Assembly (NCBI GenBank): GCA_961205875.1
Contig: OY540813.1
Span: forward strand, 1,087,001-1,151,000
Reading direction: 5' to 3'
Length of the DNA stretch: 64,000 bases
Source: Sialis fuliginosa
Taxonomy: Eukaryota; Arthropoda; Insecta; Megaloptera; Sialidae
The notes beneath the pieces were generated by a model. The model was not told the origin of the DNA. It saw only the letters and a program-made list of their open reading frames with translations, and ran no database searches. Shown here piece by piece: positions 1 through 64,000 of the stretch. Position 1 is the first letter of the stretch. Every line of letters starts with the position of its first letter. The translations under genes were made by a program, and so were the position numbers.

Positions 1-125
1 TTTAATATTAATATGGCAAAATACAAAGTATATAAATTAATTATTATATTATATTATTGTTAATAAGGTTGTAGAAAAAATATTGTGTGCACCTCAGGTG
101 TAAAATGCGTTTTTTGTATGACTGC
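1..125. repeat. Dispersed repeat, copy 1 (partner at 6930-7062)
   Basis: The block beginning TTTAATATTAATATGGCAAA and running through the AAATATTGTGTGC...GTGTAAAATGCG segment recurs at 6930-7062 with small indels. It is an AT-rich non-coding mobile-element relic; the class is not determinable. The left end may be cut by the window edge. Confidence 0.6.
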
Positions 126-392
126 TACTCTGCACCCTAGTTACACAAATACAGGGATGCTAGCGCTCCTCTTTTTTCCTCTTTTTTTGGGAAGTCGGCC
201 CTAAAGTACCCTTTTTTCAAAAAATGTTCTCTTTTTCCTCTTTTTTAACTGATTTCGCTGTCGATTACTTCAAAATTAGAAATGTATAGATGAAATTGTG
301 AAAAATGAACAAAAAAAAAGGGACTATCATCCCTTCAAATAACTATTATTTAATTTTTAATTGGATAAAATACAATCAAAAAAGTAACTCAC

Positions 393-677
393 CTAATAAT
401 TTGGAGACAGCTCCCTGTTGTGTCAGCATATGTTGGGCGATATCGTAGTGCCTCAGTCCGAACCTGGAGAACTCCAGTAACCGCTGCTGTGCGATGTTCG
501 ACAGAGGTGGGTACGCGGCCGAGGGGGGCGGGGGTACCGCGCTAACAGCCGCCGCGGCCGCCGCGTACACGTCTTGTAAACCAGGAGGCGGCGGAACAAG
601 ACCTCCTGGAGGACCTCCTGAACCAGCTTGCGATGCTGCCGCGGCCGTTGTCGATGATATCGTCGGCGAACTTGCTA
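393..677 (-). CDS. eyg/toe-like: eyegone-like Pax gene, internal exon with divergent paired-domain helix-turn-helix (partial gene)
   Basis: Internal exon of a likely Pax-type transcription factor. Seen: a TTCAG acceptor just above 677 and a GTGAGT donor beginning at 392 bound a 285-bp open frame that is far more GC-rich than its surroundings. It encodes a Ser/Ala/Gly/Pro-rich stretch, an Ala run and then NIAQQRLLEFSRFGLR-HYDIAQHMLTQQGAVSKLLG. That last part aligns without gaps to the PAI helix-turn-helix of paired domains (pattern G-x-R-x2-D-I, then G-x-V-S-K-x-L-G), with about a third of residues identical. From memory of the family, eyegone/twin-of-eyegone proteins have this diverged half paired domain and continue with TLRPPGL, which would lie left of the window. 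The exon starts in phase 1 (TA completes a codon), matching exon 7215-7392. Alternatives are another Pax gene or a CUT-type helix-turn-helix. The Pax-like fold is firmer than the eyg name. Confidence 0.66.
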
Positions 678-725
678 CTGAATATATACATAACGTTTAT
701 TAGTGTTTTATTATAATAGAAATGT

Positions 726-1768
726 CAAAGTTCAATATTTCATTTATTATAACAAATGGAAGAAAACTTTAAATGCAAAAGTTGTTAGGATAGACAAGCA
801 GCACATTTTTAAAATAGTTACATTTATATAGGGTGTCCCATAAATGTGTTACAAATCAAAGTTATATTTTTTTAAATATAGGTATACAAAGTATATTTTT
901 TTAATTGATAATCTAAAATTATTTGTTCTTCTGGATATTTTGATATAGCATGTGTGGGATTATACTGAGGTTTATAAATTATGCTGCTGAATATATACAT
1001 AACGTTTATTAGTGTTTTATTATAATAGAAATGTATACAGGGTGTCCCAAGACTGTGTCAAAGTTCAATATTTCATTTATTATAACTAGAGATTGGAAAA
1101 ATAGTTTTTCAACTATTGCGAAAAATGTAACTATTGTAATTTTTATTACATATCTCCATCGATTTCAGAAAACTGGTTTGATTGAACCCAATTTGAAATC
1201 AACTATTTGCAACTATTTTACCTTTCCAACTATTTTTTAACTATTTGCCTATTTTTAACCAACGTTAAAAATTAGAAATACATTTTGTCTATTATACAGA
1301 TATTTTTATAGATATTTATGTTGTGTTTTTACATATTTATTTGTTTTTCCTTTTTTTTTTAGCTTCTAAAATCTATTTAGAATCGACCACAACATGTTTT
1401 CCTAGAAGATTTCAGATTTCACTAATTATTGATTAAATCGAAAAAAAATTTGTAACTATTTCACAACTATTTTGATTAAAAAAAACTATTTGCCAACTAT
1501 TTTACAGAAAAAGAATCAACTTTTTCATTTAAAATAACAACTATTTTTCCAATCTCTAATTATAACAAATGGAAGAAAACTTTAAATACAAAAGTTGTTA
1601 GGATTGACAAGCAGCACATTTTTAAAATAGTAACATTTATATAGGGTGTCCCATATGTGCGTTACAAATCAAAGTTATATTTTTTTAAATACAATTGATA
1701 ATCTAAAAGCATTTATTCTTCTGGATATTTTGATATAAGCATGTGTGGGATTATATTGAGCGGTTTAG
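726..1768. repeat. Duplicated AT-rich repeat pair, second copy interrupted by a MITE
   Basis: A ~245-bp unit starting CAAAGTTCAATATTTCATTT occurs at 726-972. It recurs from 1058, is interrupted at 1086, and resumes at 1567-1768. A leader containing CATAACGTTTATTAGTG precedes both copies. Both carry the phrase ATAGGGTGTCCCAT, typical of insect MITE ends. No coding capacity is seen. Confidence 0.65.
1087..1558. mobile_element. Non-autonomous hAT-type MITE, 472 bp, nested in the repeat above
   Basis: Terminal inverted repeats TAGAGATTGGAAAAATAG / CTATTTTTCCAATCTCTA bound the element. It is flanked by an exact 8-bp target-site duplication ATTATAAC (1079-1086 and 1559-1566). The uninterrupted sister repeat at 726 shows a single ATTATAAC at the same spot, so it serves as an empty site. 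The 8-bp duplication and TAGAG-type ends fit hAT. The interior is T-rich and non-coding. Confidence 0.85.
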
Positions 1769-2079
1769 AAATTATGACCATTTTTGTAAGAAAATTGTGT
1801 TATTTTCAACACCTTGTAATTTTCTAATTACAGTAAAAAAAAATGTATTTTCTGCTAAAAATAGTTTTGGCATATGCTCTATTATTGCGATATTATATCA
1901 AACATTTACAAAATTGTATTCTGTGTACAGGGTGTTTAAAAACTCTTAATTTAATTTTTTCAAAATTTTCAAATGGAACGTCCTATATATTTTCACATTT
2001 TCGAATTGAGAACTGCAGATCTAGAACTCGATATCAATTTAATATTTAAATAATGCAATATGAAATGTAAGTACGAAAA

Positions 2080-2640
2080 AAAATTATTTTTAAAATATTT
2101 AAAAATGTTATAAAATATAAACAAATTTATAAATATCTATACGCGGACCATAGTTTGGGGACCACATATCTAAAACCAATATTAATTTAATATTTGATGC
2201 AATATGGTCTGTATAGGTATAGCTACGAAAAAAAAATACAATTTTTCCCTAATTATTTTTAAAATATTTAAAAATGCTATAAAATAAAAACCAATTAAAA
2301 AATATCTATACGCGGACCATAGTTTGGGGACCACATATCTAAAACCAAATATTAATTTAATATTTGATGCAATATGGTCTGTATAGGTATAGCTACGAAA
2401 AAAAAATACAATTTTTCCCTAATTATTTTTAAAATATTTAAAAATGCTATAAAATAAAAAACAATTAAAAAATATATATACGCGGACCATAGTTAGGGGA
2501 CCGCATATCTAAAATCAAATATTAATTTAATATTTAATGCAATATGGAATGTATAAGCTACGAAAAAAAAAACAATTATTTTCCTAATCAATTTTTAAAA
2601 TATTTAAATTACCATAAAAGATACAAAAAAAAACATTTAA
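2080..2640. repeat. Tandem repeat, ~170-bp unit, about 3 copies
   Basis: The phrase ACGCGGACCATAGTT recurs at about 2141, 2310 and 2480, with the same flanking AT-rich unit (ending GGTATAGCTACGAAAAAA) repeated between. The last unit is diverged. No open frame of note. Confidence 0.8.
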
Positions 2641-2920
2641 CAATGTATGGACGCTACTGGTTATTATAGAATAACCTCTCAATGTAATTGTAAATTTTTT
2701 ATACGTCTTATTATTTCGAGTAACGGTTTAATGAATAAAACAATATGAGGAATTAGCATACAATTACAGAAATCATATGAAGTTGAATAGTGAATATCTT
2801 AGTTTTATATTTCTTTAATGGGTTCAAATTGGTACTATTAAATTATTAATTCACTCCCTGTATTTTCTCTAAACAGTAGTTGGAACTTATATAAATTTTA
2901 ATTATAAAAAAAATTAATTT

Positions 2921-3645
2921 GATGTATTTTTAATTAAGGGTCATTGTTTTTCATAGATCGTTTTTTATTTAGAAATTTTTTTATACTTAACAAAAATTTC
3001 TTTTGTGTGGCCAAAATATGTATGATATACAGGGTGTGACAATTTTGTGGAAAAGATAGGGGCAGGGTATTTTTAATTAAGGGGCATTGTTTTTCATAGA
3101 TGATCGTTTTTTATTTAGAAATTTTTTTATACTTAACAAAAATTTCTTTTGTGTGGCCAAAATATGTATGATATACAGGGTGTGACAATTTTGTGGAAAA
3201 GATAGGGGCAGGGTATTTTTAATTAAGGGGCATTGTTTTTCATAGATCGTTTTTTATTTAGAAATTTTTTTATACTTAACAAAAAATTCTTTTGTGTGGC
3301 CAAAATATGTATGATATACAGGGTGTGACAATTTTGTGGAAAAGACAGGGGCAGGGTATTTTTAATTAAGGGGCATTGTTTTTCATAGATAATCGTTTTT
3401 TATTTAGAATTTTTTTTTATACTTAGGTGTGATGTGATATAAAAATTCTTTTGTGTGGCCAAAATATGCGTGATATACAGAGTGTGATAATTTTTTGGAA
3501 AAGTCAGGAGCAGGGTATTTTAAATTATTTTTCATAGTTAATCGTTTTTTATTTTGATTTTTTTATATAGGTGTGACGTGATATTATAAAAATTCTTTTG
3601 TGTGGCCAAAATATGCGTGATATACAGAGTGTGACAACTTTCTAG
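2921..3645. repeat. Tandem repeat, ~145-bp unit, about 5 copies
   Basis: Units begin TATTTTTAATTAAGG at about 2925, 3069, 3213 and 3356, with a diverged fifth near 3517. Each contains TTTTGTGTGGCCAAAATATG and GATATACAGGGTGTGACAA. The last two copies carry a GTGTGAxGTGATAT variation. Non-coding. Confidence 0.85.
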
Positions 3646-3773
3646 AAAAATCAGAGACAGGGGAATTTTTGCTACAATGCTAATGTCAAAATTCGCAAAT
3701 GTTTTTCTAACCGCGTCTGTCTGTCTGTAGTAAAAAGTAAAACTTATATCCTATCGTGTAGATAATTGATTTA

Positions 3774-4145
3774 TTAGCACCAGTCTTGGATATGACCCCA
3801 GTAATGGCTATTTTTTAATTAAATGTACAGAATTAGAAATATTTGTTGATATTTGATTACTACCATTTCTGAATAAATTTGACGATTATTTCTTTTATAT
3901 CTTTTGTGTCGTAGTACTTATCATTAGCAAGTGTCCATCACTGCGTGCTCATTACTGGTTTTATTTTATTCATTACTGGAAAAAAAACAAAAACAAACTA
4001 TATTTCCAGACTTTGGTAATTAAATTGATTAAATAAAGAGTTAGTTATTTTATTAGTAACATTATAATTACAAAAGAGAAGCCCGTCAATCACAAAAACA
4101 GTAAACCTTGTTCTTATAGCGGCCATAACTGGTGTCAGTACCTTA
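3774..4145 (+). mobile_element. MITE family 1 copy (TIR type GGTACTGGCACCAGT), internally deleted
   Basis: Matches the full-length copy at 18230-18804. It starts at the inner part of the left TIR (TAGCACCAGTCTTGGATATG) and ends GCGGCCATAACTGGTGTCAGTACCTTA. The middle ~180 bp seen in other copies is missing. Non-coding. Confidence 0.75.
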
Positions 4146-4299
4146 TCAACAAATATATCTAATTTAGTACATTTAATTAAACAACTTTGGGGTATGATCC
4201 AAAGATTTCTTCAATCAAATCAACGTTTCTACCACTGTATACTGAATCTTTTATATCAATTAATATAATACATCCCCTAAAATTATTCTATATTTTATG

Positions 4300-4803
4300 T
4301 AGGGTCAACTGGGGTAAAAGTGAAACAAAATACAAATCTTTCATGTTTTTTGCCAGTTAACGATACAAATTCATACTTTAATTTTTTCTACTAGATGCGC
4401 TTATGAATAACCATTACGTAATTTGAACTGTACGATACAACACGGACTTTAAAAATCAAAAAAGTGTGTTTCATTTTTAACCTCTAATTTGGGAAAAAGT
4501 GAAACCTGCCTCTAATGAAAAATATTTCTCGAAAAATTAAAAGAAAAGCTACTTTGGCAAGTTTGATTTATCTTCTTTGTGGCATATCAATGTGAAATTG
4601 TAACTTTAATTAATATCTGAGCTATACAGAATGTGCAAAGAATTAAAATTTAATTCACACGTTTTGACATCGACTAACAGGGAAATCTATAGGGGTGTCA
4701 GTTTTTATAATTCTCCTAATAAACAAATTAGTTTTTTAGTTGCAAGCTTGTTTCACTTTTACCCCATTTTTTTGGTGTTTCATATTTACCCCGCTCGATC
4801 CTA
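4300..4803. mobile_element. MITE with GGGGTAAAAGTGAAAC inverted ends
   Basis: The left end AGGGTCAACTGGGGTAAAAG and the right end (reverse complement of GGATCGAGCGGGGTAAATAT) form imperfect inverted repeats. An inner exact pair GGGGTAAAAGTGAAAC lies at 4311-4326 and 4750-4765. A fragment of the left end recurs at about 60367. No transposase frame. Confidence 0.65.
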
Positions 4804-5444
4804 ATAAATATCACATAAGAATTAGTAGCTAATTAAATAGTAATTAAAATGAATTAAAACAATAGAAATAATGTGTCGTAAAGGAAGCGACGTGCTAAAC
4901 GGAAGTAGTTAATTTCTCTATAAAGGATTCACATGTATAACAAATTAGCACAGTGGTACCAACACAGTTGATGTCGACAGTGGCTGCCATAACATATGTT
5001 CACAAATGGTAATGTGTATATATTATATTGTACATATAAGTAATAATATAATATATTATAACTTATGCGATTCTTATCTTAAGTACATAATATAGTTATC
5101 TTGATCGAGGGGGACTTAAGTACAAAACGCTTAAGTTATATTATTTGCATATTATCTCTTTGTTTTATGTTTTAGTATACGTTATTCAGATTTTTTTATG
5201 TTGGTAGTATTTAAAATAATTTACATATATTTTTTGGTTTATTATTTGAAATATATTTTTTAATCTAACTAATTTTACTGCCTTTTAATAATTTTGACGA
5301 TTTTCTACATATTAGTCATAAAAAAATAATATTCTATTGATTAAGTTTATCGAATATCTCAAATTAGTTACTTTTCCTGAATTTAAAAGCAGTACTTTTT
5401 AAACTTTACTGCTTTTACCCACTGAAAAATATACGTACAATAAG
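4804..5444. other. Gene-free AT-rich stretch inside the large intron
   Basis: No open frame, repeat pair or motif of note was seen here beyond simple AT richness. Confidence 0.4.
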
Positions 5445-5826
5445 ATAAAGGCATCAGTTATGGCCGCTATAAGAGCAAGTTTTCGCGGGCTTGTTTTTTG
5501 TAATTCTTATGAACTAATGTTACTAATAAAACAAGTAACTCTTTATTTAATCAATTTAATTACCAAAGTCCGCAAATATAGTTAGTTTTTTTTTAAATTA
5601 AAGTCTTTTATTTTGTTTATGTTTTTTCTCCAGTAATGGATAAAGTAAAACCAGTAATGAGCACGTAGTGATGGACACTTGCTAATGATAAGTACTACGA
5701 CACAAAAGATATAAAAGAAAGAATCGGCAATTTTAAAACAATGTAAAGCAGTTTCTATGATAATATAATAATTAATAAATAAATTATACTAATAATTAGT
5801 TTAAATATCCACTATTTTGACACCAT
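5445..5826 (-). mobile_element. MITE family 1 copy, inverted, 3'-truncated
   Basis: Begins AAAGGCATCAGTTATGGCCG, the right TIR in reverse. It runs through the CCAGTAATGGATAAAGTAAA and TGGACACTTGCTAATGATAA segments shared with 9367-9872, stopping before the other TIR. Confidence 0.7.
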
Positions 5827-6319
5827 TTTCAATTTTATTTTTACTTTTTTATACTTCCTAAAAAAGAATACTTAGGTATATACATAAACGAATTTTTGAA
5901 TAAATCGCATCACCGTCGGTTTGGCTAAAAATGGCGATACTTATATGATTTTTGATCAAAAATATTTTTTTTTAATTTTATGTTTTACTTTTAAATAATA
6001 TTATAACCTATATTTTTTGACACACTGAAATTTCTACAAAATTTAAATCCGGCAACGGCTTCAAAAGTTATGGATATTTTTCTAAAATTTTTGAAAATCT
6101 ATTTAACGAAGGTACACTCTGTCTGTCTGTCTTATCTGATTTAAGTGTTTTTTTTTAATTCATAGATAGATATGTTCTTTGGCCAGGTTTTAAAATAGGT
6201 ATATTTTGTTTATTAGTAAATCAAGTAAGAAAAAAAGTTTGCCGTTCTTTTGCAATACGTTAAATATTGAATAAAAAGATCTAAAACAAACTCCGCGATA
6301 CCATATATCTAACTTTTAT

Positions 6320-6354
6320 ATATATTTAAGCGAGGGAAGCCGCGGGCACACCTA
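6320..6354 (+). mobile_element. Possible Helitron 3' end (CTAG terminus)
   Basis: The stretch GGGAAGCCGCGGGCACACCTAG followed by T resembles the GC-rich hairpin plus CTAG terminus of Helitrons, like the better defined element at 54237-54491. The 5' end cannot be fixed. Confidence 0.3.
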
Positions 6355-6929
6355 GTTTTATATAAAATAAACATATTTTTAACTAAATCGAATGTGAAAT
6401 TTCATCCGTAAAATTTGAAATTTTTTAAACCGCTTAAAAATTTGAAATATATTATAATATATTTTTTCTACAACCGTGTAAAAAAGAAGGCTTTTTCATT
6501 GACATTTCAGTGTGTAAAGTCGTTAATAATAAAAGTTACTTTTACGCCCGGCGTGCGTAAAAGTGTTTACTGTTTCCATAGTAACACATAGATTTTTACA
6601 TTTTTTTACGATTAATTCTATTATAGTATTAAACAAATTACTAAAATTTAAGCACTATATTAATTATTGTAATAAAAAAAATTTTAATAAAATATATTAA
6701 ATAAATTATAAACAATACCTTAAGGTATTATGTGTAATTTTCTTATATCAATTTAGATTTTGCAGATAGTAAATTTAAAATTACAGAATTTGCAGCTTCT
6801 GATATCTGGTATGTTCTTTTTCAATATCACCACTTATCCATCTTATATTATAGAATAACAAATTAAGAAATACATTTTAATGAAAATAGAACTGTCAAAA
6901 ATTTTGTCCAAAGCTTACTAGAGTTGAAT

Positions 6930-7062
6930 TTTAATATTAATATAGCAAAATACAAAGTATATAAATTAATTATTATATTTTATTATTGTTAATATTATAT
7001 ATAATAAATAGGGTTGTAGATAAAAAATATTGTGTGCCCCTCGGGTGTAAAATGCGTTTTTC
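6930..7062. repeat. Dispersed repeat, copy 2 (partner at 1-125)
   Basis: Same sequence as the window start, with an extra ATATATAATAAAT-like insertion. Both copies end near GTGTAAAATGCGTTTTT. Confidence 0.6.
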
Positions 7063-7214
7063 CCACTCGTGCAAAAAACTATCATTTTATAACCTATTTA
7101 ATTCAAATTTACTATTTTTATTTAGACATCAAAAATAACAAAAAAAAAGTATTTAGATTTAAAAAAATTTCTTTGCTCAAAATTACTTATATAGCAAAAA
7201 AAAAAAATACTGAC

Positions 7215-7392
7215 TTGTAGGCGAGCTCGGATAATCAACAGAAACAACCGTCGGCGATGTTCCCGGAGTAGCTGGGATTCCCAACGGCGAATCCATTTTC
7301 CAATTAACTACCGCCCTCGAAGGGGCGCTACTCAGTAAGGGCGGCAAATCGCTACACGTCGAAGGGATCGACACTCCATTAGACACCAACAT
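7215..7392 (-). CDS. eyg/toe-like: Probable first coding exon of the same eyegone-like Pax gene
   Basis: An ATG at 7392 opens 59 codons (MLVSNGVSIPSTCSDLPPLL ... SVDYPSSPT) followed by one extra base and a GTCAGT donor. Base composition is balanced and codons are varied, unlike the AT-rich flanks. The trailing A joins the leading TA of exon 393-677 to make an Ile codon and keep the frame open, giving PSSPT-I-ASSPTISS. Both exons lie on the minus strand, and the intron would be about 6.5 kb. No domain is visible: it is a Ser/Pro-rich leader as found before paired domains. The start is chosen as the first Met before the balanced-composition segment. An upstream in-frame extension with AT-rich codons exists but looks like 5' UTR or intron. 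Confidence 0.55.
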
Positions 7393-7585
7393 TATAACAA
7401 CACAAAACTTAAAAAACAATGTACATCTTTTAAATGTCAAATCAATTTCAATAGAGTTACGCAAATATCTTTAATCAAAATTGATCTTTTCATTATTACA
7501 AATACAACCAATACACGATTATAACGTCAGTTTTCTTTATTTAAAAAAAAATTAAATAGATTTTATTTTTTATTTTTTAATTCAT

Positions 7586-7754
7586 AATCGCATCACATTT
7601 AAATAAATAAATAAAAAGTCAACAATCAGATTTTTAAATTAGTTTGTAATCGCGTCACTAGATGTCACTCTAATCACATTTAAATAAATAAATAAATAAA
7701 AAGTCAACAATCAGATTTTTAAATTAGTTCGTAATCGCGTCACTAGATGTCACT
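7586..7754. repeat. Tandem duplication of an ~85-bp unit
   Basis: The unit containing AAAAAGTCAACAATCAGATT and AATCGCGTCACTAGATGTCA occurs twice back to back, differing by a few bases and one AAAT step. It lies upstream of the putative eyg start exon, so it may fall in its promoter or 5' region. Confidence 0.75.
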
Positions 7755-7872
7755 TAATCACATTTCAACAATAAATAAGTCACTTTTACCAATTTTTAAT
7801 AGAAATTAAATTGAATTTCAACAATCGAGTTGTTTTTTTTTCGTTTGTTGGTGTCGAAATTTAAATTGAAAT

Positions 7873-10145
7873 TCAACAATGCTTTTTCGATTGTTGGGTT
7901 GTAAATCTGGTACGATTTGGGTGCACGTTTGACACTGAATGTTCGATCACAGGGTAAGCAGGTAGCGGTACAGGTGTAGAGGCCGCCTTGCGCGCGCTAT
8001 GGTTGGTTACCTCAGCTTGCAAGACTGCCTGGTGGGTAGGCATTGATTCTTGTATAGGGAGGGACACCTTCTATGTGTGATTCATCTTATTGTTGTACCA
8101 GTTTCGGTTGTCCAGAAGAAAAAGCTACTTGTATTAATTGGGATAATCGGTTAGAGTTTTTGGTTGATATAGGTAATACAAGAGAGAGAATTGGTTTTTT
8201 GAGTTTTTATTATTATAGATGGGTTTAGGGTAGGGTGACCATTCGTCCCGCATTTTGACCCATTGTCCCGCATCATTAATGTCCCGCAAAATGTCCCGCA
8301 TTTTGAATACTTGTCCAGTTTTTTTACATTTTTACTACTGTTCAATGTAATCAATTTGGTGTCGCGAATTTTAATAAAATTGAAATAGGTATGTTAACAA
8401 TTAAAAAAACTCTATTAATTCAGTAAATGTAGGTAATATAATAAAATTAACATAGCAGATTAAAAAAAGTAATTGTTGCAAATTTTATTTAAAAATTATA
8501 CGTCATCTATGGTAGCGAATTTAAAAATAACGAAAATGACAATCGTGAATTATAAATAAAATATAAGTTCTCGTTATGAATTTGCAATATAACATTTGTT
8601 ATTCTTTATTAATAATAATTTTAAAAATATTAATAATAATTTTAAAAAAGGTCTTTCATTTGTACCCCCCCCCCCCCCGAAAAAACAGTCGCGCATTGCC
8701 TTCTCAAAAAAATGGTCAGCCTAGTTTAGGGGCTATTTTAAGAAAATTTTACAACTGCACATTTTCCATTTTTTTCTACTAGTAAATTTTTCAAGTGGAT
8801 GTGTGTCACCTGCCCTGATTACCCCAGGGCACATTCCCTTCCTATATGTCATCCACATTGGGAGAAATTTGTGTTCGTCCGGTTATAACTGGCTGCATCT
8901 AATTATAGTAAAGCCAAAAAAGAGAAAAAAAAAACTGGATGTACCTTTTTTAAAGTATTTTTATCAGGGTGGAAAGTCAGGGAATTTCTTTAAAATTCTG
9001 AAAAGTCAGGGAATTTATTAAATTTTTTTGGAACGCCAGGGAATTTATTATATCTGGGAAGTCAGTGAAGAAGAAAAAAGTGTATAAATTTAAGTTGATG
9101 AGCAAAAAAAAAGGTCTTCAAATTTTTTTGCACACCTATTTATGTAATTCAATTGTAATGACCTTTTTGGTTTTTTAAACTGTATTTATCATTATATAAA
9201 TATAAATATTTCAATTGCAATGACTTTTTTTTTGCTCTACATTTATAATTTTCAACTACACAAATTGACTTTTACAACTGCAGTTTTCATTTTTAGAACT
9301 GCAGAAACAAGCTATAACTACACACTAAAATAACCCCTGGATGGCTTTATTTTGAGAATTCTTTATGTAAGGTATAGGCACCAGTTATGACCGCTAGAAG
9401 AGCAGTTGTTTTTTTTTTTTTTTTTTATTAATTGTTAATCAATTTAATTACTAAAGTCCGCAAATATAGTTTGTTTTTTAAATTATAGCCTTTTTTTGTT
9501 AATGTTTTTTCTCCAGTAATGGATAAAGTAAAATCAGTAATGAGCACGCAGTGATGGACACTTGCTAATGATAAGTATACTACAACACAAAAAATATAAA
9601 AGAAAGAATCGTCAAATTTGAAATAAAGCAGTTGCTATGATAATATAATAATTACTAAATAAATTATATTAATAATTAGTTTAAATGTTCGCCATTTTGA
9701 CATCTATTGGCCGATTGTCATCAAATCACGCTGTAAGACAGTTAAATGTATATAGATTAATATTCAGAAATGGTAGTAATCAAATATCAACACATATTTC
9801 TAATTTAGTACATTTAATAAAAAAAAATTTGCCATTACTGGGGTCCTTGCCAAGACTGGTGCCGCTACCTTATCTATATATATATTTATAATATAGAGCT
9901 GTACCCGCGGCTTTTTGTTATATAATGCAGAGAATAATTATTCATTTTATTCTATCTTGTTAGTTTGTCAGAAATGTTTTAATAAAATAAGAATCACGTA
10001 TACTATTCACTGTATAAGAAAGTCCCATGGTTCCCAAGGCAGATATTTTGTTACTCAATCTTACCGACCCCAATTTTTATGCTGCTCTAGAGGGGGGGGG
10101 GGAGCTATACTCGACTGTCCCAGTGGTAGTTACGGCCCTGATTAA
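7873..10145. other. Gene-free stretch upstream of the Pax-like gene
   Basis: Apart from the MITE at 9367-9872, no gene is supported. The patch 7900-8070 is GC-richer and open on the minus strand (64 codons), but no domain or splice context is visible. 8975-9060 repeats the phrase GTCAGGGAATTT three times. C/G homopolymers occur at about 8663-8678 and 10092-10101. Confidence 0.4.
9367..9872 (-). mobile_element. MITE family 1 copy, inverted, near full length
   Basis: Runs from TAAGGTATAGGCACCAGTTA to AGACTGGTGCCGCTACCTTA, both diverged versions of the family TIR. The internal sequence is shared with 18230-18804 in reverse. A poly-T tract interrupts the left part. Confidence 0.75.
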
Positions 10146-10463
10146 AAACCTCCTCTTTTTTGAAGTCAGTTAAAAATAATGTTTATAATACTACTTACCA
10201 AATTTTCTATAGGTATAGATAAAATATATAGACACAAGAATTGATAAAGACGCAGAAAAAGGCTCCCTGATATCTAAATCAGGTTGTCGAATGTCGACAA
10301 CTACCGCTTCTCTTCGACAATAAATTAAATCTAATTTAATTTAGATTCAAAACATGTTGGATTTATCTCAGGTGAGAAATTTGAGATAATAGAACTAATA
10401 AAGATAGGCCATTACAAGGCCTATAGTCCTACGCAATATACCTAATAACTAACTAATATATAT

Positions 10464-10841
10464 ACAGTGTATTCCAAGTTGATTAAGACATAGGAAATTT
10501 AACATGGGGACAATTAGAAATGTTGTAGTAACCTTTGGTCAAATTTAACAATGCATTTTGAAATTAACTGATTTTAAATTAATCAACAGTATTTTGTTTT
10601 CAACAATAAAATACATTAATGAAATTAAAGTACCTAAGCATCCTAAATAAAATTATTATTATATTTTTTGGCAGATATAAATTTGAAAACAAAATACTAA
10701 TGACTATTTTATTAAATTTTGTGGCGGCATTTCAAAATGCACCAATCACACATCGTTAAATTTGACCAAAGGTTACTACAACATTTCTTATTGTCCCCAT
10801 GTTAAATTTCTTATGTCTTAATTAACTTGGAATACACTGTA
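10464..10841. mobile_element. Long-TIR MITE (~90-bp inverted ends)
   Basis: The left arm TACAGTGTATTCCAAGTTGA... (about 90 bp, including CATGGGGACAATTAGAAATG) is the inverse of the right arm, which ends TTAACTTGGAATACACTGTA. The arms match with few differences. A second copy of the right half is at 12805-13009. Non-coding interior. Confidence 0.85.
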
Positions 10842-11075
10842 TATATAATGTAACGATAAAAGAAGACACCAGTCTTGAAACATACCCCCAGTGTTGTACA
10901 CCTTTTTAATTAAATATACTAAATTAGAAATATTTGTTGATATTTGATAAATGATAACATACTGCCTAGGGTGGTTTTTTTTCGGTCCAATCAGTCTATG
11001 TTTTAGCTTTGGATCAAAAGTTAATTGTCCCAAAATTTCAGACTTGTGAACAGCGCAAACCTAGTCTTTTTCCCA
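10620..11075. repeat. Segmental duplicate, copy 1 (partner 12805-13240)
   Basis: The right half of the long-TIR element plus about 230 bp of right flank (with GAAGACACCAGTCTTGAA and TTTAGCTTTGGATCAAAAGT) is repeated at 12805-13240. The flank piece alone recurs near 59465-59600. The duplicated unit therefore crosses an element boundary. Confidence 0.75.
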
Positions 11076-11668
11076 TTTGATTACGTGTTTAAAATTATGC
11101 ATAATAATATTTATTTTTTGTTTTCTGTCATTTTCAATACTCATTGTTAATGAAAATTTTCTTACACCGTGCTTAAAGTTTTATTGTGTATAAAATTATT
11201 ATTGAAAAGGTAAGTGAAATAATATATATTCAAAAAAGTGTCTAGCTACCTACTACCTATTGTTTATTATGTAAAAGTGTAAATTGTTATTAAACGATAC
11301 TATCCGGGGAAAAAACAAATTTAGATTTACAGGGATTAAATAAGATCTGCGTAGATCCAGGAGCGGGCTAAGGAAAAATACAGTCCTAAGCAAGGTTGCG
11401 GGCTTCGTTAAATTAAAATCCAACATCATTTTTTAGCAAATTTAATTTAAAAATTGCCGCATTAATATCTAAATAATTTTTTGTTCTCTTCCACTTATGA
11501 AAATCCGGGCCTTCAGAAATTACGGGCTCTAGGTAATTGCCCAGTCTATTTAGGCCAAAGTCCAACCCTGCGAGATTTAAGATCTAATTAAATCGTTAAA
11601 ATTGTCAACAAATAATTGTGATTGTATGTATAATGTAATGTATTAATTAATTTATTTTTTATTTAGAA

Positions 11669-12035
11669 AATGTCCTGCAAATACAGAAAATGTGCAGTGA
11701 AAGTGTGCAAAGAAAGTTCAAATATGAAACCTACCATACAAATGCACCGTTTTACAAAAGAAACAGAACCTACAAAATATATGGCTGGGGAACATAAACG
11801 AAATAGATTTATTTAATTTAACAAAATCAAAATTAAGTAATTTAATGATATGCGATAAGCAATTTTCCACATTTCAGTACGAGACGTCCGAGAGGAAAAA
11901 ATTAAATTTTACTGCAGTGCGAACATTAAATTTACAGTCAAGTATAGAAGTAAATTCCAATCTAACGCCATCATATTGCTTTGTGCCACAAACCATGACG
12001 AACGTAGTTAACGAGAAAAACCGTATGTATAAGTA
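11669..12035 (+). pseudogene. Decayed THAP-domain reading frame
   Basis: The ATG at 11669 gives MSCKYRKCAVKVCKESSNMK ... MHRFTKETEP, then a stop. The following frame (11845-12035) gives ICDKQFSTFQYETSERKKLN FTAV..LNL. Together these follow the THAP zinc-finger layout: paired Cys, HRF-like block, C-x2-H site, then a P-x-L-type end. The C-x2-H histidine is Gln here (CDKQF), and the frame shifts midway, so it is not functional as a single exon. A TTTTTTATTTAG acceptor-like site sits just before the ATG. THAP domains occur in host regulators and in P-type DNA transposons; either source is possible. Confidence 0.6.
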
Positions 12036-12804
12036 ATATTTTTTTTAAAACACGACAGTCAAATTACTTATATTTATTTTGAATGATTGTATGTATGCAA
12101 TTAATTCATATACTGTATTTCACAGAAAAAGAAAATATGTATTTGAGATTTAATGTAGGCTAAGGATTTAAAATTATTTTTGAAATTTTTAAGCAAGTAC
12201 TGTAAAAATCTACATGTTATATTTATATGAATTTCAAAAATTCTAATTGTATTTTTATAATATTGTTTGTTGTTTTATAATTATTACTACATTATCATTA
12301 ATTGTGCCTATGATTAAATTAATTATATCTGTCTATATATATCTGTTAATTGTTGTTTGTTTGATTTTAATATTATTAATGTTCTTACTGTTATAAAATT
12401 TGTTTGTGTACCTGTATATTTTATATAGAATATGTATATAATATAATATTTTTTGTACTGTATAATATAAATAATTTTTTTTAATAAAATCAGTTAATAT
12501 TAATATAACCTATTATTTTAAATGCATTTAAACATTTTCAGAAAATTTTCAACATGATAACTTTGTGTTACTACTGATAATATAAAAATATATAATTAAT
12601 AAAATAATAATTATATAATAAATAATTTAATTTATAAATCCCGCCGATGATTTTGGTTTTCATATTAAACGCTAGATGGACAAAATTATATTTTTATGAA
12701 TAGCCCTTCTTTTATTTTTTAGTTCATATGAACTACCCCTAGAGGCGCTGTGGCCACAATATTTAACATTATATGTCCCTTCTACTTGTATATGTTCTGT
12801 GCTA

Positions 12805-13240
12805 AGCATCCTAGATAAAATTATTATTATATTTTTTGGCAGATATAAATTTGAAAACAAAATACTATTGACTATTTTATTAAATTTTGTGGCGGCATTT
12901 CAAAATGCACCAATCATACATTGTTAAATTTGACCAAAGGTTACTACAACACTTCTAATTGTCCCCATGTTAAATTTCCTATGTCTTAATTAACTTGGAA
13001 TACACTGTATATATAATATAACGATAAAAGAAGACACCAGTCTTGAATCATACCCCCAGTGTTGTACACTTGTTTAATTAAATATACTATATTATTAAAA
13101 ATATTTGTTGATATTTGATAAATGATAACATAGGGTGTTTTTTTTTTGTCCAATTAGTCTATGTTTTAGCTTTGGATCAAAAGTTAATTGTCCCAAAATT
13201 TCAAACTTGTGAACGGCGCAAACCCATTTGATTAACATGG
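12805..13240. repeat. Segmental duplicate, copy 2 (partner 10620-11075)
   Basis: Contains the right arm of the long-TIR MITE, ending GGAATACACTGTA near 13009, followed by the same CACCAGTCTTGAATCATACC and TTAGCTTTGGATCAAAAGTT flank as copy 1. Confidence 0.75.
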
Positions 13241-13322
13241 GAAAAATTACTTTTTACTTATGGGTGAATATCTCATTGAAAAATGTATTTATTTTAATTT
13301 CTCACAGCAGCATTTTATAGAG

Positions 13323-13618
13323 CAAACGTGTCCAACCTGCGGCACGCGAGGATCTTCGGTGCGGCCCGCAAAGATAATTAAAAAAAAAATAATAATAATA
13401 ATTAATCTGCATTGAAATTAGCACGACTAAAAAAAAAAGGTCTTAAATTTTTATTTTTCCTATAATTTAATTTTTATTATTCACTATAAAATTAAAAATT
13501 GAAATTGACGCGACAAAAAAAAAAAAGGTCCTTAGTTTTATTGTTCTGACCTGCGGCCCTTAGTAAATTGAGTTGTTTTTATGCTATGCGGCCCAGATGG
13601 TTCAAAAGGTTGAACACC
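13323..13618. mobile_element. hAT-type MITE, ~296 bp
   Basis: The ends CAAACGTGTCCAACCTGCGG and GGTTCAAAAGGTTGAACACC are imperfect inverted repeats. Flanks TTATAGAG (13315-13322) and TTATAGAA (13619-13626) form an 8-bp target duplication with one difference. GC-richer ends (TGCGGCCC) surround an AT-rich core. A related right end is at about 61980-62045. Confidence 0.7.
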
Positions 13619-13989
13619 TTATAGAAAATTAAATTTCTTATACGAAAAACATTATCATAAAAAGTAAAATCCAATTTTCATCATAATTTTTTTTTTTTTA
13701 AATTACAATTAATTGAGCACTTAATTCTCTGCAAAATATTGCTTGAAAATTTTTTCAACGAGCTATTCAAATAGGAAAAATACTTGGTTTGCGCCGTCCA
13801 CAGTTTTTTCACAACTTTTTATATTATTCTCTAAATAATAAACACACTTTTAAGGAAACCGAAACAATACAATTCGTCAGGGATTGTGGACAAAAATCAC
13901 CATTTTTGGGTCGGTTTTACTTTTTTCTGCAAAACTTTTTTATTTTTCTATTTTGAGTGCGGCGTGACTTCAAAGCCTATGGTCAGATT

Positions 13990-14324
13990 CTAGCAATTTC
14001 AATTTAGAAAAACAAAACACGAATTTTTAAAATAAATTGAGATAAATCTTTGTAAGGGAATATTTTACAACAAACGTTGTAGACCCATATTATAGGAAAT
14101 TTAATGCTCTACAAAAAATATTCTATAACATTTTCACGTAACATGTGTCGTTCTTGAGATATCTTGAAAAAATAAATATTTTGGGGTGTCACCCCTCCCC
14201 CTTAGATACGATTTTGATGATTTTGAAATGGGACTGTCCTCAAGCGAGACCCAACCATCCGACCAAGTTTCAATAATATCGGTTCAGTGTTTCATGAGTT
14301 ATGCGTGTGACAAGGATTCAGGGG

Positions 14325-14355
<31 letters not shown>

Positions 14356-14480
14356 CGGAACGAAAACTGTTTGCGTTGACGTGAAACGGATAAATCAATT
14401 TAAAATTTTGAAATTGGAGAACATTTTTTTTGTCTCAATCTGAAACGATCACAAAGCTTCTCGTATCTTCGATATTGCGA
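13990..14480 (+). repeat. Dispersed repeat with GACA-rich tract, copy 1 (inverse copy 60410-60830)
   Basis: Includes GGTGTCACCCCTCCCCCTTA, a (GACA)n run near 14330-14356 and GTGAAACGGATAAATCAATT. The same order appears in reverse at 60410-60830. No coding potential is recognised. Confidence 0.75.
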
Positions 14481-15344
14481 AGAAGCAAAAATATTTACAA
14501 ATTGATAACTTCATTTAAAAAATGAAATTCGCGAATCGAGAAAATTGAATATCTAGTAACAAAAAAAAACAAAAAACATTCAAGCCCTCGACGGGGGCAT
14601 TTAACTTTAATAATCAGTAATAATCATAGGTACCAATACAACAAAAATGTAACTACATTAACAAAATCATTATATCTCTAAGTTCATTGGACGTGACATA
14701 TACGCCCCCTCCATTTACCTGTAATGGAGTTACACGACGAGCACCAATCAGCGTCTAGACTCCGCCCACACACATCACCCTGATTGGAACGGTCGAGTTT
14801 TATTGTTTTTCTCGCAAGAAAAGCCACCTATGATTTTCGTCCGATTTGTGTTTACTAATTATTCATAGCCTGCTGAACTATGGAGCTTGTTCAAGCTCAG
14901 AGCATATATTATTTATATGTTACATATATATATATATACACTGCATACACACTCGTAATGCGTGTGGGTGATTTGGAGGTATGTATAATAAATTCAAAGC
15001 AAGCATGTGGTTAATTTCGTGTCCCCGAGAATATAATTTATTGTCGGTATTTGTAACATTTTCATTTTCGTGGTGCGCGATATTACCCAGATTCATTTAA
15101 ATAATTAGTCAGGTGAACGAAAAATTATGTTAGGTAAGTTCCTGATGAGGACTTCTTGTGAAGTCGAAACACGTGTCGATTGTTTTTTTTTGTGTTTGAG
15201 ATTTCTTTTTACGTGATAGATACGTTCCACGATAAATCGCGAATAAAAAATAAGGGAAGCACATTTTGTCAATCCTCCCCCTCCTATTAACAAAAAAACT
15301 AGTTATGAAACAGCTTTAGTTCAAGCTTTTACTTTTATTTATAT

Positions 15345-16107
15345 AGTAACCTAATGATTCTACGTCCTAATTTCTTGTATTTTAGTCGATATTTGTGTGT
15401 CGAGTTGAAGTTCACTGCAGGAAATTTCACAAAAAAATTTAGAATTTTTGATTTCGTTAAAAGTATGTTTATTGTATAGAAAATGACGTGAAAAGTTGTT
15501 TGTTTCAAACCGCAGGTCTGTATCTCAAATCGTTCTCGAGATATAGCCTCTCAAAGTTTTAGTTTTTTCAAATTTTTGGAGAAAAAAGGCCATAACTTTT
15601 TAACGCGTGGTCGGAATTGATTTTAGTTGACGGATTTGGAATCAGCGTGTCAAAATCTATATAATGACGTGTATAATACTTTAAAATCCGACAAAAAAAA
15701 TTTGGTCAAAAATCGACATTTTTTTAAGGTATACCCCTTTGAATTTTTTCGATTTTTCGCGAAATTTTTTTTTTCGAGTTTTAAAGTATTATACATGTCA
15801 TTATATAGATTTGGACACGCTGATTCCAAATCTGTCAACTAAAATCAATTCCGACCATCTGTTCAAAAGTTACGGCCATTTTTCTTCAAAATTTTGAAAA
15901 ACCCAAAACTTTGAAAGGCTATATCTCGAGAACGATTTGAGATACAGACCTGCGGTTTGAATCAAAAAACTTTTCACGTCATTTTCTATACAATAAACAT
16001 ACTTTTAACGAAATCAAAAATTCTAAATTTTTTAGTGAAATTTCCTGCAGTGAACTTCAACTCGTCATATAAATATCGACTAAAATACAAGAAAATAAGA
16101 CGTAAAG
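15345..16107. mobile_element. Fold-back element: ~750-bp near-perfect palindrome
   Basis: Two arms of about 350 bp are inverted copies. The left arm runs from TACGTCCTAATTTCTTGTAT through GAAGTTCACTGCAGGAAATT and TCTCGAGATATAGCC. The right arm has the reverse, ending AAATACAAGAAAATAAGACG. The loop near 15735 is short. A second copy at 30042-30715 has a truncated left arm but keeps a longer right terminus (GACGTAGAATCATTTAG), which matches the left flank here in reverse, so the true end is near 15345. Open frames inside are mirror images, not genes. Confidence 0.85.
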
Positions 16108-16572
16108 GTATTATAGTTTTATAATTGAACGTGTAAATTAATATTAAATACTATTTTTGACTTTTGGTTAAAATGTTTGGGTATTATTATTAATTTACCC
16201 ATAAAGAAAGGGAAGCACTGCTTCCCCTGCTTACTCGAAATAGCTGTAATCCGCTCGCCTATTTATAACAGTTAATTTAATTAGAATCACAATTACGTAT
16301 AAGAAAGTCCCATGGTATCTTTAAAAAAATATATTTTTAATAGCACGTACGTCACTGGTGATCATTATGTTATTATACACTCTTTATAACAGTAAATTTA
16401 TATGTTATCGTCTAAGAAAAGCAGCCATAATTAAAAACAATATTAAAATAAATCAGGCATAATAAATCACATAGTTTGAATTACATATTCACGAGTTTTG
16501 ACAATAAAAACGTGATTTTTGTTCAGGGGTGTATTAGTAAGTACTCTCAATATTTGCATTTGTTATAATTTA

Positions 16573-16750
16573 TAATTATAATAATACTTATAACCCATAT
16601 ACTAATATTATAAATGCGAAAGTATAATTCTGTCTGTTTGTTACCTTTTCACAGCTAAACTGCTGAACGGATCTTGATGAAATTTGTTACGGAGATAGCT
16701 TGTATCCTGAGGAAGGCCATATGCTACTTTTCATCCCTAAAAATATTATA
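16573..16750 (+). repeat. Dispersed repeat, Helitron-like leader, copy 1
   Basis: The segment ATATTATAAATGCGAAAGT ... GATCTTGATGAAATTTG ... TGTATCCTGAGGAAGGCCAT recurs at 27445-27585. The opening resembles insect Helitron 5' regions, but neither end is defined here. Confidence 0.5.
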
Positions 16751-16974
16751 AATAATATTTGCTTTTAAAAATCGTGTTTTTTTTTTTAAATATTTACTCT
16801 GATGTATTAAATGTCATTTTGACGTTTTGAATGTCAATTTTGACGTTTGCATAAATTTAGATTTAGATTGAATTTGTCAAAAAAATAAAAATATACGAAA
16901 AAATAATTAGGTGCGTCTTAATAAAAATTTCGAACTAATATTTTTTAGTAAAAGCAATTTATCTGAGCACTTTA

Positions 16975-17672
16975 TCGTGTTTTATTTTAAATTGTTGAAT
17001 AATTAACTACCTTTGGTGAATTTGGCACGAGGAAGCACTGTACATTTACTTGGCAGATGTTTTTTAGTAAAATTGTATAAAAATTAAATGGTTAACCAAT
17101 TCCAGGCAATTTATATAAACACTATTGGTTTTTATTTAAATTGTTGAATATAATTAACTACCTTAATTTGGTGAATTTGGCACGAGGAAGCACTATGCAT
17201 TTACTTGGCAGATGTTTTTTTTAGTAAAATTGTATAAAAATTAAATGGTTAACCAATTCCAGGCAATTTATATAAACACTATTGGTTTTTTTTTAAATTA
17301 TTGAATAATTAACTATCTTTGGTGAATTTGGCACGAGGAAGCACTGTGCATTTACTTGGCAGATGGTTTTTTAGTAAAATTGTATAAAAATTAAATGGTT
17401 AACCAATTCCAGGCAATTTATATAAACACTATTGGTTTTTATTTAAATTGTTGAATAATTAACTACCTTTGGTGAATTTGGCACGAGGAAGCACTGTGCA
17501 TTTACTTGGCAGATGTTTTTTTAGTAAAATTGTATAAAAATTAAATGGTTAACCAATTCCAGGCAATTTATATAAATACTATCGGTTTTTATTTAAATTG
17601 TTGAATAATGAACTACCTTTGGTGAATTTGGCACGAGGAAGCACTGTGCATTTACTTGGCAGATGGTTTTTT
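16975..17672. repeat. Tandem repeat, ~150-bp unit, about 5 copies
   Basis: GAATTTGGCACGAGGAAGCA recurs near 17018, 17173, 17322, 17472 and 17622. Each is followed by TTTACTTGGCAGATG and GGTTAACCAATTCCAGGCAA. Copies differ by a few bases and T-run lengths, so the array is fairly young. Confidence 0.88.
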
Positions 17673-18229
17673 TTATAAACGACCACACCAATATGGGTTT
17701 TGTATTGTAGATTTTGTAGATACAGCCCTGTTTGGCTATTATACAATATTGATCTAAAGGTTGTAAAGTCTTATCAGGAAATATGCAAATTATCCAGTTA
17801 TTTCTGCAGGTATACGCAACCACAGGCCGGGCCACGTCTCCTGTGGGGAAATGATCAATTTTCCTACATAGAGTGAGAGAGAGCGAACGATACAGTGCAG
17901 GCTCCAACATACATACGTTATTTTAAGGGTGTATATCTCAAAATGCTACCAAATTCATGAAAATTGGTTAAAATGTTCTCTTTACAATTCTAATGTAATA
18001 AACCAAATAATAAATTGATTCAATAAGCCGTTTAGTTTTACTAGCATTTGATACCATTTTTTTAAATGACCCAAAAATCTCTCCATTTAAAAATTTCGCA
18101 CTATAACTATGAAAATATTAATTGAAATAATTTGAAATTTTAATATGTAAAACTACATCATATAATGTACATTTTAAAACCAATCTGAAGTCTATGCGAT
18201 TTATAGTTTCCATGTTCTATGTATTCAAA

Positions 18230-18804
18230 TAAGGTACTGGCACCAGTCTTGGATATGACCTCAGTAATGGCTATTTTTTAATTATAATTGTACTGAATTA
18301 GAAATATTTGTTAAAATTGATATTTGATTACTACGATTTCTGAATATTAATCTATTTATATACATTTAACTGTCTTATAGCGTGATTTGATGACAATCGA
18401 CCGATAGGTGTCAAAATGGTAGACATTTAAATTAATTATTAGTATAATTTATTTATTAATTATTATATTATCATAGCAACTGTTTTATACATTGTTTCAA
18501 ATTTGACGATTGTTTCTTCTATATCTTTTGTGTCGTAGTACTTATCATTAGTAAGTGTCCATCACTGCGTGCTCATTACTGGTTTTACTTTATCGATTAC
18601 TGGAGAAAAAGCATAAATAAAATAAAAGGCTATAATTTAAAAAACAAACTATATTTGCAGACTTTGGTAATTAAATTGATTAAATAAAGAGTCACTTGTT
18701 TTATTAGTAACATGAGTTCATAAGAATTACAAAAAAGAAGACCGTCAATCACAAATACAGTAAATCTTGCTCTTATAGCGGCCATAACTGGTGCCAGTAC
18801 CTTA
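18230..18804 (+). mobile_element. MITE family 1, full-length reference copy (575 bp)
   Basis: Bounded by exact inverted repeats TAAGGTACTGGCACCAGT and ACTGGTGCCAGTACCTTA (18 bp). Related copies in the window lie at 3774-4145, 5445-5826, 9367-9872 and 61436-61611. No transposase frame. Flanking TA could be part of the TIR or a TA target duplication, so the superfamily is undecided. Confidence 0.88.
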
Positions 18805-19368
18805 CATGAAAATTGGTTAAAATGTTCTCATTAGAATTCTAATGCAATAAACAAAATATTAAATCGATTCTAGTAGCTTTACTACGAATTTCGTCGAATT
18901 GATTGCGATTTTTTTTCTAACAAATAAAACTATATACGAAAAAGCAAATAAATTCATAATAAGATTTTTAACCTTCCATCCCCCAACCCTTAAAAAATAT
19001 AAGCAGAAAAAAGTAAAGCTAATTTTCATAGGATTTTGAATCTTCAATATTTCACCCCTTTCACAGATGAAGGGTTGTAATTGATCTAAAAAAATCATTA
19101 TTTCTTTTGAATGGCGTATTCAGAATTATTTAAGGAGGGGGGGGGGGGGCATTTTTTTATGGACGGGACATATACATACCTATAACATATACATATATTA
19201 TACGTTATATATATAAATCTGACCTCTCGTTGGTTACAGCATTATTGTGTGGGGGGGTAGGCCCCTCTGCCCCCCCCCTCGTACACCACTGAGTGCACGC
19301 ACTGCTGGCCAATGCAATGTAAGGATCAGTCAGTGCGATATGTATTTAATGCTATACATATACAGGAT

Positions 19369-19801
19369 GAGTCATATCAGGTGGAACAAACTTGAACCGT
19401 GGATTGAGAAAAATATTTTAAGCAAAAAACATTATATAAACATGTGTCCGGAAATTTATCATGAGGGGGCTACAGCCCTCCAAAAATTTTATTCAAAATT
19501 AGTTTTTATTTAATATCTGGAGAACCCATTATGCTAAAGTTACGTAATTTGATACGGGGTTTAGTAATTATTGATTTCCAGTATTAACCAATTATAATTT
19601 AGACCAGGGCTGTATGGGGCCAGTAGGCCCATCGATTTTTATCTAGTATATTTTTGTTCTTTAATTTTTTCCTGTGTTAGACATTTGAATAAGACTGTAT
19701 GAGACAAAATACACAAAAATATACTTTGCTCATTTATCATAGGATAACCCGTTTACGAGAAATATGGATGCAAAAGAAAGGATGATATGACTCACCCTGT
19801 A
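19369..19801. mobile_element. MITE with TACAGGRTGAGTCATATCA ends
   Basis: The left end TACAGGATGAGTCATATCAG and the right end GATATGACTCACCCTGTA are inverted. An isolated copy of the right end is at 21648-21664. Interior non-coding. Confidence 0.75.
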
Positions 19802-20150
19802 TATAGATAAAGTACAGGTAACTCGTTATATGTAAATTTGAATAATGACGCTTTGAGATTACCCTTCATATATGCAGTGGTGCATTTACATAATGGTTCA
19901 GGGGGGTTGGACTAATGCACCATAATGTTAAGGTGTACAGGAAGACTTCAATGTAATGGACTTGGAAATAAAACATCACACAAAATAAGGTACTTTGCCT
20001 GCTAAGATTAAATTTAAAATAAAATGAAAAATATTACATGTCAATTTAAATTGATAAATTAACAAATAAGTTGAATAGTTAATATCTCAGCTTGGCGCGA
20101 TCCTACAGACTCCAACTTTTTTTTTTAAATATAGCTTTCATCATACACTT

Positions 20151-20480
20151 TAATGTCCGGTATTATAAAGGAGCTAGCAAAATTTGCTAGCTAGCAATTA
20201 CTTTCAAATAGGGTATTAATTATGTACTAGTATCTATGGAATTTAGAGCAGTGACACTTCAACTAATTGTAACACAGTTGGTATCTTTCACCGTACAAAA
20301 TAATTTTCATAATATCACCACTGTTTTAATACCGTTTGTATTTACTTACTACAACGCGTGCGCGAAACTTGTCAAAGTCTTCAACAAACTCCAAAAGAAC
20401 TGTCATATAAGTGTGATATCTCATTTGAAAGTGCATGCTAGCTAACAAATTTGCTAGCTCCTTTATAATACCGGACATTA
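20151..20480. mobile_element. TIR element, 330 bp, with TAATGTCCGGTATTATAAAG ends
   Basis: The first ~45 bp (TAATGTCCGGTATTATAAAG, then GAGCTAGCAAA...) match the inverse of the last ~45 bp, ending CTTTATAATACCGGACATTA. The inner GCTAGC palindromes add further folding. A plus-strand open frame inside (20236-20445) looks fortuitous. Confidence 0.8.
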
Positions 20481-22280
20481 GACTATCAAATGCCCCAAAA
20501 CCGTCGAGACCCCCTTCCCCTCTTATTAAAAAATTAAAACTGATAAATTAACAAATAACTTGAATAGTTTATATCTCAATATATCATCTCAAACATTTTT
20601 TTAACGACTCTCACGAAAAAAATTCATAGAACTTCATTTATACTAGACTATATTACGAATAGAATGAGCTCAGTTTGAACTCTCTACCACTAATAGAACC
20701 GGAGATATGACGTCGTGAAATTGGATCTGCGAGCATTCTATAGGTCGTAATTTAACAGATCAAAACTAAAATGATTAATTGATCATATCTCCTTAACAAA
20801 TAAACATAGTGAGTTCATTTTTAATGTATTTTCTTTGTAATTTTATAGAGAACAAAAAGTACCTATACAGTTTTGATGAATTTCGCGATAGGGTTTCAGT
20901 TAAAACGCAAAATCTGGCCTGGCACCCCAGGCGGACGTCTTGGTTCACCCCCCCCCCCCCCCCCTTCCTCCTTAAAGCCGGCACTGCATATGTGTGTACA
21001 TGGGCGATGGGAGGGGGTGCAAGGAGGTGCACTTGCACCCCCCTGTCAAAAATAAAAAAAACACATGAAAAAATTAAGAAATACAATTATTGTTTTAAAA
21101 TTCACTCTTTGAATAACAGTTTAAGTTTTGGCGCCACCTAGTAATATCGTTAGGAACTAGAAGTAAAAGTGGATTAGGAAACTGTAACGAATGCGGTTTA
21201 TATCTTGAAATGTAGGTTCCTGTTAAGTAATTAACTGTTTATAGGATAGAGGGCAGCACATATTAACTTTGTAACTAGAAATTAACTTACTATTTGGCGT
21301 TACTTACGCGAGTTTTACAGTAATGCTAAAAGTAGTTTGACTTTAATAAGCTATTAGGTGCAACTTTTTTTTCAGATATTTGAGTACGTTGATTAATCTT
21401 ACAGCACCCTCTACCGAGAGAAGAAAGCATTTTTAAGAGAAATTTTACTAAAGATACTAATTTTTTCACGTAGAATACGAACATGCTATAAAAAATATAG
21501 GTTTTAATTTTAAAAATTAAAATTGACATTGAAAAATGGTTTGAAGGTCACCATTGTTTGGCCCCCTTGAAACCAAGCAACTTTTGTTTGAAACGTTTTT
21601 TTCTCAATTTCGCTTACTTTTCGAGATATTTGACAGCGTTGATTAAAATGACTCACCCTGTATAAGGTTTTTACAAAACCAACATATTTCCAAAGCGATA
21701 ATAATTGAACAAACAATAAAAGGAGAGCGAAAGAAAAATGCACTCGATAATAAAAATAATATTTATTTGTTTTGGTACAAGTAGTATATACAAAAAGTCA
21801 AGAAAGAAAAGAAACATAATAACATATATTAAACAATATAAACTAATATAACCCATCCTGCATTTTGTAACTAGCACCAAATTTGGTATTTAGCTAATAT
21901 ACAAACCATTTAAAAAATAACAGTAAACATCCATTTTATCTATTTTTATAACGAATTTTGTCATACCTTACAGTAAAAATGGTGGGGACTCATAACTTGT
22001 CATTGGCGAGAAGATTGTCGCTAAGTGTTGGTCAAGTGCGGGGGGCGGTGAAAAAGGGATAGAGGAGAAATCAAGCAGTTTAAAACTATTAACTTCAAAA
22101 TGCATTTTTAGACTTTCTTAGTGTGTTTAATATATGATAATACATATAATGTCAAAAATATATAACCTGGTCGAGAAAAATTAACCCGTCCGTTATTTGT
22201 TTAATTTTATGTTTTAAACAATTGCTTTTTTGTCTACAATTGAAATATATGTTAATTATTTGAATTGATGTCTTTTCGAT

Positions 22281-24526
22281 TTAGAACTGAATTCTAAAAG
22301 GTCGCTTATTAGAATGTGTTAATTTATGTCTATTCAAATTTCCTTTATATTTACAACTATAATCACATTGGTCGCATTTAAAATGTCGTTCGTTAGAATG
22401 TATTAATTTATGTGTATTCAAGTGACTTTTTCGTTTAAAACTCAACTCACATTGTTCGCATTTAAAAGGTTTATTAGAATGTGATAATTTATGTAAATTA
22501 AAATTTCCTTTATGTCTACAACTATATTCACAATGATCGCATTTAAAAAGTTTATTATTAGAATGTGTTAATTTATGTCTATTCAAACGTCTTGTTTCAT
22601 TACAACTATATTCACATAGGTCGCATTTAAAAGGCCGTTCATTAGAATGTGTTAATTTATGTCTATTCAAACTTTTTTTTTCTTTACAACTATATTCACA
22701 TAGGTCGCATTTAAAAGGCCGTTCATTAGAATGTGTTAATTTATGTGCATTTAAACTTCCTTTTTGTTTACAACTAAATTTACATTGGTCGCATTTAAAA
22801 GGCCGTTCATTAGAATGTGTTAATTTATGTGTATTCAAACTTCCTTTTTCTTTACCACTAAATTCACATTGGTCGCATTTAAAAAGTCGTTGGTCAGAAT
22901 GTGTTAATTTATGTAAATTCAAGTGACTTTTTCGTTTAAAACTATATTCACATTGGTCGCATTTAAAAGGTCGCTCATTAGAATGTGTTAATTTATGCTT
23001 AGTCAAATTTCCTTTATGTGTACAACTATAATCACATTGGTCACATTTAAAAGGTCGTTCGTTAGAATGTGTTAATTTATGTCTATTCAAACTTCCTTTA
23101 TATTTACAACTATAATCACATTGGTCGCATTTAAAATGTCGTTCGTTAGAATGTATTAATTTATGTGTATTCAAGTGATTTTTTCGTTTAAAACTATATT
23201 CACATTGGTCGCATTTAAAAGGTCGCTCATTAGAATGTGTTAATTTATGTGTATTCAATATTTCTTTTCGTTTACAACTAAATTCACATTGGTCGCATTT
23301 AAAAGGTTGCTCGTTAGAATGTGTTAATTTATGTATAGTCAAATTTGCATTTCGTGTACAACTATATTTACATAGGTCGCATTTAAAAGGTCGCTCATTA
23401 GAATGTTTTAATTTATGTCTATTCCAAACTCTTTTATGTGGAGAACTATATTCACATAGGTCGCATTTAAAACGATGTTGGTTAGAATTCTTCTTCATAT
23501 TTACGCTTTGGTTAGTTAATTTTGACTCAGGGTTAACTGTTTCATATTTGTAATCAGTTTTTTTTTCATTGTTTGAATTTAAATATTCATCATTTTTTTT
23601 TATTTCTTCACTAATATCTTCATTTTCTTTTGGTTCATTTTTAATGTCGGTGTCTGGCAGATTTTCTTCTTTAACTTGCAAGTCCCCCTGCAAAACGACA
23701 ATAGTTAACTCGATAAAAATAAAAACGAGCATTTTATGGTTTTACGTGAATATAAATAAAATTTTGAGCTAATGTTTAAACGTACTCATTTTCAATACGA
23801 TATACTCAACAAAATATCATTTTATCAATAAAAAGAAGCATTTATATGGGAGTCTTTTGACCATTTTAGAAAATTAATATTAAAATATTGAATTTTATGC
23901 TTAAAAAAAGTCAAACAACAGTATTTTTATAAATTATTATAATTATTTTCAGTGCTTATAAATTTATGAGTTAATATTCATTTTCCCATGCCTTTTTTTA
24001 ATGCATCTGAAATGTATTTATTTCTATAACGAAAATAAAATTACATTTAATATGATTGTTTTGGAACCACTGTCTTCATTTACTTTTACATTTACGCATG
24101 CGCATAAAACAAATTTTAAAAGAAACGTTATTTTATGTTCTATTTACCTAACCTGAAATAGAATAATGTACATAATAGTAAACCAAATTAACAAAATAGC
24201 CTTATATTAATAACGAAATTCAAGTAATGACACTTTAAATAAAATCCACTTAATAACAATAACTTACTGTGATAATTTTGCACAAAATATTTAAAAGATA
24301 TACTGATGCGATGTACCACTGGACGATTTCTTTGTTTTTGCAGCATAAATAAAATATATAGTATTACCTACCATTACATAACCAAATAGATTAATCAATA
24401 TGTATTAACATTGTTTTTCATTACCTGGTTTTCTTGATTGTAATATATTGCAAATTCGTCATAGATTTCAACATCTTGCAGAAGATCGCTTTCATCTTGT
24501 ATATCTTCTTGTTTTACGTGAATCAT
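22281..24526 (-). CDS. ZNF-A: 14-finger C2H2 protein, two exons
   Basis: Predicted nuclear DNA-binding protein with unknown targets. Exon 1 24425-24526 (34 codons, MIHVKQEDIQDESDLL...) ends CAG|GTAATG. Exon 2 22281-23687 follows a TTTTGCAG acceptor. The join is phase 0, the intron 736 bp, the protein about 502 aa. Exon 2 opens with one acidic module (EENLPDTDIKNEPKEN), then 14 CX2CX12HX3H fingers joined mainly by SNERP. Fingers 4-5 and 13-14 are near copies (KYKGSLNRH / KYKGNLNRH), indicating block duplication inside the gene. The C-terminus stops at the start of a would-be fifteenth finger (RPFRIQF) and lacks the tail seen in D, E, G, H and J. The intron carries CGCATGCGC at 24095-24103; a fossil hAT end lies upstream at about 24731. 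It is the most downstream gene of the array. Confidence 0.9.
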
Positions 24527-25127
24527 TTTTGTACACTTTCAAGTCAAATCTTACAATATATAAATTAATTAAATAAAACAGCAACTCCGGAGACCGTTAT
24601 ACAAACAATATTAGGACTAACTATTACAAAGTCACTCTTAGAACTCACAGTCAGTAAAATACAACGGAAACTAATGTATGTAGTTCACAGATCACTCGCT
24701 AGTTGCCAATGGTGGACATCTGCTACATACCAGTGATTCTCAACAGTGACAGAATCGATTGAATTGACCGAAAACTAACCATAGAAAATAAGTCTTACTT
24801 TTAAATTACTTAAATAATTATATTGTTTATTTTCTACTTTTTTATACGATTATATAATATAAGATTGTATAATAACGGACTTTTACCTTTAACCCTGAAA
24901 TAATATACATATATTCCAAATTTCAAGTTTCTACGATAAATTGAAAAGGTCCAAATCCTGATATAATAATAATAATAATAATACATCTTTATTAAATAAT
25001 AAAATGCACACTTTTAATAATGTATTATTTATTTATGTACATAAAAATGAAATTTATTACACAAAAAAATCAGTATGGTTTAAAAAAACACTGTTAATAA
25101 CAAATGTACTTGATACTTCAAGTACTT

Positions 25128-27207
25128 TCACTGATTGTGAGTACTTGGTACTTGTATTTCAAGTATTTTTACTGAGTACTTTTGACAGCTCTGATTCAAA
25201 TTAGGTTTAAGTTCACTATTATATTCACGTTGGTCGCATTTAAAAGGTCGTTGATCAGAATGTGTAAATTTATGCAAAATCAAACTTCCTTTTTGTATAC
25301 AACTAAATTCACATTGGTCACATTTAAAAGGGCGTTGATTAGAATGTGTTAATTTATGTTCATTCAATCTAGTTTTTTGTCTACAGCTATAATCACATTG
25401 ATTGCATTTAAAAGGTCGTTGATCAGAATGTAGTAATTTATGTTCATTCAAACTTCTTTTTCGATTACTACTAAATTCACATTGGTCGCATTTATAAGGA
25501 CGTAGATCGGAATGTGTAAATTTATGTTCATTCAAACTTCTTTTTTGTGTATAACTCAATTCACATTGGTCGCATTTAAAAGGTCGTTGGTTAAAATGTG
25601 TTAATTTATGTTCATTCAATCTAGCTTGTCTTCTGCAACTATATTCACATTGGTCGCATTTAAATGGTCGTTGATTAGAATGTATTAATTTATGTGTATT
25701 AAAACTTTCTTTTCGTTTACAACTGAAATCACATTGGTCGCATTTAAAAGGTCGTTGGTTAGAATGTGTTAATTTATGGGTATTCAAACTTCCTTTTCGT
25801 TTAAAACTAAATTCACATTGGTCGCATTTAAAAGGACGTTGATTAGAATGTTTTAATTTATGTATATTCAAACTTCCTTTTCGTTTACAACTGAATTCAC
25901 ATTGGTCGCATTTAAAAGGTCGTTGATTAGAATGTGTTAATTTATGTTCATTCAATCTAGATTTTTCTCTACAACTAAATTCACATTGGTCGCATTTAAA
26001 AGGTCGCTCATTAGAATGTGTTAATTTATGTCTATTCAATCCAGCTTTTCGTTTACAACTAAATTCACATTGGTCGCATTTAAAAGGATGTTGATTAGAA
26101 TTCTTATTCAAATTCGCAATTTGGTTAGTTGATATTGATTCGCTGTCATCTGTTTCATATTCGTTATTAGTTTTATTTTCATTGGGTATATTTAAATATT
26201 CATCACTGTATTTTTTTTCTTCGCTAATATTTGTATTTTCTTTTGGCTCATTTTTAATGTCAGTGTTTGGCAGATTTTCTTCAACTGTTTCATATTTGTG
26301 ATAAGTTTTATTTTCATTATTTGAATTTAAATATTCATCACTAAACTTTGTTTCTTCACTAATTTCTTCGTTTTCTATTGGCTCATTTTTTATGTGATAC
26401 TCTGGTAGATATACTGCAACTGTTTCATATTTGTAATCAGTTTTATTTTCATTGTTTGAATTTAAATATTCATCACTGTATTTTGTTTCTACACTAATAT
26501 CGGTGTCTGGCAGATTTTCGTCTTTGACTTGCAAGTTTCCCTATAAAGCAACAATTGATAACTCGATAACTTTATATGAATTACATTTTTAGCTAATGTA
26601 TAATATAGGTATTTATTTTACAAAGTTTTTTTTTCAATACTTTCAACTCGACTAAATTTAATTCTATATGTATAAAAAGAAAATATGGGAACACGTTTAT
26701 CTTGATTTTATATTACACTTTTTTTCCTTTTCTAACATATAGCGTACCTTGTTTCTCCCCGAGAAATACCTTAAATAAAATTTCAAACATATACAATTAG
26801 AATTCTTGATATGGATCTTGACTTCTGGGTACAAGCCGCACTTTCAACAGAGCCCCGATAAAATGACCAAATTGATGCGTATATACCCAGAAGCATAGAT
26901 CCATTCCAACATATAATTAAAAACATTGAAAATGCTTGAGCGTAAAAATGTATTTTTATAACGAAGATAGCAACTATTTTATTTAAGACAATTGTTTTGG
27001 AACCGCTGTATCACTACGCTGTCAAACAGTACAATAACTGTAATAACCTATTTGCATTGTAAAACTACACGTATATTAAATACTATTCACATTTTATTTC
27101 ATTACCTGATTTTCTTGCTTATAACATGTTGAAAATTCTTCAAAATTTTCAATATTTTGAAAAAGATCATTTTCTACTTTTATATCATCTGGTTTCACGT
27201 GAATCAT
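25128..27207 (-). CDS. ZNF-B: 10-finger C2H2 protein with three acidic modules
   Basis: Exon 1 27106-27207 (MIHVKPDDIKVENDLF...) and exon 2 25128-26540 join in phase 0 across a 565-bp intron, giving about 504 aa. This is the only paralog with KPD instead of KQE at residues 5-7, so the first SUMO-type motif is lost. Exon 2 has three acidic modules, the first lacking the IKNEPKEN part, then ten intact fingers. A degenerate eleventh follows (CDQREYNSELKPNLNQ: second Cys and both His lost). Finger 6 (RRQARLNEH followed by the odd linker HFNQRP) is almost identical in DNA to finger 3 of ZNF-K. The intron lacks the CGCATGCGC palindrome present in most paralogs. A fossil hAT end lies at about 27392, with a Helitron-like repeat just upstream. 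Confidence 0.88.
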
Positions 27208-27926
27208 TTTTATACACTTTGAAGTCAAATCTTGCAATATTTAAATTAATTAAACAAAACTGTAACTCTGGACTTCGTAATCAAAACAATATCAATGTAA
27301 AATTAACAATCAATAGAGTACAGTAGAAAAATGAATGTATTTAGTTCCCTGATCGCTCGTAAGTTGCAAATGGAGGACATCTGCTACAAACCAGTGGTTC
27401 TCAACAATCAAGTCGATTGGATTTGCCGAAAACTGGTCATCCATAGTAATATTATAAATGCGAAAGTGTGTCTGTCCGTATGTTACCTTTTCACGGCTAA
27501 ACGGCTGAACCAATCTTGATGAAATTTGGCAGAGTGGTGGCTTGCATCCTGAGGAAGGACATAGGCTACTTTGTAACCCGAAAAAAATTTTTTTTTACAT
27601 AGGTTTTATGTCTGACAGTTTCTACCTAACCTCTAAAATAATTATTTACAACAAAATTAATAAAAAAAATAATATATTTACAAAGTAACAATTGAACCAA
27701 GATAGAAGAAAAATGCACACTTTAAATAATGTAATATTTATTCTTGAGTATATAAAAAAATACATTTATTACAATAAATACATTCTTAAAAAAAAAAACA
27801 CTGGACTACAAAAAAAGTTCTTGTACGTAAAAAGGTCAGAAATTACGATATTTACATTTCTGACATCGTAAATTATTTTATTTAAAAAAAATTTCTTGCT
27901 TCCACTTTAATGTAATAATGCGAAAA

Positions 27927-29444
27927 TCATTTATTGGAATGTGTTAATTTATGCCTATCCAAACTAGGTTTGTTTTTGTAACTATATTCACATTGGTCGC
28001 ATTTAAAAGGATGTTTATTCCAATGTGTTAATCTATGTGCATTCAAATTCCATTTTCGTCTACAACTATATTCACATCTGTCGCATTTAAAAGGTCGTTG
28101 ATCAGAATGTGTTAATTTATGTGTATTCAAACTACTTTTTCGTGTGCAACTATATTCACATTGGTCGCATTTAAATGGGCGTTCATTGGAATGTAATAAT
28201 TTATGATCTTTCAGACCAATTTCTCGTTTACAGCTAAATTCACATTGGTCGCATTTAAAAGGTTCCTGATCAGAATGTATTAAATTATGTGAATCCAAAT
28301 GGCTTTTTTGTGTGGAACTATATTTACAATAATTGCATTTAAAAGGTCGTTTATTTGAATGTTTTAATTTATGTGCATATAAACTTGTTTTTTGATTAGA
28401 ACTATATTTACAAAGATCGCATTTGTAAGGTCGTTGATTTGAATGTGTTAATTTATGTCCAATTAATATATGTTTTCGTTTACAACTAAATTCACATTGG
28501 TCGCATTTAAAAGGTCGTTCATTAGAATGTGTTAATTTATGTATTTTCAAATAAGTTTTTTGTTTACAGCTAAATTCACATTGGTCGCATTTAAAAGGTC
28601 GCTCATTAGAATGTGTTAATTTATGTATATTTAAAGTTGTTTTTAGTTTACAACTATATTCACATACGTCGCATTTAAAAGGATGTTGATTAGTTAATAC
28701 TGACTCATTGTTATCATTTTTTGAATTTAAATATTCATCACTTTTTTTTATTTGTTCACTAATGTCTTCATTTTCTATTGGTTCATTTTTAATGTGATAC
28801 TCTGGCAGATATACTTTAACTGTTTCATATTTGTTATCAGTTATATTTTCACAGTTTGAATTTAAATATTCATCACTGTTTTTTGTTTCTTCACTAATAT
28901 CTTCATATTCTTTTGGCTCATTTTTAATGTCGATGCCTGGTAGATTTTCTTCTTTTATCTGCGATTCTTCCTGTAAAGCGACAAAAATTAACTCGATATA
29001 AATTAAAACGAGCAATTATGTCTTAACTAAAAATTTAAACCAATGTTTTATAAAATATTGATTTGGTTCTTGGCTTCTGAGTTCAAACCGCACTTTCTAT
29101 ACAGCCTTGAAGATGTCCACTGGAATGTGCGACGAAATGTACATTTCAACATATATTTAAAAACATTGAAAATGCTTGAGGACAGAAATTTATTTGTATA
29201 ACGAAAATAACAATACTATTGTTTTGGAACCGCCGTTTCTTTTACTTTTACAACTACGCATGCGCTTGGAATGTCAAATAGATTTGTATTTTAAAACTAC
29301 ATAATATATAGATTAATTAATATTAACATTTTATTTCATTACCTGGTTTTCTTGCTTATAATATATTGAAAATTCTTCATAACTTTCAATATCTTGAAGA
29401 AGATCGCTTTCTACTTTTATATTTTCTTGTTTTACGTGAATCAT
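27927..29444 (-). CDS. ZNF-C: 9-finger C2H2 protein
   Basis: Exon 1 29343-29444 (MIHVKQENIKVESDLL...) and exon 2 27927-28970 join in phase 0 over a 372-bp intron, giving about 381 aa. Exon 2 starts EESQIKEENLPGID, with two acidic modules. It then goes almost directly into finger 1 (NESVLTNQHPFKC), missing the NLKKNSNQ spacer of the others. Nine fingers, all with complete C2H2 ligands. Fingers 4 and 5 use divergent frameworks (CDLCKYSSNQK, CNYCKYSSTQK), and finger 5 has HNLIH. It ends THSNK right after the last His, with no tail. The most diverged finger set of the array, hence perhaps an older branch. Intron palindrome CGCATGCGC at 29257-29265; hAT end at about 29640. Confidence 0.88.
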
Positions 29445-30041
29445 TTTTGTACACTTTCAAGTCAAATCTTACAATATATAAATTAATTAAATAAAACTGC
29501 AACTCTGGATTTTGTAATCTAAGAAATATTAGAAATATTACAAAATATTTAATTAACAATCAGAAAAATTTAACAAAAACTAGTGTATATAGTTCTCTGA
29601 TCACTCGCTAGTTGACAATGGTGGACATCTGCTAAAAACCAGAGGTTCTCAACCGCGGTAAAGTCAATTGCATATGCCGAAAATTGACCACAGAAATAAG
29701 TCTAATATTTGAATTTAATCTTTTGTATATAAACGATTCATTATTATGGGTACTAATACGTATTTTGTTAATTTTTTTTCTTTCTTATACGGTCACATAT
29801 ATTTAATAAGTATAGTATAAGAAATTCTAATAAAACACATTTCTTCTAATTAGAAATTTTAGCGGTAATATATCTAAAACGATTATAGTTAAATCAACAA
29901 TATAAGGAACTGGAATAAAGAAAATGCACACATTATTTATATTATTTATTTATGAATACATAAAAATTACATTCATTACAAAAAAAAAAAACAATTTGGC
30001 TTAAAAAATACTGCTAATAACAAATGGTCACAAAAATAAAT

Positions 30042-30715
30042 TCTAAATAAATTTTTGATTTCGTTAAAAGTATGTTTATTGTATAGAAAATGACGTGAAA
30101 AGTTGTTTGTTTCAAACCGCAGGTCTGTATCTCAAACCGTTCTCGAGATATAGCCTCTCAAAGTTTCAGTTTTTTCAAAATTTTGAAGAAAAATGGCCCT
30201 AACTTTTGAACGGATGGTCGGAATTGATTTTAGTTGACGGATTTGAAATCAGCGTGTCAAAATCTATATAATGATATGTATAATACCTTAAAACTCGGAA
30301 AAAAAAATTTCGCGAAAAATCGAAAAAATTCAAAGGGGTATACCTTAAAAAAATGTCGATTTTTGACCAAAATTTTTTTGTCGGATTTTAAAGTATTATA
30401 CATGTCATTATATAGATTTTGACACGCTGATTCCAAATCCGTCAACTAAATTCAATTACGACCACCCGTTCAAAAGTTATGGCCTTTTTTCTCCAAAAAT
30501 TTGAAAAAACTAAAACTTTGAGAGGCTATATCTCGAGAACGGTTTGAGATACAGACCTGCGGTTTGAAACAAACAACTTTTCACGTCATTTTCTATACAT
30601 TAAACATACTTTTAACAAAATCAAAAATTCGAAATTTTTTAGTGAAATTTCCTGCAGTGAACTTCAACTCGTCACACAAATATCGACTAAAATACAAGAA
30701 AATAAGACGTAGAAT
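30042..30715. mobile_element. Fold-back palindrome, second copy, just 3' of ZNF-D
   Basis: Same palindrome as 15345-16107, with TCTCGAGATATAGCC and its inverse on the two arms. The left arm starts inside the element (TTTTTGATTTCGTTAAAAGT). It ends GACGTAGAATCATTTAG about 145 bp beyond the ZNF-D stop, so it probably lies in or near that gene's 3' UTR. Confidence 0.85.
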
Positions 30716-30859
30716 CATTTAGTTACTTATTTAGTACTTCAAAAAATGCATAGAAAACGTCGATTTTTTCCCTCACAGTGGCTTTCTCCCTGAAGAAACC
30801 ACAAAGCAAAAAGTAGCTGTCAACTTGAAAAAATAGTCATTTAAAGAAATCCGGTATTT

Positions 30860-32768
30860 TTATTTTTTTTCGACACACTGCCTAAACCATTCACTCAAAA
30901 CATCATTAGGATGTGTTAATTTATGTAAGTCTAAACAATTTTTTTGTTTACAAGTATAATCACATTGGTCGCATTTAAAAGGTCGCTCATTAGAATGTGT
31001 AACTTTATGTTGTTTCAAAGATGTTTTTAGTTTACAACTATACTCGCATTGATCACACTTAAAAGGGCGTTCATTAGAATGTTTTATTTTATGCATATTC
31101 AAATTTCCTTTTTGTTTACAGATATAATCACATTGGTCGCATTTAAAAGGTCGTTGATTTGAATGTGATATTTTATGATCATATAAATTAGATTTTCGTT
31201 TACAACTAAATTCACATTGGTCGCATTTGAAAGGTCGTTGATTAGAATGTTTTAATTTATGCGAATTTAAATTACATTTTAGTCTACAACTATATTCGCA
31301 TTGGTTACATTTAAAAGGGTGTTGATTAGTACATGTTAATTTATGTGTATTCAAAGTTTCTACTTGTTTACAACTGAATTCACATTGGTCACATTTAAAA
31401 GAATGCGTTATTTTATGTGTAGTCAAAGTTTCTTTTTGTTTACAACTAAATTCACATTGGTCGCATTTGTAAGGACGTTTATTTGAATGTATTATTTCAT
31501 GATCATATAAATTAGACTTTCGTTTACAACTAAATTCACATTGGTCGCATTTAAAAGGTCTTTGGTTAGAATGTATTAATTGATGAGATTTCAAATTACA
31601 TTTTAGTCTACAACTGTATAAACATTGGTCACATTTAAAAGGGTGTTGGTTAGAATGTGTTAATTTATGTGTTTTCAAACTTCCTTTATATCTACAACTA
31701 TATTCACATTGGTCGCATTTAAAAGGTCGTTGGTCAGAATGTTTTAATTTATGATATTTCAAATTACATTTTAATCTACAACTGTATTCACATTGGTCGC
31801 ATTTAAAAGGGTGTTGATTAGAATACTTTTTCATATTCACGGTCTGGTTTGTTAATGTTGACTCAGGGTGAACTGTCTCATATTTGTAATCAATTTTATT
31901 TTCATTGTTTGAATTTAAATATTCATCACTTTTTTTTATTTCGTCACTATTATCTTCATTTTCAATAGGTTCTTCTTTAATGTGGTACTCTGGTAGATAT
32001 ACTGCAACCGGTTCATATTTGTAATCAGTTTTATTTTCATTGTTTGAATTTAAATATTCGTCACTTTTTTTAATTTCTTCACTAATCTCTTCATTTTCTT
32101 TTGGTTCATTTTTAATGTCAATCTCGGGAAGATTTTCTTCTTTAATTTGCAAGTTTTCCTGCAAAACGACAATTGATAACTCGATATTAATAAAAACAAG
32201 AATTTTCTGCCTTAACTAAAATGTTGAGCTAATGCTTATTACAGGTTATATTTCACAAACAAACAACAAACACAAACAAGCTTTTAGGATTCTGCGGTGA
32301 TATTGATATGGAACTTGGCGTCTGGGTACAAGCTGCACTTTCAATACAGCCCTGAAGATGTCCACTGCAATGTGCGACGAAACGTTAGCTGATAGAATGA
32401 CCAAATCACCGCGGTTTATACCCAAAAACCAAGCTCCATTCCAATATGTAGTTACAATTGTTGAAAATGCTTCAGTGCAAAAATGTATTTATTTATATAA
32501 CGAAAACAATAATTTCATTTAATACAATTGTTTTGGAACTGCTGTCTTCTTTTACATTTACTTTCGCGCATGCGCGTGACATGTTAAACATTTTGTTACC
32601 CATCAATACATAACCAAATACTAATATTACTCTGATTTATTCAATATTAACACTGTATCTCATTACCTGGTGTTCTTGGTTGTAATATATTGCAAATTCA
32701 TCATGAATTTCAACATCTTGCGGAAGATCGCTTTCTTCTTGTAGATTTTCTTGTTTCACGTGAATCAT
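30860..32768 (-). CDS. ZNF-D: 11-finger C2H2 protein with one altered finger
   Basis: Exon 1 32667-32768 (MIHVKQENLQEESDLP...) and exon 2 30860-32158 join in phase 0, intron 508 bp, about 466 aa. Two acidic modules, with IKEEP in place of IKNEP in the second, then 11 fingers. The linker before finger 6 has lost four residues (HKITHSFKCDQC), and finger 6 ends HKLTC, so it has C2HC ligands. Fingers 4 and 8 share KRKSNLYDH, and 1, 3 and 7 share RLKCNLxxH, so a finger block was duplicated. The C-terminal tail PNDVLSEWFRQCVEKK is related to those of E, G, H and J. Intron palindrome CGCGCATGCGCG at 32565-32576; hAT end about 32980. Confidence 0.9.
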
Positions 32769-33336
32769 TGTTGTACACTTTCAAGTCAAATCTTACAATA
32801 CTTATATTAGTTATATAAATAAAACTGCAACTCTTTTTTAAGTAATCCAAACAATATTATTAGGACTATTACAAAGTGTTAAATAGTTAAATTAACAATC
32901 AATAGAGTACAGCGGAAACTGGTGTATTGTAGTTCACTGATTTCTCGCTAGTTACAAATGGTGGACATCTGCTACATACCAGTGGTTCTCAACCATGACA
33001 CAGTCGATTGAATGTGCCAAAACAATTCATTGTTCGGTAATATTCATGTAATATTCTAAGTTATTAAGTATAACATTACAAAATTAACTTTTTTAATTTT
33101 TTTATGTATTAGGTTTTTAAGAAACTTATATATTTTTAAAGCAATAACAATTGAACAAACAATATAAAGAGGTAGAAGAAAAATACACTTTTAATAATAT
33201 ATTATTTATTTATGAATGTATAAAAATTACATTTTTTACATAAGATACAATATTCTAATACATATATAATATTACAAAAAAAGTACCTATCTACTTTAAA
33301 AATAATAAAGAACTTTAAAGAAATATAGTATTTTTA

Positions 33337-35332
33337 TTATTTTTTGATAGACTGCCTAAACAATCCACTATAAACATCATTGGAATGTGTTAATTTATGT
33401 AAATCTAAATTATTTTTTTGTCTACAACTATACTCACATTGGTCGCAATTAAATGGCCGCTTATTAGAATGTGTTACTTTATGTTGTTTCAAAGCTGTTT
33501 TTAGTTTACAACTATATTCACATTGGTTGCATTTAAAAGGTCGTTTATTAGAATGTTTTATTTTGTGTTTATTCAAAGTTCCTTTTTGATTACAAGTAAA
33601 TTTACATTGGTTGCATTTAAAAGGTCGTTTACTAGAATGTATTATTTTATGATCATATAAATTAGATTTTCGTTTACAACTAAATTCACATTGGTCGCAT
33701 CTAAAAGGTCGTTGGTTGGAATGTTTTAATTTATGAGATTTCAAATTACATTTTAGTCTACAACCAAATTCGCATTGATCACATTTGAAAGGGTGTTGTT
33801 TAAAATGTGTTAATTTATGTGTATTTAACATTTCTTCTTCTTTACAACTATAGTCACATTGATTACAATAAAAAATGTATTGATTAGAATGTTTTATTTT
33901 ATGGATATTTAAAGATCCTTTTTGTCTACAACTATATTCACATTGGTCACATTTAAAAGGTCGTTGGTCAGAATGTTTTAATTTATGAGAATTCAGATTA
34001 CCTTTTAGTCTACAACGGTATTCACATTGGTCGCATTTAAAAGGGCGTTGGTTAGAATGTATTAATTTATGTGAATTCAAACTACATTTTTGTCTGCAAC
34101 TATATTCACATTGGTCGCATTTAAAAGGTCGTTTATTTGCATGTATTAATTTATGGTCCTTTAAACTAAATTTTTGTTTACAACTAAATTCACATTGGTC
34201 GCATTTAAAAGGTCGCTCATTAGAATGTGTTTGTTTATGTCTATTCAAACGACATTTTTGTTTAAAACTAAATTCACAAAGGTCGCATTTAAAAGGTCGC
34301 TCATTAGAATGTGTTAGTTTATGTCGATTAAAACGAGTTTTTTGTTTATAACTTAATTCACATTGGTCGCATTTAAAAGGGCGTTGATTGGAATTCTTCT
34401 TCAAATTCACGTTCTGGTTAGTTAATATTGTTTTACAGTCAACTGTTTCATATTCGTTATATGTTTTATTTTCATTGTTTGAATTTAAATATTCATCACT
34501 TTTTTTTATTTCTTCACTAATGTCTTCATTTTCTATCGGTTCATTTTTAATGTGGTACTCTGGTAGATATACTGCAACAGTTTCATATTTGTAATCAGTT
34601 TTATTTTCATTGTTTGAATTTAAATATTCGTCACTTTTTTTAATTTGTTCACTAATGTCTTCATTTTCTTTTGGTTCATTTTTAATGTCGATGTCTGTCA
34701 GATTTTCTTCTTTAACTTGCAAGTTTTCCTGCAAAACGACAGTTGATAATTCAATATGAATAAAAACAAGCATTTTATGCCTTAACTACAATTTTGTGCT
34801 AATGCTTATTATAGGTTATATTTACCAAGTTTTATAAAAGATCCAACACATACAAGCTTTTAGGATGCTGCGGTGATATTGATATGGATCTTGGCTTTTG
34901 GGTACAAGCTGCACTTTCAATACAGCCCTGAAGATGTCCACTGCAATGTGCGACGAAACGTTAGCTGATAGGATGACTGAATGCCACGGCTTATACCCAA
35001 AAACCAAGTTCCGTTCCAACATGTAGTTACAATTGATGAAAATGCTTGAGTGCAAAAATGTATTTATTTATACAACGAAAACAATAATTTCATTTAATAC
35101 AATTGTTTTGGAACTGCTGTTTTCTTTTACATTTACATTCGTGCATGCGCGTGACTTGTTATACATTTTGTTACCTATCAATACATAATATTACTCTGAT
35201 TTATTCAATATTAACACTGTATTTCATTACCTGGTGTTCTTGGTTGTAATATATTGCAAATTCATCATGAATTTCAACATCTTGCGGAAGATCGCTTTCT
35301 TCTTGTAGATTTTCTTGTTTCACGTGAATCAT
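33337..35332 (-). CDS. ZNF-E: 12-finger C2H2 protein
   Basis: Exon 1 35231-35332 and exon 2 33337-34728 join in phase 0, intron 502 bp, about 497 aa. Two acidic modules, then 12 fingers with full C2H2 ligands and the tail SNDVYSGLFRQSIKK. Finger 7 has an unusual entry (SNQYIFYCNQCDYSC) and the helix KEEEMLNTH, shared with finger 6 of ZNF-G (EQEEMLNTH). Fingers 1 to 6 correspond to those of ZNF-F, which stops at the SNQY preceding finger 7. D, E, F and G share the exon 2 start (ENLQ) and the exon 1 ending EHQ/EYQ. Intron CATGCGCG-type palindrome at 35143-35151; hAT end about 35534. Confidence 0.9.
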
Positions 35333-36160
35333 TGTTGTACACTTTCAAGTCAAATCTTACAATACTTATATTAGTTATTTAAATAAAACTGCAATTATTT
35401 TTTAAGTAATCCAAACAATATTATTAGAACTATTACAGAGTTAAATTAACAATCAATAGAATACAGCGCAAACTGGTGTATTGTAGTTCACAGATTTCTC
35501 GCTAGTTACAAATGGTGGACATCTGCTACATACCAGTGGTTCTCAACAGAGACACTATCGATTGAATGTGCCGGAAACTGGTCATAGAAAATAAATCTAA
35601 TTTTATAATTTATTTATAAAAACAAATCATTGTTCAGGTAATATTCATGTAATATTCTAAGTTATTAAGTATAACATTACAAAATTAAAGAACTGAACTT
35701 TTTAAATTATTTTATGTATTCGGTTTTTATGAAACATATTTTTAAAGCAATAACAATTGAACAAACAATATAAAGAGATAGAAGAAAAATGCACTTTTAA
35801 TAATATATTATTTATTTATGAATGTATAAAAATTACATTTTTTACAAAAGATGCAATATTCTTAAAAAAAAATACTACAAAAATAAATCCTTGTACCTCT
35901 AGTTTGTATGTATTTGAAGATCAAAAATTACGATATAATCAGTTAAGACTTATCAATTTATTTTTCAAAATTTTAAACGAAATAATAACTACATAATAAT
36001 TAATGTCAAACGACACTGTACTTTTTCTATACAAAAATATTCAAATTTACAAAGTATTGATTAGATCAAATTTGCCATGGCCAACTATATACCCCGTAAA
36101 AAACTATTACTAAAAAAGTACCCTATCTACTTTCAAAATAATAAAGCATTTTAAAGAAAT

Positions 36161-37636
36161 TCAGTATTGATTAGAATGTTTTATTTTATGGATATTTAAA
36201 GATCCTTTTTGTCTACAACTATATTCACATTGGTCACATTTAAAAGGTCGTTGGTTAGAATGTTTTAATTTATGAGAATTCAAATTACTTTTTATTTTAC
36301 AACGGTATTCACATTGGTCGCATTTAAAAGGTCGTTTATTAGAATGTGTTAGTTTATGTCTATTCAAAGTACATTTTAGTGTACAACTGAATTCACATTG
36401 GTCACATTTAAAAGGGCGTTGGTTAGAATGTACTGATTTATGTGTATTCAAACTACCTTTTTGTCTACAACTATATTCACATTGGTCGCATTTAAAAGGT
36501 CGTTTATTTGCATGTATTAATTTATGCTCATTTAAATTAGATTTTCGTTTACAACTAAATTCACATTGGTCGCATTTAAAAGGTCGCTCATTAGAATGTG
36601 TTAGTTTATGTCTATTCAAAAGAGATTTGTGTTTAAAACTTAATTCACATTGGTCGCATTTAAAAGTGCGTTTATTGGAATTCTTCTTCAATTTCACGTT
36701 CTGGTTAGTTAATATTGGTTTACAGTCAACTGTTTCATATTCGTAATATGTTTTATTTTCATTGTTTGAATTTAAATATTCATCACTTTTTTTTATTTCT
36801 TCACTAATGTCTTCATTTTCTATCGGTTCTATTTTAATGCGGTACTCTGGTAGATATACTGCAACTGTTTCATATTTGTGATCAGTTTTATTTTCATTGT
36901 TTGAATTTAAATATTCGTCACTGTATTTTGTTTCTTCACTCATATCTTCATTTTCCTTTGGTTCATTTTTAATGTCGATGTCTGGCAGATTTTCATCTTT
37001 AACTTGCAAGTTTTCCTGCAAAACGACAGTTGATAATTCAATATGAATAAAAAAAGCATTTTATGCCTTAACTACAATTTTGTGCTAATGCTTATTATAG
37101 GTTATATTTACCAAGTTTTATAAAAGATCCAACACATACAAGCTTTTAGGATGCTGCGGTGATATTGATATGGATCTTGGCTTCTGGGTACAAGCTGCAC
37201 TTTCAATAGAGCCCTAAAGATGTCCACTTTAATGTGCGACGAAACGTTAGCTGATAGGATGACTGAATGCCACGGCTTATACCAAAAAACCAAGCTCCAT
37301 TCCAACATGTAGTTACAATTGTTGAAAATGCTTGAGTGCAAAAATGTATTGATTTATATATCGAAAATAATAATTTCATTTAATACAATTGTTTTGTAAC
37401 TGCTGTCTTTTTTTTTTACATTCGCGCATGCGCGTAACATGTTAAACATTTCGTTACCTATCAATACATAAACCAAATACTAATATTACACTCATTACAC
37501 TGATCTATTCAATAATAACACCGTATTTCATTACCTGGTATTCTTGGTTGTAATATATTGCAAATTCATCATGAATTTCAATATCTTGCGGAAGATTGCT
37601 TTCTTCTTGTAGATTTTCTTGTTTCACGTGAATCAT
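36161..37636 (-). CDS. ZNF-F: shortened 6-finger paralog
   Basis: Exon 1 37535-37636 and exon 2 36161-37015 join in phase 0, intron 519 bp, about 318 aa. Two acidic modules (the second with IKIEP), then only six fingers, ending SNQY and a stop. ZNF-E continues at this exact point with finger 7. Sequence beyond the stop (ACTGAATTTCTTTAAAATGC on the minus strand) is the 3'-UTR-like sequence found after the other genes. A deletion therefore joined finger 6 to the UTR at a GTATT microhomology. The remaining fingers are intact, so it may still make a short protein. Intron palindrome CGCGCATGCGCG at 37423-37434; hAT end about 37847. Confidence 0.85.
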
Positions 37637-38393
37637 TGTTGTACACTTTGAAGTCAAATCTTACAAAACTGCAAATTTTTTAAGTACCTAATCCAAACAA
37701 TATTAGGCATATTAGGACTATTTATTACAAAGTATTAAATTAACAATCAATAGAGTACAGCGGAAACTGGTATATGTAGCAGTATATAGTTCACTCAAGT
37801 TCACTGATTTCTCACTAGTTACAAATGGTGGATATTTGCTACATACCAGTGGTCCTCAACCGCGGCATAGCCGATTGAATGTGCTGAAAACTGGTCAGAA
37901 AATAAGTCTAATTTTTGAATTTATTTATAAAAACATTTCATTGTTCTGAGCATTTTTATATATATTTTGTTAATTTTTTGGTCTTTTTGTTATATTCCAA
38001 TTTATTATATATAACATTACAAAATTAAAGAACTCAACTTTTTAAATTTTTTTAATGGTCACTTTACGTTTTTATGAAAATAATATATTTTTAAAGCAAT
38101 AACAATTGAACAAACAATATAAGGAGATAGAAGAAAAATTCACATTTTTAATAATATATTATTTATTTTTCTATATATAAAAATTACATTTTTTACAAAA
38201 GATACAATATTCTTAAAAATAAACTGTAAAAAAAAATTCTTGTACCTCTAGTTTGTATGTATTTGAAGATCAAAAATTACGATATAATCAGTTAAGACTT
38301 ATCAATTCATTTTTCAAAAACTTCAATCGAAATAACAACTACATAATAATTGATAGGTCCTGAAGTCCCGACTGATTTTCTTCAAATTTGGTC

Positions 38394-38722
38394 AACCCCT
38401 TACACACTAGTGACTTTTAGAAGCGCTACTATCGCGTACATTTATTTTACATTGTTTTATAGGTAAATCGCAAAAGATATAAACTCTAGCGATTTACTCG
38501 CGTGATCGCGTGTGTTGCAGCTTGTCTCTACGACAAATCTCAGCGATTCTAGAGCACTTGTTCTTTACACACTATGCGATTCACCTCCGCTCCCCTCACC
38601 CGTCTTCAATCATTTTCGTTCAATATTATTTCATTGGCACTGTTGAGTTTTACAATAGTATGCCATGCGATTAAGTCGCGATGTTAAATCGCGTACTGTG
38701 CGATCGCTAGTGTGTAAGGGGT
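38394..38722. mobile_element. MITE with CCCCTTACACACTAG ends, between ZNF-F and ZNF-G
   Basis: The left end ACCCCTTACACACTAGTG and the right end GCTAGTGTGTAAGGGGT are inverted. The interior is less AT-rich than the flanks and rich in GCGATT/AATCGC motifs, giving further internal inversions. It lies ~130 bp downstream of the ZNF-G stop and is absent at the same place in the sister genes. Confidence 0.75.
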
Positions 38723-38854
38723 CTCTGACATCAAATATCATTGATTAGATCAAATATGCCATAGCCAACTATATGCCGTGTAAAAAAACTTTTACTAAAA
38801 ATGTACCTATCTACTTTTAAAAATAATAAAGTATTTTAAAGAAATTCGGTATTT

Positions 38855-40588
38855 TTATTTCTTTTCGATGGACTGTCTAAGCAATCCACTCAAAACATTA
38901 TTGGGATGTGTTAATTTATGTAACTCTAAATTATTTTTTTGTTTACAACTATACTCACATTGGTCGCATTTAAATGGTCGCTCATTAGAATGTGTTACTT
39001 TATGTTGTTTCAAAGCTGTTTTCAGTTTACAACTATAATCACATTGATTACATTTGTAAGGGCGTTCATTAGAATGTTTAATTTTATGTATATTCAAAGT
39101 TCCTTTTTGTTTACAAGTGTATTCGCATTGGTCGCATTTAAAAGGTCGTTTATTAGAATGTGTTAGTTTATGAGAATTCAAATTTTCTTTTCGTTTAAAG
39201 CTCAATTCACATTGGTCGCATCTAAAAGGTCGTTGGTTAGAATGTTTTAATTTATGAGATTTTAAATTACAATTTAGTCTACTACTATATTCGCATTGGT
39301 CGCATTTAAAAGGGTGTTGTTTAGAATGTGTTAATTTATGTGTATTCAACATTTCTTCTTGTTCACAACTATATTCACATTGATTACAATTAAAAGTGTG
39401 TTGATTGGAATGTGTTATTTTATGTATATTCAAAGTTCCTTTTTGTTTACAACTATATTCACATTGGTCGCATTTGTAAGGTCGTTTATTTGAATGTATT
39501 TTTTTATGATCATATAAATTAGATTTTCGTTTACAACTAAATTCACATTGGTCACATTTAAAAGGTCGTTGGTCAGAATGTTTTAATTTATGAGATTTCA
39601 AACTACATTTTAGTGTACAACTGTATTCACATTGGTCGCATTTAAAAGGGCGTTGGTTAGAATGTGTTAATTTATGTGTATTCAAACTACCTTTTTGTCT
39701 ACAACTATATTCACATTGGTCGCATTTAAAAGGTCGTTTATTTGCATGTATTAATTTATGATCATTTAAATTTGATTTTCGTTTGTAACTCAATTCACAT
39801 TGGTCGCATTTAAAAGAGCGTTGATTAGAATTCTTCTTCAAATTCACGGTCTGGTTAGTTAATATTAACTCAGAGTTAACTGTTTCATATTTATTATCAA
39901 TACTATTTTCATTGTTTGAATTTAAATATTCATCACTTTTTTTTATTTCTTCACTAATATCTTCATTTTCTGTTGGCTCAGTTTTCATGTGGTACTCTGG
40001 TAGATAAACTGCAACTGTTTCATATTTGTAATCAGTTTTATTCTCATTGTTTGAATTGAAATATTCATCACTTTTTTTAATTTCTTCACTAATGTCTTCA
40101 TTTTCTTTTGGTTCATTTTTAATGTCAATCTCTGGAAGATTTTCTTCTTTAACTTGCAAGTTTTCCTGCAAAAAGACAATTGATAACTCGATATTAATAA
40201 AAACAAGAATTTTCTGTCTTAACTAAAATATTGAGCTAATGCTTATTACAGCTGATAGAATGATGAAATCGCCGCGACTTATACCAAAAAACCAAACTCC
40301 ATTCCAACATGTAGTTCGAATTGTTGAAAATACTTGAGTTCAAAAATGTATTTATTTATATAACGAAAACAATAATTTTATTTAATACAATTGTTTTGGA
40401 ACTGCTGTATTTTTTACTTTTACTTCTTTTACATTCAATACTTTACCAAATAGTAATATTACTCTGATTTATTCAATAATAACAATGTATCTCATTACCT
40501 GGTGTTCTTGGTTGTAATATATTTCAAATTCATCGTTAATTTCAACATCTTGCGGAAGATTGCTTTCTTCTTGTTTTACGTGAATCAT
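38855..40588 (-). CDS. ZNF-G: 11-finger C2H2 protein with shortened first exon
   Basis: Exon 1 40499-40588 has only 30 codons (MIHVKQEESNLPQDVE...), four fewer than most, an in-frame loss after KQE. Exon 2 38855-40165 joins in phase 0, intron 333 bp, total about 466 aa. Two acidic modules; the second has HMKTEP instead of HIKNEP. Eleven intact fingers, including EQEEMLNTH shared with ZNF-E, and the tail PNNVLSGLLRQSIEKK. The intron keeps the CAATTGTTTTGGAACTGCTG block but lacks the CGCATGCGC palindrome, and its intronic inverted element is only partial. hAT end about 40788. Confidence 0.9.
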
Positions 40589-41168
40589 TTTTGTTCACTT
40601 TGAAGTCAAATCTTGCAATACTTGTATTAATTATTTAAATAAAACTGCAATTCTTTTTTAAGTAATCCAAACAATATTATTAAGACTATTACAAAGAGTT
40701 AAATTAACAATCAATAAAGTACAGCGGAAACTGGTGTATTGCAGTTGATTTCTCGCTAGTTACAAATGGTGGACATCTGCTACATACCAGTGGTTCTCAA
40801 CCATGACACAGTCGATTGAATGTACCGAAAACTTGATATCGAAAATAAGTTTAGCTTTTAAAATTTATAAAAACATTTCATAGTTCTGGTCACTTTTATA
40901 TATATTTTGTATATTTTTTGGTCTTTCCGTAATATTGTAAAACTTATTAAGATAGAAGAAAAATGCACACTGTTAATAATATATTATTTATTTATGAATA
41001 TACATTTTTTTACAAAATATACAATATTCTTAAAAATACACTGTGTATAAGGGGTCAATATGATTAGATCAAATATGCCATAGCCAACTATTTGCCCCGT
41101 AAAAAAACTTATCTAAGTACCTATCTACTTTAAAAAATAATAAAGTATTAAAATGAAATTCGATATTT

Positions 41169-43023
41169 TTACTTCTTTTCGATAGACTGTCTAAACCATC
41201 CACTCAAAACATCATTGGGATGAGTTAATTTATGTAAATCTAAATTATTTTTTTGTTTACAACTATACTCACAATGATTACATTTAAAAGGGCGTTGATC
41301 AGAATGTGTTAATTTATGTCTACTTAAAGTTCCTTTTTGTTTACAACTAAATTCACATTGGTCGCATTTAAAAGGGCGTTGATCTGAATGTGTTAACTTA
41401 TGTAAATTCAAACTTCCTTTTTGTTTACAACTGAATTCACATTGGTCACATTTAAATGGTCGTTGATTAGAATGTGTTAATTTATGTATAGTCAAACTTC
41501 CTTTTTGTTTACAACTGAATTCACATTGGTCACATTTAAATGGTCGTTGATTAGAATGTGTTAATTTATGTATAGTCAAACTTCCTTTTTGTTTACAACT
41601 ATATTCACATTGGTCACATTTAAAAGGTCGTTGATCAGAATGTTTTATTTTGTGTATATTCAAAGTTCTTTTTTGTTTACAACTAAATTCACATTGGTCG
41701 CATTTAAAAGGTCGTTGGTTAGAATGTGTTAATTTATGATCATATAAATTAGATTTTCGTTTACAACTAAATTCACATTGGTCGCATTTTAGAGGTCGCT
41801 CATTTGAATGTATTAATTTATGTTCATTCAATTTAGTTTTTTCTCTGCAACTAAATTCACATTGGTCGCATTTAAAAGGTCGCTCATTAGAATGTGTTAA
41901 TTTATGTCTATTCAAACCAGCTTTTCGTTTACAATTAAATTCACATTGGTCACATTTAAAAAGCTTCTTTTTCACACTCTGGTTAGTTAATATTGGCTTA
42001 CAGTCAACTGTTTCATATTCGTGATATGTTTTATTTTCATTGTTTGAATTTAAATATTCATCACTGTATTTTGTTTCTTCACTAATATCTTCATTTTCTT
42101 TTGGATCATTTTTAATATCAGTGTCTGGCAGATTTTCTTCAACTGTTTCATAATTTTGGTTAGTTTTATTTTCATTGTTTGAATTTAAATATTCATCACT
42201 TTTTTTTATTTCTTCACTAATGTCTTCATTTTCTATTGGTTCACTTTTAATGTGGTACTCTGGCAGATATACTTTATCTGTTTCATATTTGTAATCAGTT
42301 TTATTTTCATTGTTTGAATTTAAATATTCATCACTGTATTTTGTTTCTTCACTAATATCTTCGTTTTCTTTTGGTTCATTTTTAATATGAGTGTCTGGCA
42401 TATTTTCTTCATTAACATCGAAGTTTCCCTGCAAAACAATAATTGATAACACGATATAAATAAAAACGAGCCCCCCATGCCTTAACTAAAATGTTTATTG
42501 GTTATATAGTTATATTTCAAAAAAGTTTTATAAAATTTCCAACATATACAAGTTTTTTACATGTATCTTGGCTTCTGGATACAAGCTGCACTTTCAATAC
42601 AGCCCTGAAGATGTCCACTGCAATGTGCGACAAAACGTTAGCCGATAGAATTGCCATATTACCGCGGTTTATTCCCAGAATCCAAGATCCAATCCAACAA
42701 ATAGTTAGAAACGTTGAAAATGCTCGAGTACGAAAATGTATTTATTGTATAACAAAAATAATAATTCCATTTAATACAATTGTTTTGGAACTGCTGTTTC
42801 TTTTACTTTTACCCAAACACATGCGCTTGGTATTACAAACATTACAGATAACAGTGTATTGTAAAACTATATAATGTATTTAATTAATACAAATACAAAC
42901 ATTGTCTTTTATTACCTTGTGTTCTTGTTTAAAATATTTTGAAAATTCTTCATGAATTTCAACATTTTGCAGAAGATCAAGATCGCTTTCTTCTTTTATA
43001 TCTTCTTGTTTCACATGAATCAT
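41169..43023 (-). CDS. ZNF-H: 9-finger C2H2 protein with three acidic modules
   Basis: Exon 1 42916-43023 has 36 codons: an extra Asp-Leu (SDLDLL) from a 6-bp duplication, and a donor AAG|GTAATA. Exon 2 41169-42428 joins in phase 0, intron 487 bp, about 455 aa. Three acidic modules, then nine fingers and the tail PNDVLSGWFRQSIEKK. The NLKKNSNQ spacer is shortened (SVKKKLFKC). Fingers 5 and 6 are identical in the helix (KQKGSLTIH) and nearly so in DNA, and fingers 7-8 are close (KQKGSLNLH, KQKGTLSRH), showing very recent tandem finger duplication. The intron palindrome is degenerate (CACATGCGC, 42818-42826); hAT end about 43190. H, I and J share GN(F/L)DV at the exon 2 start and KYFKQE(H/Q)K at the exon 1 end. 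Confidence 0.9.
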
Positions 43024-43544
43024 TTTTGTACACTTTGAAGTCAAATCTTATATATAAATTATTTGAATAAAACTGCAACTTCGTAATCCAAACAATATTA
43101 GAATTATTACAAAATATTCGACAGCAGAAACTAAATATGTAGTTCATTGATTACTCGCTAGTTGCAAATGGTGGACATTTGCTACAAACCAGTGGTTCTC
43201 AACCCGGGCACAGCCGATTGAAACTTTTAAAATTTATAAAAACATTTCATTGTTCTGGTTACTTTTATATATTTTGTACATTCTTCGGCTTTCTCAGTAA
43301 TATTAAATATAACATTATAAAATTAAAGAACTCTATTTTATTTAAAAATATATATAATAGTCTTATTTACGTATCAAGTTTCGATTTAAACATGCTAAAA
43401 CCCAAACTAATATTAAAATTTAACTCAAATTTTAATATTACACGTCAAAATCGTGATATATAATTCTTACGACTTGACATAAAAAACCTAACCCCAAAAC
43501 ATTAACAAATACTACAAATTAAATTAACTTTATTACTGAAAACA

Positions 43545-43695
43545 TCATTCAATAAAACCACTGACAGCATCAATAACTGCCTCTATACGAGATGTAAATC
43601 GTCGACAGACTTGAATTAAATGATTTTGATTCATAGCAGACATTACTCTGACTATAGCAGCTTTTTTGTTGGTCTTTCTGTAATTTTCTAAAAGT
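43545..43695 (-). pseudogene. 3' end of a DNA-transposon transposase frame, copy 1
   Basis: The minus strand reads AIVRVMSAMNQNHLIQVCRR FTSRIEAVIDAVSGFIE then stop. This resembles the C-terminal end of mariner/Tc1-like insect transposases (a CRRF-x-R-I-x2-x-I-x-A-x-G-G-x-hydrophobic-E ending). Copies at 46803-46925 and 53828-53975 sit in the equivalent place downstream of ZNF-J and ZNF-L, so the relic was duplicated with the genes. The rest of the transposase is not seen. Confidence 0.5.
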
Positions 43696-43928
43696 TATTA
43701 AGATAGATAAAAATGCACACATTTAATAATATATTATTTATTTAAGAATATAAGAAATAATATTTTTTACAAAATATAAAATATTCTTAAAAAAACACTG
43801 TAAATGACAAAATCTTACGATTTTATCTACTTTAAAAAATAATAAAGAATTTTAAAGAAATCCGGTATTTTAATTTATTACGAAACATTATTGGGATGTG
43901 TTAATTTATGTGAATTTAAATATCTTAT

Positions 43929-46510
43929 TTATTTACAACTATATTCACAATGATTACATTTAAAAGGGCGTTGGTTAGAATGTGTTAATTTATGTGTTTT
44001 TAAACTTCCTTTATATCTACAACTAAATTCACATTGGTCGCATTTAAAGGGTTGTTGATCAGAATGTTTTAATTTATGAGATTCCAAACTACATTTTCGT
44101 TTGCAACTGTATTCACATTGGTCGCATTTAAAAGGGAGTTGATCAGAATGTGTTAATTTATGTAAATCTAAATATCTTTTTATTTTACAACTATATTTAC
44201 AATGATTACATTGAAAAGAGCATTGTTTAGAATGTGTTAATTTATGTAAATCTAAATTTCCTTTTCGTTTACAACTATAATCACAATGGTCGCATTTAAA
44301 AGGTCGTTGATTAGAATGTGTTAATTTATGTAAATCTAAATTAGATTTTCGTTTACAACTATATTCACATTGGTCGCATTTAAAAGGGCGTTGATCAGAG
44401 TGTGTTAATTTATGTCTACTCAAATCTCCTATTCTTTTACAACTAAATTCACATTGGTCGCATTTAAAAGGTCGTTGGTCAGAATGTGTTAATTTATGAT
44501 ATTTCAATATATTTTTTTCTCTACAACTAAATTCACATTGGTCGCATTTAAAACGTCGTTGATTAGAATGTTTTAATTTATGAGGTTCCAGATTACCTTT
44601 TAGTTTACAACTGTATTCACATTGATCACATTTAAAAGGGCGTTGATCAGAATGTGTTAATTTATGATAATATAAATTTCCTTTTCGTTTACAACGAAAT
44701 TCACATTGGTCGCATTTAAAAGGGCGTTGATCAGAATGTATTAATTTATGGTCATATAAATTTCCTTTTCGTATACTACTATATTCACATTGGTCGCATT
44801 TAAAAGGGCGTTGATCAGAATGTGTTAGTTTATGTCTACTCAAATCTCCTGTTTTTTTACAACTAAATTCACATTGGTCGCATTTAAAAGGTCGTTGGTT
44901 GGAATTCTTCTTCAAATTCACGCTCTGGTTAGTTAATATTGGCTTACAGTCAACTGTGTCATATTCGTAATGTGTTTTATTTTCATTGTTTGAATTTAAA
45001 TATTCATCACTTTTTTTTATTTCTTCACTAAAGTCTTCATTTTCTATCGATTCATTTTTAATGTGGTACTCTGGCAGATATACTTCAACTGTTTCATATT
45101 TGTTATCAGTTTTATTTTCACTGTTTGAATTTAAATATTCATCACTGTATTTTGTTTCTTTACTAATATCTTCGTTTTCTTTTGGTTCATTTTTAATGTG
45201 AGTGTCTGGTATATTTTCTTCTTTAACATCCAAGTTTCCCTGCAAAACAACAATTGAAAACTGGATATGAATAAAAACGATCATTTCATGTCTTAACTAA
45301 AATTTTAAGCCAATGCTTATTATAAGTTATATTTCAAAAAAGTTTTATAAAATTTCCCACATATACAAGCTTTTAGGATTCTGCGGTGTTTTCTATATGG
45401 ATCTTGACTTCTGGGTACAACCCGCACTTTCAATAGAACCCTGAAGATGTCCACTGCAATGTGCGACAAAACGTTAGCCGATAGAATTGCCATATTACCG
45501 TGGCTTATACCTAGAAGCCAAAATCGAATTCAACATATAGTTAGAAACGTTGAAAATGCTCGAGTGCGAGAATGTATTATATAAAAAAATTTCCTTTAAT
45601 ACAATTGTTTTGGAACCGCTGTTTATTTTATTTTTACACAAACGCATGCGCGTGAGTGGTATGTTCAACAATGACATTACCGACATTACAGAATATTTAG
45701 GTTTGCCAGAAACTCTAGATGTAAAAAGAGAAATATTCCATTTAAAAAAGAGGACATTTATTTTGTATTAATTATTTTAATAAGTAACTTTTGTTATAGC
45801 TGTTTTACGTACATTTAAACTAAAAATAATTAAATATTTATTCACTGTTGCTAAGGAAAAATAGCGTCCTAGGCTTGGTTCCCATTGCAGACCTTGTTAA
45901 AAGACCAAAATCTGAAATAATTTTTTTAGCAAATTTTAATTGTCTCATTAATATCTTCGCTTACACTTTTGAAAATTCGTGATTCCAGAAATTAAGGGCC
46001 CTGGTCACCGGTAGCATATAAAATAGCCCCTAAAATCTAACCCATGTATTTTTGGATTTTTTTTTAAATTCTATGACACATGAAAGATATGAGATAATCA
46101 GGGCTTTTTCTCCAGAAAGAAACTAAAAAAATAATTACTAAATGTCGTTTTTAGGTCCTTTTTAGTTTGTGATTTTTATCTTGAAATATCAAATTGAAAG
46201 TGTGGACACCTTTTTATGGGGTATACGTATTTACAAACACTAATATAAAAACCAAGATTAAGTCAAAATATGCTGCATTAAAAAAAAAGAAAGATAAATT
46301 CTCAAAAAGAGAACTTATTATCTTTAAAAAAGATATTCTGGCAACCCTAAGTATGTTGTAATACTATAATATAACGTATTAATTAATACAAATAATGTAT
46401 TTTATTACCTTGTGTTCTTGTTTAAAATATTTTGAAAATTCTTCATGAATGTCAACATCTTGCAGAAGATCGCTTTCTTCTTGTATATCTTCTTGTTTCA
46501 CGTGAATCAT
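43929..46510 (-). CDS. ZNF-I: 11-finger C2H2 protein ending inside its last finger
   Basis: Exon 1 46409-46510 (MIHVKQEDIQEESDLLQDVD...KYFKQEHK) and exon 2 43929-45239 join in phase 0, about 470 aa. The intron is long (1169 bp) because of an insertion between about 45.7 and 46.37 kb. Two acidic modules, then 11 full fingers and a twelfth broken by an in-frame TAA right after CNHCEYSCK. The sequence past the stop still reads as the rest of the finger and the family tail start (IRYLNSHKLTHPNNV), so this stop is recent. Finger 9 has a diverged entry (CSFQCNHCKYSC). Intron palindrome CGCATGCGCG at 45643-45652; hAT end about 46691. Confidence 0.85.
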
Positions 46511-46802
46511 TGTTGTACACTTACAATACTTATATTAATTATTTAAATAAAACTGTAACTCTGGACTTCGTCATTAAATCAATATTATTAGGACAATTAC
46601 AAACTATTCAACTAACAGTGTATAAAACAGCAGAAACTGACGTCATTGATCACTCGCTAGTGGCAAATGGTGTGGACATTAGCAACAAACCAGTAGTTCT
46701 CAACCGCGGCACAGTCGATTGAAAATGCCGATTAATTATTCTAATTTTAAAAATTTATATAAACATTTCATTAACATTATTACTGAATTGGATTGAAGAC
46801 AT

Positions 46803-46925
46803 CATTCAATAAAATCACCGACAGCATCTATACGAGATCTAAATCGTCGACAGGCTTAAATTAAATGATTTTGATTCATAGCAGACATTACTCTGACTAT
46901 AGCAGCTTTTTTCGTTGGTATTTCC
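46803..46925 (-). pseudogene. Transposase 3'-end relic, copy 2
   Basis: Same sequence as 43545-43695 with an internal ~15-bp loss (the EAVID region is shortened). It lies ~190 bp downstream of the ZNF-J stop, in the spacer upstream of ZNF-I. Confidence 0.45.
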
Positions 46926-47117
46926 GAAATTTTCAAAAAGTTATTAAGATAGAGAAAAATGCACACTTTTAATAATATATTATTTATTAATAAATATAAA
47001 GAAATAATATTTTTGACAATATATAAAATATTCTTAAAAAAACACTGTAAATAACAAAAAAATACGATATTATCTACTTCAGAAAATAATAAACTATTTT
47101 AAAGAAATTCGGTATTT

Positions 47118-48791
47118 TTATTTTTTTTCGATAGACTGTTTAAACCATTCACTCAAAACATTATTGGGATGTGTTAATTTATGTAAATCTAAACATTTTT
47201 TTCGTTTACAACTATATTCACATTGGTCGCATTTAAATGGTCGTTGATCAGAATGTGTTAATTTATGAGATTCCAAACTACATTTTAGTTTACAACTGTA
47301 TTTACATTTGTCACATTTAAAAGGGCGTTGATCAGAATGTGTTAATTTATGTAAATCTAAATATCTTTTTTTTTTACAACTATATTCACAATGATTACAT
47401 TTAAAAGGGCGTTGGTAAGAATGTGTTAATTTATGATCATGTAAACTAAATTTTCGTTTACAAATAAATTCACATTGGTCGCATTTAAGAGGGCGTTGAT
47501 CAGAATGTGTCAATTTATGTATACTTAAATTTCCTTTTTGTCTACAACTAAATTCACATTGGTCGCATTTAAAAGGTCGTTTACTAGAATGTGTTAATTT
47601 ATGATTATTCAAATTTCCTTTTTGTCTACAACTAAATTCACATTGGTCGCATTTAAAAGGTCGTTGATCAGAATGTATTAATTTATGTCTTGTCAAATCT
47701 CCTGTTCTTTTACAACTAAATTCACATTGGTCGCATTTAATTTGATTGGAATTCTTCTTCAAATTCACGGTCTGGTTAGTTAATATTGGCTCACAGGTTT
47801 CATATTTGTAATTTATTTTATTTCCATTGTTTGAATTTAAATATTCATCACTGTGTTTTGTTTCTTCACTAATATCTTTGTTTTCTTTTGGCTCATTTTT
47901 AATGTGAGTGTCTGACAGATTTTCTTCAACTGTTTCATACTTGTGGTTAGTTTTATTTTCATTGTTTGAATTTAAATATTCATCACTTTTTTTTATTTCT
48001 TCACTAATGTCTTCATTTTCTATTGGCTCATTTTTTATGTGATACTCTGGCAGATATACTTCAACTGTTTTATATTTGTAATTAGTTTTATTTTCATTGT
48101 TTGAGTTTAAATATTCATCACTGTATTTTATTTCTTCACTAATATCTTCGTTTTCTTTTGGCTCCTTTTTAATGTGAGTGTCTGGCATATTTTCTTCTTT
48201 AACATCCAAGTTTCCCTGCAAAACGACAATTGATAACTGGATATGAATAAAAACGAGCATTTCTGCCTTAAATAAAATTTTGAGCAATGCTTATTATAAG
48301 TTATATTTCAAAAAAGTTTTGTAAAATTTCCCACATATACAAGCTTTTGGGATTCTGCGGTGTTTTCCATATGGATATTGACTTCTGAGTACAAGCCGCA
48401 GTTTCAATACAGCCCTGAAGATGTCCACTGCAATGTGCGACGCGGTTTATATCCAGAAGCCAAGATCCATTCCAACATACATATAGTTAGAAACGTTGAA
48501 AGTGCTAAATTGCGAAAATGATTTATTGCATAACAAAAAAAATAATTTCATTTAATATAATTGTTTTGGAACTGCTGTTTCTTTTACTTTTCCACACACG
48601 CATGCGCTTGGAATGTCAAACATTACAGTGCATTGTAAAACTATATTATGTATTTAATTAATACAAATACAAATTTTGTCTTTTATTACCTTTTGTTCTT
48701 GTTTAAAATATTTAGAAAATTCTTCATGAATTTCAACATCTTGCAGAATATCGCTTTCTTTATGTATATTTTCTTGTTTCACGTGAATCAT
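47118..48791 (-). CDS. ZNF-J: 7-finger C2H2 protein with three acidic modules
   Basis: Exon 1 48690-48791 (MIHVKQENIHKESDIL...KYFKQEQK) and exon 2 47118-48215 join in phase 0, intron 474 bp, about 399 aa. Three acidic modules give an unusually long N-terminal half relative to only seven fingers. Finger 1 is entered by NSNQIKCDQC, lacking the RPF residues. Fingers 2 and 3 are near copies (RQKGNLNNH, RQKGNLSIH). The tail PNNVLSEWFKQSIEKK is kept. Intron palindrome CGCATGCGC at 48599-48607; hAT end about 48984. Upstream of its promoter is a block copied from, or shared with, the G-H spacer. Confidence 0.88.
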
Positions 48792-48998
48792 TTTTGTATA
48801 CTTTGAAGTAAAATCTTACAATATATAAATTATTTTAATAAAATAGCAACTCTGGACTTCACAATTCAAACAATATTAAGACTATTACAAACTATTTATT
48901 TAACAGAGTATAAAACAGTAGAAACTAATGTATGTAGTTCATTGGTCACTCGCTAGTTGCAAATGGTGGACATCTGCTACATACCAGTAGTTCTCAAC

Positions 48999-49298
48999 CG
49001 GGACACAGTCGATTGAATGTGCCGAAAACTTGTTATCGAAAATAAGTTTAGTTTTTAAAATTTATAAAAACATTTCATAGTTCTGGTCACTTTTATATAT
49101 ATTTTGTATATTTTTTGGTCTTTCCGTAATATTGTAAAACTTATTAAGATAGAAGAAAAATGCACTGTTAATAATATATTATTTATTTATGAATATACAT
49201 TTTTTTACAAAATATACAATATTCTTAAAAATGCACTGTGTATAAGGGGTCAATATGATTAGATCAAATATGCCATAGCCAACTATTTGCCCCGTAAA
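48999..49298. repeat. Duplicated spacer block (partner 40801-41104)
   Basis: The ~300-bp block from ACACAGTCGATTGAATG through TATGCCATAGCCAACTATTT is nearly identical to 40801-41104 (spacer between ZNF-G and ZNF-H). It ends at a second GTCGATTGAAAATGCCG, the J-type upstream sequence. The join therefore lies within the shared GTCGATTGA, as expected of recombination or conversion between spacers. Confidence 0.8.
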
Positions 49299-49791
49299 AG
49301 TCGATTGAAAATGCCGATTATTCTAACTTTTAAAATTTATATAAACATTTCATTGTTCTGGTCACTTTTATATATTTTGTACATTCTTTAGCCTTTTCAG
49401 TAATATTCTAAAAGTTATTAAATATAACATTATAAAATTTAAAAAAATAATTGTATTTTTTTACGTAGTGAAACTGATTAAAAGCTTGTAAAAAAATAGT
49501 CATATTTACGTATCAGGTTTTTACAGAAATAATATATTTCAAAAGCGATTACAATTGAACCAACAATGTAAGGAGATAGAAGAAAAATGCACACTTTTAA
49601 TAATTATTTATTTATTTATGAATATAAGAAATAATATTTTTTACAAAATATAAAATATTCTTAAAAACACTTTAAAGAACAAAAAATTACGATATTATCT
49701 ACATTAAAAAATAATAAAGTATTTTAAAGAAATTCGGTATTTTTTTTTTCGATAAACTGTCTAAACTATCCACTCAAATCATTATTGGGAT

Positions 49792-50204
49792 CTTAGATTA
49801 GGAAAAACTATGGATACATAACAACCAATGCCAGTCCGTATATGAAAGTGTTACCAAAATTTGTCGGCGGCCATCTTTTTTTAATTGTCAAAATCGCATA
49901 TTAACCCATAAGCGTCAGTTGAAAATTTATAATATGCAAATATGCTTTAAATTACAATTGAATTTAGTATGTATGAGAGATAATAGTTCCAAATAGACAT
50001 TTCTCTGTTAATCAATTATCACTGAAAAACTTTTAAACTCAATATAAAACATCTGTTATTAATTAATTTTATAATTCAAAACAATTGATATTTATTTTTA
50101 AATCTGAATGATACGTCAATGATCCGTGAAGCGATTCTTCGTGGTGCGATATGGTAACAACGCTAGGTAATGTGTTATTTGTCCTTTATTATTCCTTGTC
50201 TAAG
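49792..50204. mobile_element. hAT-type MITE inserted in the last exon of the ZNF-K/L ancestor (K copy)
   Basis: The ends CTTAGATTAGG and CCTTGTCTAAG are inverted. Flanks ATTGGGAT (49784-49791) and ATTGGAAT (50205-50212) form an 8-bp duplication with one mismatch. In the other genes this site is continuous (ATTGGGATGTGTTAATTTATG, encoding the last finger and the PNN tail). The old tail-coding sequence survives, stranded, at about 49750-49791. The element's right end supplies the present stop of ZNF-K. Confidence 0.85.
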
Positions 50205-53032
50205 ATTGGAATGTGTTAATTTATGTGAATCTAAATATCTTTTTTGTTTACAACTATATTCACAATGATTACATTTAAAAGGTCGTTGATCAGAATGTGT
50301 TAATTTATGTCTACTCAAATTTCCTATTTGTTTACAACTAAATTCACATTGGTCGCATTTAAAAGGGTGTTGATCAGAATGTGTTAATTTATGTATATTC
50401 AAATGTCCTGTTCTTTTACAACTAAATTCACATTGGTCGCATTTAAAAGGGCGTTGATCAGAATGTTTTAATTTATGTTTACTCAAATCTCCTGTGCTTT
50501 TACAACCAAATTCACATTGGTCACATTTAAAAGGGCGTTGATCAGAATGTGTTTTTTTATGTGTACTCAAATTTCCTTTTATTTTACAACTAAATTCACA
50601 TTGGTCGCATTTAAAAGGGTGTTGATCAGAATGTGTTAATTTATGTATATTCAAATTTCCTGTTCTTTTACAAGTAAATTCACATTGGTCGCATTTAAAA
50701 GGGCGTTGATCAGAATGTGTTAATTTATGTCTACTCAAATTTCCTATATGTTTACAACTAAATTCACATTGGTCACATTTAAAAGGTCGTTGGTCAGAAT
50801 GTGTAATTTTATGTATACTCAAATTTCCTTTCATTTTACAACTAAATTCACATTGGTCGCATTTAAAAGGTCGTTGGTTAGAATGTGTCAATTTATGATC
50901 ATATAAACTAGATTTTCGTTTACAACTAAATTCACATTGGTCGCATTTAAAAGGGCGTTGATCAGAATGTGTTAATTTATGTTTACTCAAAATTCCTCTT
51001 TGGTTACAACTAAATTCACATTGGTCGCATTTAAAAGAATGTTGATTAGAATGTGTTAATTTATGTCTTCTCAAATCTCCTGTTCTTTTATAACTAAATT
51101 CACATTGGTCGCATTTAAAAGGTCGTTGGTCAGAATGTTTTAATTTATGAGATTTCAAATTAGTTTTTTCACTACAACGAAATTCACATTGGTCGCATTT
51201 AAAAGGTCGTTGGTTAAAATGTGTTAATTTATGTTCATTCAATCTAGCTTGTCTTCTGCAACTATATTCACATAGGTCGCATTTAAAAGGGCGTTGATCA
51301 GAATGTATTAATTTATGTTTTCTCAAATTTCCTGTGCTTTTAAAACTAAATTCACATTGGTCGCATTTAAAAGGTCGATGGTCAGAATGTTTTAATTTAT
51401 GAGATTTCAAACTACATTTTAGTTTACAACTGTATTCACATTGGTCGCATTTAAAAGGGTGTTGTATGGAATTATTCTTCAAATTCTCGCTCTGGTTAGA
51501 TAACATTGGCTTACAGTCAACTGTTTCATATTCGTAATATATTTTATTCCCATTGTTTGCATTTAAATATTCATCACTGTATTTTGTCTCTTCACTTATA
51601 TTTTCGTTTTCTTTTGGCTCATTTTTAATGTCGATGTCTAGCAGATTTTCTTCTTTAACTTGCAAGTCCCCCTGCACAACAACAATTGATAAGTCGATAA
51701 AACGAGCATTTCACGCTTTTACGTGAATATGAATAGAATTTTGAGCTAATGTTCAAAGGTAGTCATTTTCATAATCTTTAATACTCAATAAATTATCATG
51801 CTAGTTATTAATCGTTTTAGCGTTCCAAATTATTATTATTTTTGCAAAAAAAATAAGAAGGGTTAAATTCCGCTTGTTTGGTTATACATTTTAACGTGCT
51901 ACATGGCCTGATATAAAAATTATTATTTTTTACCTAGCTTTAGCTTCTTAGCCCTCCCCCCCTTAAAAACTATTTAAATGTTCAGAAAAAAATTTCAATT
52001 TTTTAACTTATTAAGATATTTTACTTTGAAAAGGACGGACGGATGACAATGTGAGATTAATAGGGTTTCTTCGGAACCCTAAAAATGTTTAAATCCATGT
52101 GATCGCATAGTATCTGTACAAAAATGAAAATATCAAATTTTTATAATTATTTATTTAAAATATTTTTATTTTAAGTAATATACTTTATCGGTGTTTTTTC
52201 GAAAATTAAAACTTAAGCTAAATAAAATTAAACATTTGGAGAATACTAATCATATGTGTTATAATAAATTTCGAGATTGACTGTAACAATGAGGCTTAAA
52301 AAAACATAGATTCATCATAAAATAATTTGGGACGCTAAAACGTTAAATAGCAATCATTCTGCATGAATAAAAGGAAGCATTTATATAGGGGTCTTTTGGC
52401 CATTTTAGAATATTAATTTTAAAATATCGTACTGTATGCTAAGAAATAAAATGTCTTTTAATACAATTGTTTTGGAACTGCTGTTTTATTTTACTTTTAC
52501 ATTTACGCATGCGCATGATGAGATAGGTAACTTTTGACCAATCAGCGGCCGCGTGGGATGACGTCACCCTGAGGAACCTTTCAACCGTTGTTTACAAACT
52601 ATTAGATATTTGTATGTATTTAAAAAAAAGTAAATATTATTGTTTATTACAGAAGCACAAATTATTACATATATTTCTTCATAAAAATTTTAAAATGATG
52701 TGAGAAATCAATGCTTAAAGAAAATACATTTGTTGGTTTTACATTTAAAAAAACACTTGTTTAAAACTATAATTTATAATAATAAAAATTTAGATTTAAA
52801 ACTCATTACACTATCAATATCAAATGAAAATATTTAAAAACAACTTACAATAAATCAGCTTAACTAAAATAAAGGGCAAATATAGTTTGACAGCTATTTA
52901 TAATGTCAAGAGTTCCTCATATTTCATTACCTGGTATTCTTGCTTGTAATATATTGCAAATTCATCATGAATTTCAACATCTTGAAGAAAATCACTTTCT
53001 TCTTGTATATCTTCTTGTTTCACATGAATCAT
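50175..53032 (-). CDS. ZNF-K: 15-finger C2H2 protein, C-terminus supplied by a MITE
   Basis: Exon 1 52931-53032 (MIHVKQEDIQEESDFL...YYKQEYQ) and exon 2 50175-51671 join in phase 0, about 532 aa, the longest of the array. The intron is 1259 bp, enlarged by foreign sequence between roughly 51.75 and 52.4 kb. One acidic module (NANNGNKIYYEYETV), then 15 fingers, mostly joined by SDQRP. The last residues LRQGIIKDK and the stop lie inside the hAT-type MITE at 49792-50204. Finger 3 (RRQARLNEH with linker HFNQRP) is absent from the sister ZNF-L and nearly identical to ZNF-B finger 6. Intron palindrome CGCATGCGC at 52506-52514; hAT end about 53250. Confidence 0.9.
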
Positions 53033-53659
53033 TTTTGTACACTTTCAAGTCAAATCTTACAATATATAAATTATTTAAGTAAAACTGCAACTCTGGATTT
53101 CGTAATCCAAACAATATTAGGGCTATAACAAAGTATTCAATTTGCAACCAGTAGAATACATACTAGTGTGTTTAATATATGCTACAACGGAAGCTGTTGC
53201 AGTATTAGTTCACTCGATAACCACCACAAATGGACGCCATATACTAAACCAGTGATTCTCAACAAAACAAATCTATTACAATTGTACCAACAATATAAGG
53301 AAATAGAAGAAAAATGAAAACATTTAAAATAATTATTTATTTATTAACTTATAAAAATTATAAAAAACAATGTTAATAACATAGAACCACAACTTTAGAA
53401 GTATTTGGACGTTCTTAAACCCAAACTAATATTCAAATAAATCGTGATGTTAATTTTGATTTTAAACTTTGGATCAAAACCTTGATATGATATTCGAATT
53501 GTGGTTCTGTGTAATAATTGAAAAATTAAATCACCCCCCCCCCCACAACTGCACACTTTTATTATTGTTATTATTTATTTATCAACATAAAAATTATATT
53601 TAAAACAAAAACAAAAAAATAAACAATGTTAATATCATAGTACCACAAATTTAAAAGTT

Positions 53660-54120
53660 CTTGTATATAGGTTTAGATTTAGACATGCTAAAACCCAAAC
53701 TAATATTAAAATTTAAGTCAAATTTTAATGTTACACGTTGTCAAAAATTGTGATATATAATTTTTACGACTTTACATACAATAAAACTTAACCCTGCTTA
53801 AATTAACAAATACTATACTGAAGACATCATTCAATAAAACCACCGACAGCATCAATAACTGCCTCTTTACGAGATGTAAATCGTCGACAGGCTTGAATTA
53901 AATGATTTTGATTCATAGCAGACATTACTCTGACTATAGTAGCTCTTTTGTTGGTCTTTCTGTAATGTTCTAAAAGTTATTAAGATAGAGAAAAATGCAC
54001 ACTTTTAATAATATATTATTTATTTATAAGTATAAAGAAATAATATTTTTTACAAAATATAAAATATTCTTAGAAAAAACACTGTAAATAACAAAATATT
54101 ATGATATTATCTACTTTAAA
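53660..54120. repeat. Spacer duplicate (partner 43375-43860)
   Basis: The order AACATGCTAAAACCCAAAC-type sequence, ATTGTGATATATAATT, the transposase relic, then GAGAAAAATGCACACTTTTA is the same as in the H-I spacer at 43375-43860. The K-L spacer therefore derives from the same ancestral spacer. Confidence 0.75.
53828..53975 (-). pseudogene. Transposase 3'-end relic, copy 3
   Basis: The minus strand reads MSAMNQNHLIQACRRFTS.. to AVIDAVGGFIE and a stop, differing slightly from copy 1 (GG instead of SG). It lies in the spacer between ZNF-K and ZNF-L. Confidence 0.5.
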
Positions 54121-54236
54121 AAATAACCCATCCACTCAAAACATTATTGGTCTAGCTGACAAGGATCACATAGAAGAAGAAGAAGAAACATTATTAGTGT
54201 CAATTGAAAATTAATAATATGCAAATATGCTTTAAA

Positions 54237-54491
54237 CTAGCGCGCTGGACCCGGTGTTACCCGGGTATATACATTTTTAACCTTACATTACATAATCCAA
54301 AAAGTCACTTTTTTTTGAAAAATTGGGAGCCCCTTGTTACCCCATTTATAAACTTATTCAAAAAAGGCTCACTAGTTGGCTTTTAAAACTTCCTGAGAAT
54401 GTATATACCAAATTTCAAGGTTCTCCGATGAGTGGAAATGGTCACAAAAATGATTGTGAGTCAGTGAGGACACTTCGTTATATATAGTAGA
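54237..54491 (-). mobile_element. Non-autonomous Helitron, 255 bp, in the 3' flank of ZNF-L
   Basis: On the minus strand it starts TCTACTATATATAACGAAGT and ends in the hairpin ACCCGG-GTAACA-CCGGGT, then CCAGCGCG and CTAG. It sits between A and T with no target duplication, the hallmark Helitron pattern. The sister sequence downstream of ZNF-K (49951/49952) is the precise empty site: GCTTTAAA joined directly to TTACAATTGAATTTAG. It lies inside the MITE shared by K and L, so it inserted after the K/L duplication. Confidence 0.85.
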
Positions 54492-54705
54492 TTTCAATTG
54501 AATTTAGTATGTATGAGATAGTTCCAAATAAACATTTATCTGTCAAAAAAATTTGAAATACTTTTAAACTCAATATAAAACATCTGTTATTAATTAATTT
54601 TATAATTCAAAACAATTGATATTTATTTTTAAATCTGAATGATACGTCAATGATCCGTGAAGCGATTCTTCGTGGTGCGATATGGTAACAACGCTAGGTA
54701 ATGTG

Positions 54706-56505
54706 TTATTTGTCCTTTATTTTTCCTTGTCTAAGATTGGAATGTGTTAATTTATGTGAATCTAAATATCTTTTTTGTTTACAACTATATTCACAATGAT
54801 TACATTTAAAAGGTCGTTGATCAGAATGTGTTAATTTATGTCTACTCAAATTTCCTATTTGTTTACAACTAAATTCACATTGGTCGCATTTAAAAGGTCG
54901 TTGGTTAGAATGTGTTAATTTATGTTTACTCAAAATTCCTGTTTGGTTACAACTAAAATCACATTGGTCACATTTAAAAGGGCGTTGATCAGAATGTGTT
55001 AATTTATGTCTACTCAAAATTCCTGTTTGGTTACAACTAAATTCACATTGGTCACATTTAAAGGGGCGTTGATCAGAATGTGTTAATTTATGTCTACTCA
55101 AAATTCCAGTATATTTACAACTAAATTCACATTGGTCACATTTAAAAGGTCGTTGGTCAGAATGTTTTAATTTATGATCATATAAACCAGATTTTCGTTT
55201 ACAACTAAATTCACATTGGTCGCATTTAAAAGGTCGTTGGTTAGAATGTGTTAATTTATGATCATATAAACTAGATTTTCGTTTACAACTAAATTCACAT
55301 TGGTCGCATTTAAAAGGGCATTGGTCAGAATGTGTAATTTTATGTGTACTCAAATTTCCTTTCATTTTACAACTAAATTCACATTGGTCGCATTTAAAAG
55401 GTCGTTGGTTAGAATGTGTTAATTTATGATCATATAAACTGGATTTTCGTTTACAACTAAATTCACATTGGTCGCATTTAAAAGGGCGTTGATCAGAATG
55501 TGTTAATTTATGTTTACTCAAAATTCCTCTTTGGTTACAACTAAATTCACATTGGTCGCATTTAAAAGGGCGTTGATCAGAATGTGTTAATTTATGTCTT
55601 CTCAAATCTCCTGTTCTTTTAAAACTAAATTCACATTGGTCGCATTTAAAAGGTCGTTGGTCAGAATGTTTTAATTTATGAGATTTCAATTTAGTTTTTT
55701 CACTACAACGAAATTCACATTGGTCGCATTTAAAAGGGCGTTGATCAGAATGTGTTAATTTATGTCTTCTCAAATTTCCTGTTCTTTTATAACTAAAGTC
55801 ACATTGGTCACATTTAAAAGGTCGTTGGTCAGAATGTTTTAATTTATGAGATTCCAAATTAAATTTTAGTTTACAACTGTATTCACATTGGTCGCATTTA
55901 AAAGTGTGTTGTATGGAATTCTTCTTCAAATTCACGCTCTGGTTAGTTAATATTGGCTTACAGTCAACTGTTTCATATTCGTAATATATTTTATTTCCAT
56001 TGTTTGCATTTAAATATTCATCACTGTGTTTTGTCTCTTCACTAATATCTTCGTTTTCTTTTGGCTCATTTTTAATGTCGGTGCCTAGCAGATTTTCTTC
56101 TTTAACTTGCAAGTCCCCCTGCAAAACAACAGAATATTAATTTTGATAATATCGAACTATATGTCTAAAAATAAAATAAGTCAAACAGTATTGTTTTTAA
56201 AATGCATCTAAATTCTAAATTATATTTATTAGGGAATAAAAAGAAAACTTATTTTAATACAATTGTTTTGGAACTGCTGTCTTTTCTTCTTTTACATTCG
56301 CGCATGCGCGTAACATGTCAAATATTTCATTACCTATCAATACATAACCTTATAGTAGGTAATATTACTTTGATTATTCAATAATACAACTGTATTTCAT
56401 TACCTGGTATTCTTGTTTGTAATATATTGCAAAATCATCATGACTTTCAACATTTTGCGGAAGATCACATTTTTCTTGTATATCTTCTTGTTTCACATGA
56501 ATCAT
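54706..56505 (-). CDS. ZNF-L: 14-finger C2H2 protein, sister of ZNF-K
   Basis: Exon 1 56404-56505 (MIHVKQEDIQEKCDLP...YYKQEYQ) and exon 2 54706-56118 join in phase 0; the intron is the shortest of the array, 285 bp. About 504 aa. One acidic module, then 14 fingers. KRKSSLYDH occurs at fingers 6 and 8 with KRKSGLYDH at 9, and NQTGILS(R/K)H occurs at 11-12, all pointing to recent finger duplication. The C-terminus LRQGKIKDK is MITE-derived, as in K, and ~185 bp of 3' flank is almost identical to that of K. Intron palindrome CGCGCATGCGCG at 56299-56310; hAT end about 56700. This is the most upstream gene of the array. Confidence 0.9.
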
Positions 56506-56760
56506 TTTTGTACACTTTCAAGTCAAATCTTACAATATATAAATTATTTAAGTAAAACTGCAACTCTGGACTTCGTTATCCAAACAATATTAGGGCTATT
56601 ATAAAGTATTCAATTTACAATCAGTAGAATACAAGGGAAGCTGTAGCAGTATTATTAGTTCACTCGATAACCACCACAAATGGACGCCACAAACTAAACC
56701 AGTGATTCTCAACCCTTGGTGCCGTACGATCGATTGAATTTGAATAAATCAGCAGTAGAA
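56506..56760 (-). promoter_or_regulatory. Upstream region of ZNF-L with conserved promoter block and fossil hAT end
   Basis: Representative of all twelve genes. Directly before ATG is a conserved leader (TTGACTTGAAAGTGTACAAAAATG on the minus strand, given here in short). About 150-230 bp upstream is a block containing AAACTA/TAGCGAGT-type and ATGGCGTCCATTTGTGG (K, L) or GATGTCCACCATTTG (others). Immediately beyond it is GTTGAGAATCACTGG, the inverse of a hAT terminal repeat CAGTGGTTCTCAAC. The transcription start is not fixed; no clear TATA box was identified. Confidence 0.5.
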
Positions 56761-58160
56761 AAAACTTTTGAATAAATAATTAATATATTTATTGTGTCAT
56801 ACACCTATTTATCTGCAGGGCCGCTTTGTTGGGGGGTAGAGTGGGGATCAATTATACATAATCGCCCTGACTTGCCAATATATAATCCAATATAGGAACT
56901 TTACACATTGGATGTCGAATTGAATGGTTTTTCCGTTTTTGTTTTCGGTTTTCGGTTCAGCTCCGAGTGATTAATTAAAAATATCTGCCTTGGGAACCAC
57001 GGGACTTTCTTATACCTAACCTAACCTAACCTAACAGTGAATTGTATACGTGATTCTTTGTTTATTAAAACATTTATAACAAACTAATAAGAAAGAACAA
57101 AATGAATAATTTTATATTTATATAACAAGTGATTTTTTTTAACGTAATAACTGAAAACGGATGTTTACTCTTGTAAATTTTTGGATTTTTGAATTATTTT
57201 TGAAATAAGAAAAAAATGTTTTAGATAAAAAATGTCGAGTGTGTTATTATCTATAATTTATTTCCCATACATTTTTTTCTCTGTTATGAACCATTTGAAT
57301 TATAATAATTTTTTTTTCTTCAAAAATTCGTTTTTACAAAAAAATGAATAGAACATAAATTATACATATAGATATTACCTACATTTTTTAACTTGACCAT
57401 TTTTCTCTATTTCGCACTATTTCAGAGTAATTCGAAAAATTAAAAAATCGACGTAGGTAAACATCCCTATCCGGTTGAAAGATCGTTTTCAAAAATAGGA
57501 CCATTTCTTCCCAGCCAAAAATTAACTAAATTAATTACGATTTGTCATATTTGAGTTACAGCGGTTACAGACAGACAGACAGACGGACACACAGACATCA
57601 TGGCGAAAATAGTCAGAATAGATTCAGGGAAGGTCAAAATAGATAATTCCGTCAAAATCCGGAGTTCGAAAAAAATTGGCTTCACTATACTTACTTATAC
57701 TAATGTATATTTCATATACATGGTATAAGAAAGTAAAACAATTATTTGTATTAAAAAAAATATTTGTACCATAATTTAGAATATTTTATGGTACTTGTAT
57801 GATAGTCCGTACGACAATTGAAGTTGGAAATAAGATCATGTTAACGCGAGTATTTTAACATGTACTGAACCGTTAAAACCGATATTTTTATTTCGGTTCT
57901 GTTCCGGTTTTCGTTCCGGTAAATAAAAACGGTTTTTCCGGTTTTCCGTTCAGTTCCAGTTCGAAGCCCTGTATAAAGGCCTTTAGTCTTTTTATTGAAA
58001 ATTTAAACACTAGGCGAACGGATTTAATTACGACTAAATAATGTGAATAAAAAACTTTTAAAAATAAAACCGACTTCAAAAACTGATAAATTTAATTTTT
58101 ATATACTTTTTTAAGAGGGCATCTCTTGCCATCGATTGGCCGAGGCGAATATTAATTCCA
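56760..58160. other. Gene-free spacer upstream of the array
   Basis: Holds two separated patches rich in CGGTTTTCCGTT-type sequence (about 56925-56970 and 57875-57970) and a GACAGACAGACAGACGG run near 57570. These look like relics of dispersed elements. No coding exon is recognised. Confidence 0.4.
57014..57036. repeat. Short (CCTAA)n telomere-like run
   Basis: About four and a half CCTAA units in tandem, the insect telomere unit TTAGG in reverse. Short enough to be interstitial or part of a transposon rather than a telomere. Confidence 0.7.
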
Positions 58161-58955
58161 TTTAGATAGTGGCGCATCAATGGGGGGATTTTACGGGTCA
58201 GAACCCCCTCAGAATTTGTCAATATGCATTTTTTTATTTCATCAATTAAGGTAGATTAATCTAAAAATAATATTTAAATAAAAAAATTCGGGGAGGGGGG
58301 AATTTTTTAATTTAAATATAGATAGTGGCGTACCCATGGGGGGATTTTAGGGGTCAGAATCCCCTCCGAATTTGTCAATATGCATTTTTTTATTTCATCA
58401 ATTAAGGTAGATTAATCTAAAAATAATATTTAAATTAAAAAATTCGTGGAGGGGGGAATTTTTTAATTTATATATAGATAGTTGCGCATCAATGGGGGGA
58501 TTTTAGGGGTCAGAACCCCCTCCGAATCTGTCAATATGCATTTTTTTATTTCATCAATTAAGGTAGATTTATCTGAACATAATATTTAAATTAAAAAATT
58601 CGGGGATGGGGAAATTTTTTAATTTAAATATAGATAATGGCGCACCCATGGGGGGATTTTAGGGGTCATAACTACTCATAACCCCTCCGAATTTGTCAAT
58701 ATGCATTTTTTTATTTCATCAATTAAGGTAGATTAATCTTAAAATAATATTTAAATTAAAAAATTCGGGGAGTGGGGAATTTTTAAATTTAAATATAGAT
58801 AGTGGCGCACCCATGGGGGGATTTTAGGGGTCAGAACCCCCTCCGAATTTGTCAATATGCATTTTTTATTTCATCAATTATGATAGATTAATCTGAAAAT
58901 AATATTTAAATTAAAAAAATCCCCCACCCCCCGAATTTTTTTCTGTATGCGCCAT
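58160..58955. repeat. Tandem repeat, ~156-bp unit, about 5 copies
   Basis: Units begin GATAGTGGCGCATCAATGGG or near variants at about 58163, 58319, 58475, 58631 and 58795. They contain CCCCTCCGAATTTGTCAATA and TTCATCAATTAAGGTAGATT. The last unit ends in an inverted CCCCCGAATTTTTT...GCGCCAT. Only a few differences per copy. Confidence 0.88.
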
Positions 58956-59464
58956 TGATTTGACTTATTATTATTTTCCTTTTAATCAGGCTGTTTGTTA
59001 TTATTAACAAACAAATTAATTTTATTAAAATGATAATTGCATATTCGTAAGTAATTTAAATTGTTTCCTAAAAAAACGTTTTACATTTCTATGAACGTAT
59101 ATACCGCGAGATGCAATATGAATTACACGAAACAGATAGTTATTTAATGAAATGAAAATTCTGACAAACACATACGACAAGTAAAAATATATAGGGTGGT
59201 GCAAATGTCCACTAAATAGAAAAAAAAAATATGTCGTAACTTTTATGTACTAGGATTGCACACGAGATAGGACGAGAGTCGGGTAAATCTTGCCTCGAGT
59301 CATATGCACTAATGTATAAAAACAACCCACACATTAATGTTGACAATAATGTATAATTTAATAACATTTTTTGCGGTTAGATTAAGGGGGGAAGCCACTA
59401 TGACGATTTAAAAAATCATTTTTTTAAAGTATACATTAGGTTTTTATTTTTATTTTTTTGGTCT

Positions 59465-59640
59465 CGCAGGCCTATGTTTTAGCTTTGGATCAAAAGTGAA
59501 TTGTCCCAAAATTTCAGACTCATAGATCAAACCTGTGGACGGCGCAAACCGAGTCTTTTTCCCATTTGATTAACATGGGAAAAATTACTTTTTTACTTAC
59601 GCATGAATATCTCGTTGAAAAAATTTTTTACCAATGGATT
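59465..59640 (+). repeat. Third copy of the 10.98-kb / 13.14-kb flank repeat
   Basis: TATGTTTTAGCTTTGGATCA, AATTGTCCCAAAATTTCAGA and GGCGCAAACC-type phrases match 10995-11075 and 13155-13240. It extends further right, also matching 13240-13290 (ATGGGAAAAATTACTTTTT). Confidence 0.7.
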
Positions 59641-60409
59641 TAGAAATGTATTTTTTTTGGTCGTCACATTGAGGCTCATAACTTTGTAAGTTTTTAATAT
59701 TTTTCAATAAAAATTAGTATTGATTAAGTTGAATGTATACTTAATAAAATGTCCTTTACCCGACCCTAAAAATAATTATTAACACATGTGAAAAAAATTC
59801 CCAAACATTTTTTGACCTTGATAAAAATAGTTACAATATAGTATTTTATATTTCAATTGAAATTAATCAAACGCCAAATTTTCGAACATAACAACTTACG
59901 AATCACCTGTACAAATCCTCATCCCCACAAACACATACACACACATATATATTATTAAAATGATATCGTTTGAGAGCACAATAGCAAAGAATGAAAAATG
60001 TGGTACAATTGAGGAACATCTCATCTCGGAGAACGGATGCTGTAATGCGGTCATTTTGTTTTACTTGATGTTTTTCTGATGTTCTTTTGAGTAGACACGT
60101 AATTTAAATAAAAATCCGAGGTAGGTCTGCCATTCCGAGCACCTGTCGTTCAAATGCTGGCTGTTTACAGTAGCCAGTTTATTTAATGTCTATCCACTAA
60201 CCCTAAACTGCCTTTGCTTAGATTTATCTTGCGATTCATATGTCGTTTGTATTAATTGATATTGCATAAAGTATTGAGTGCACCAGTCTTGGATCATACT
60301 CCAGTGTTGTTTAATTAAATATACTTAATTAGAAATATTTGTTGGTATTTGATTATAGGGTATTAATGGGGTAAAAGTGAAATAAAATACAAATCTTTCA
60401 TGTTTTGCT

Positions 60410-60830
60410 TCCTCGCAATATCGAAGATACGAGACAAAAAAAATGTTCTCCGATTTCAAAATTTTAAATTGATTTATCCGTTTCACGTCAAGACAAACAC
60501 TTTTCGTTCCGTGTCTGTCTGTCTGTCCGTCCGTCTGTCCCCTGAATCCTTGTCACACGCAGAACTCATGATATAATAACTCGGATGGTTGGGTCTGGTT
60601 TTCAAAATCATCAAAATTGTGTGTAAGGGGGAGGGGTGACACCCCAAACTATTTATTTTTTCAAGATATCTCAAGAGCGACACATGTTACGTGAAAATTT
60701 TATAGAATCTTTTTTGTAGAGCATTAAATTTCCTATAATATGGGTATAAAACATTTGTGGTAAAATATTCCCTTACAAAGAACTATCTCAATTTATTTTA
60801 AAAATTCGTGTTTTGTTTTTCTAAATTGAT
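60410..60830 (-). repeat. Inverse copy of the 13990-14480 repeat
   Basis: Carries TCTGTCTGTCTGTCC (reverse of the GACA run), GAGGGGTGACACCCC and TTTCACGTCAAGACAAACAC in the inverse order of 13990-14480. Confidence 0.75.
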
Positions 60831-61435
60831 ATTGCTTGGATTTACTAGTTAAAGGTTAAACCTGTTGTAAGCGATACTGACCTTTAGGGTTGCAGACGAC
60901 TTCTGAAGCCCATAATAAATATATTTAAAAAATGTTAAAAATTTATATAAAATCTGCACCAGTAAGTTGAAAATAAAAAAAATGCCTTTTATATCTATAT
61001 ATGCACGTATATATGAAGAGGGGGTAGAGATGAGGGGGGGAGGTAGGTATTTACGCACCAGTGTCTACCAGAGCTGATCCCCATTGTTCGGGGGTAAAGA
61101 ATCCATCATACAATATGAAAGAGCAACAGATTCTCGCTTGAATCCTTTCTATTCTTTTCCTAGAGATTTCTCGTGTTTTCAGCGCCCCATATATGCACCT
61201 ATACTTATTAAACTCGCATGTACTAACCGTGTGAATTGTGTATAGCAGTGGTAACCAAAATGGGGTACACAAAAAGATACTTGGGGGTACGTCAACCGTC
61301 AAATATTATTTCAAAATACTGTGTATATATGTATTATAATTTTTTTCATCTTAGGGGTATAAATATAATATAATTTATATTGTTTCAAAAAGTACGATTC
61401 TTTATTTTATAACTTTTTTGTCGTTTGGTCCATTA

Positions 61436-61611
61436 CTGGTTTTACTTTGTCCATTACTGGAGAAATACCATAAACCAAATAAAAGGGCTATAATTTAAAA
61501 AACAAACTATATTTGATTTAATGAAATTATTAATAACATGAGTTCATGATAATTACAAAGAAACAAGCCTTTTAAAGCGTCCAAGATTGGTACCAGTACC
61601 TTATGTATAAA
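61436..61611 (+). mobile_element. MITE family 1 fragment, right end
   Basis: From CCATTACTGGTTTTACTTTG to TTGGTACCAGTACCTTA; matches the right third of 18230-18804. Confidence 0.65.
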
Positions 61612-63030
61612 AAAGTACCAATTTGCTTATAAAAATTTAAATATTTTTATCGAAACTGCTAGAAATAAAGCTATAGAAAAAACTTGTCAATTGAAAATTT
61701 TAAGTTTTACTTTAATATAACAAAAAGTGACCTTAATGTCAAACAATATTCTTCCAAGTAAAGGATTATCAAATAACCTAAGGGGAATGTGTGGAGCTCT
61801 ACTAACATGTCGCCGGCATATGTTACAACGGCCAAATCGTTGGTCCTAAGTTCGATGAAGGTAGACATAGCGCTTGTCAAGAATTCATATTTCAAAACAA
61901 TCTACTTTTTAAAATTATTTTTCCTACAGGATGATTCTAAACTGACGTACCAAATTTTAACACTTTAATTTAAAACATAGGTGTCCAACCTTTTCAACCT
62001 TCTGGGCTGCATAGCAGAAATTTACTAAGGGCCGCAGACCACAATATAAACTTTAAAACTTAAAAAATGTAGCTATGGAAACGTAATGTTTCGGTTGTAT
62101 CTTAATTAACTCTCGCTGACACTATGTTTTCAAATTGTATTGGTAGGTATATATAATTGATTCGTTGCCACAAACATATAAGCAAATAAAGAAATATCGC
62201 GGTGAGTTAAATAAGGAAAATTTAAATAATAACTTGATTTTTAAATGTAATTTATCTGAAAAAAAAAATGATATCAGAAAAGCAGTCTCACACAAATATC
62301 TGCCAAATTTACTTGCAAGAATGCACACTGTTATTTTTTTTCTAAATATAAAAAACAGTTGTAGTATTTACTTAATTTAATTTCATTTAAAAAAATCTTT
62401 TGCATGTTTTAGTTTTCTTTCGGGCGTTGATGGGTTAAAATACAAACATCTACAAGTGGCGTTAGCTATAATAGCAACTGAAACGTTCCATATCACGTCT
62501 TCAAATAAAACCATTTTATTTCAAACACTCGTTTTTACGACACAACACAAAAAAATAAATAAAAAATCATAGGCAACATAATAATCATGTTATAAAACTC
62601 AAGATTTTGGCATCGGTGAAGACAACACATTTATTATCGAGAAAGAGGGGGGGATCACGTATAAACACAATATTATTGCAGGCTTTTGCGGTGCCCGTAA
62701 AATAAACTTCGTATGAATTTTGCATCGCTATATTGCAAAATCTGATAGCTTTACACCAACATAACACGTGATATCTTCAGAAAACGATCCGATGCAAATA
62801 TATATGAACATACATACGTACGTGTATGCAATGGGGCCAAACAATGGGGGGGGGGGGGGGCATATACTTATATACGTATATCGATGTAGTATATGTAGAT
62901 AGGTATAATCTATATACATATAATAACATGTCCTGACTGATTCATCATCGCCCAGCCGAAACCCCTGGTCCTAGAAACGTGAAATTTTAAAGGTATCTTC
63001 CTTTTATGACGTAAACACCCACTAAGAAAG
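61612..63030. other. Gene-free stretch
   Basis: Contains a hAT-like end similar to 13590-13618 (GTGTCCAACCTTTTCAACCT, about 61981) and a poly-G tract at about 62845-62860. Nothing coding is supported. Confidence 0.4.
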
Positions 63031-64000
63031 GATTTTTTGATAATCAACCCCTAAGGGGTTAAAAGAAGGTGTCAAAGTTTGTATGAAAAAAATATTTTTT
63101 GGTCGGATTTACTTAAAACTTAAAATAAATACTCTTCTATACAAACAATGAAACATGTATTTCAGCATTTCCCAAAATTAAACCCTTAAGTGGGTGTTAG
63201 GGGGTTGATATGTTTGTTTAGGAAAAATATTTTTTGATCGGATTTACTTGAAACTTAAAATAAATACTCTTCAATACAAATAATGAAACACATATTTCAG
63301 CATTTCCCAAAATTCATCCCTTAAGAGGTTGCAAGGGGGTGAAAAAGTGTGTTGAGATTTTTTTTTTTGTATTCACTCGAATGAAACTTTGCACAAATAA
63401 TCTACAAGACAAATAACATTTTCGAAAATTCAACCGCTAAGGGATGACGGGGGTGTTAACTTTTTTAGATTTTGATATATTTATCTACATAACTGTTTAT
63501 GATATTAAGGTAAATTTGGACAAAATAATATTCAATAAAAATAAAAATTTCGTCATTCAACCCCTAATAGCGTAAGAGGGGGACGTGGATGGATTTTTGA
63601 TATGTTTATCTGCATAGCTGCTTAAATTATAAAGGTGAATTCCGGCAAAACAGTCTTCAATAAAAATAAAAATTTCGACATTCAACTCCTAATGGAAGCG
63701 GTCGACAAGGGGTGGGTTTCTCCAATTTTTAACTAACAATAAGTTCCGAGATATTTACGATTTTGTATAGGTAATGAATAAAAATAAATAATTATTTAAT
63801 ATTTCATCCTCTGTCCGGCGGGAAAATATTACGAGGGAGGGGGTGTTAGGGGGGAAAACAACCCCCTATCTTTCATTGGAGCCGAGATATTATACATTTT
63901 TTGACCGGATTTATTTGAAACTTAAAATAAATACTCTTCAATACAAACAAATAAATAAAATTTAAATATTTCACCCCATGTCACGTATGGAGGGTTGTAT
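63030..64000. repeat. Diverged tandem repeat array, cut by the right edge
   Basis: TCGGATTTACTTAAAACTTA followed by AAATACTCTTC recurs at about 63096, 63236 and 63903. A second unit with TCTGCATAGCTGCTTAAATT/CAATAAAAATAAAAATTTCG recurs near 63480 and 63600. Each unit carries a (C/T)AACCCCTAAGGGGTT-like phrase. Non-coding. Confidence 0.65.

Follow-up and report, generated by a model that had tools for sequence, protein, structure and literature searches.

Four described groups of zinc-finger (ZNF) genes form the background for the locus reported here (papers are cited by PMC identifier). Tetrapod KRAB-ZNF genes have one or more short N-terminal exons and one finger exon, occur in tandem clusters and diversify at the residues that contact DNA (general knowledge; PMC10547256). 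The FiNZ-ZNF genes of cyprinid fish, a family described as unique to cyprinids, are concentrated in one chromosomal region and have two exons, a short acidic N-terminal exon (28 aa, without similarity to known domains in that description) and a finger exon; positive selection marks 4 of the 7 clades, 2 showing an enrichment of contact residues, and transposons are derepressed on knockdown (PMC10547256). The FiNZ proteins may work with TRIM33 (PMC11603059). The insect ZAD-ZNFs are also tandem ZNFs and have a disordered linker between N-terminus and fingers (PMC7655104); the Hemiptera contain species-specific C2H2 expansions (ZF271-like/APEZ), some of them in tandem clusters of 4–8 genes, that have no KRAB and the fingers as sole domain in the published account (PMC6444547).

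We analyzed a window of 64,000 nucleotides from the megalopteran Sialis fuliginosa (contig OY540813.1, forward-strand positions 1,087,001 to 1,151,000), in which twelve ZNF genes (g1–g12), all on the minus strand, fill positions 22281–56505. The best reading of this cluster is a tandem ZNF expansion in the KRAB/FiNZ mode, that is, with diversifying contacts and a conserved front end, unlike the fly ZAD-ZNFs. The likeness to FiNZ, a vertebrate family compared here by description and not by sequence, lies in the two exons, the short acidic N-terminal exon and the concentration in one region; unlike FiNZ, the cluster has additional repeated acidic modules in exon 2, and transposon derepression on knockdown is a result for FiNZ, not for the cluster (PMC10547256). 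The ZF271-like/APEZ genes are likewise set beside the cluster by published description and not by sequence; clustered Oncopeltus genes vary in exon structure, whereas the twelve genes here share one (PMC6444547). With these Hemiptera genes (PMC6444547) and the cyprinid FiNZ (PMC10547256) already described, the initial annotation of the locus as a candidate for an undescribed system was overstated.

Architecture of the cluster

Twelve complete two-exon genes were located (Table 1). Exon 1 encodes 30–36 aa, starts with MIHVK and is closed by an AG/GTAAT donor in 12 of 12 genes; the intron (285–1259 nt) is always in phase 0, and its acceptor is CAG in 11 genes and TAG, placed by hand, in g11. Exon 2 (855–1497 nt, stop counted) has an internal stop in 0 of 12 genes and contains 1–3 acidic modules per gene (24 in all) followed by 6–15 strict C2H2 units (129 in all), for predicted proteins of 318–532 aa; these gene models, splicing included, are predicted from conserved sequence alone. 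The plan noted in the initial annotation, a minus-strand array of twelve genes with 1–3 modules and 6–15 fingers, in the KRAB/ZAD-like layout of a short N-terminal exon and one finger exon, is therefore found in all twelve. One C-terminal tail is common to g3, g5, g6, g8 and g9, a second, different one to g1 and g2, and both are absent from g4, g7, g10, g11 and g12. In g4, an in-frame stop interrupts the last finger, and finger residues continue behind it.

Table 1. Positions, in the window, of the upstream blocks, the exons of the twelve genes and the shared finger-sized tract.
Gene	Feature	Positions	Strand	Remarks
g1	upstream block GGTTGAGAACCACTGG	56699..56714	-	
g1	exon 1	56404..56505	-	34 aa, MIHVKQED...; MIHVK start, AG/GTAAT donor
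g1	exon 2	54706..56118	-	1 module, 14 fingers
g2	upstream block	53249..53264	-	
g2	exon 1	52931..53032	-	34 aa
g2	exon 2	50175..51671	-	1 module, 15 fingers
g2	finger-sized tract	51181..51273	-	identical to g11 25558-25650
g3	upstream block	48984..48999	-	
g3	exon 1	48690..48791	-	34 aa
g3	exon 2	47118..48215	-	3 modules, 7 fingers
g4	upstream block	46690..46705	-	
g4	exon 1	46409..46510	-	34 aa
g4	exon 2	43929..45239	-	2 modules, 11 fingers; stop within one more finger
g5	upstream block	43189..43204	-	
g5	exon 1	42916..43023	-	36 aa
g5	exon 2	41169..42428	-	3 modules, 9 fingers
g6	upstream block	40787..40802	-	
g6	exon 1	40499..40588	-	30 aa
g6	exon 2	38855..40165	-	2 modules, 11 fingers
g7	upstream block	37846..37861	-	
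g7	exon 1	37535..37636	-	34 aa
g7	exon 2	36161..37015	-	2 modules, 6 fingers (shortest array)
g8	upstream block	35533..35548	-	
g8	exon 1	35231..35332	-	34 aa
g8	exon 2	33337..34728	-	2 modules, 12 fingers
g9	upstream block	32979..32994	-	
g9	exon 1	32667..32768	-	34 aa
g9	exon 2	30860..32158	-	2 modules, 11 fingers
g10	upstream block	29639..29654	-	
g10	exon 1	29343..29444	-	34 aa
g10	exon 2	27927..28970	-	2 modules, 9 fingers
g11	upstream block	27391..27406	-	
g11	exon 1	27106..27207	-	34 aa
g11	exon 2	25128..26540	-	3 modules (first without IKxE part), 10 fingers
g11	finger-sized tract	25558..25650	-	identical to g2 51181-51273
g12	upstream block	24730..24745	-	
g12	exon 1	24425..24526	-	34 aa
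g12	exon 2	22281..23687	-	1 module, 14 fingers

When neutral drift (5% per lineage) was simulated for exon 2 of g1, g8 and g11 (3 of 12), the exon stayed open in 3–4 of 1000 runs without indels and in 0 of 1000 with indels; because these exons so rarely stay open and the intron distance exceeds 0.10 in 62 of 66 gene pairs, open frames that persist by chance are excluded.

Pfam searches matched no domain in the N-termini of g1, g3, g8 and g11 (E up to 10), KRAB, ZAD (PF07776), BTB and SCAN included, and none of these four in the exon-2 frames of g1, g6 and g11 (E up to 1). The five members scanned are thus set apart from KRAB-ZNFs and ZAD-ZNFs by the lack of a Pfam KRAB or ZAD match, in agreement with the annotated N-terminal module being a different one. 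The finger linkers are mostly S[N/D][Q/E/K]RP, unlike the TGEKP linker of KRAB-ZNFs. Weak hits under the curated Pfam cut-offs, to DUF7123 (E 0.01) and SUS_EPBD (0.067) and, in the fingers, to C1_1 (6.8e-05), were taken as compositional; a sub-threshold PAX match looks like an eyegone exon and, together with the style of the fingers, points to a probable insect source. An Rfam search gave no match.

Exon 2 of g8 matches 146 distinct PDB sequences (E up to 0.001), CTCF being the best among the 60 of 146 matches listed (8.7e-43); the likeness to CTCF, ZNF568, PRDM9 and other solved arrays is that of the generic finger only and is uninformative about the N-terminus or the targets. With the same exon as the only query, pattern matches in prokaryote genomes (28) and viruses (2) were in no case confirmed, phage records contained no relative and plasmid records gave 2 distant finger hits (27.6 and 32.7% identity).

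Tandem growth and finger exchange

An upstream block, GGTTGAGAACCACTGG, occurs in one copy per gene (12 of 12) and nowhere else in the window; at a tolerance of 3 mismatches, there are 12 matches window-wide versus 0.17 expected. Its reverse strand resembles a hAT terminal repeat; a transposon origin was considered and dropped, and is not claimed, because the window contains no inverted partner. This block was missed in the initial annotation, as were the psi-K-x-E core of the acidic module and the exchange of fingers (vide infra).

The cluster is young and grew by local tandem duplication of the whole unit, that is, upstream block, exon 1, intron and finger exon. The clades {g1,g2}, {g3,g4,g5} and {g6,g7,g8,g9} are contiguous runs, and the intron distance falls to 0.05 (g7–g8), as expected from the tandem growth already proposed for the array; the closest pairs g3–g5 and g6–g9 are not directly adjacent. 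With 6–15 fingers per gene and related genes contiguous, the locus belongs to the general kind of tandem polydactyl C2H2 ZNF clusters. Fingers are also exchanged between distant members as finger-sized cassettes, as seen in the 93-nt tract that is identical in g2 and g11; for g1 and g2, the contact pN (0.27) is lower than the intron distance (0.58), which counts against the contact excess described below, and conversion probably drew their exons together.

Selection on the finger residues

The ratio of pN to global pS is 1.69, 2.09, 1.61 and 2.37 at helix positions -1, 2, 3 and 6 and 0.00–0.09 at the metal ligands and helix 4 (127 of 129 fingers; the other 2 are without 28 complete sense codons). 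In 40 matched finger pairs, drawn from five gene pairs without a member in common (10 genes, all except g10 and g12), the contact pN/pS is 1.85 (bootstrap 1.43–2.45) and the framework pN/pS, at the 23 other positions, is 0.33; contacts were compared with synonymous sites of the same fingers, by counting methods only. The comparison of contacts with framework was proposed in the initial annotation, and by pN/pS counting its outcome (~1.9 vs ~0.33) supports the interpretation given there. Matching fingers by framework identity could lower pS, and this was checked by re-pairing: the contact pN/pS has a median of 1.60 (lowest 1.14) with split-half pairing, is 1.86 with pairing by order only and is 1.93 over all 7343 inter-gene finger pairs, and the highest value for 300 random four-column framework sets is 0.86. 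The excess is unequal from one gene pair to another; the contact pN/pS is above 1 in 10 of the 12 best-matching gene pairs listed and below 1 for g6–g9 (0.88) and g6–g8 (0.91). Of 129 contact quartets, 97 are distinct.

The DNA-contact residues therefore carry an excess of nonsynonymous change, as in KRAB-ZNFs and FiNZ-ZNFs, and purifying selection acts on the frame and the finger framework. We are highly confident that this is a DNA-binding cluster with diversifying contacts. The front end is conserved, with a pN/pS of 0.52 for the acidic module (23 of 24) and 0.71 for exon 1 (10 of 12; g5 and g6 have other lengths); this pattern, selection on the contacts and a conserved N-terminus, is the reverse of the one described for ZAD-ZNFs (PMC7655104).

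The acidic N-terminus

The N-terminus looks disordered from its composition, all 12 N-termini lying on the disordered side of the charge-hydropathy boundary. The module analysis covered 23 of 24 modules, the first module of g11 having lost its IKxE part. Each of the 23 contains a psi-K-x-E core in which the lysine, which the filter required and only the dropped module failed, is present in 23 of 23, psi is I in 22 and M in 1, the +2 acid is E in 22 and D in 1, and x takes six residues. The number of psi-K-x-[DE] sites (psi being V, I or L) is three to five in each protein. Together the N-termini contain 48 [VIL]Kx[DE] sites, more than expected by chance (shuffle mean 8.3, maximum 17 in 2000 shuffles), the 48 not being independent because they descend from approximately three or four ancestral sites; in 5000 shuffles per gene, the observed count is reached 1 to 99 times, depending on the gene. 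In reversed form the motif is found 3 times, and the six positions after each site contain 2.3 acidic residues versus 1.5 in all six-residue windows. Many other lysine columns are as well conserved as those within psi-K-x-E, and the sites are not kept more strictly than their surroundings. From these motifs, SUMO is a possible, still tentative, recruiting handle.

A somewhat unlikely alternative is that the N-terminus recruits a cofactor via a short linear motif, either the acidic SDEYLN stretch of the module or, in exon 1, the acidic-aromatic DEFAIYY, with psi-K-x-E incidental; in that case, the proteins might activate as well as repress, and activation domains are typically rich in acidic plus aromatic residues. 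Seven module positions outside the core are invariant in the 23 modules, including S13, K17, D20, E21, Y22 and N24 (S19 and L23 are kept in 22), and exon 1 keeps F25, Q31 and E32 unchanged throughout a 12-row alignment. In the AlphaFold model of the N-terminal part of g8 exon 2, the only predicted helix of at least 4 residues (25–36) coincides with the SDEYLN stretch; the helix is weak evidence, since its pLDDT is ~50 (mean 52), the best-scored block (residues 51–60, pLDDT 77) is without helix or strand and the model of the whole exon 2, set aside, is of poor quality, lacking helices even in the fingers (mean pLDDT 48.9). That [VIL]Kx[DE] and the acids behind it are enriched beyond composition also argues against the linear motif and for a SUMO handle.

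Discussion

On the explanation that we prefer, each protein would recognize and repress a DNA sequence of its own; the most likely targets would be DNA that changes or is repeated, for example transposons. Once the protein is bound to DNA, its disordered acidic N-terminus would become conjugated to SUMO, and SUMO would recruit SUMO-binding silencers, namely SetDB1 and partner proteins, via the insect Su(var)2-10/Bonus route; such recruitment would dispense with a KRAB-type domain. That members act in repression is a moderately confident prediction; the whole explanation, a young ZNF cluster with diversifying contacts that represses via SUMO-dependent cofactors, we hold at slightly less than even chances, and transposons as the main targets can be proposed with some reserve.

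Published work bears on this route from several sides. Repression by Drosophila Bonus needs SUMOylation of one N-terminal site, and loss of this modification weakens SetDB1 binding; against the route, SetDB1 was found mainly with the unmodified form, which is far more abundant (PMC10672805). For transposons, it has been proposed that Su(var)2-10 brings in the SetDB1 homologue and that silencers are kept in place by a 'SUMO spray' made up of many SUMOylated proteins (PMC9406493). Also against the route, a screen in Drosophila showed no significant enrichment of SUMO motifs in repressive domains (PMC9890238). For the FiNZ-ZNFs, some work favors the TIF1 protein TRIM33 as partner, not SUMO, and the correlation between FiNZ and transposon expression was not significant in the fish work (PMC11603059); in Hemiptera, repeat content was not correlated with the ZF271-like expansion (PMC6444547).

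It is unlikely that the twelve proteins are instead host-gene, heterochromatin-organizing or architectural regulators, like the Drosophila ZAD-ZNFs, with contacts that diversify, without a transposon arms race, because duplicates acquire different host targets. Diverse functions in heterochromatin organization, without specific targeting of transposons, are described for ZAD-ZNFs, and Diptera are described as lacking a correlation between ZNF and retroelement copy number (PMC10547256); however, positive selection in ZAD-ZNFs is reported mainly in the linker and not in the fingers (PMC7655104), the opposite of the module and exon 1 values versus the contact value found here. That the array is a functionless tandem repeat, neutral or in decay, is extremely improbable and as a general account is refuted by the intact frames and splice sites of all twelve genes, the simulation (at most 4 of 1000 runs open for three exons) and the framework pN/pS of 0.33, although the stop in the last finger of g4 and the five genes without the C-terminal tails of the others are in its favor and single members may still be decaying.

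The cluster resembles, by analogy, vertebrate gene clusters used against jumping genes. A more speculative extension, which we consider rather improbable, is that an insect lineage independently built a genome defense like that of KRAB-ZNFs, in which a self-contained SUMO tether, the tandemly repeated IKxEP acidic module, would replace KRAB-KAP1, module copy number (1–3) would set the number of SUMO molecules shown by a DNA-bound protein to SetDB1-type silencers and fingers would be swapped as cassettes throughout the array to track changing transposons.

Panfilio and co-workers left open the partner of insect ZNF expansions without KAP-1 and asked that partners besides KAP-1 be sought (PMC6444547). 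In the cluster, the module with its repeated SUMO-type sites is a concrete candidate, and the twelve paralogues with 1, 2 or 3 modules are a ready test set. It also places contact diversification of the KRAB/FiNZ style in an insect, where the well-studied ZAD-ZNFs evolve otherwise.

Gene array and architecture

The zinc-finger cluster of this window is real, is under selection and has been expanding recently. All twelve genes (g1–g12, numbered from the highest coordinates to the lowest) are located on the minus strand between 22281 and 56505, in 64,000 bases with a GC content of 28.6%. Exon 1 contains 30–36 codons, starts with MIHVK in 12/12 genes and ends in an AG/GTAAT donor; it is followed by a phase-0 intron (285–1259 nt, with AG at its 3' end) and a single long exon 2 (855–1497 nt) without internal stops. 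The predicted proteins are 318–532 aa long, and strict C2H2 fingers number 129 over the cluster (6 to 15 per gene); thus, the initial annotation had counted correctly the genes, MIHVK exons, phase-0 introns, open long exons and fingers. The finger sequences match many solved arrays, with CTCF the best. A loose six-frame search with exon 1 found the twelve genes and two unrelated plus-strand matches.

Chance is rejected as the source of the open frames, because simulated exons rarely stay open and the introns are well diverged: under neutral drift of 5% per lineage, exon 2 of g1, g8 and g11 (the three simulated) stayed open in 3–4 of 1000 simulations when indels were excluded and never when they were allowed, and pairwise intron distance exceeds 0.10 in 62 of 66 gene pairs. 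In g4, a stop occurs within the last finger (43887–43931), and the finger residues HKLTHPNN are in frame after it.

Duplication of whole units

The array grew by local duplication of whole units. The upstream regions can be aligned among all twelve genes and share a 16-base block, GGTTGAGAACCACTGG, that is found with 0–2 mismatches in 12/12 genes and ends ~165–220 bases 5' of each ATG; no copy occurs elsewhere in the window (12 matches vs 0.17 expected). In a tree calculated from the upstream stretch and the N-terminal coding DNA, the clades {g1,g2}, {g3,g4,g5} and {g6,g7,g8,g9} are each a contiguous run; the deepest forks are weak. The closest pairs within clades are g3–g5 and g6–g9, neither directly adjacent, whereas on the intron alone the closest pair is g7–g8 (distance 0.05); this conflict fits conversion or repeated duplication.

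On the reverse strand the upstream block reads CCAGTGGTTCTCAACC (12 sites, 24730–56714), which we take to resemble a hAT transposon end; no inverted partner was found within the window.

Fingers also appear, from their sequences, to have been copied both between and within genes of the array. A tract of 93 nt, slightly longer than one finger, is identical in g2 (51181–51273) and g11 (25558–25650), two genes from separate parts of the array with an intron distance of 0.85; the flanking 25-base steps are 60–96% alike, apart from the two outermost on one side (24–28%). Long identical tracts are also found inside single genes (g5, 109 nt; g12, 86 nt; g1, 75 nt; g2, 74 nt).

Other elements

The two fold-back copies, 95% alike in opposite orientation, have arms that are 90–91% complementary around a 6 nt spacer; the four tandem arrays contain 3–5 copies with 90–94% matches. 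On the minus strand, the open stretch at 376–696 matches PAX below the threshold (E 0.013; 15.9 bits vs a cut-off of 22) and presumably resembles an eyegone-type paired-gene exon, which would point to an arthropod genome. The Salmonella plasmid record CP074271.1 encodes a C2H2 finger protein (best place 193094–193732; 27.6% identity in two segments that cover 79% of the g8 exon 2 query); this record is possibly misassembled or contaminated.

Repeat elements of the window
Element	Position	Description
Long palindromic fold-back element, copy one	15352-16113	arms 378 nt
Long palindromic fold-back element, copy two	30050-30727	arms 287 nt, between g9 and g10
Tandem array	2082-2608	period 170 bases
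Tandem array	2924-3527	period 143 bases
Tandem array	16980-17672	period 150 bases
Tandem array	58163-58918	period 156 bases

Contact residues

The metal ligands and helix position 4 are near-invariant in the fingers; the most variable positions are helix −1, 2, 3 and 6, the base contacts of the canonical finger model, followed by position 5. There are 97 distinct contact quartets among 129. At the four contact positions, pN divided by global pS is 1.6–2.4 (all pairs, 127 complete fingers). The initial annotation had proposed comparing contact with framework positions, and the outcome favours its reading: when five non-overlapping gene pairs (10/12 genes) are used to give 40 matched finger pairs, contact pN/pS is 1.85 (bootstrap 1.43–2.45; ≤1 in 0/1000) vs 0.33 for the 23 other positions.

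Similarity-based pairing might lower pS, so the test was repeated with other pairings. Contact pN/pS was 1.86 with pairing by order only (46 pairs), 1.93 over all 7343 inter-gene finger pairs, and a median of 1.60 (range 1.14–2.46, 200 splits) when pairing and pS used different framework halves; among 300 random sets of four framework columns, the median was 0.37 and the highest value 0.86. The excess differs by gene pair: 2.60 in g1–g2 (where intron distance exceeds contact pN), 2.25 in g3–g4, 1.32 in g5–g11, 6.28 in g7–g8 (from four fingers only, with three synonymous differences), and below 1 in g6–g9 (0.88) and g6–g8 (0.91). Positive selection on the contact residues is likely rather than proven, because counting methods were used, on paralogues.

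The N-terminus

Ahead of the first finger are 108–194 residues, of which 21–27% are acidic, with a net charge between −11 and −29. The N-termini of all twelve proteins fall on the disordered side of the charge-hydropathy boundary, and no Pfam domain was found in the four members tested. They contain 24 acidic modules, 1–3 per gene, with the motifs IKxEP, ENEDISEE and SDEYLN. The SUMO acceptor consensus is psi-K-x-E (psi, here V, I or L) followed by acids. The modules, along with the VKQE of exon 1 and the VKEE with which exon 2 starts, bring the [VIL]Kx[DE] sites to 48 over the twelve N-termini (3–5 per protein) vs 8.3 expected from 2000 shuffles (maximum 17); the reversed motif occurs 3 times. 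In 23 modules the site lysine is constant, the acid is E in 22 and D in 1, and x is six different residues, a variation that agrees with what the consensus would have. Nonetheless, E8, S13, K17, D20, E21, Y22 and N24 are equally invariant in these modules, and lysine conservation is about equal inside and outside psi-K-x-E, which argues against a special status of the sites.

Discussion

The twelve proteins combine a DNA-binding architecture with a conserved disordered front end and diversified reading residues. Metazoan ZNF counts are described as tracking retroelements, and the cyprinid FiNZ-ZNFs, with a two-exon plan like that of g1–g12 and an acidic N-terminal exon of 28 aa, act in transposon repression, with positive selection in 4/7 clades and contact residues enriched in two (excerpts of PMC10547256). 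A later paper suggests TRIM33 as a FiNZ partner and, in the text available, reports no significant correlation between FiNZ and transposon expression (PMC11603059). For hemipteran ZF271-like/APEZ genes, the available text describes some tandem clusters, no domain besides the fingers and no correlation with repeat content, and its authors call for partners other than KAP-1 (PMC6444547). In fly ZAD-ZNFs the linker, more than the fingers, is given as the main seat of positive selection (excerpts of PMC7655104); g1–g12 have the reverse pattern.

Each protein may be a sequence-specific tether that would be SUMOylated and to which silencers would be recruited. In the available account of Drosophila Bonus, repression cannot do without SUMOylation at a single N-terminal site, and losing this modification weakens the binding of SetDB1; SetDB1 is mostly found with unmodified Bonus, the more abundant form (PMC10672805). 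Su(var)2-10 is proposed to carry the SetDB1 homologue to transposons, and the "SUMO spray" is likewise a proposed idea (excerpts of PMC9406493). In the text available from a systematic fly screen, SUMO motifs are not significantly enriched in repressive domains; the paper does point to a human study in which such motifs are implicated (PMC9890238). Among the papers listed, titles and abstract openings yielded none tying SUMO motifs to such ZNF expansions, a weak absence, and the word SUMO has zero uses in both FiNZ papers (PMC10547256, PMC11603059). The chief rival to the SUMO tether is that the SDEYLN stretch binds a cofactor in its place; AlphaFold predicts, with low confidence, one helix over this stretch. 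With the SUMO tether as the proposed mechanism, the cluster provides a testable idea of how insect ZNF expansions may silence DNA without KAP-1.
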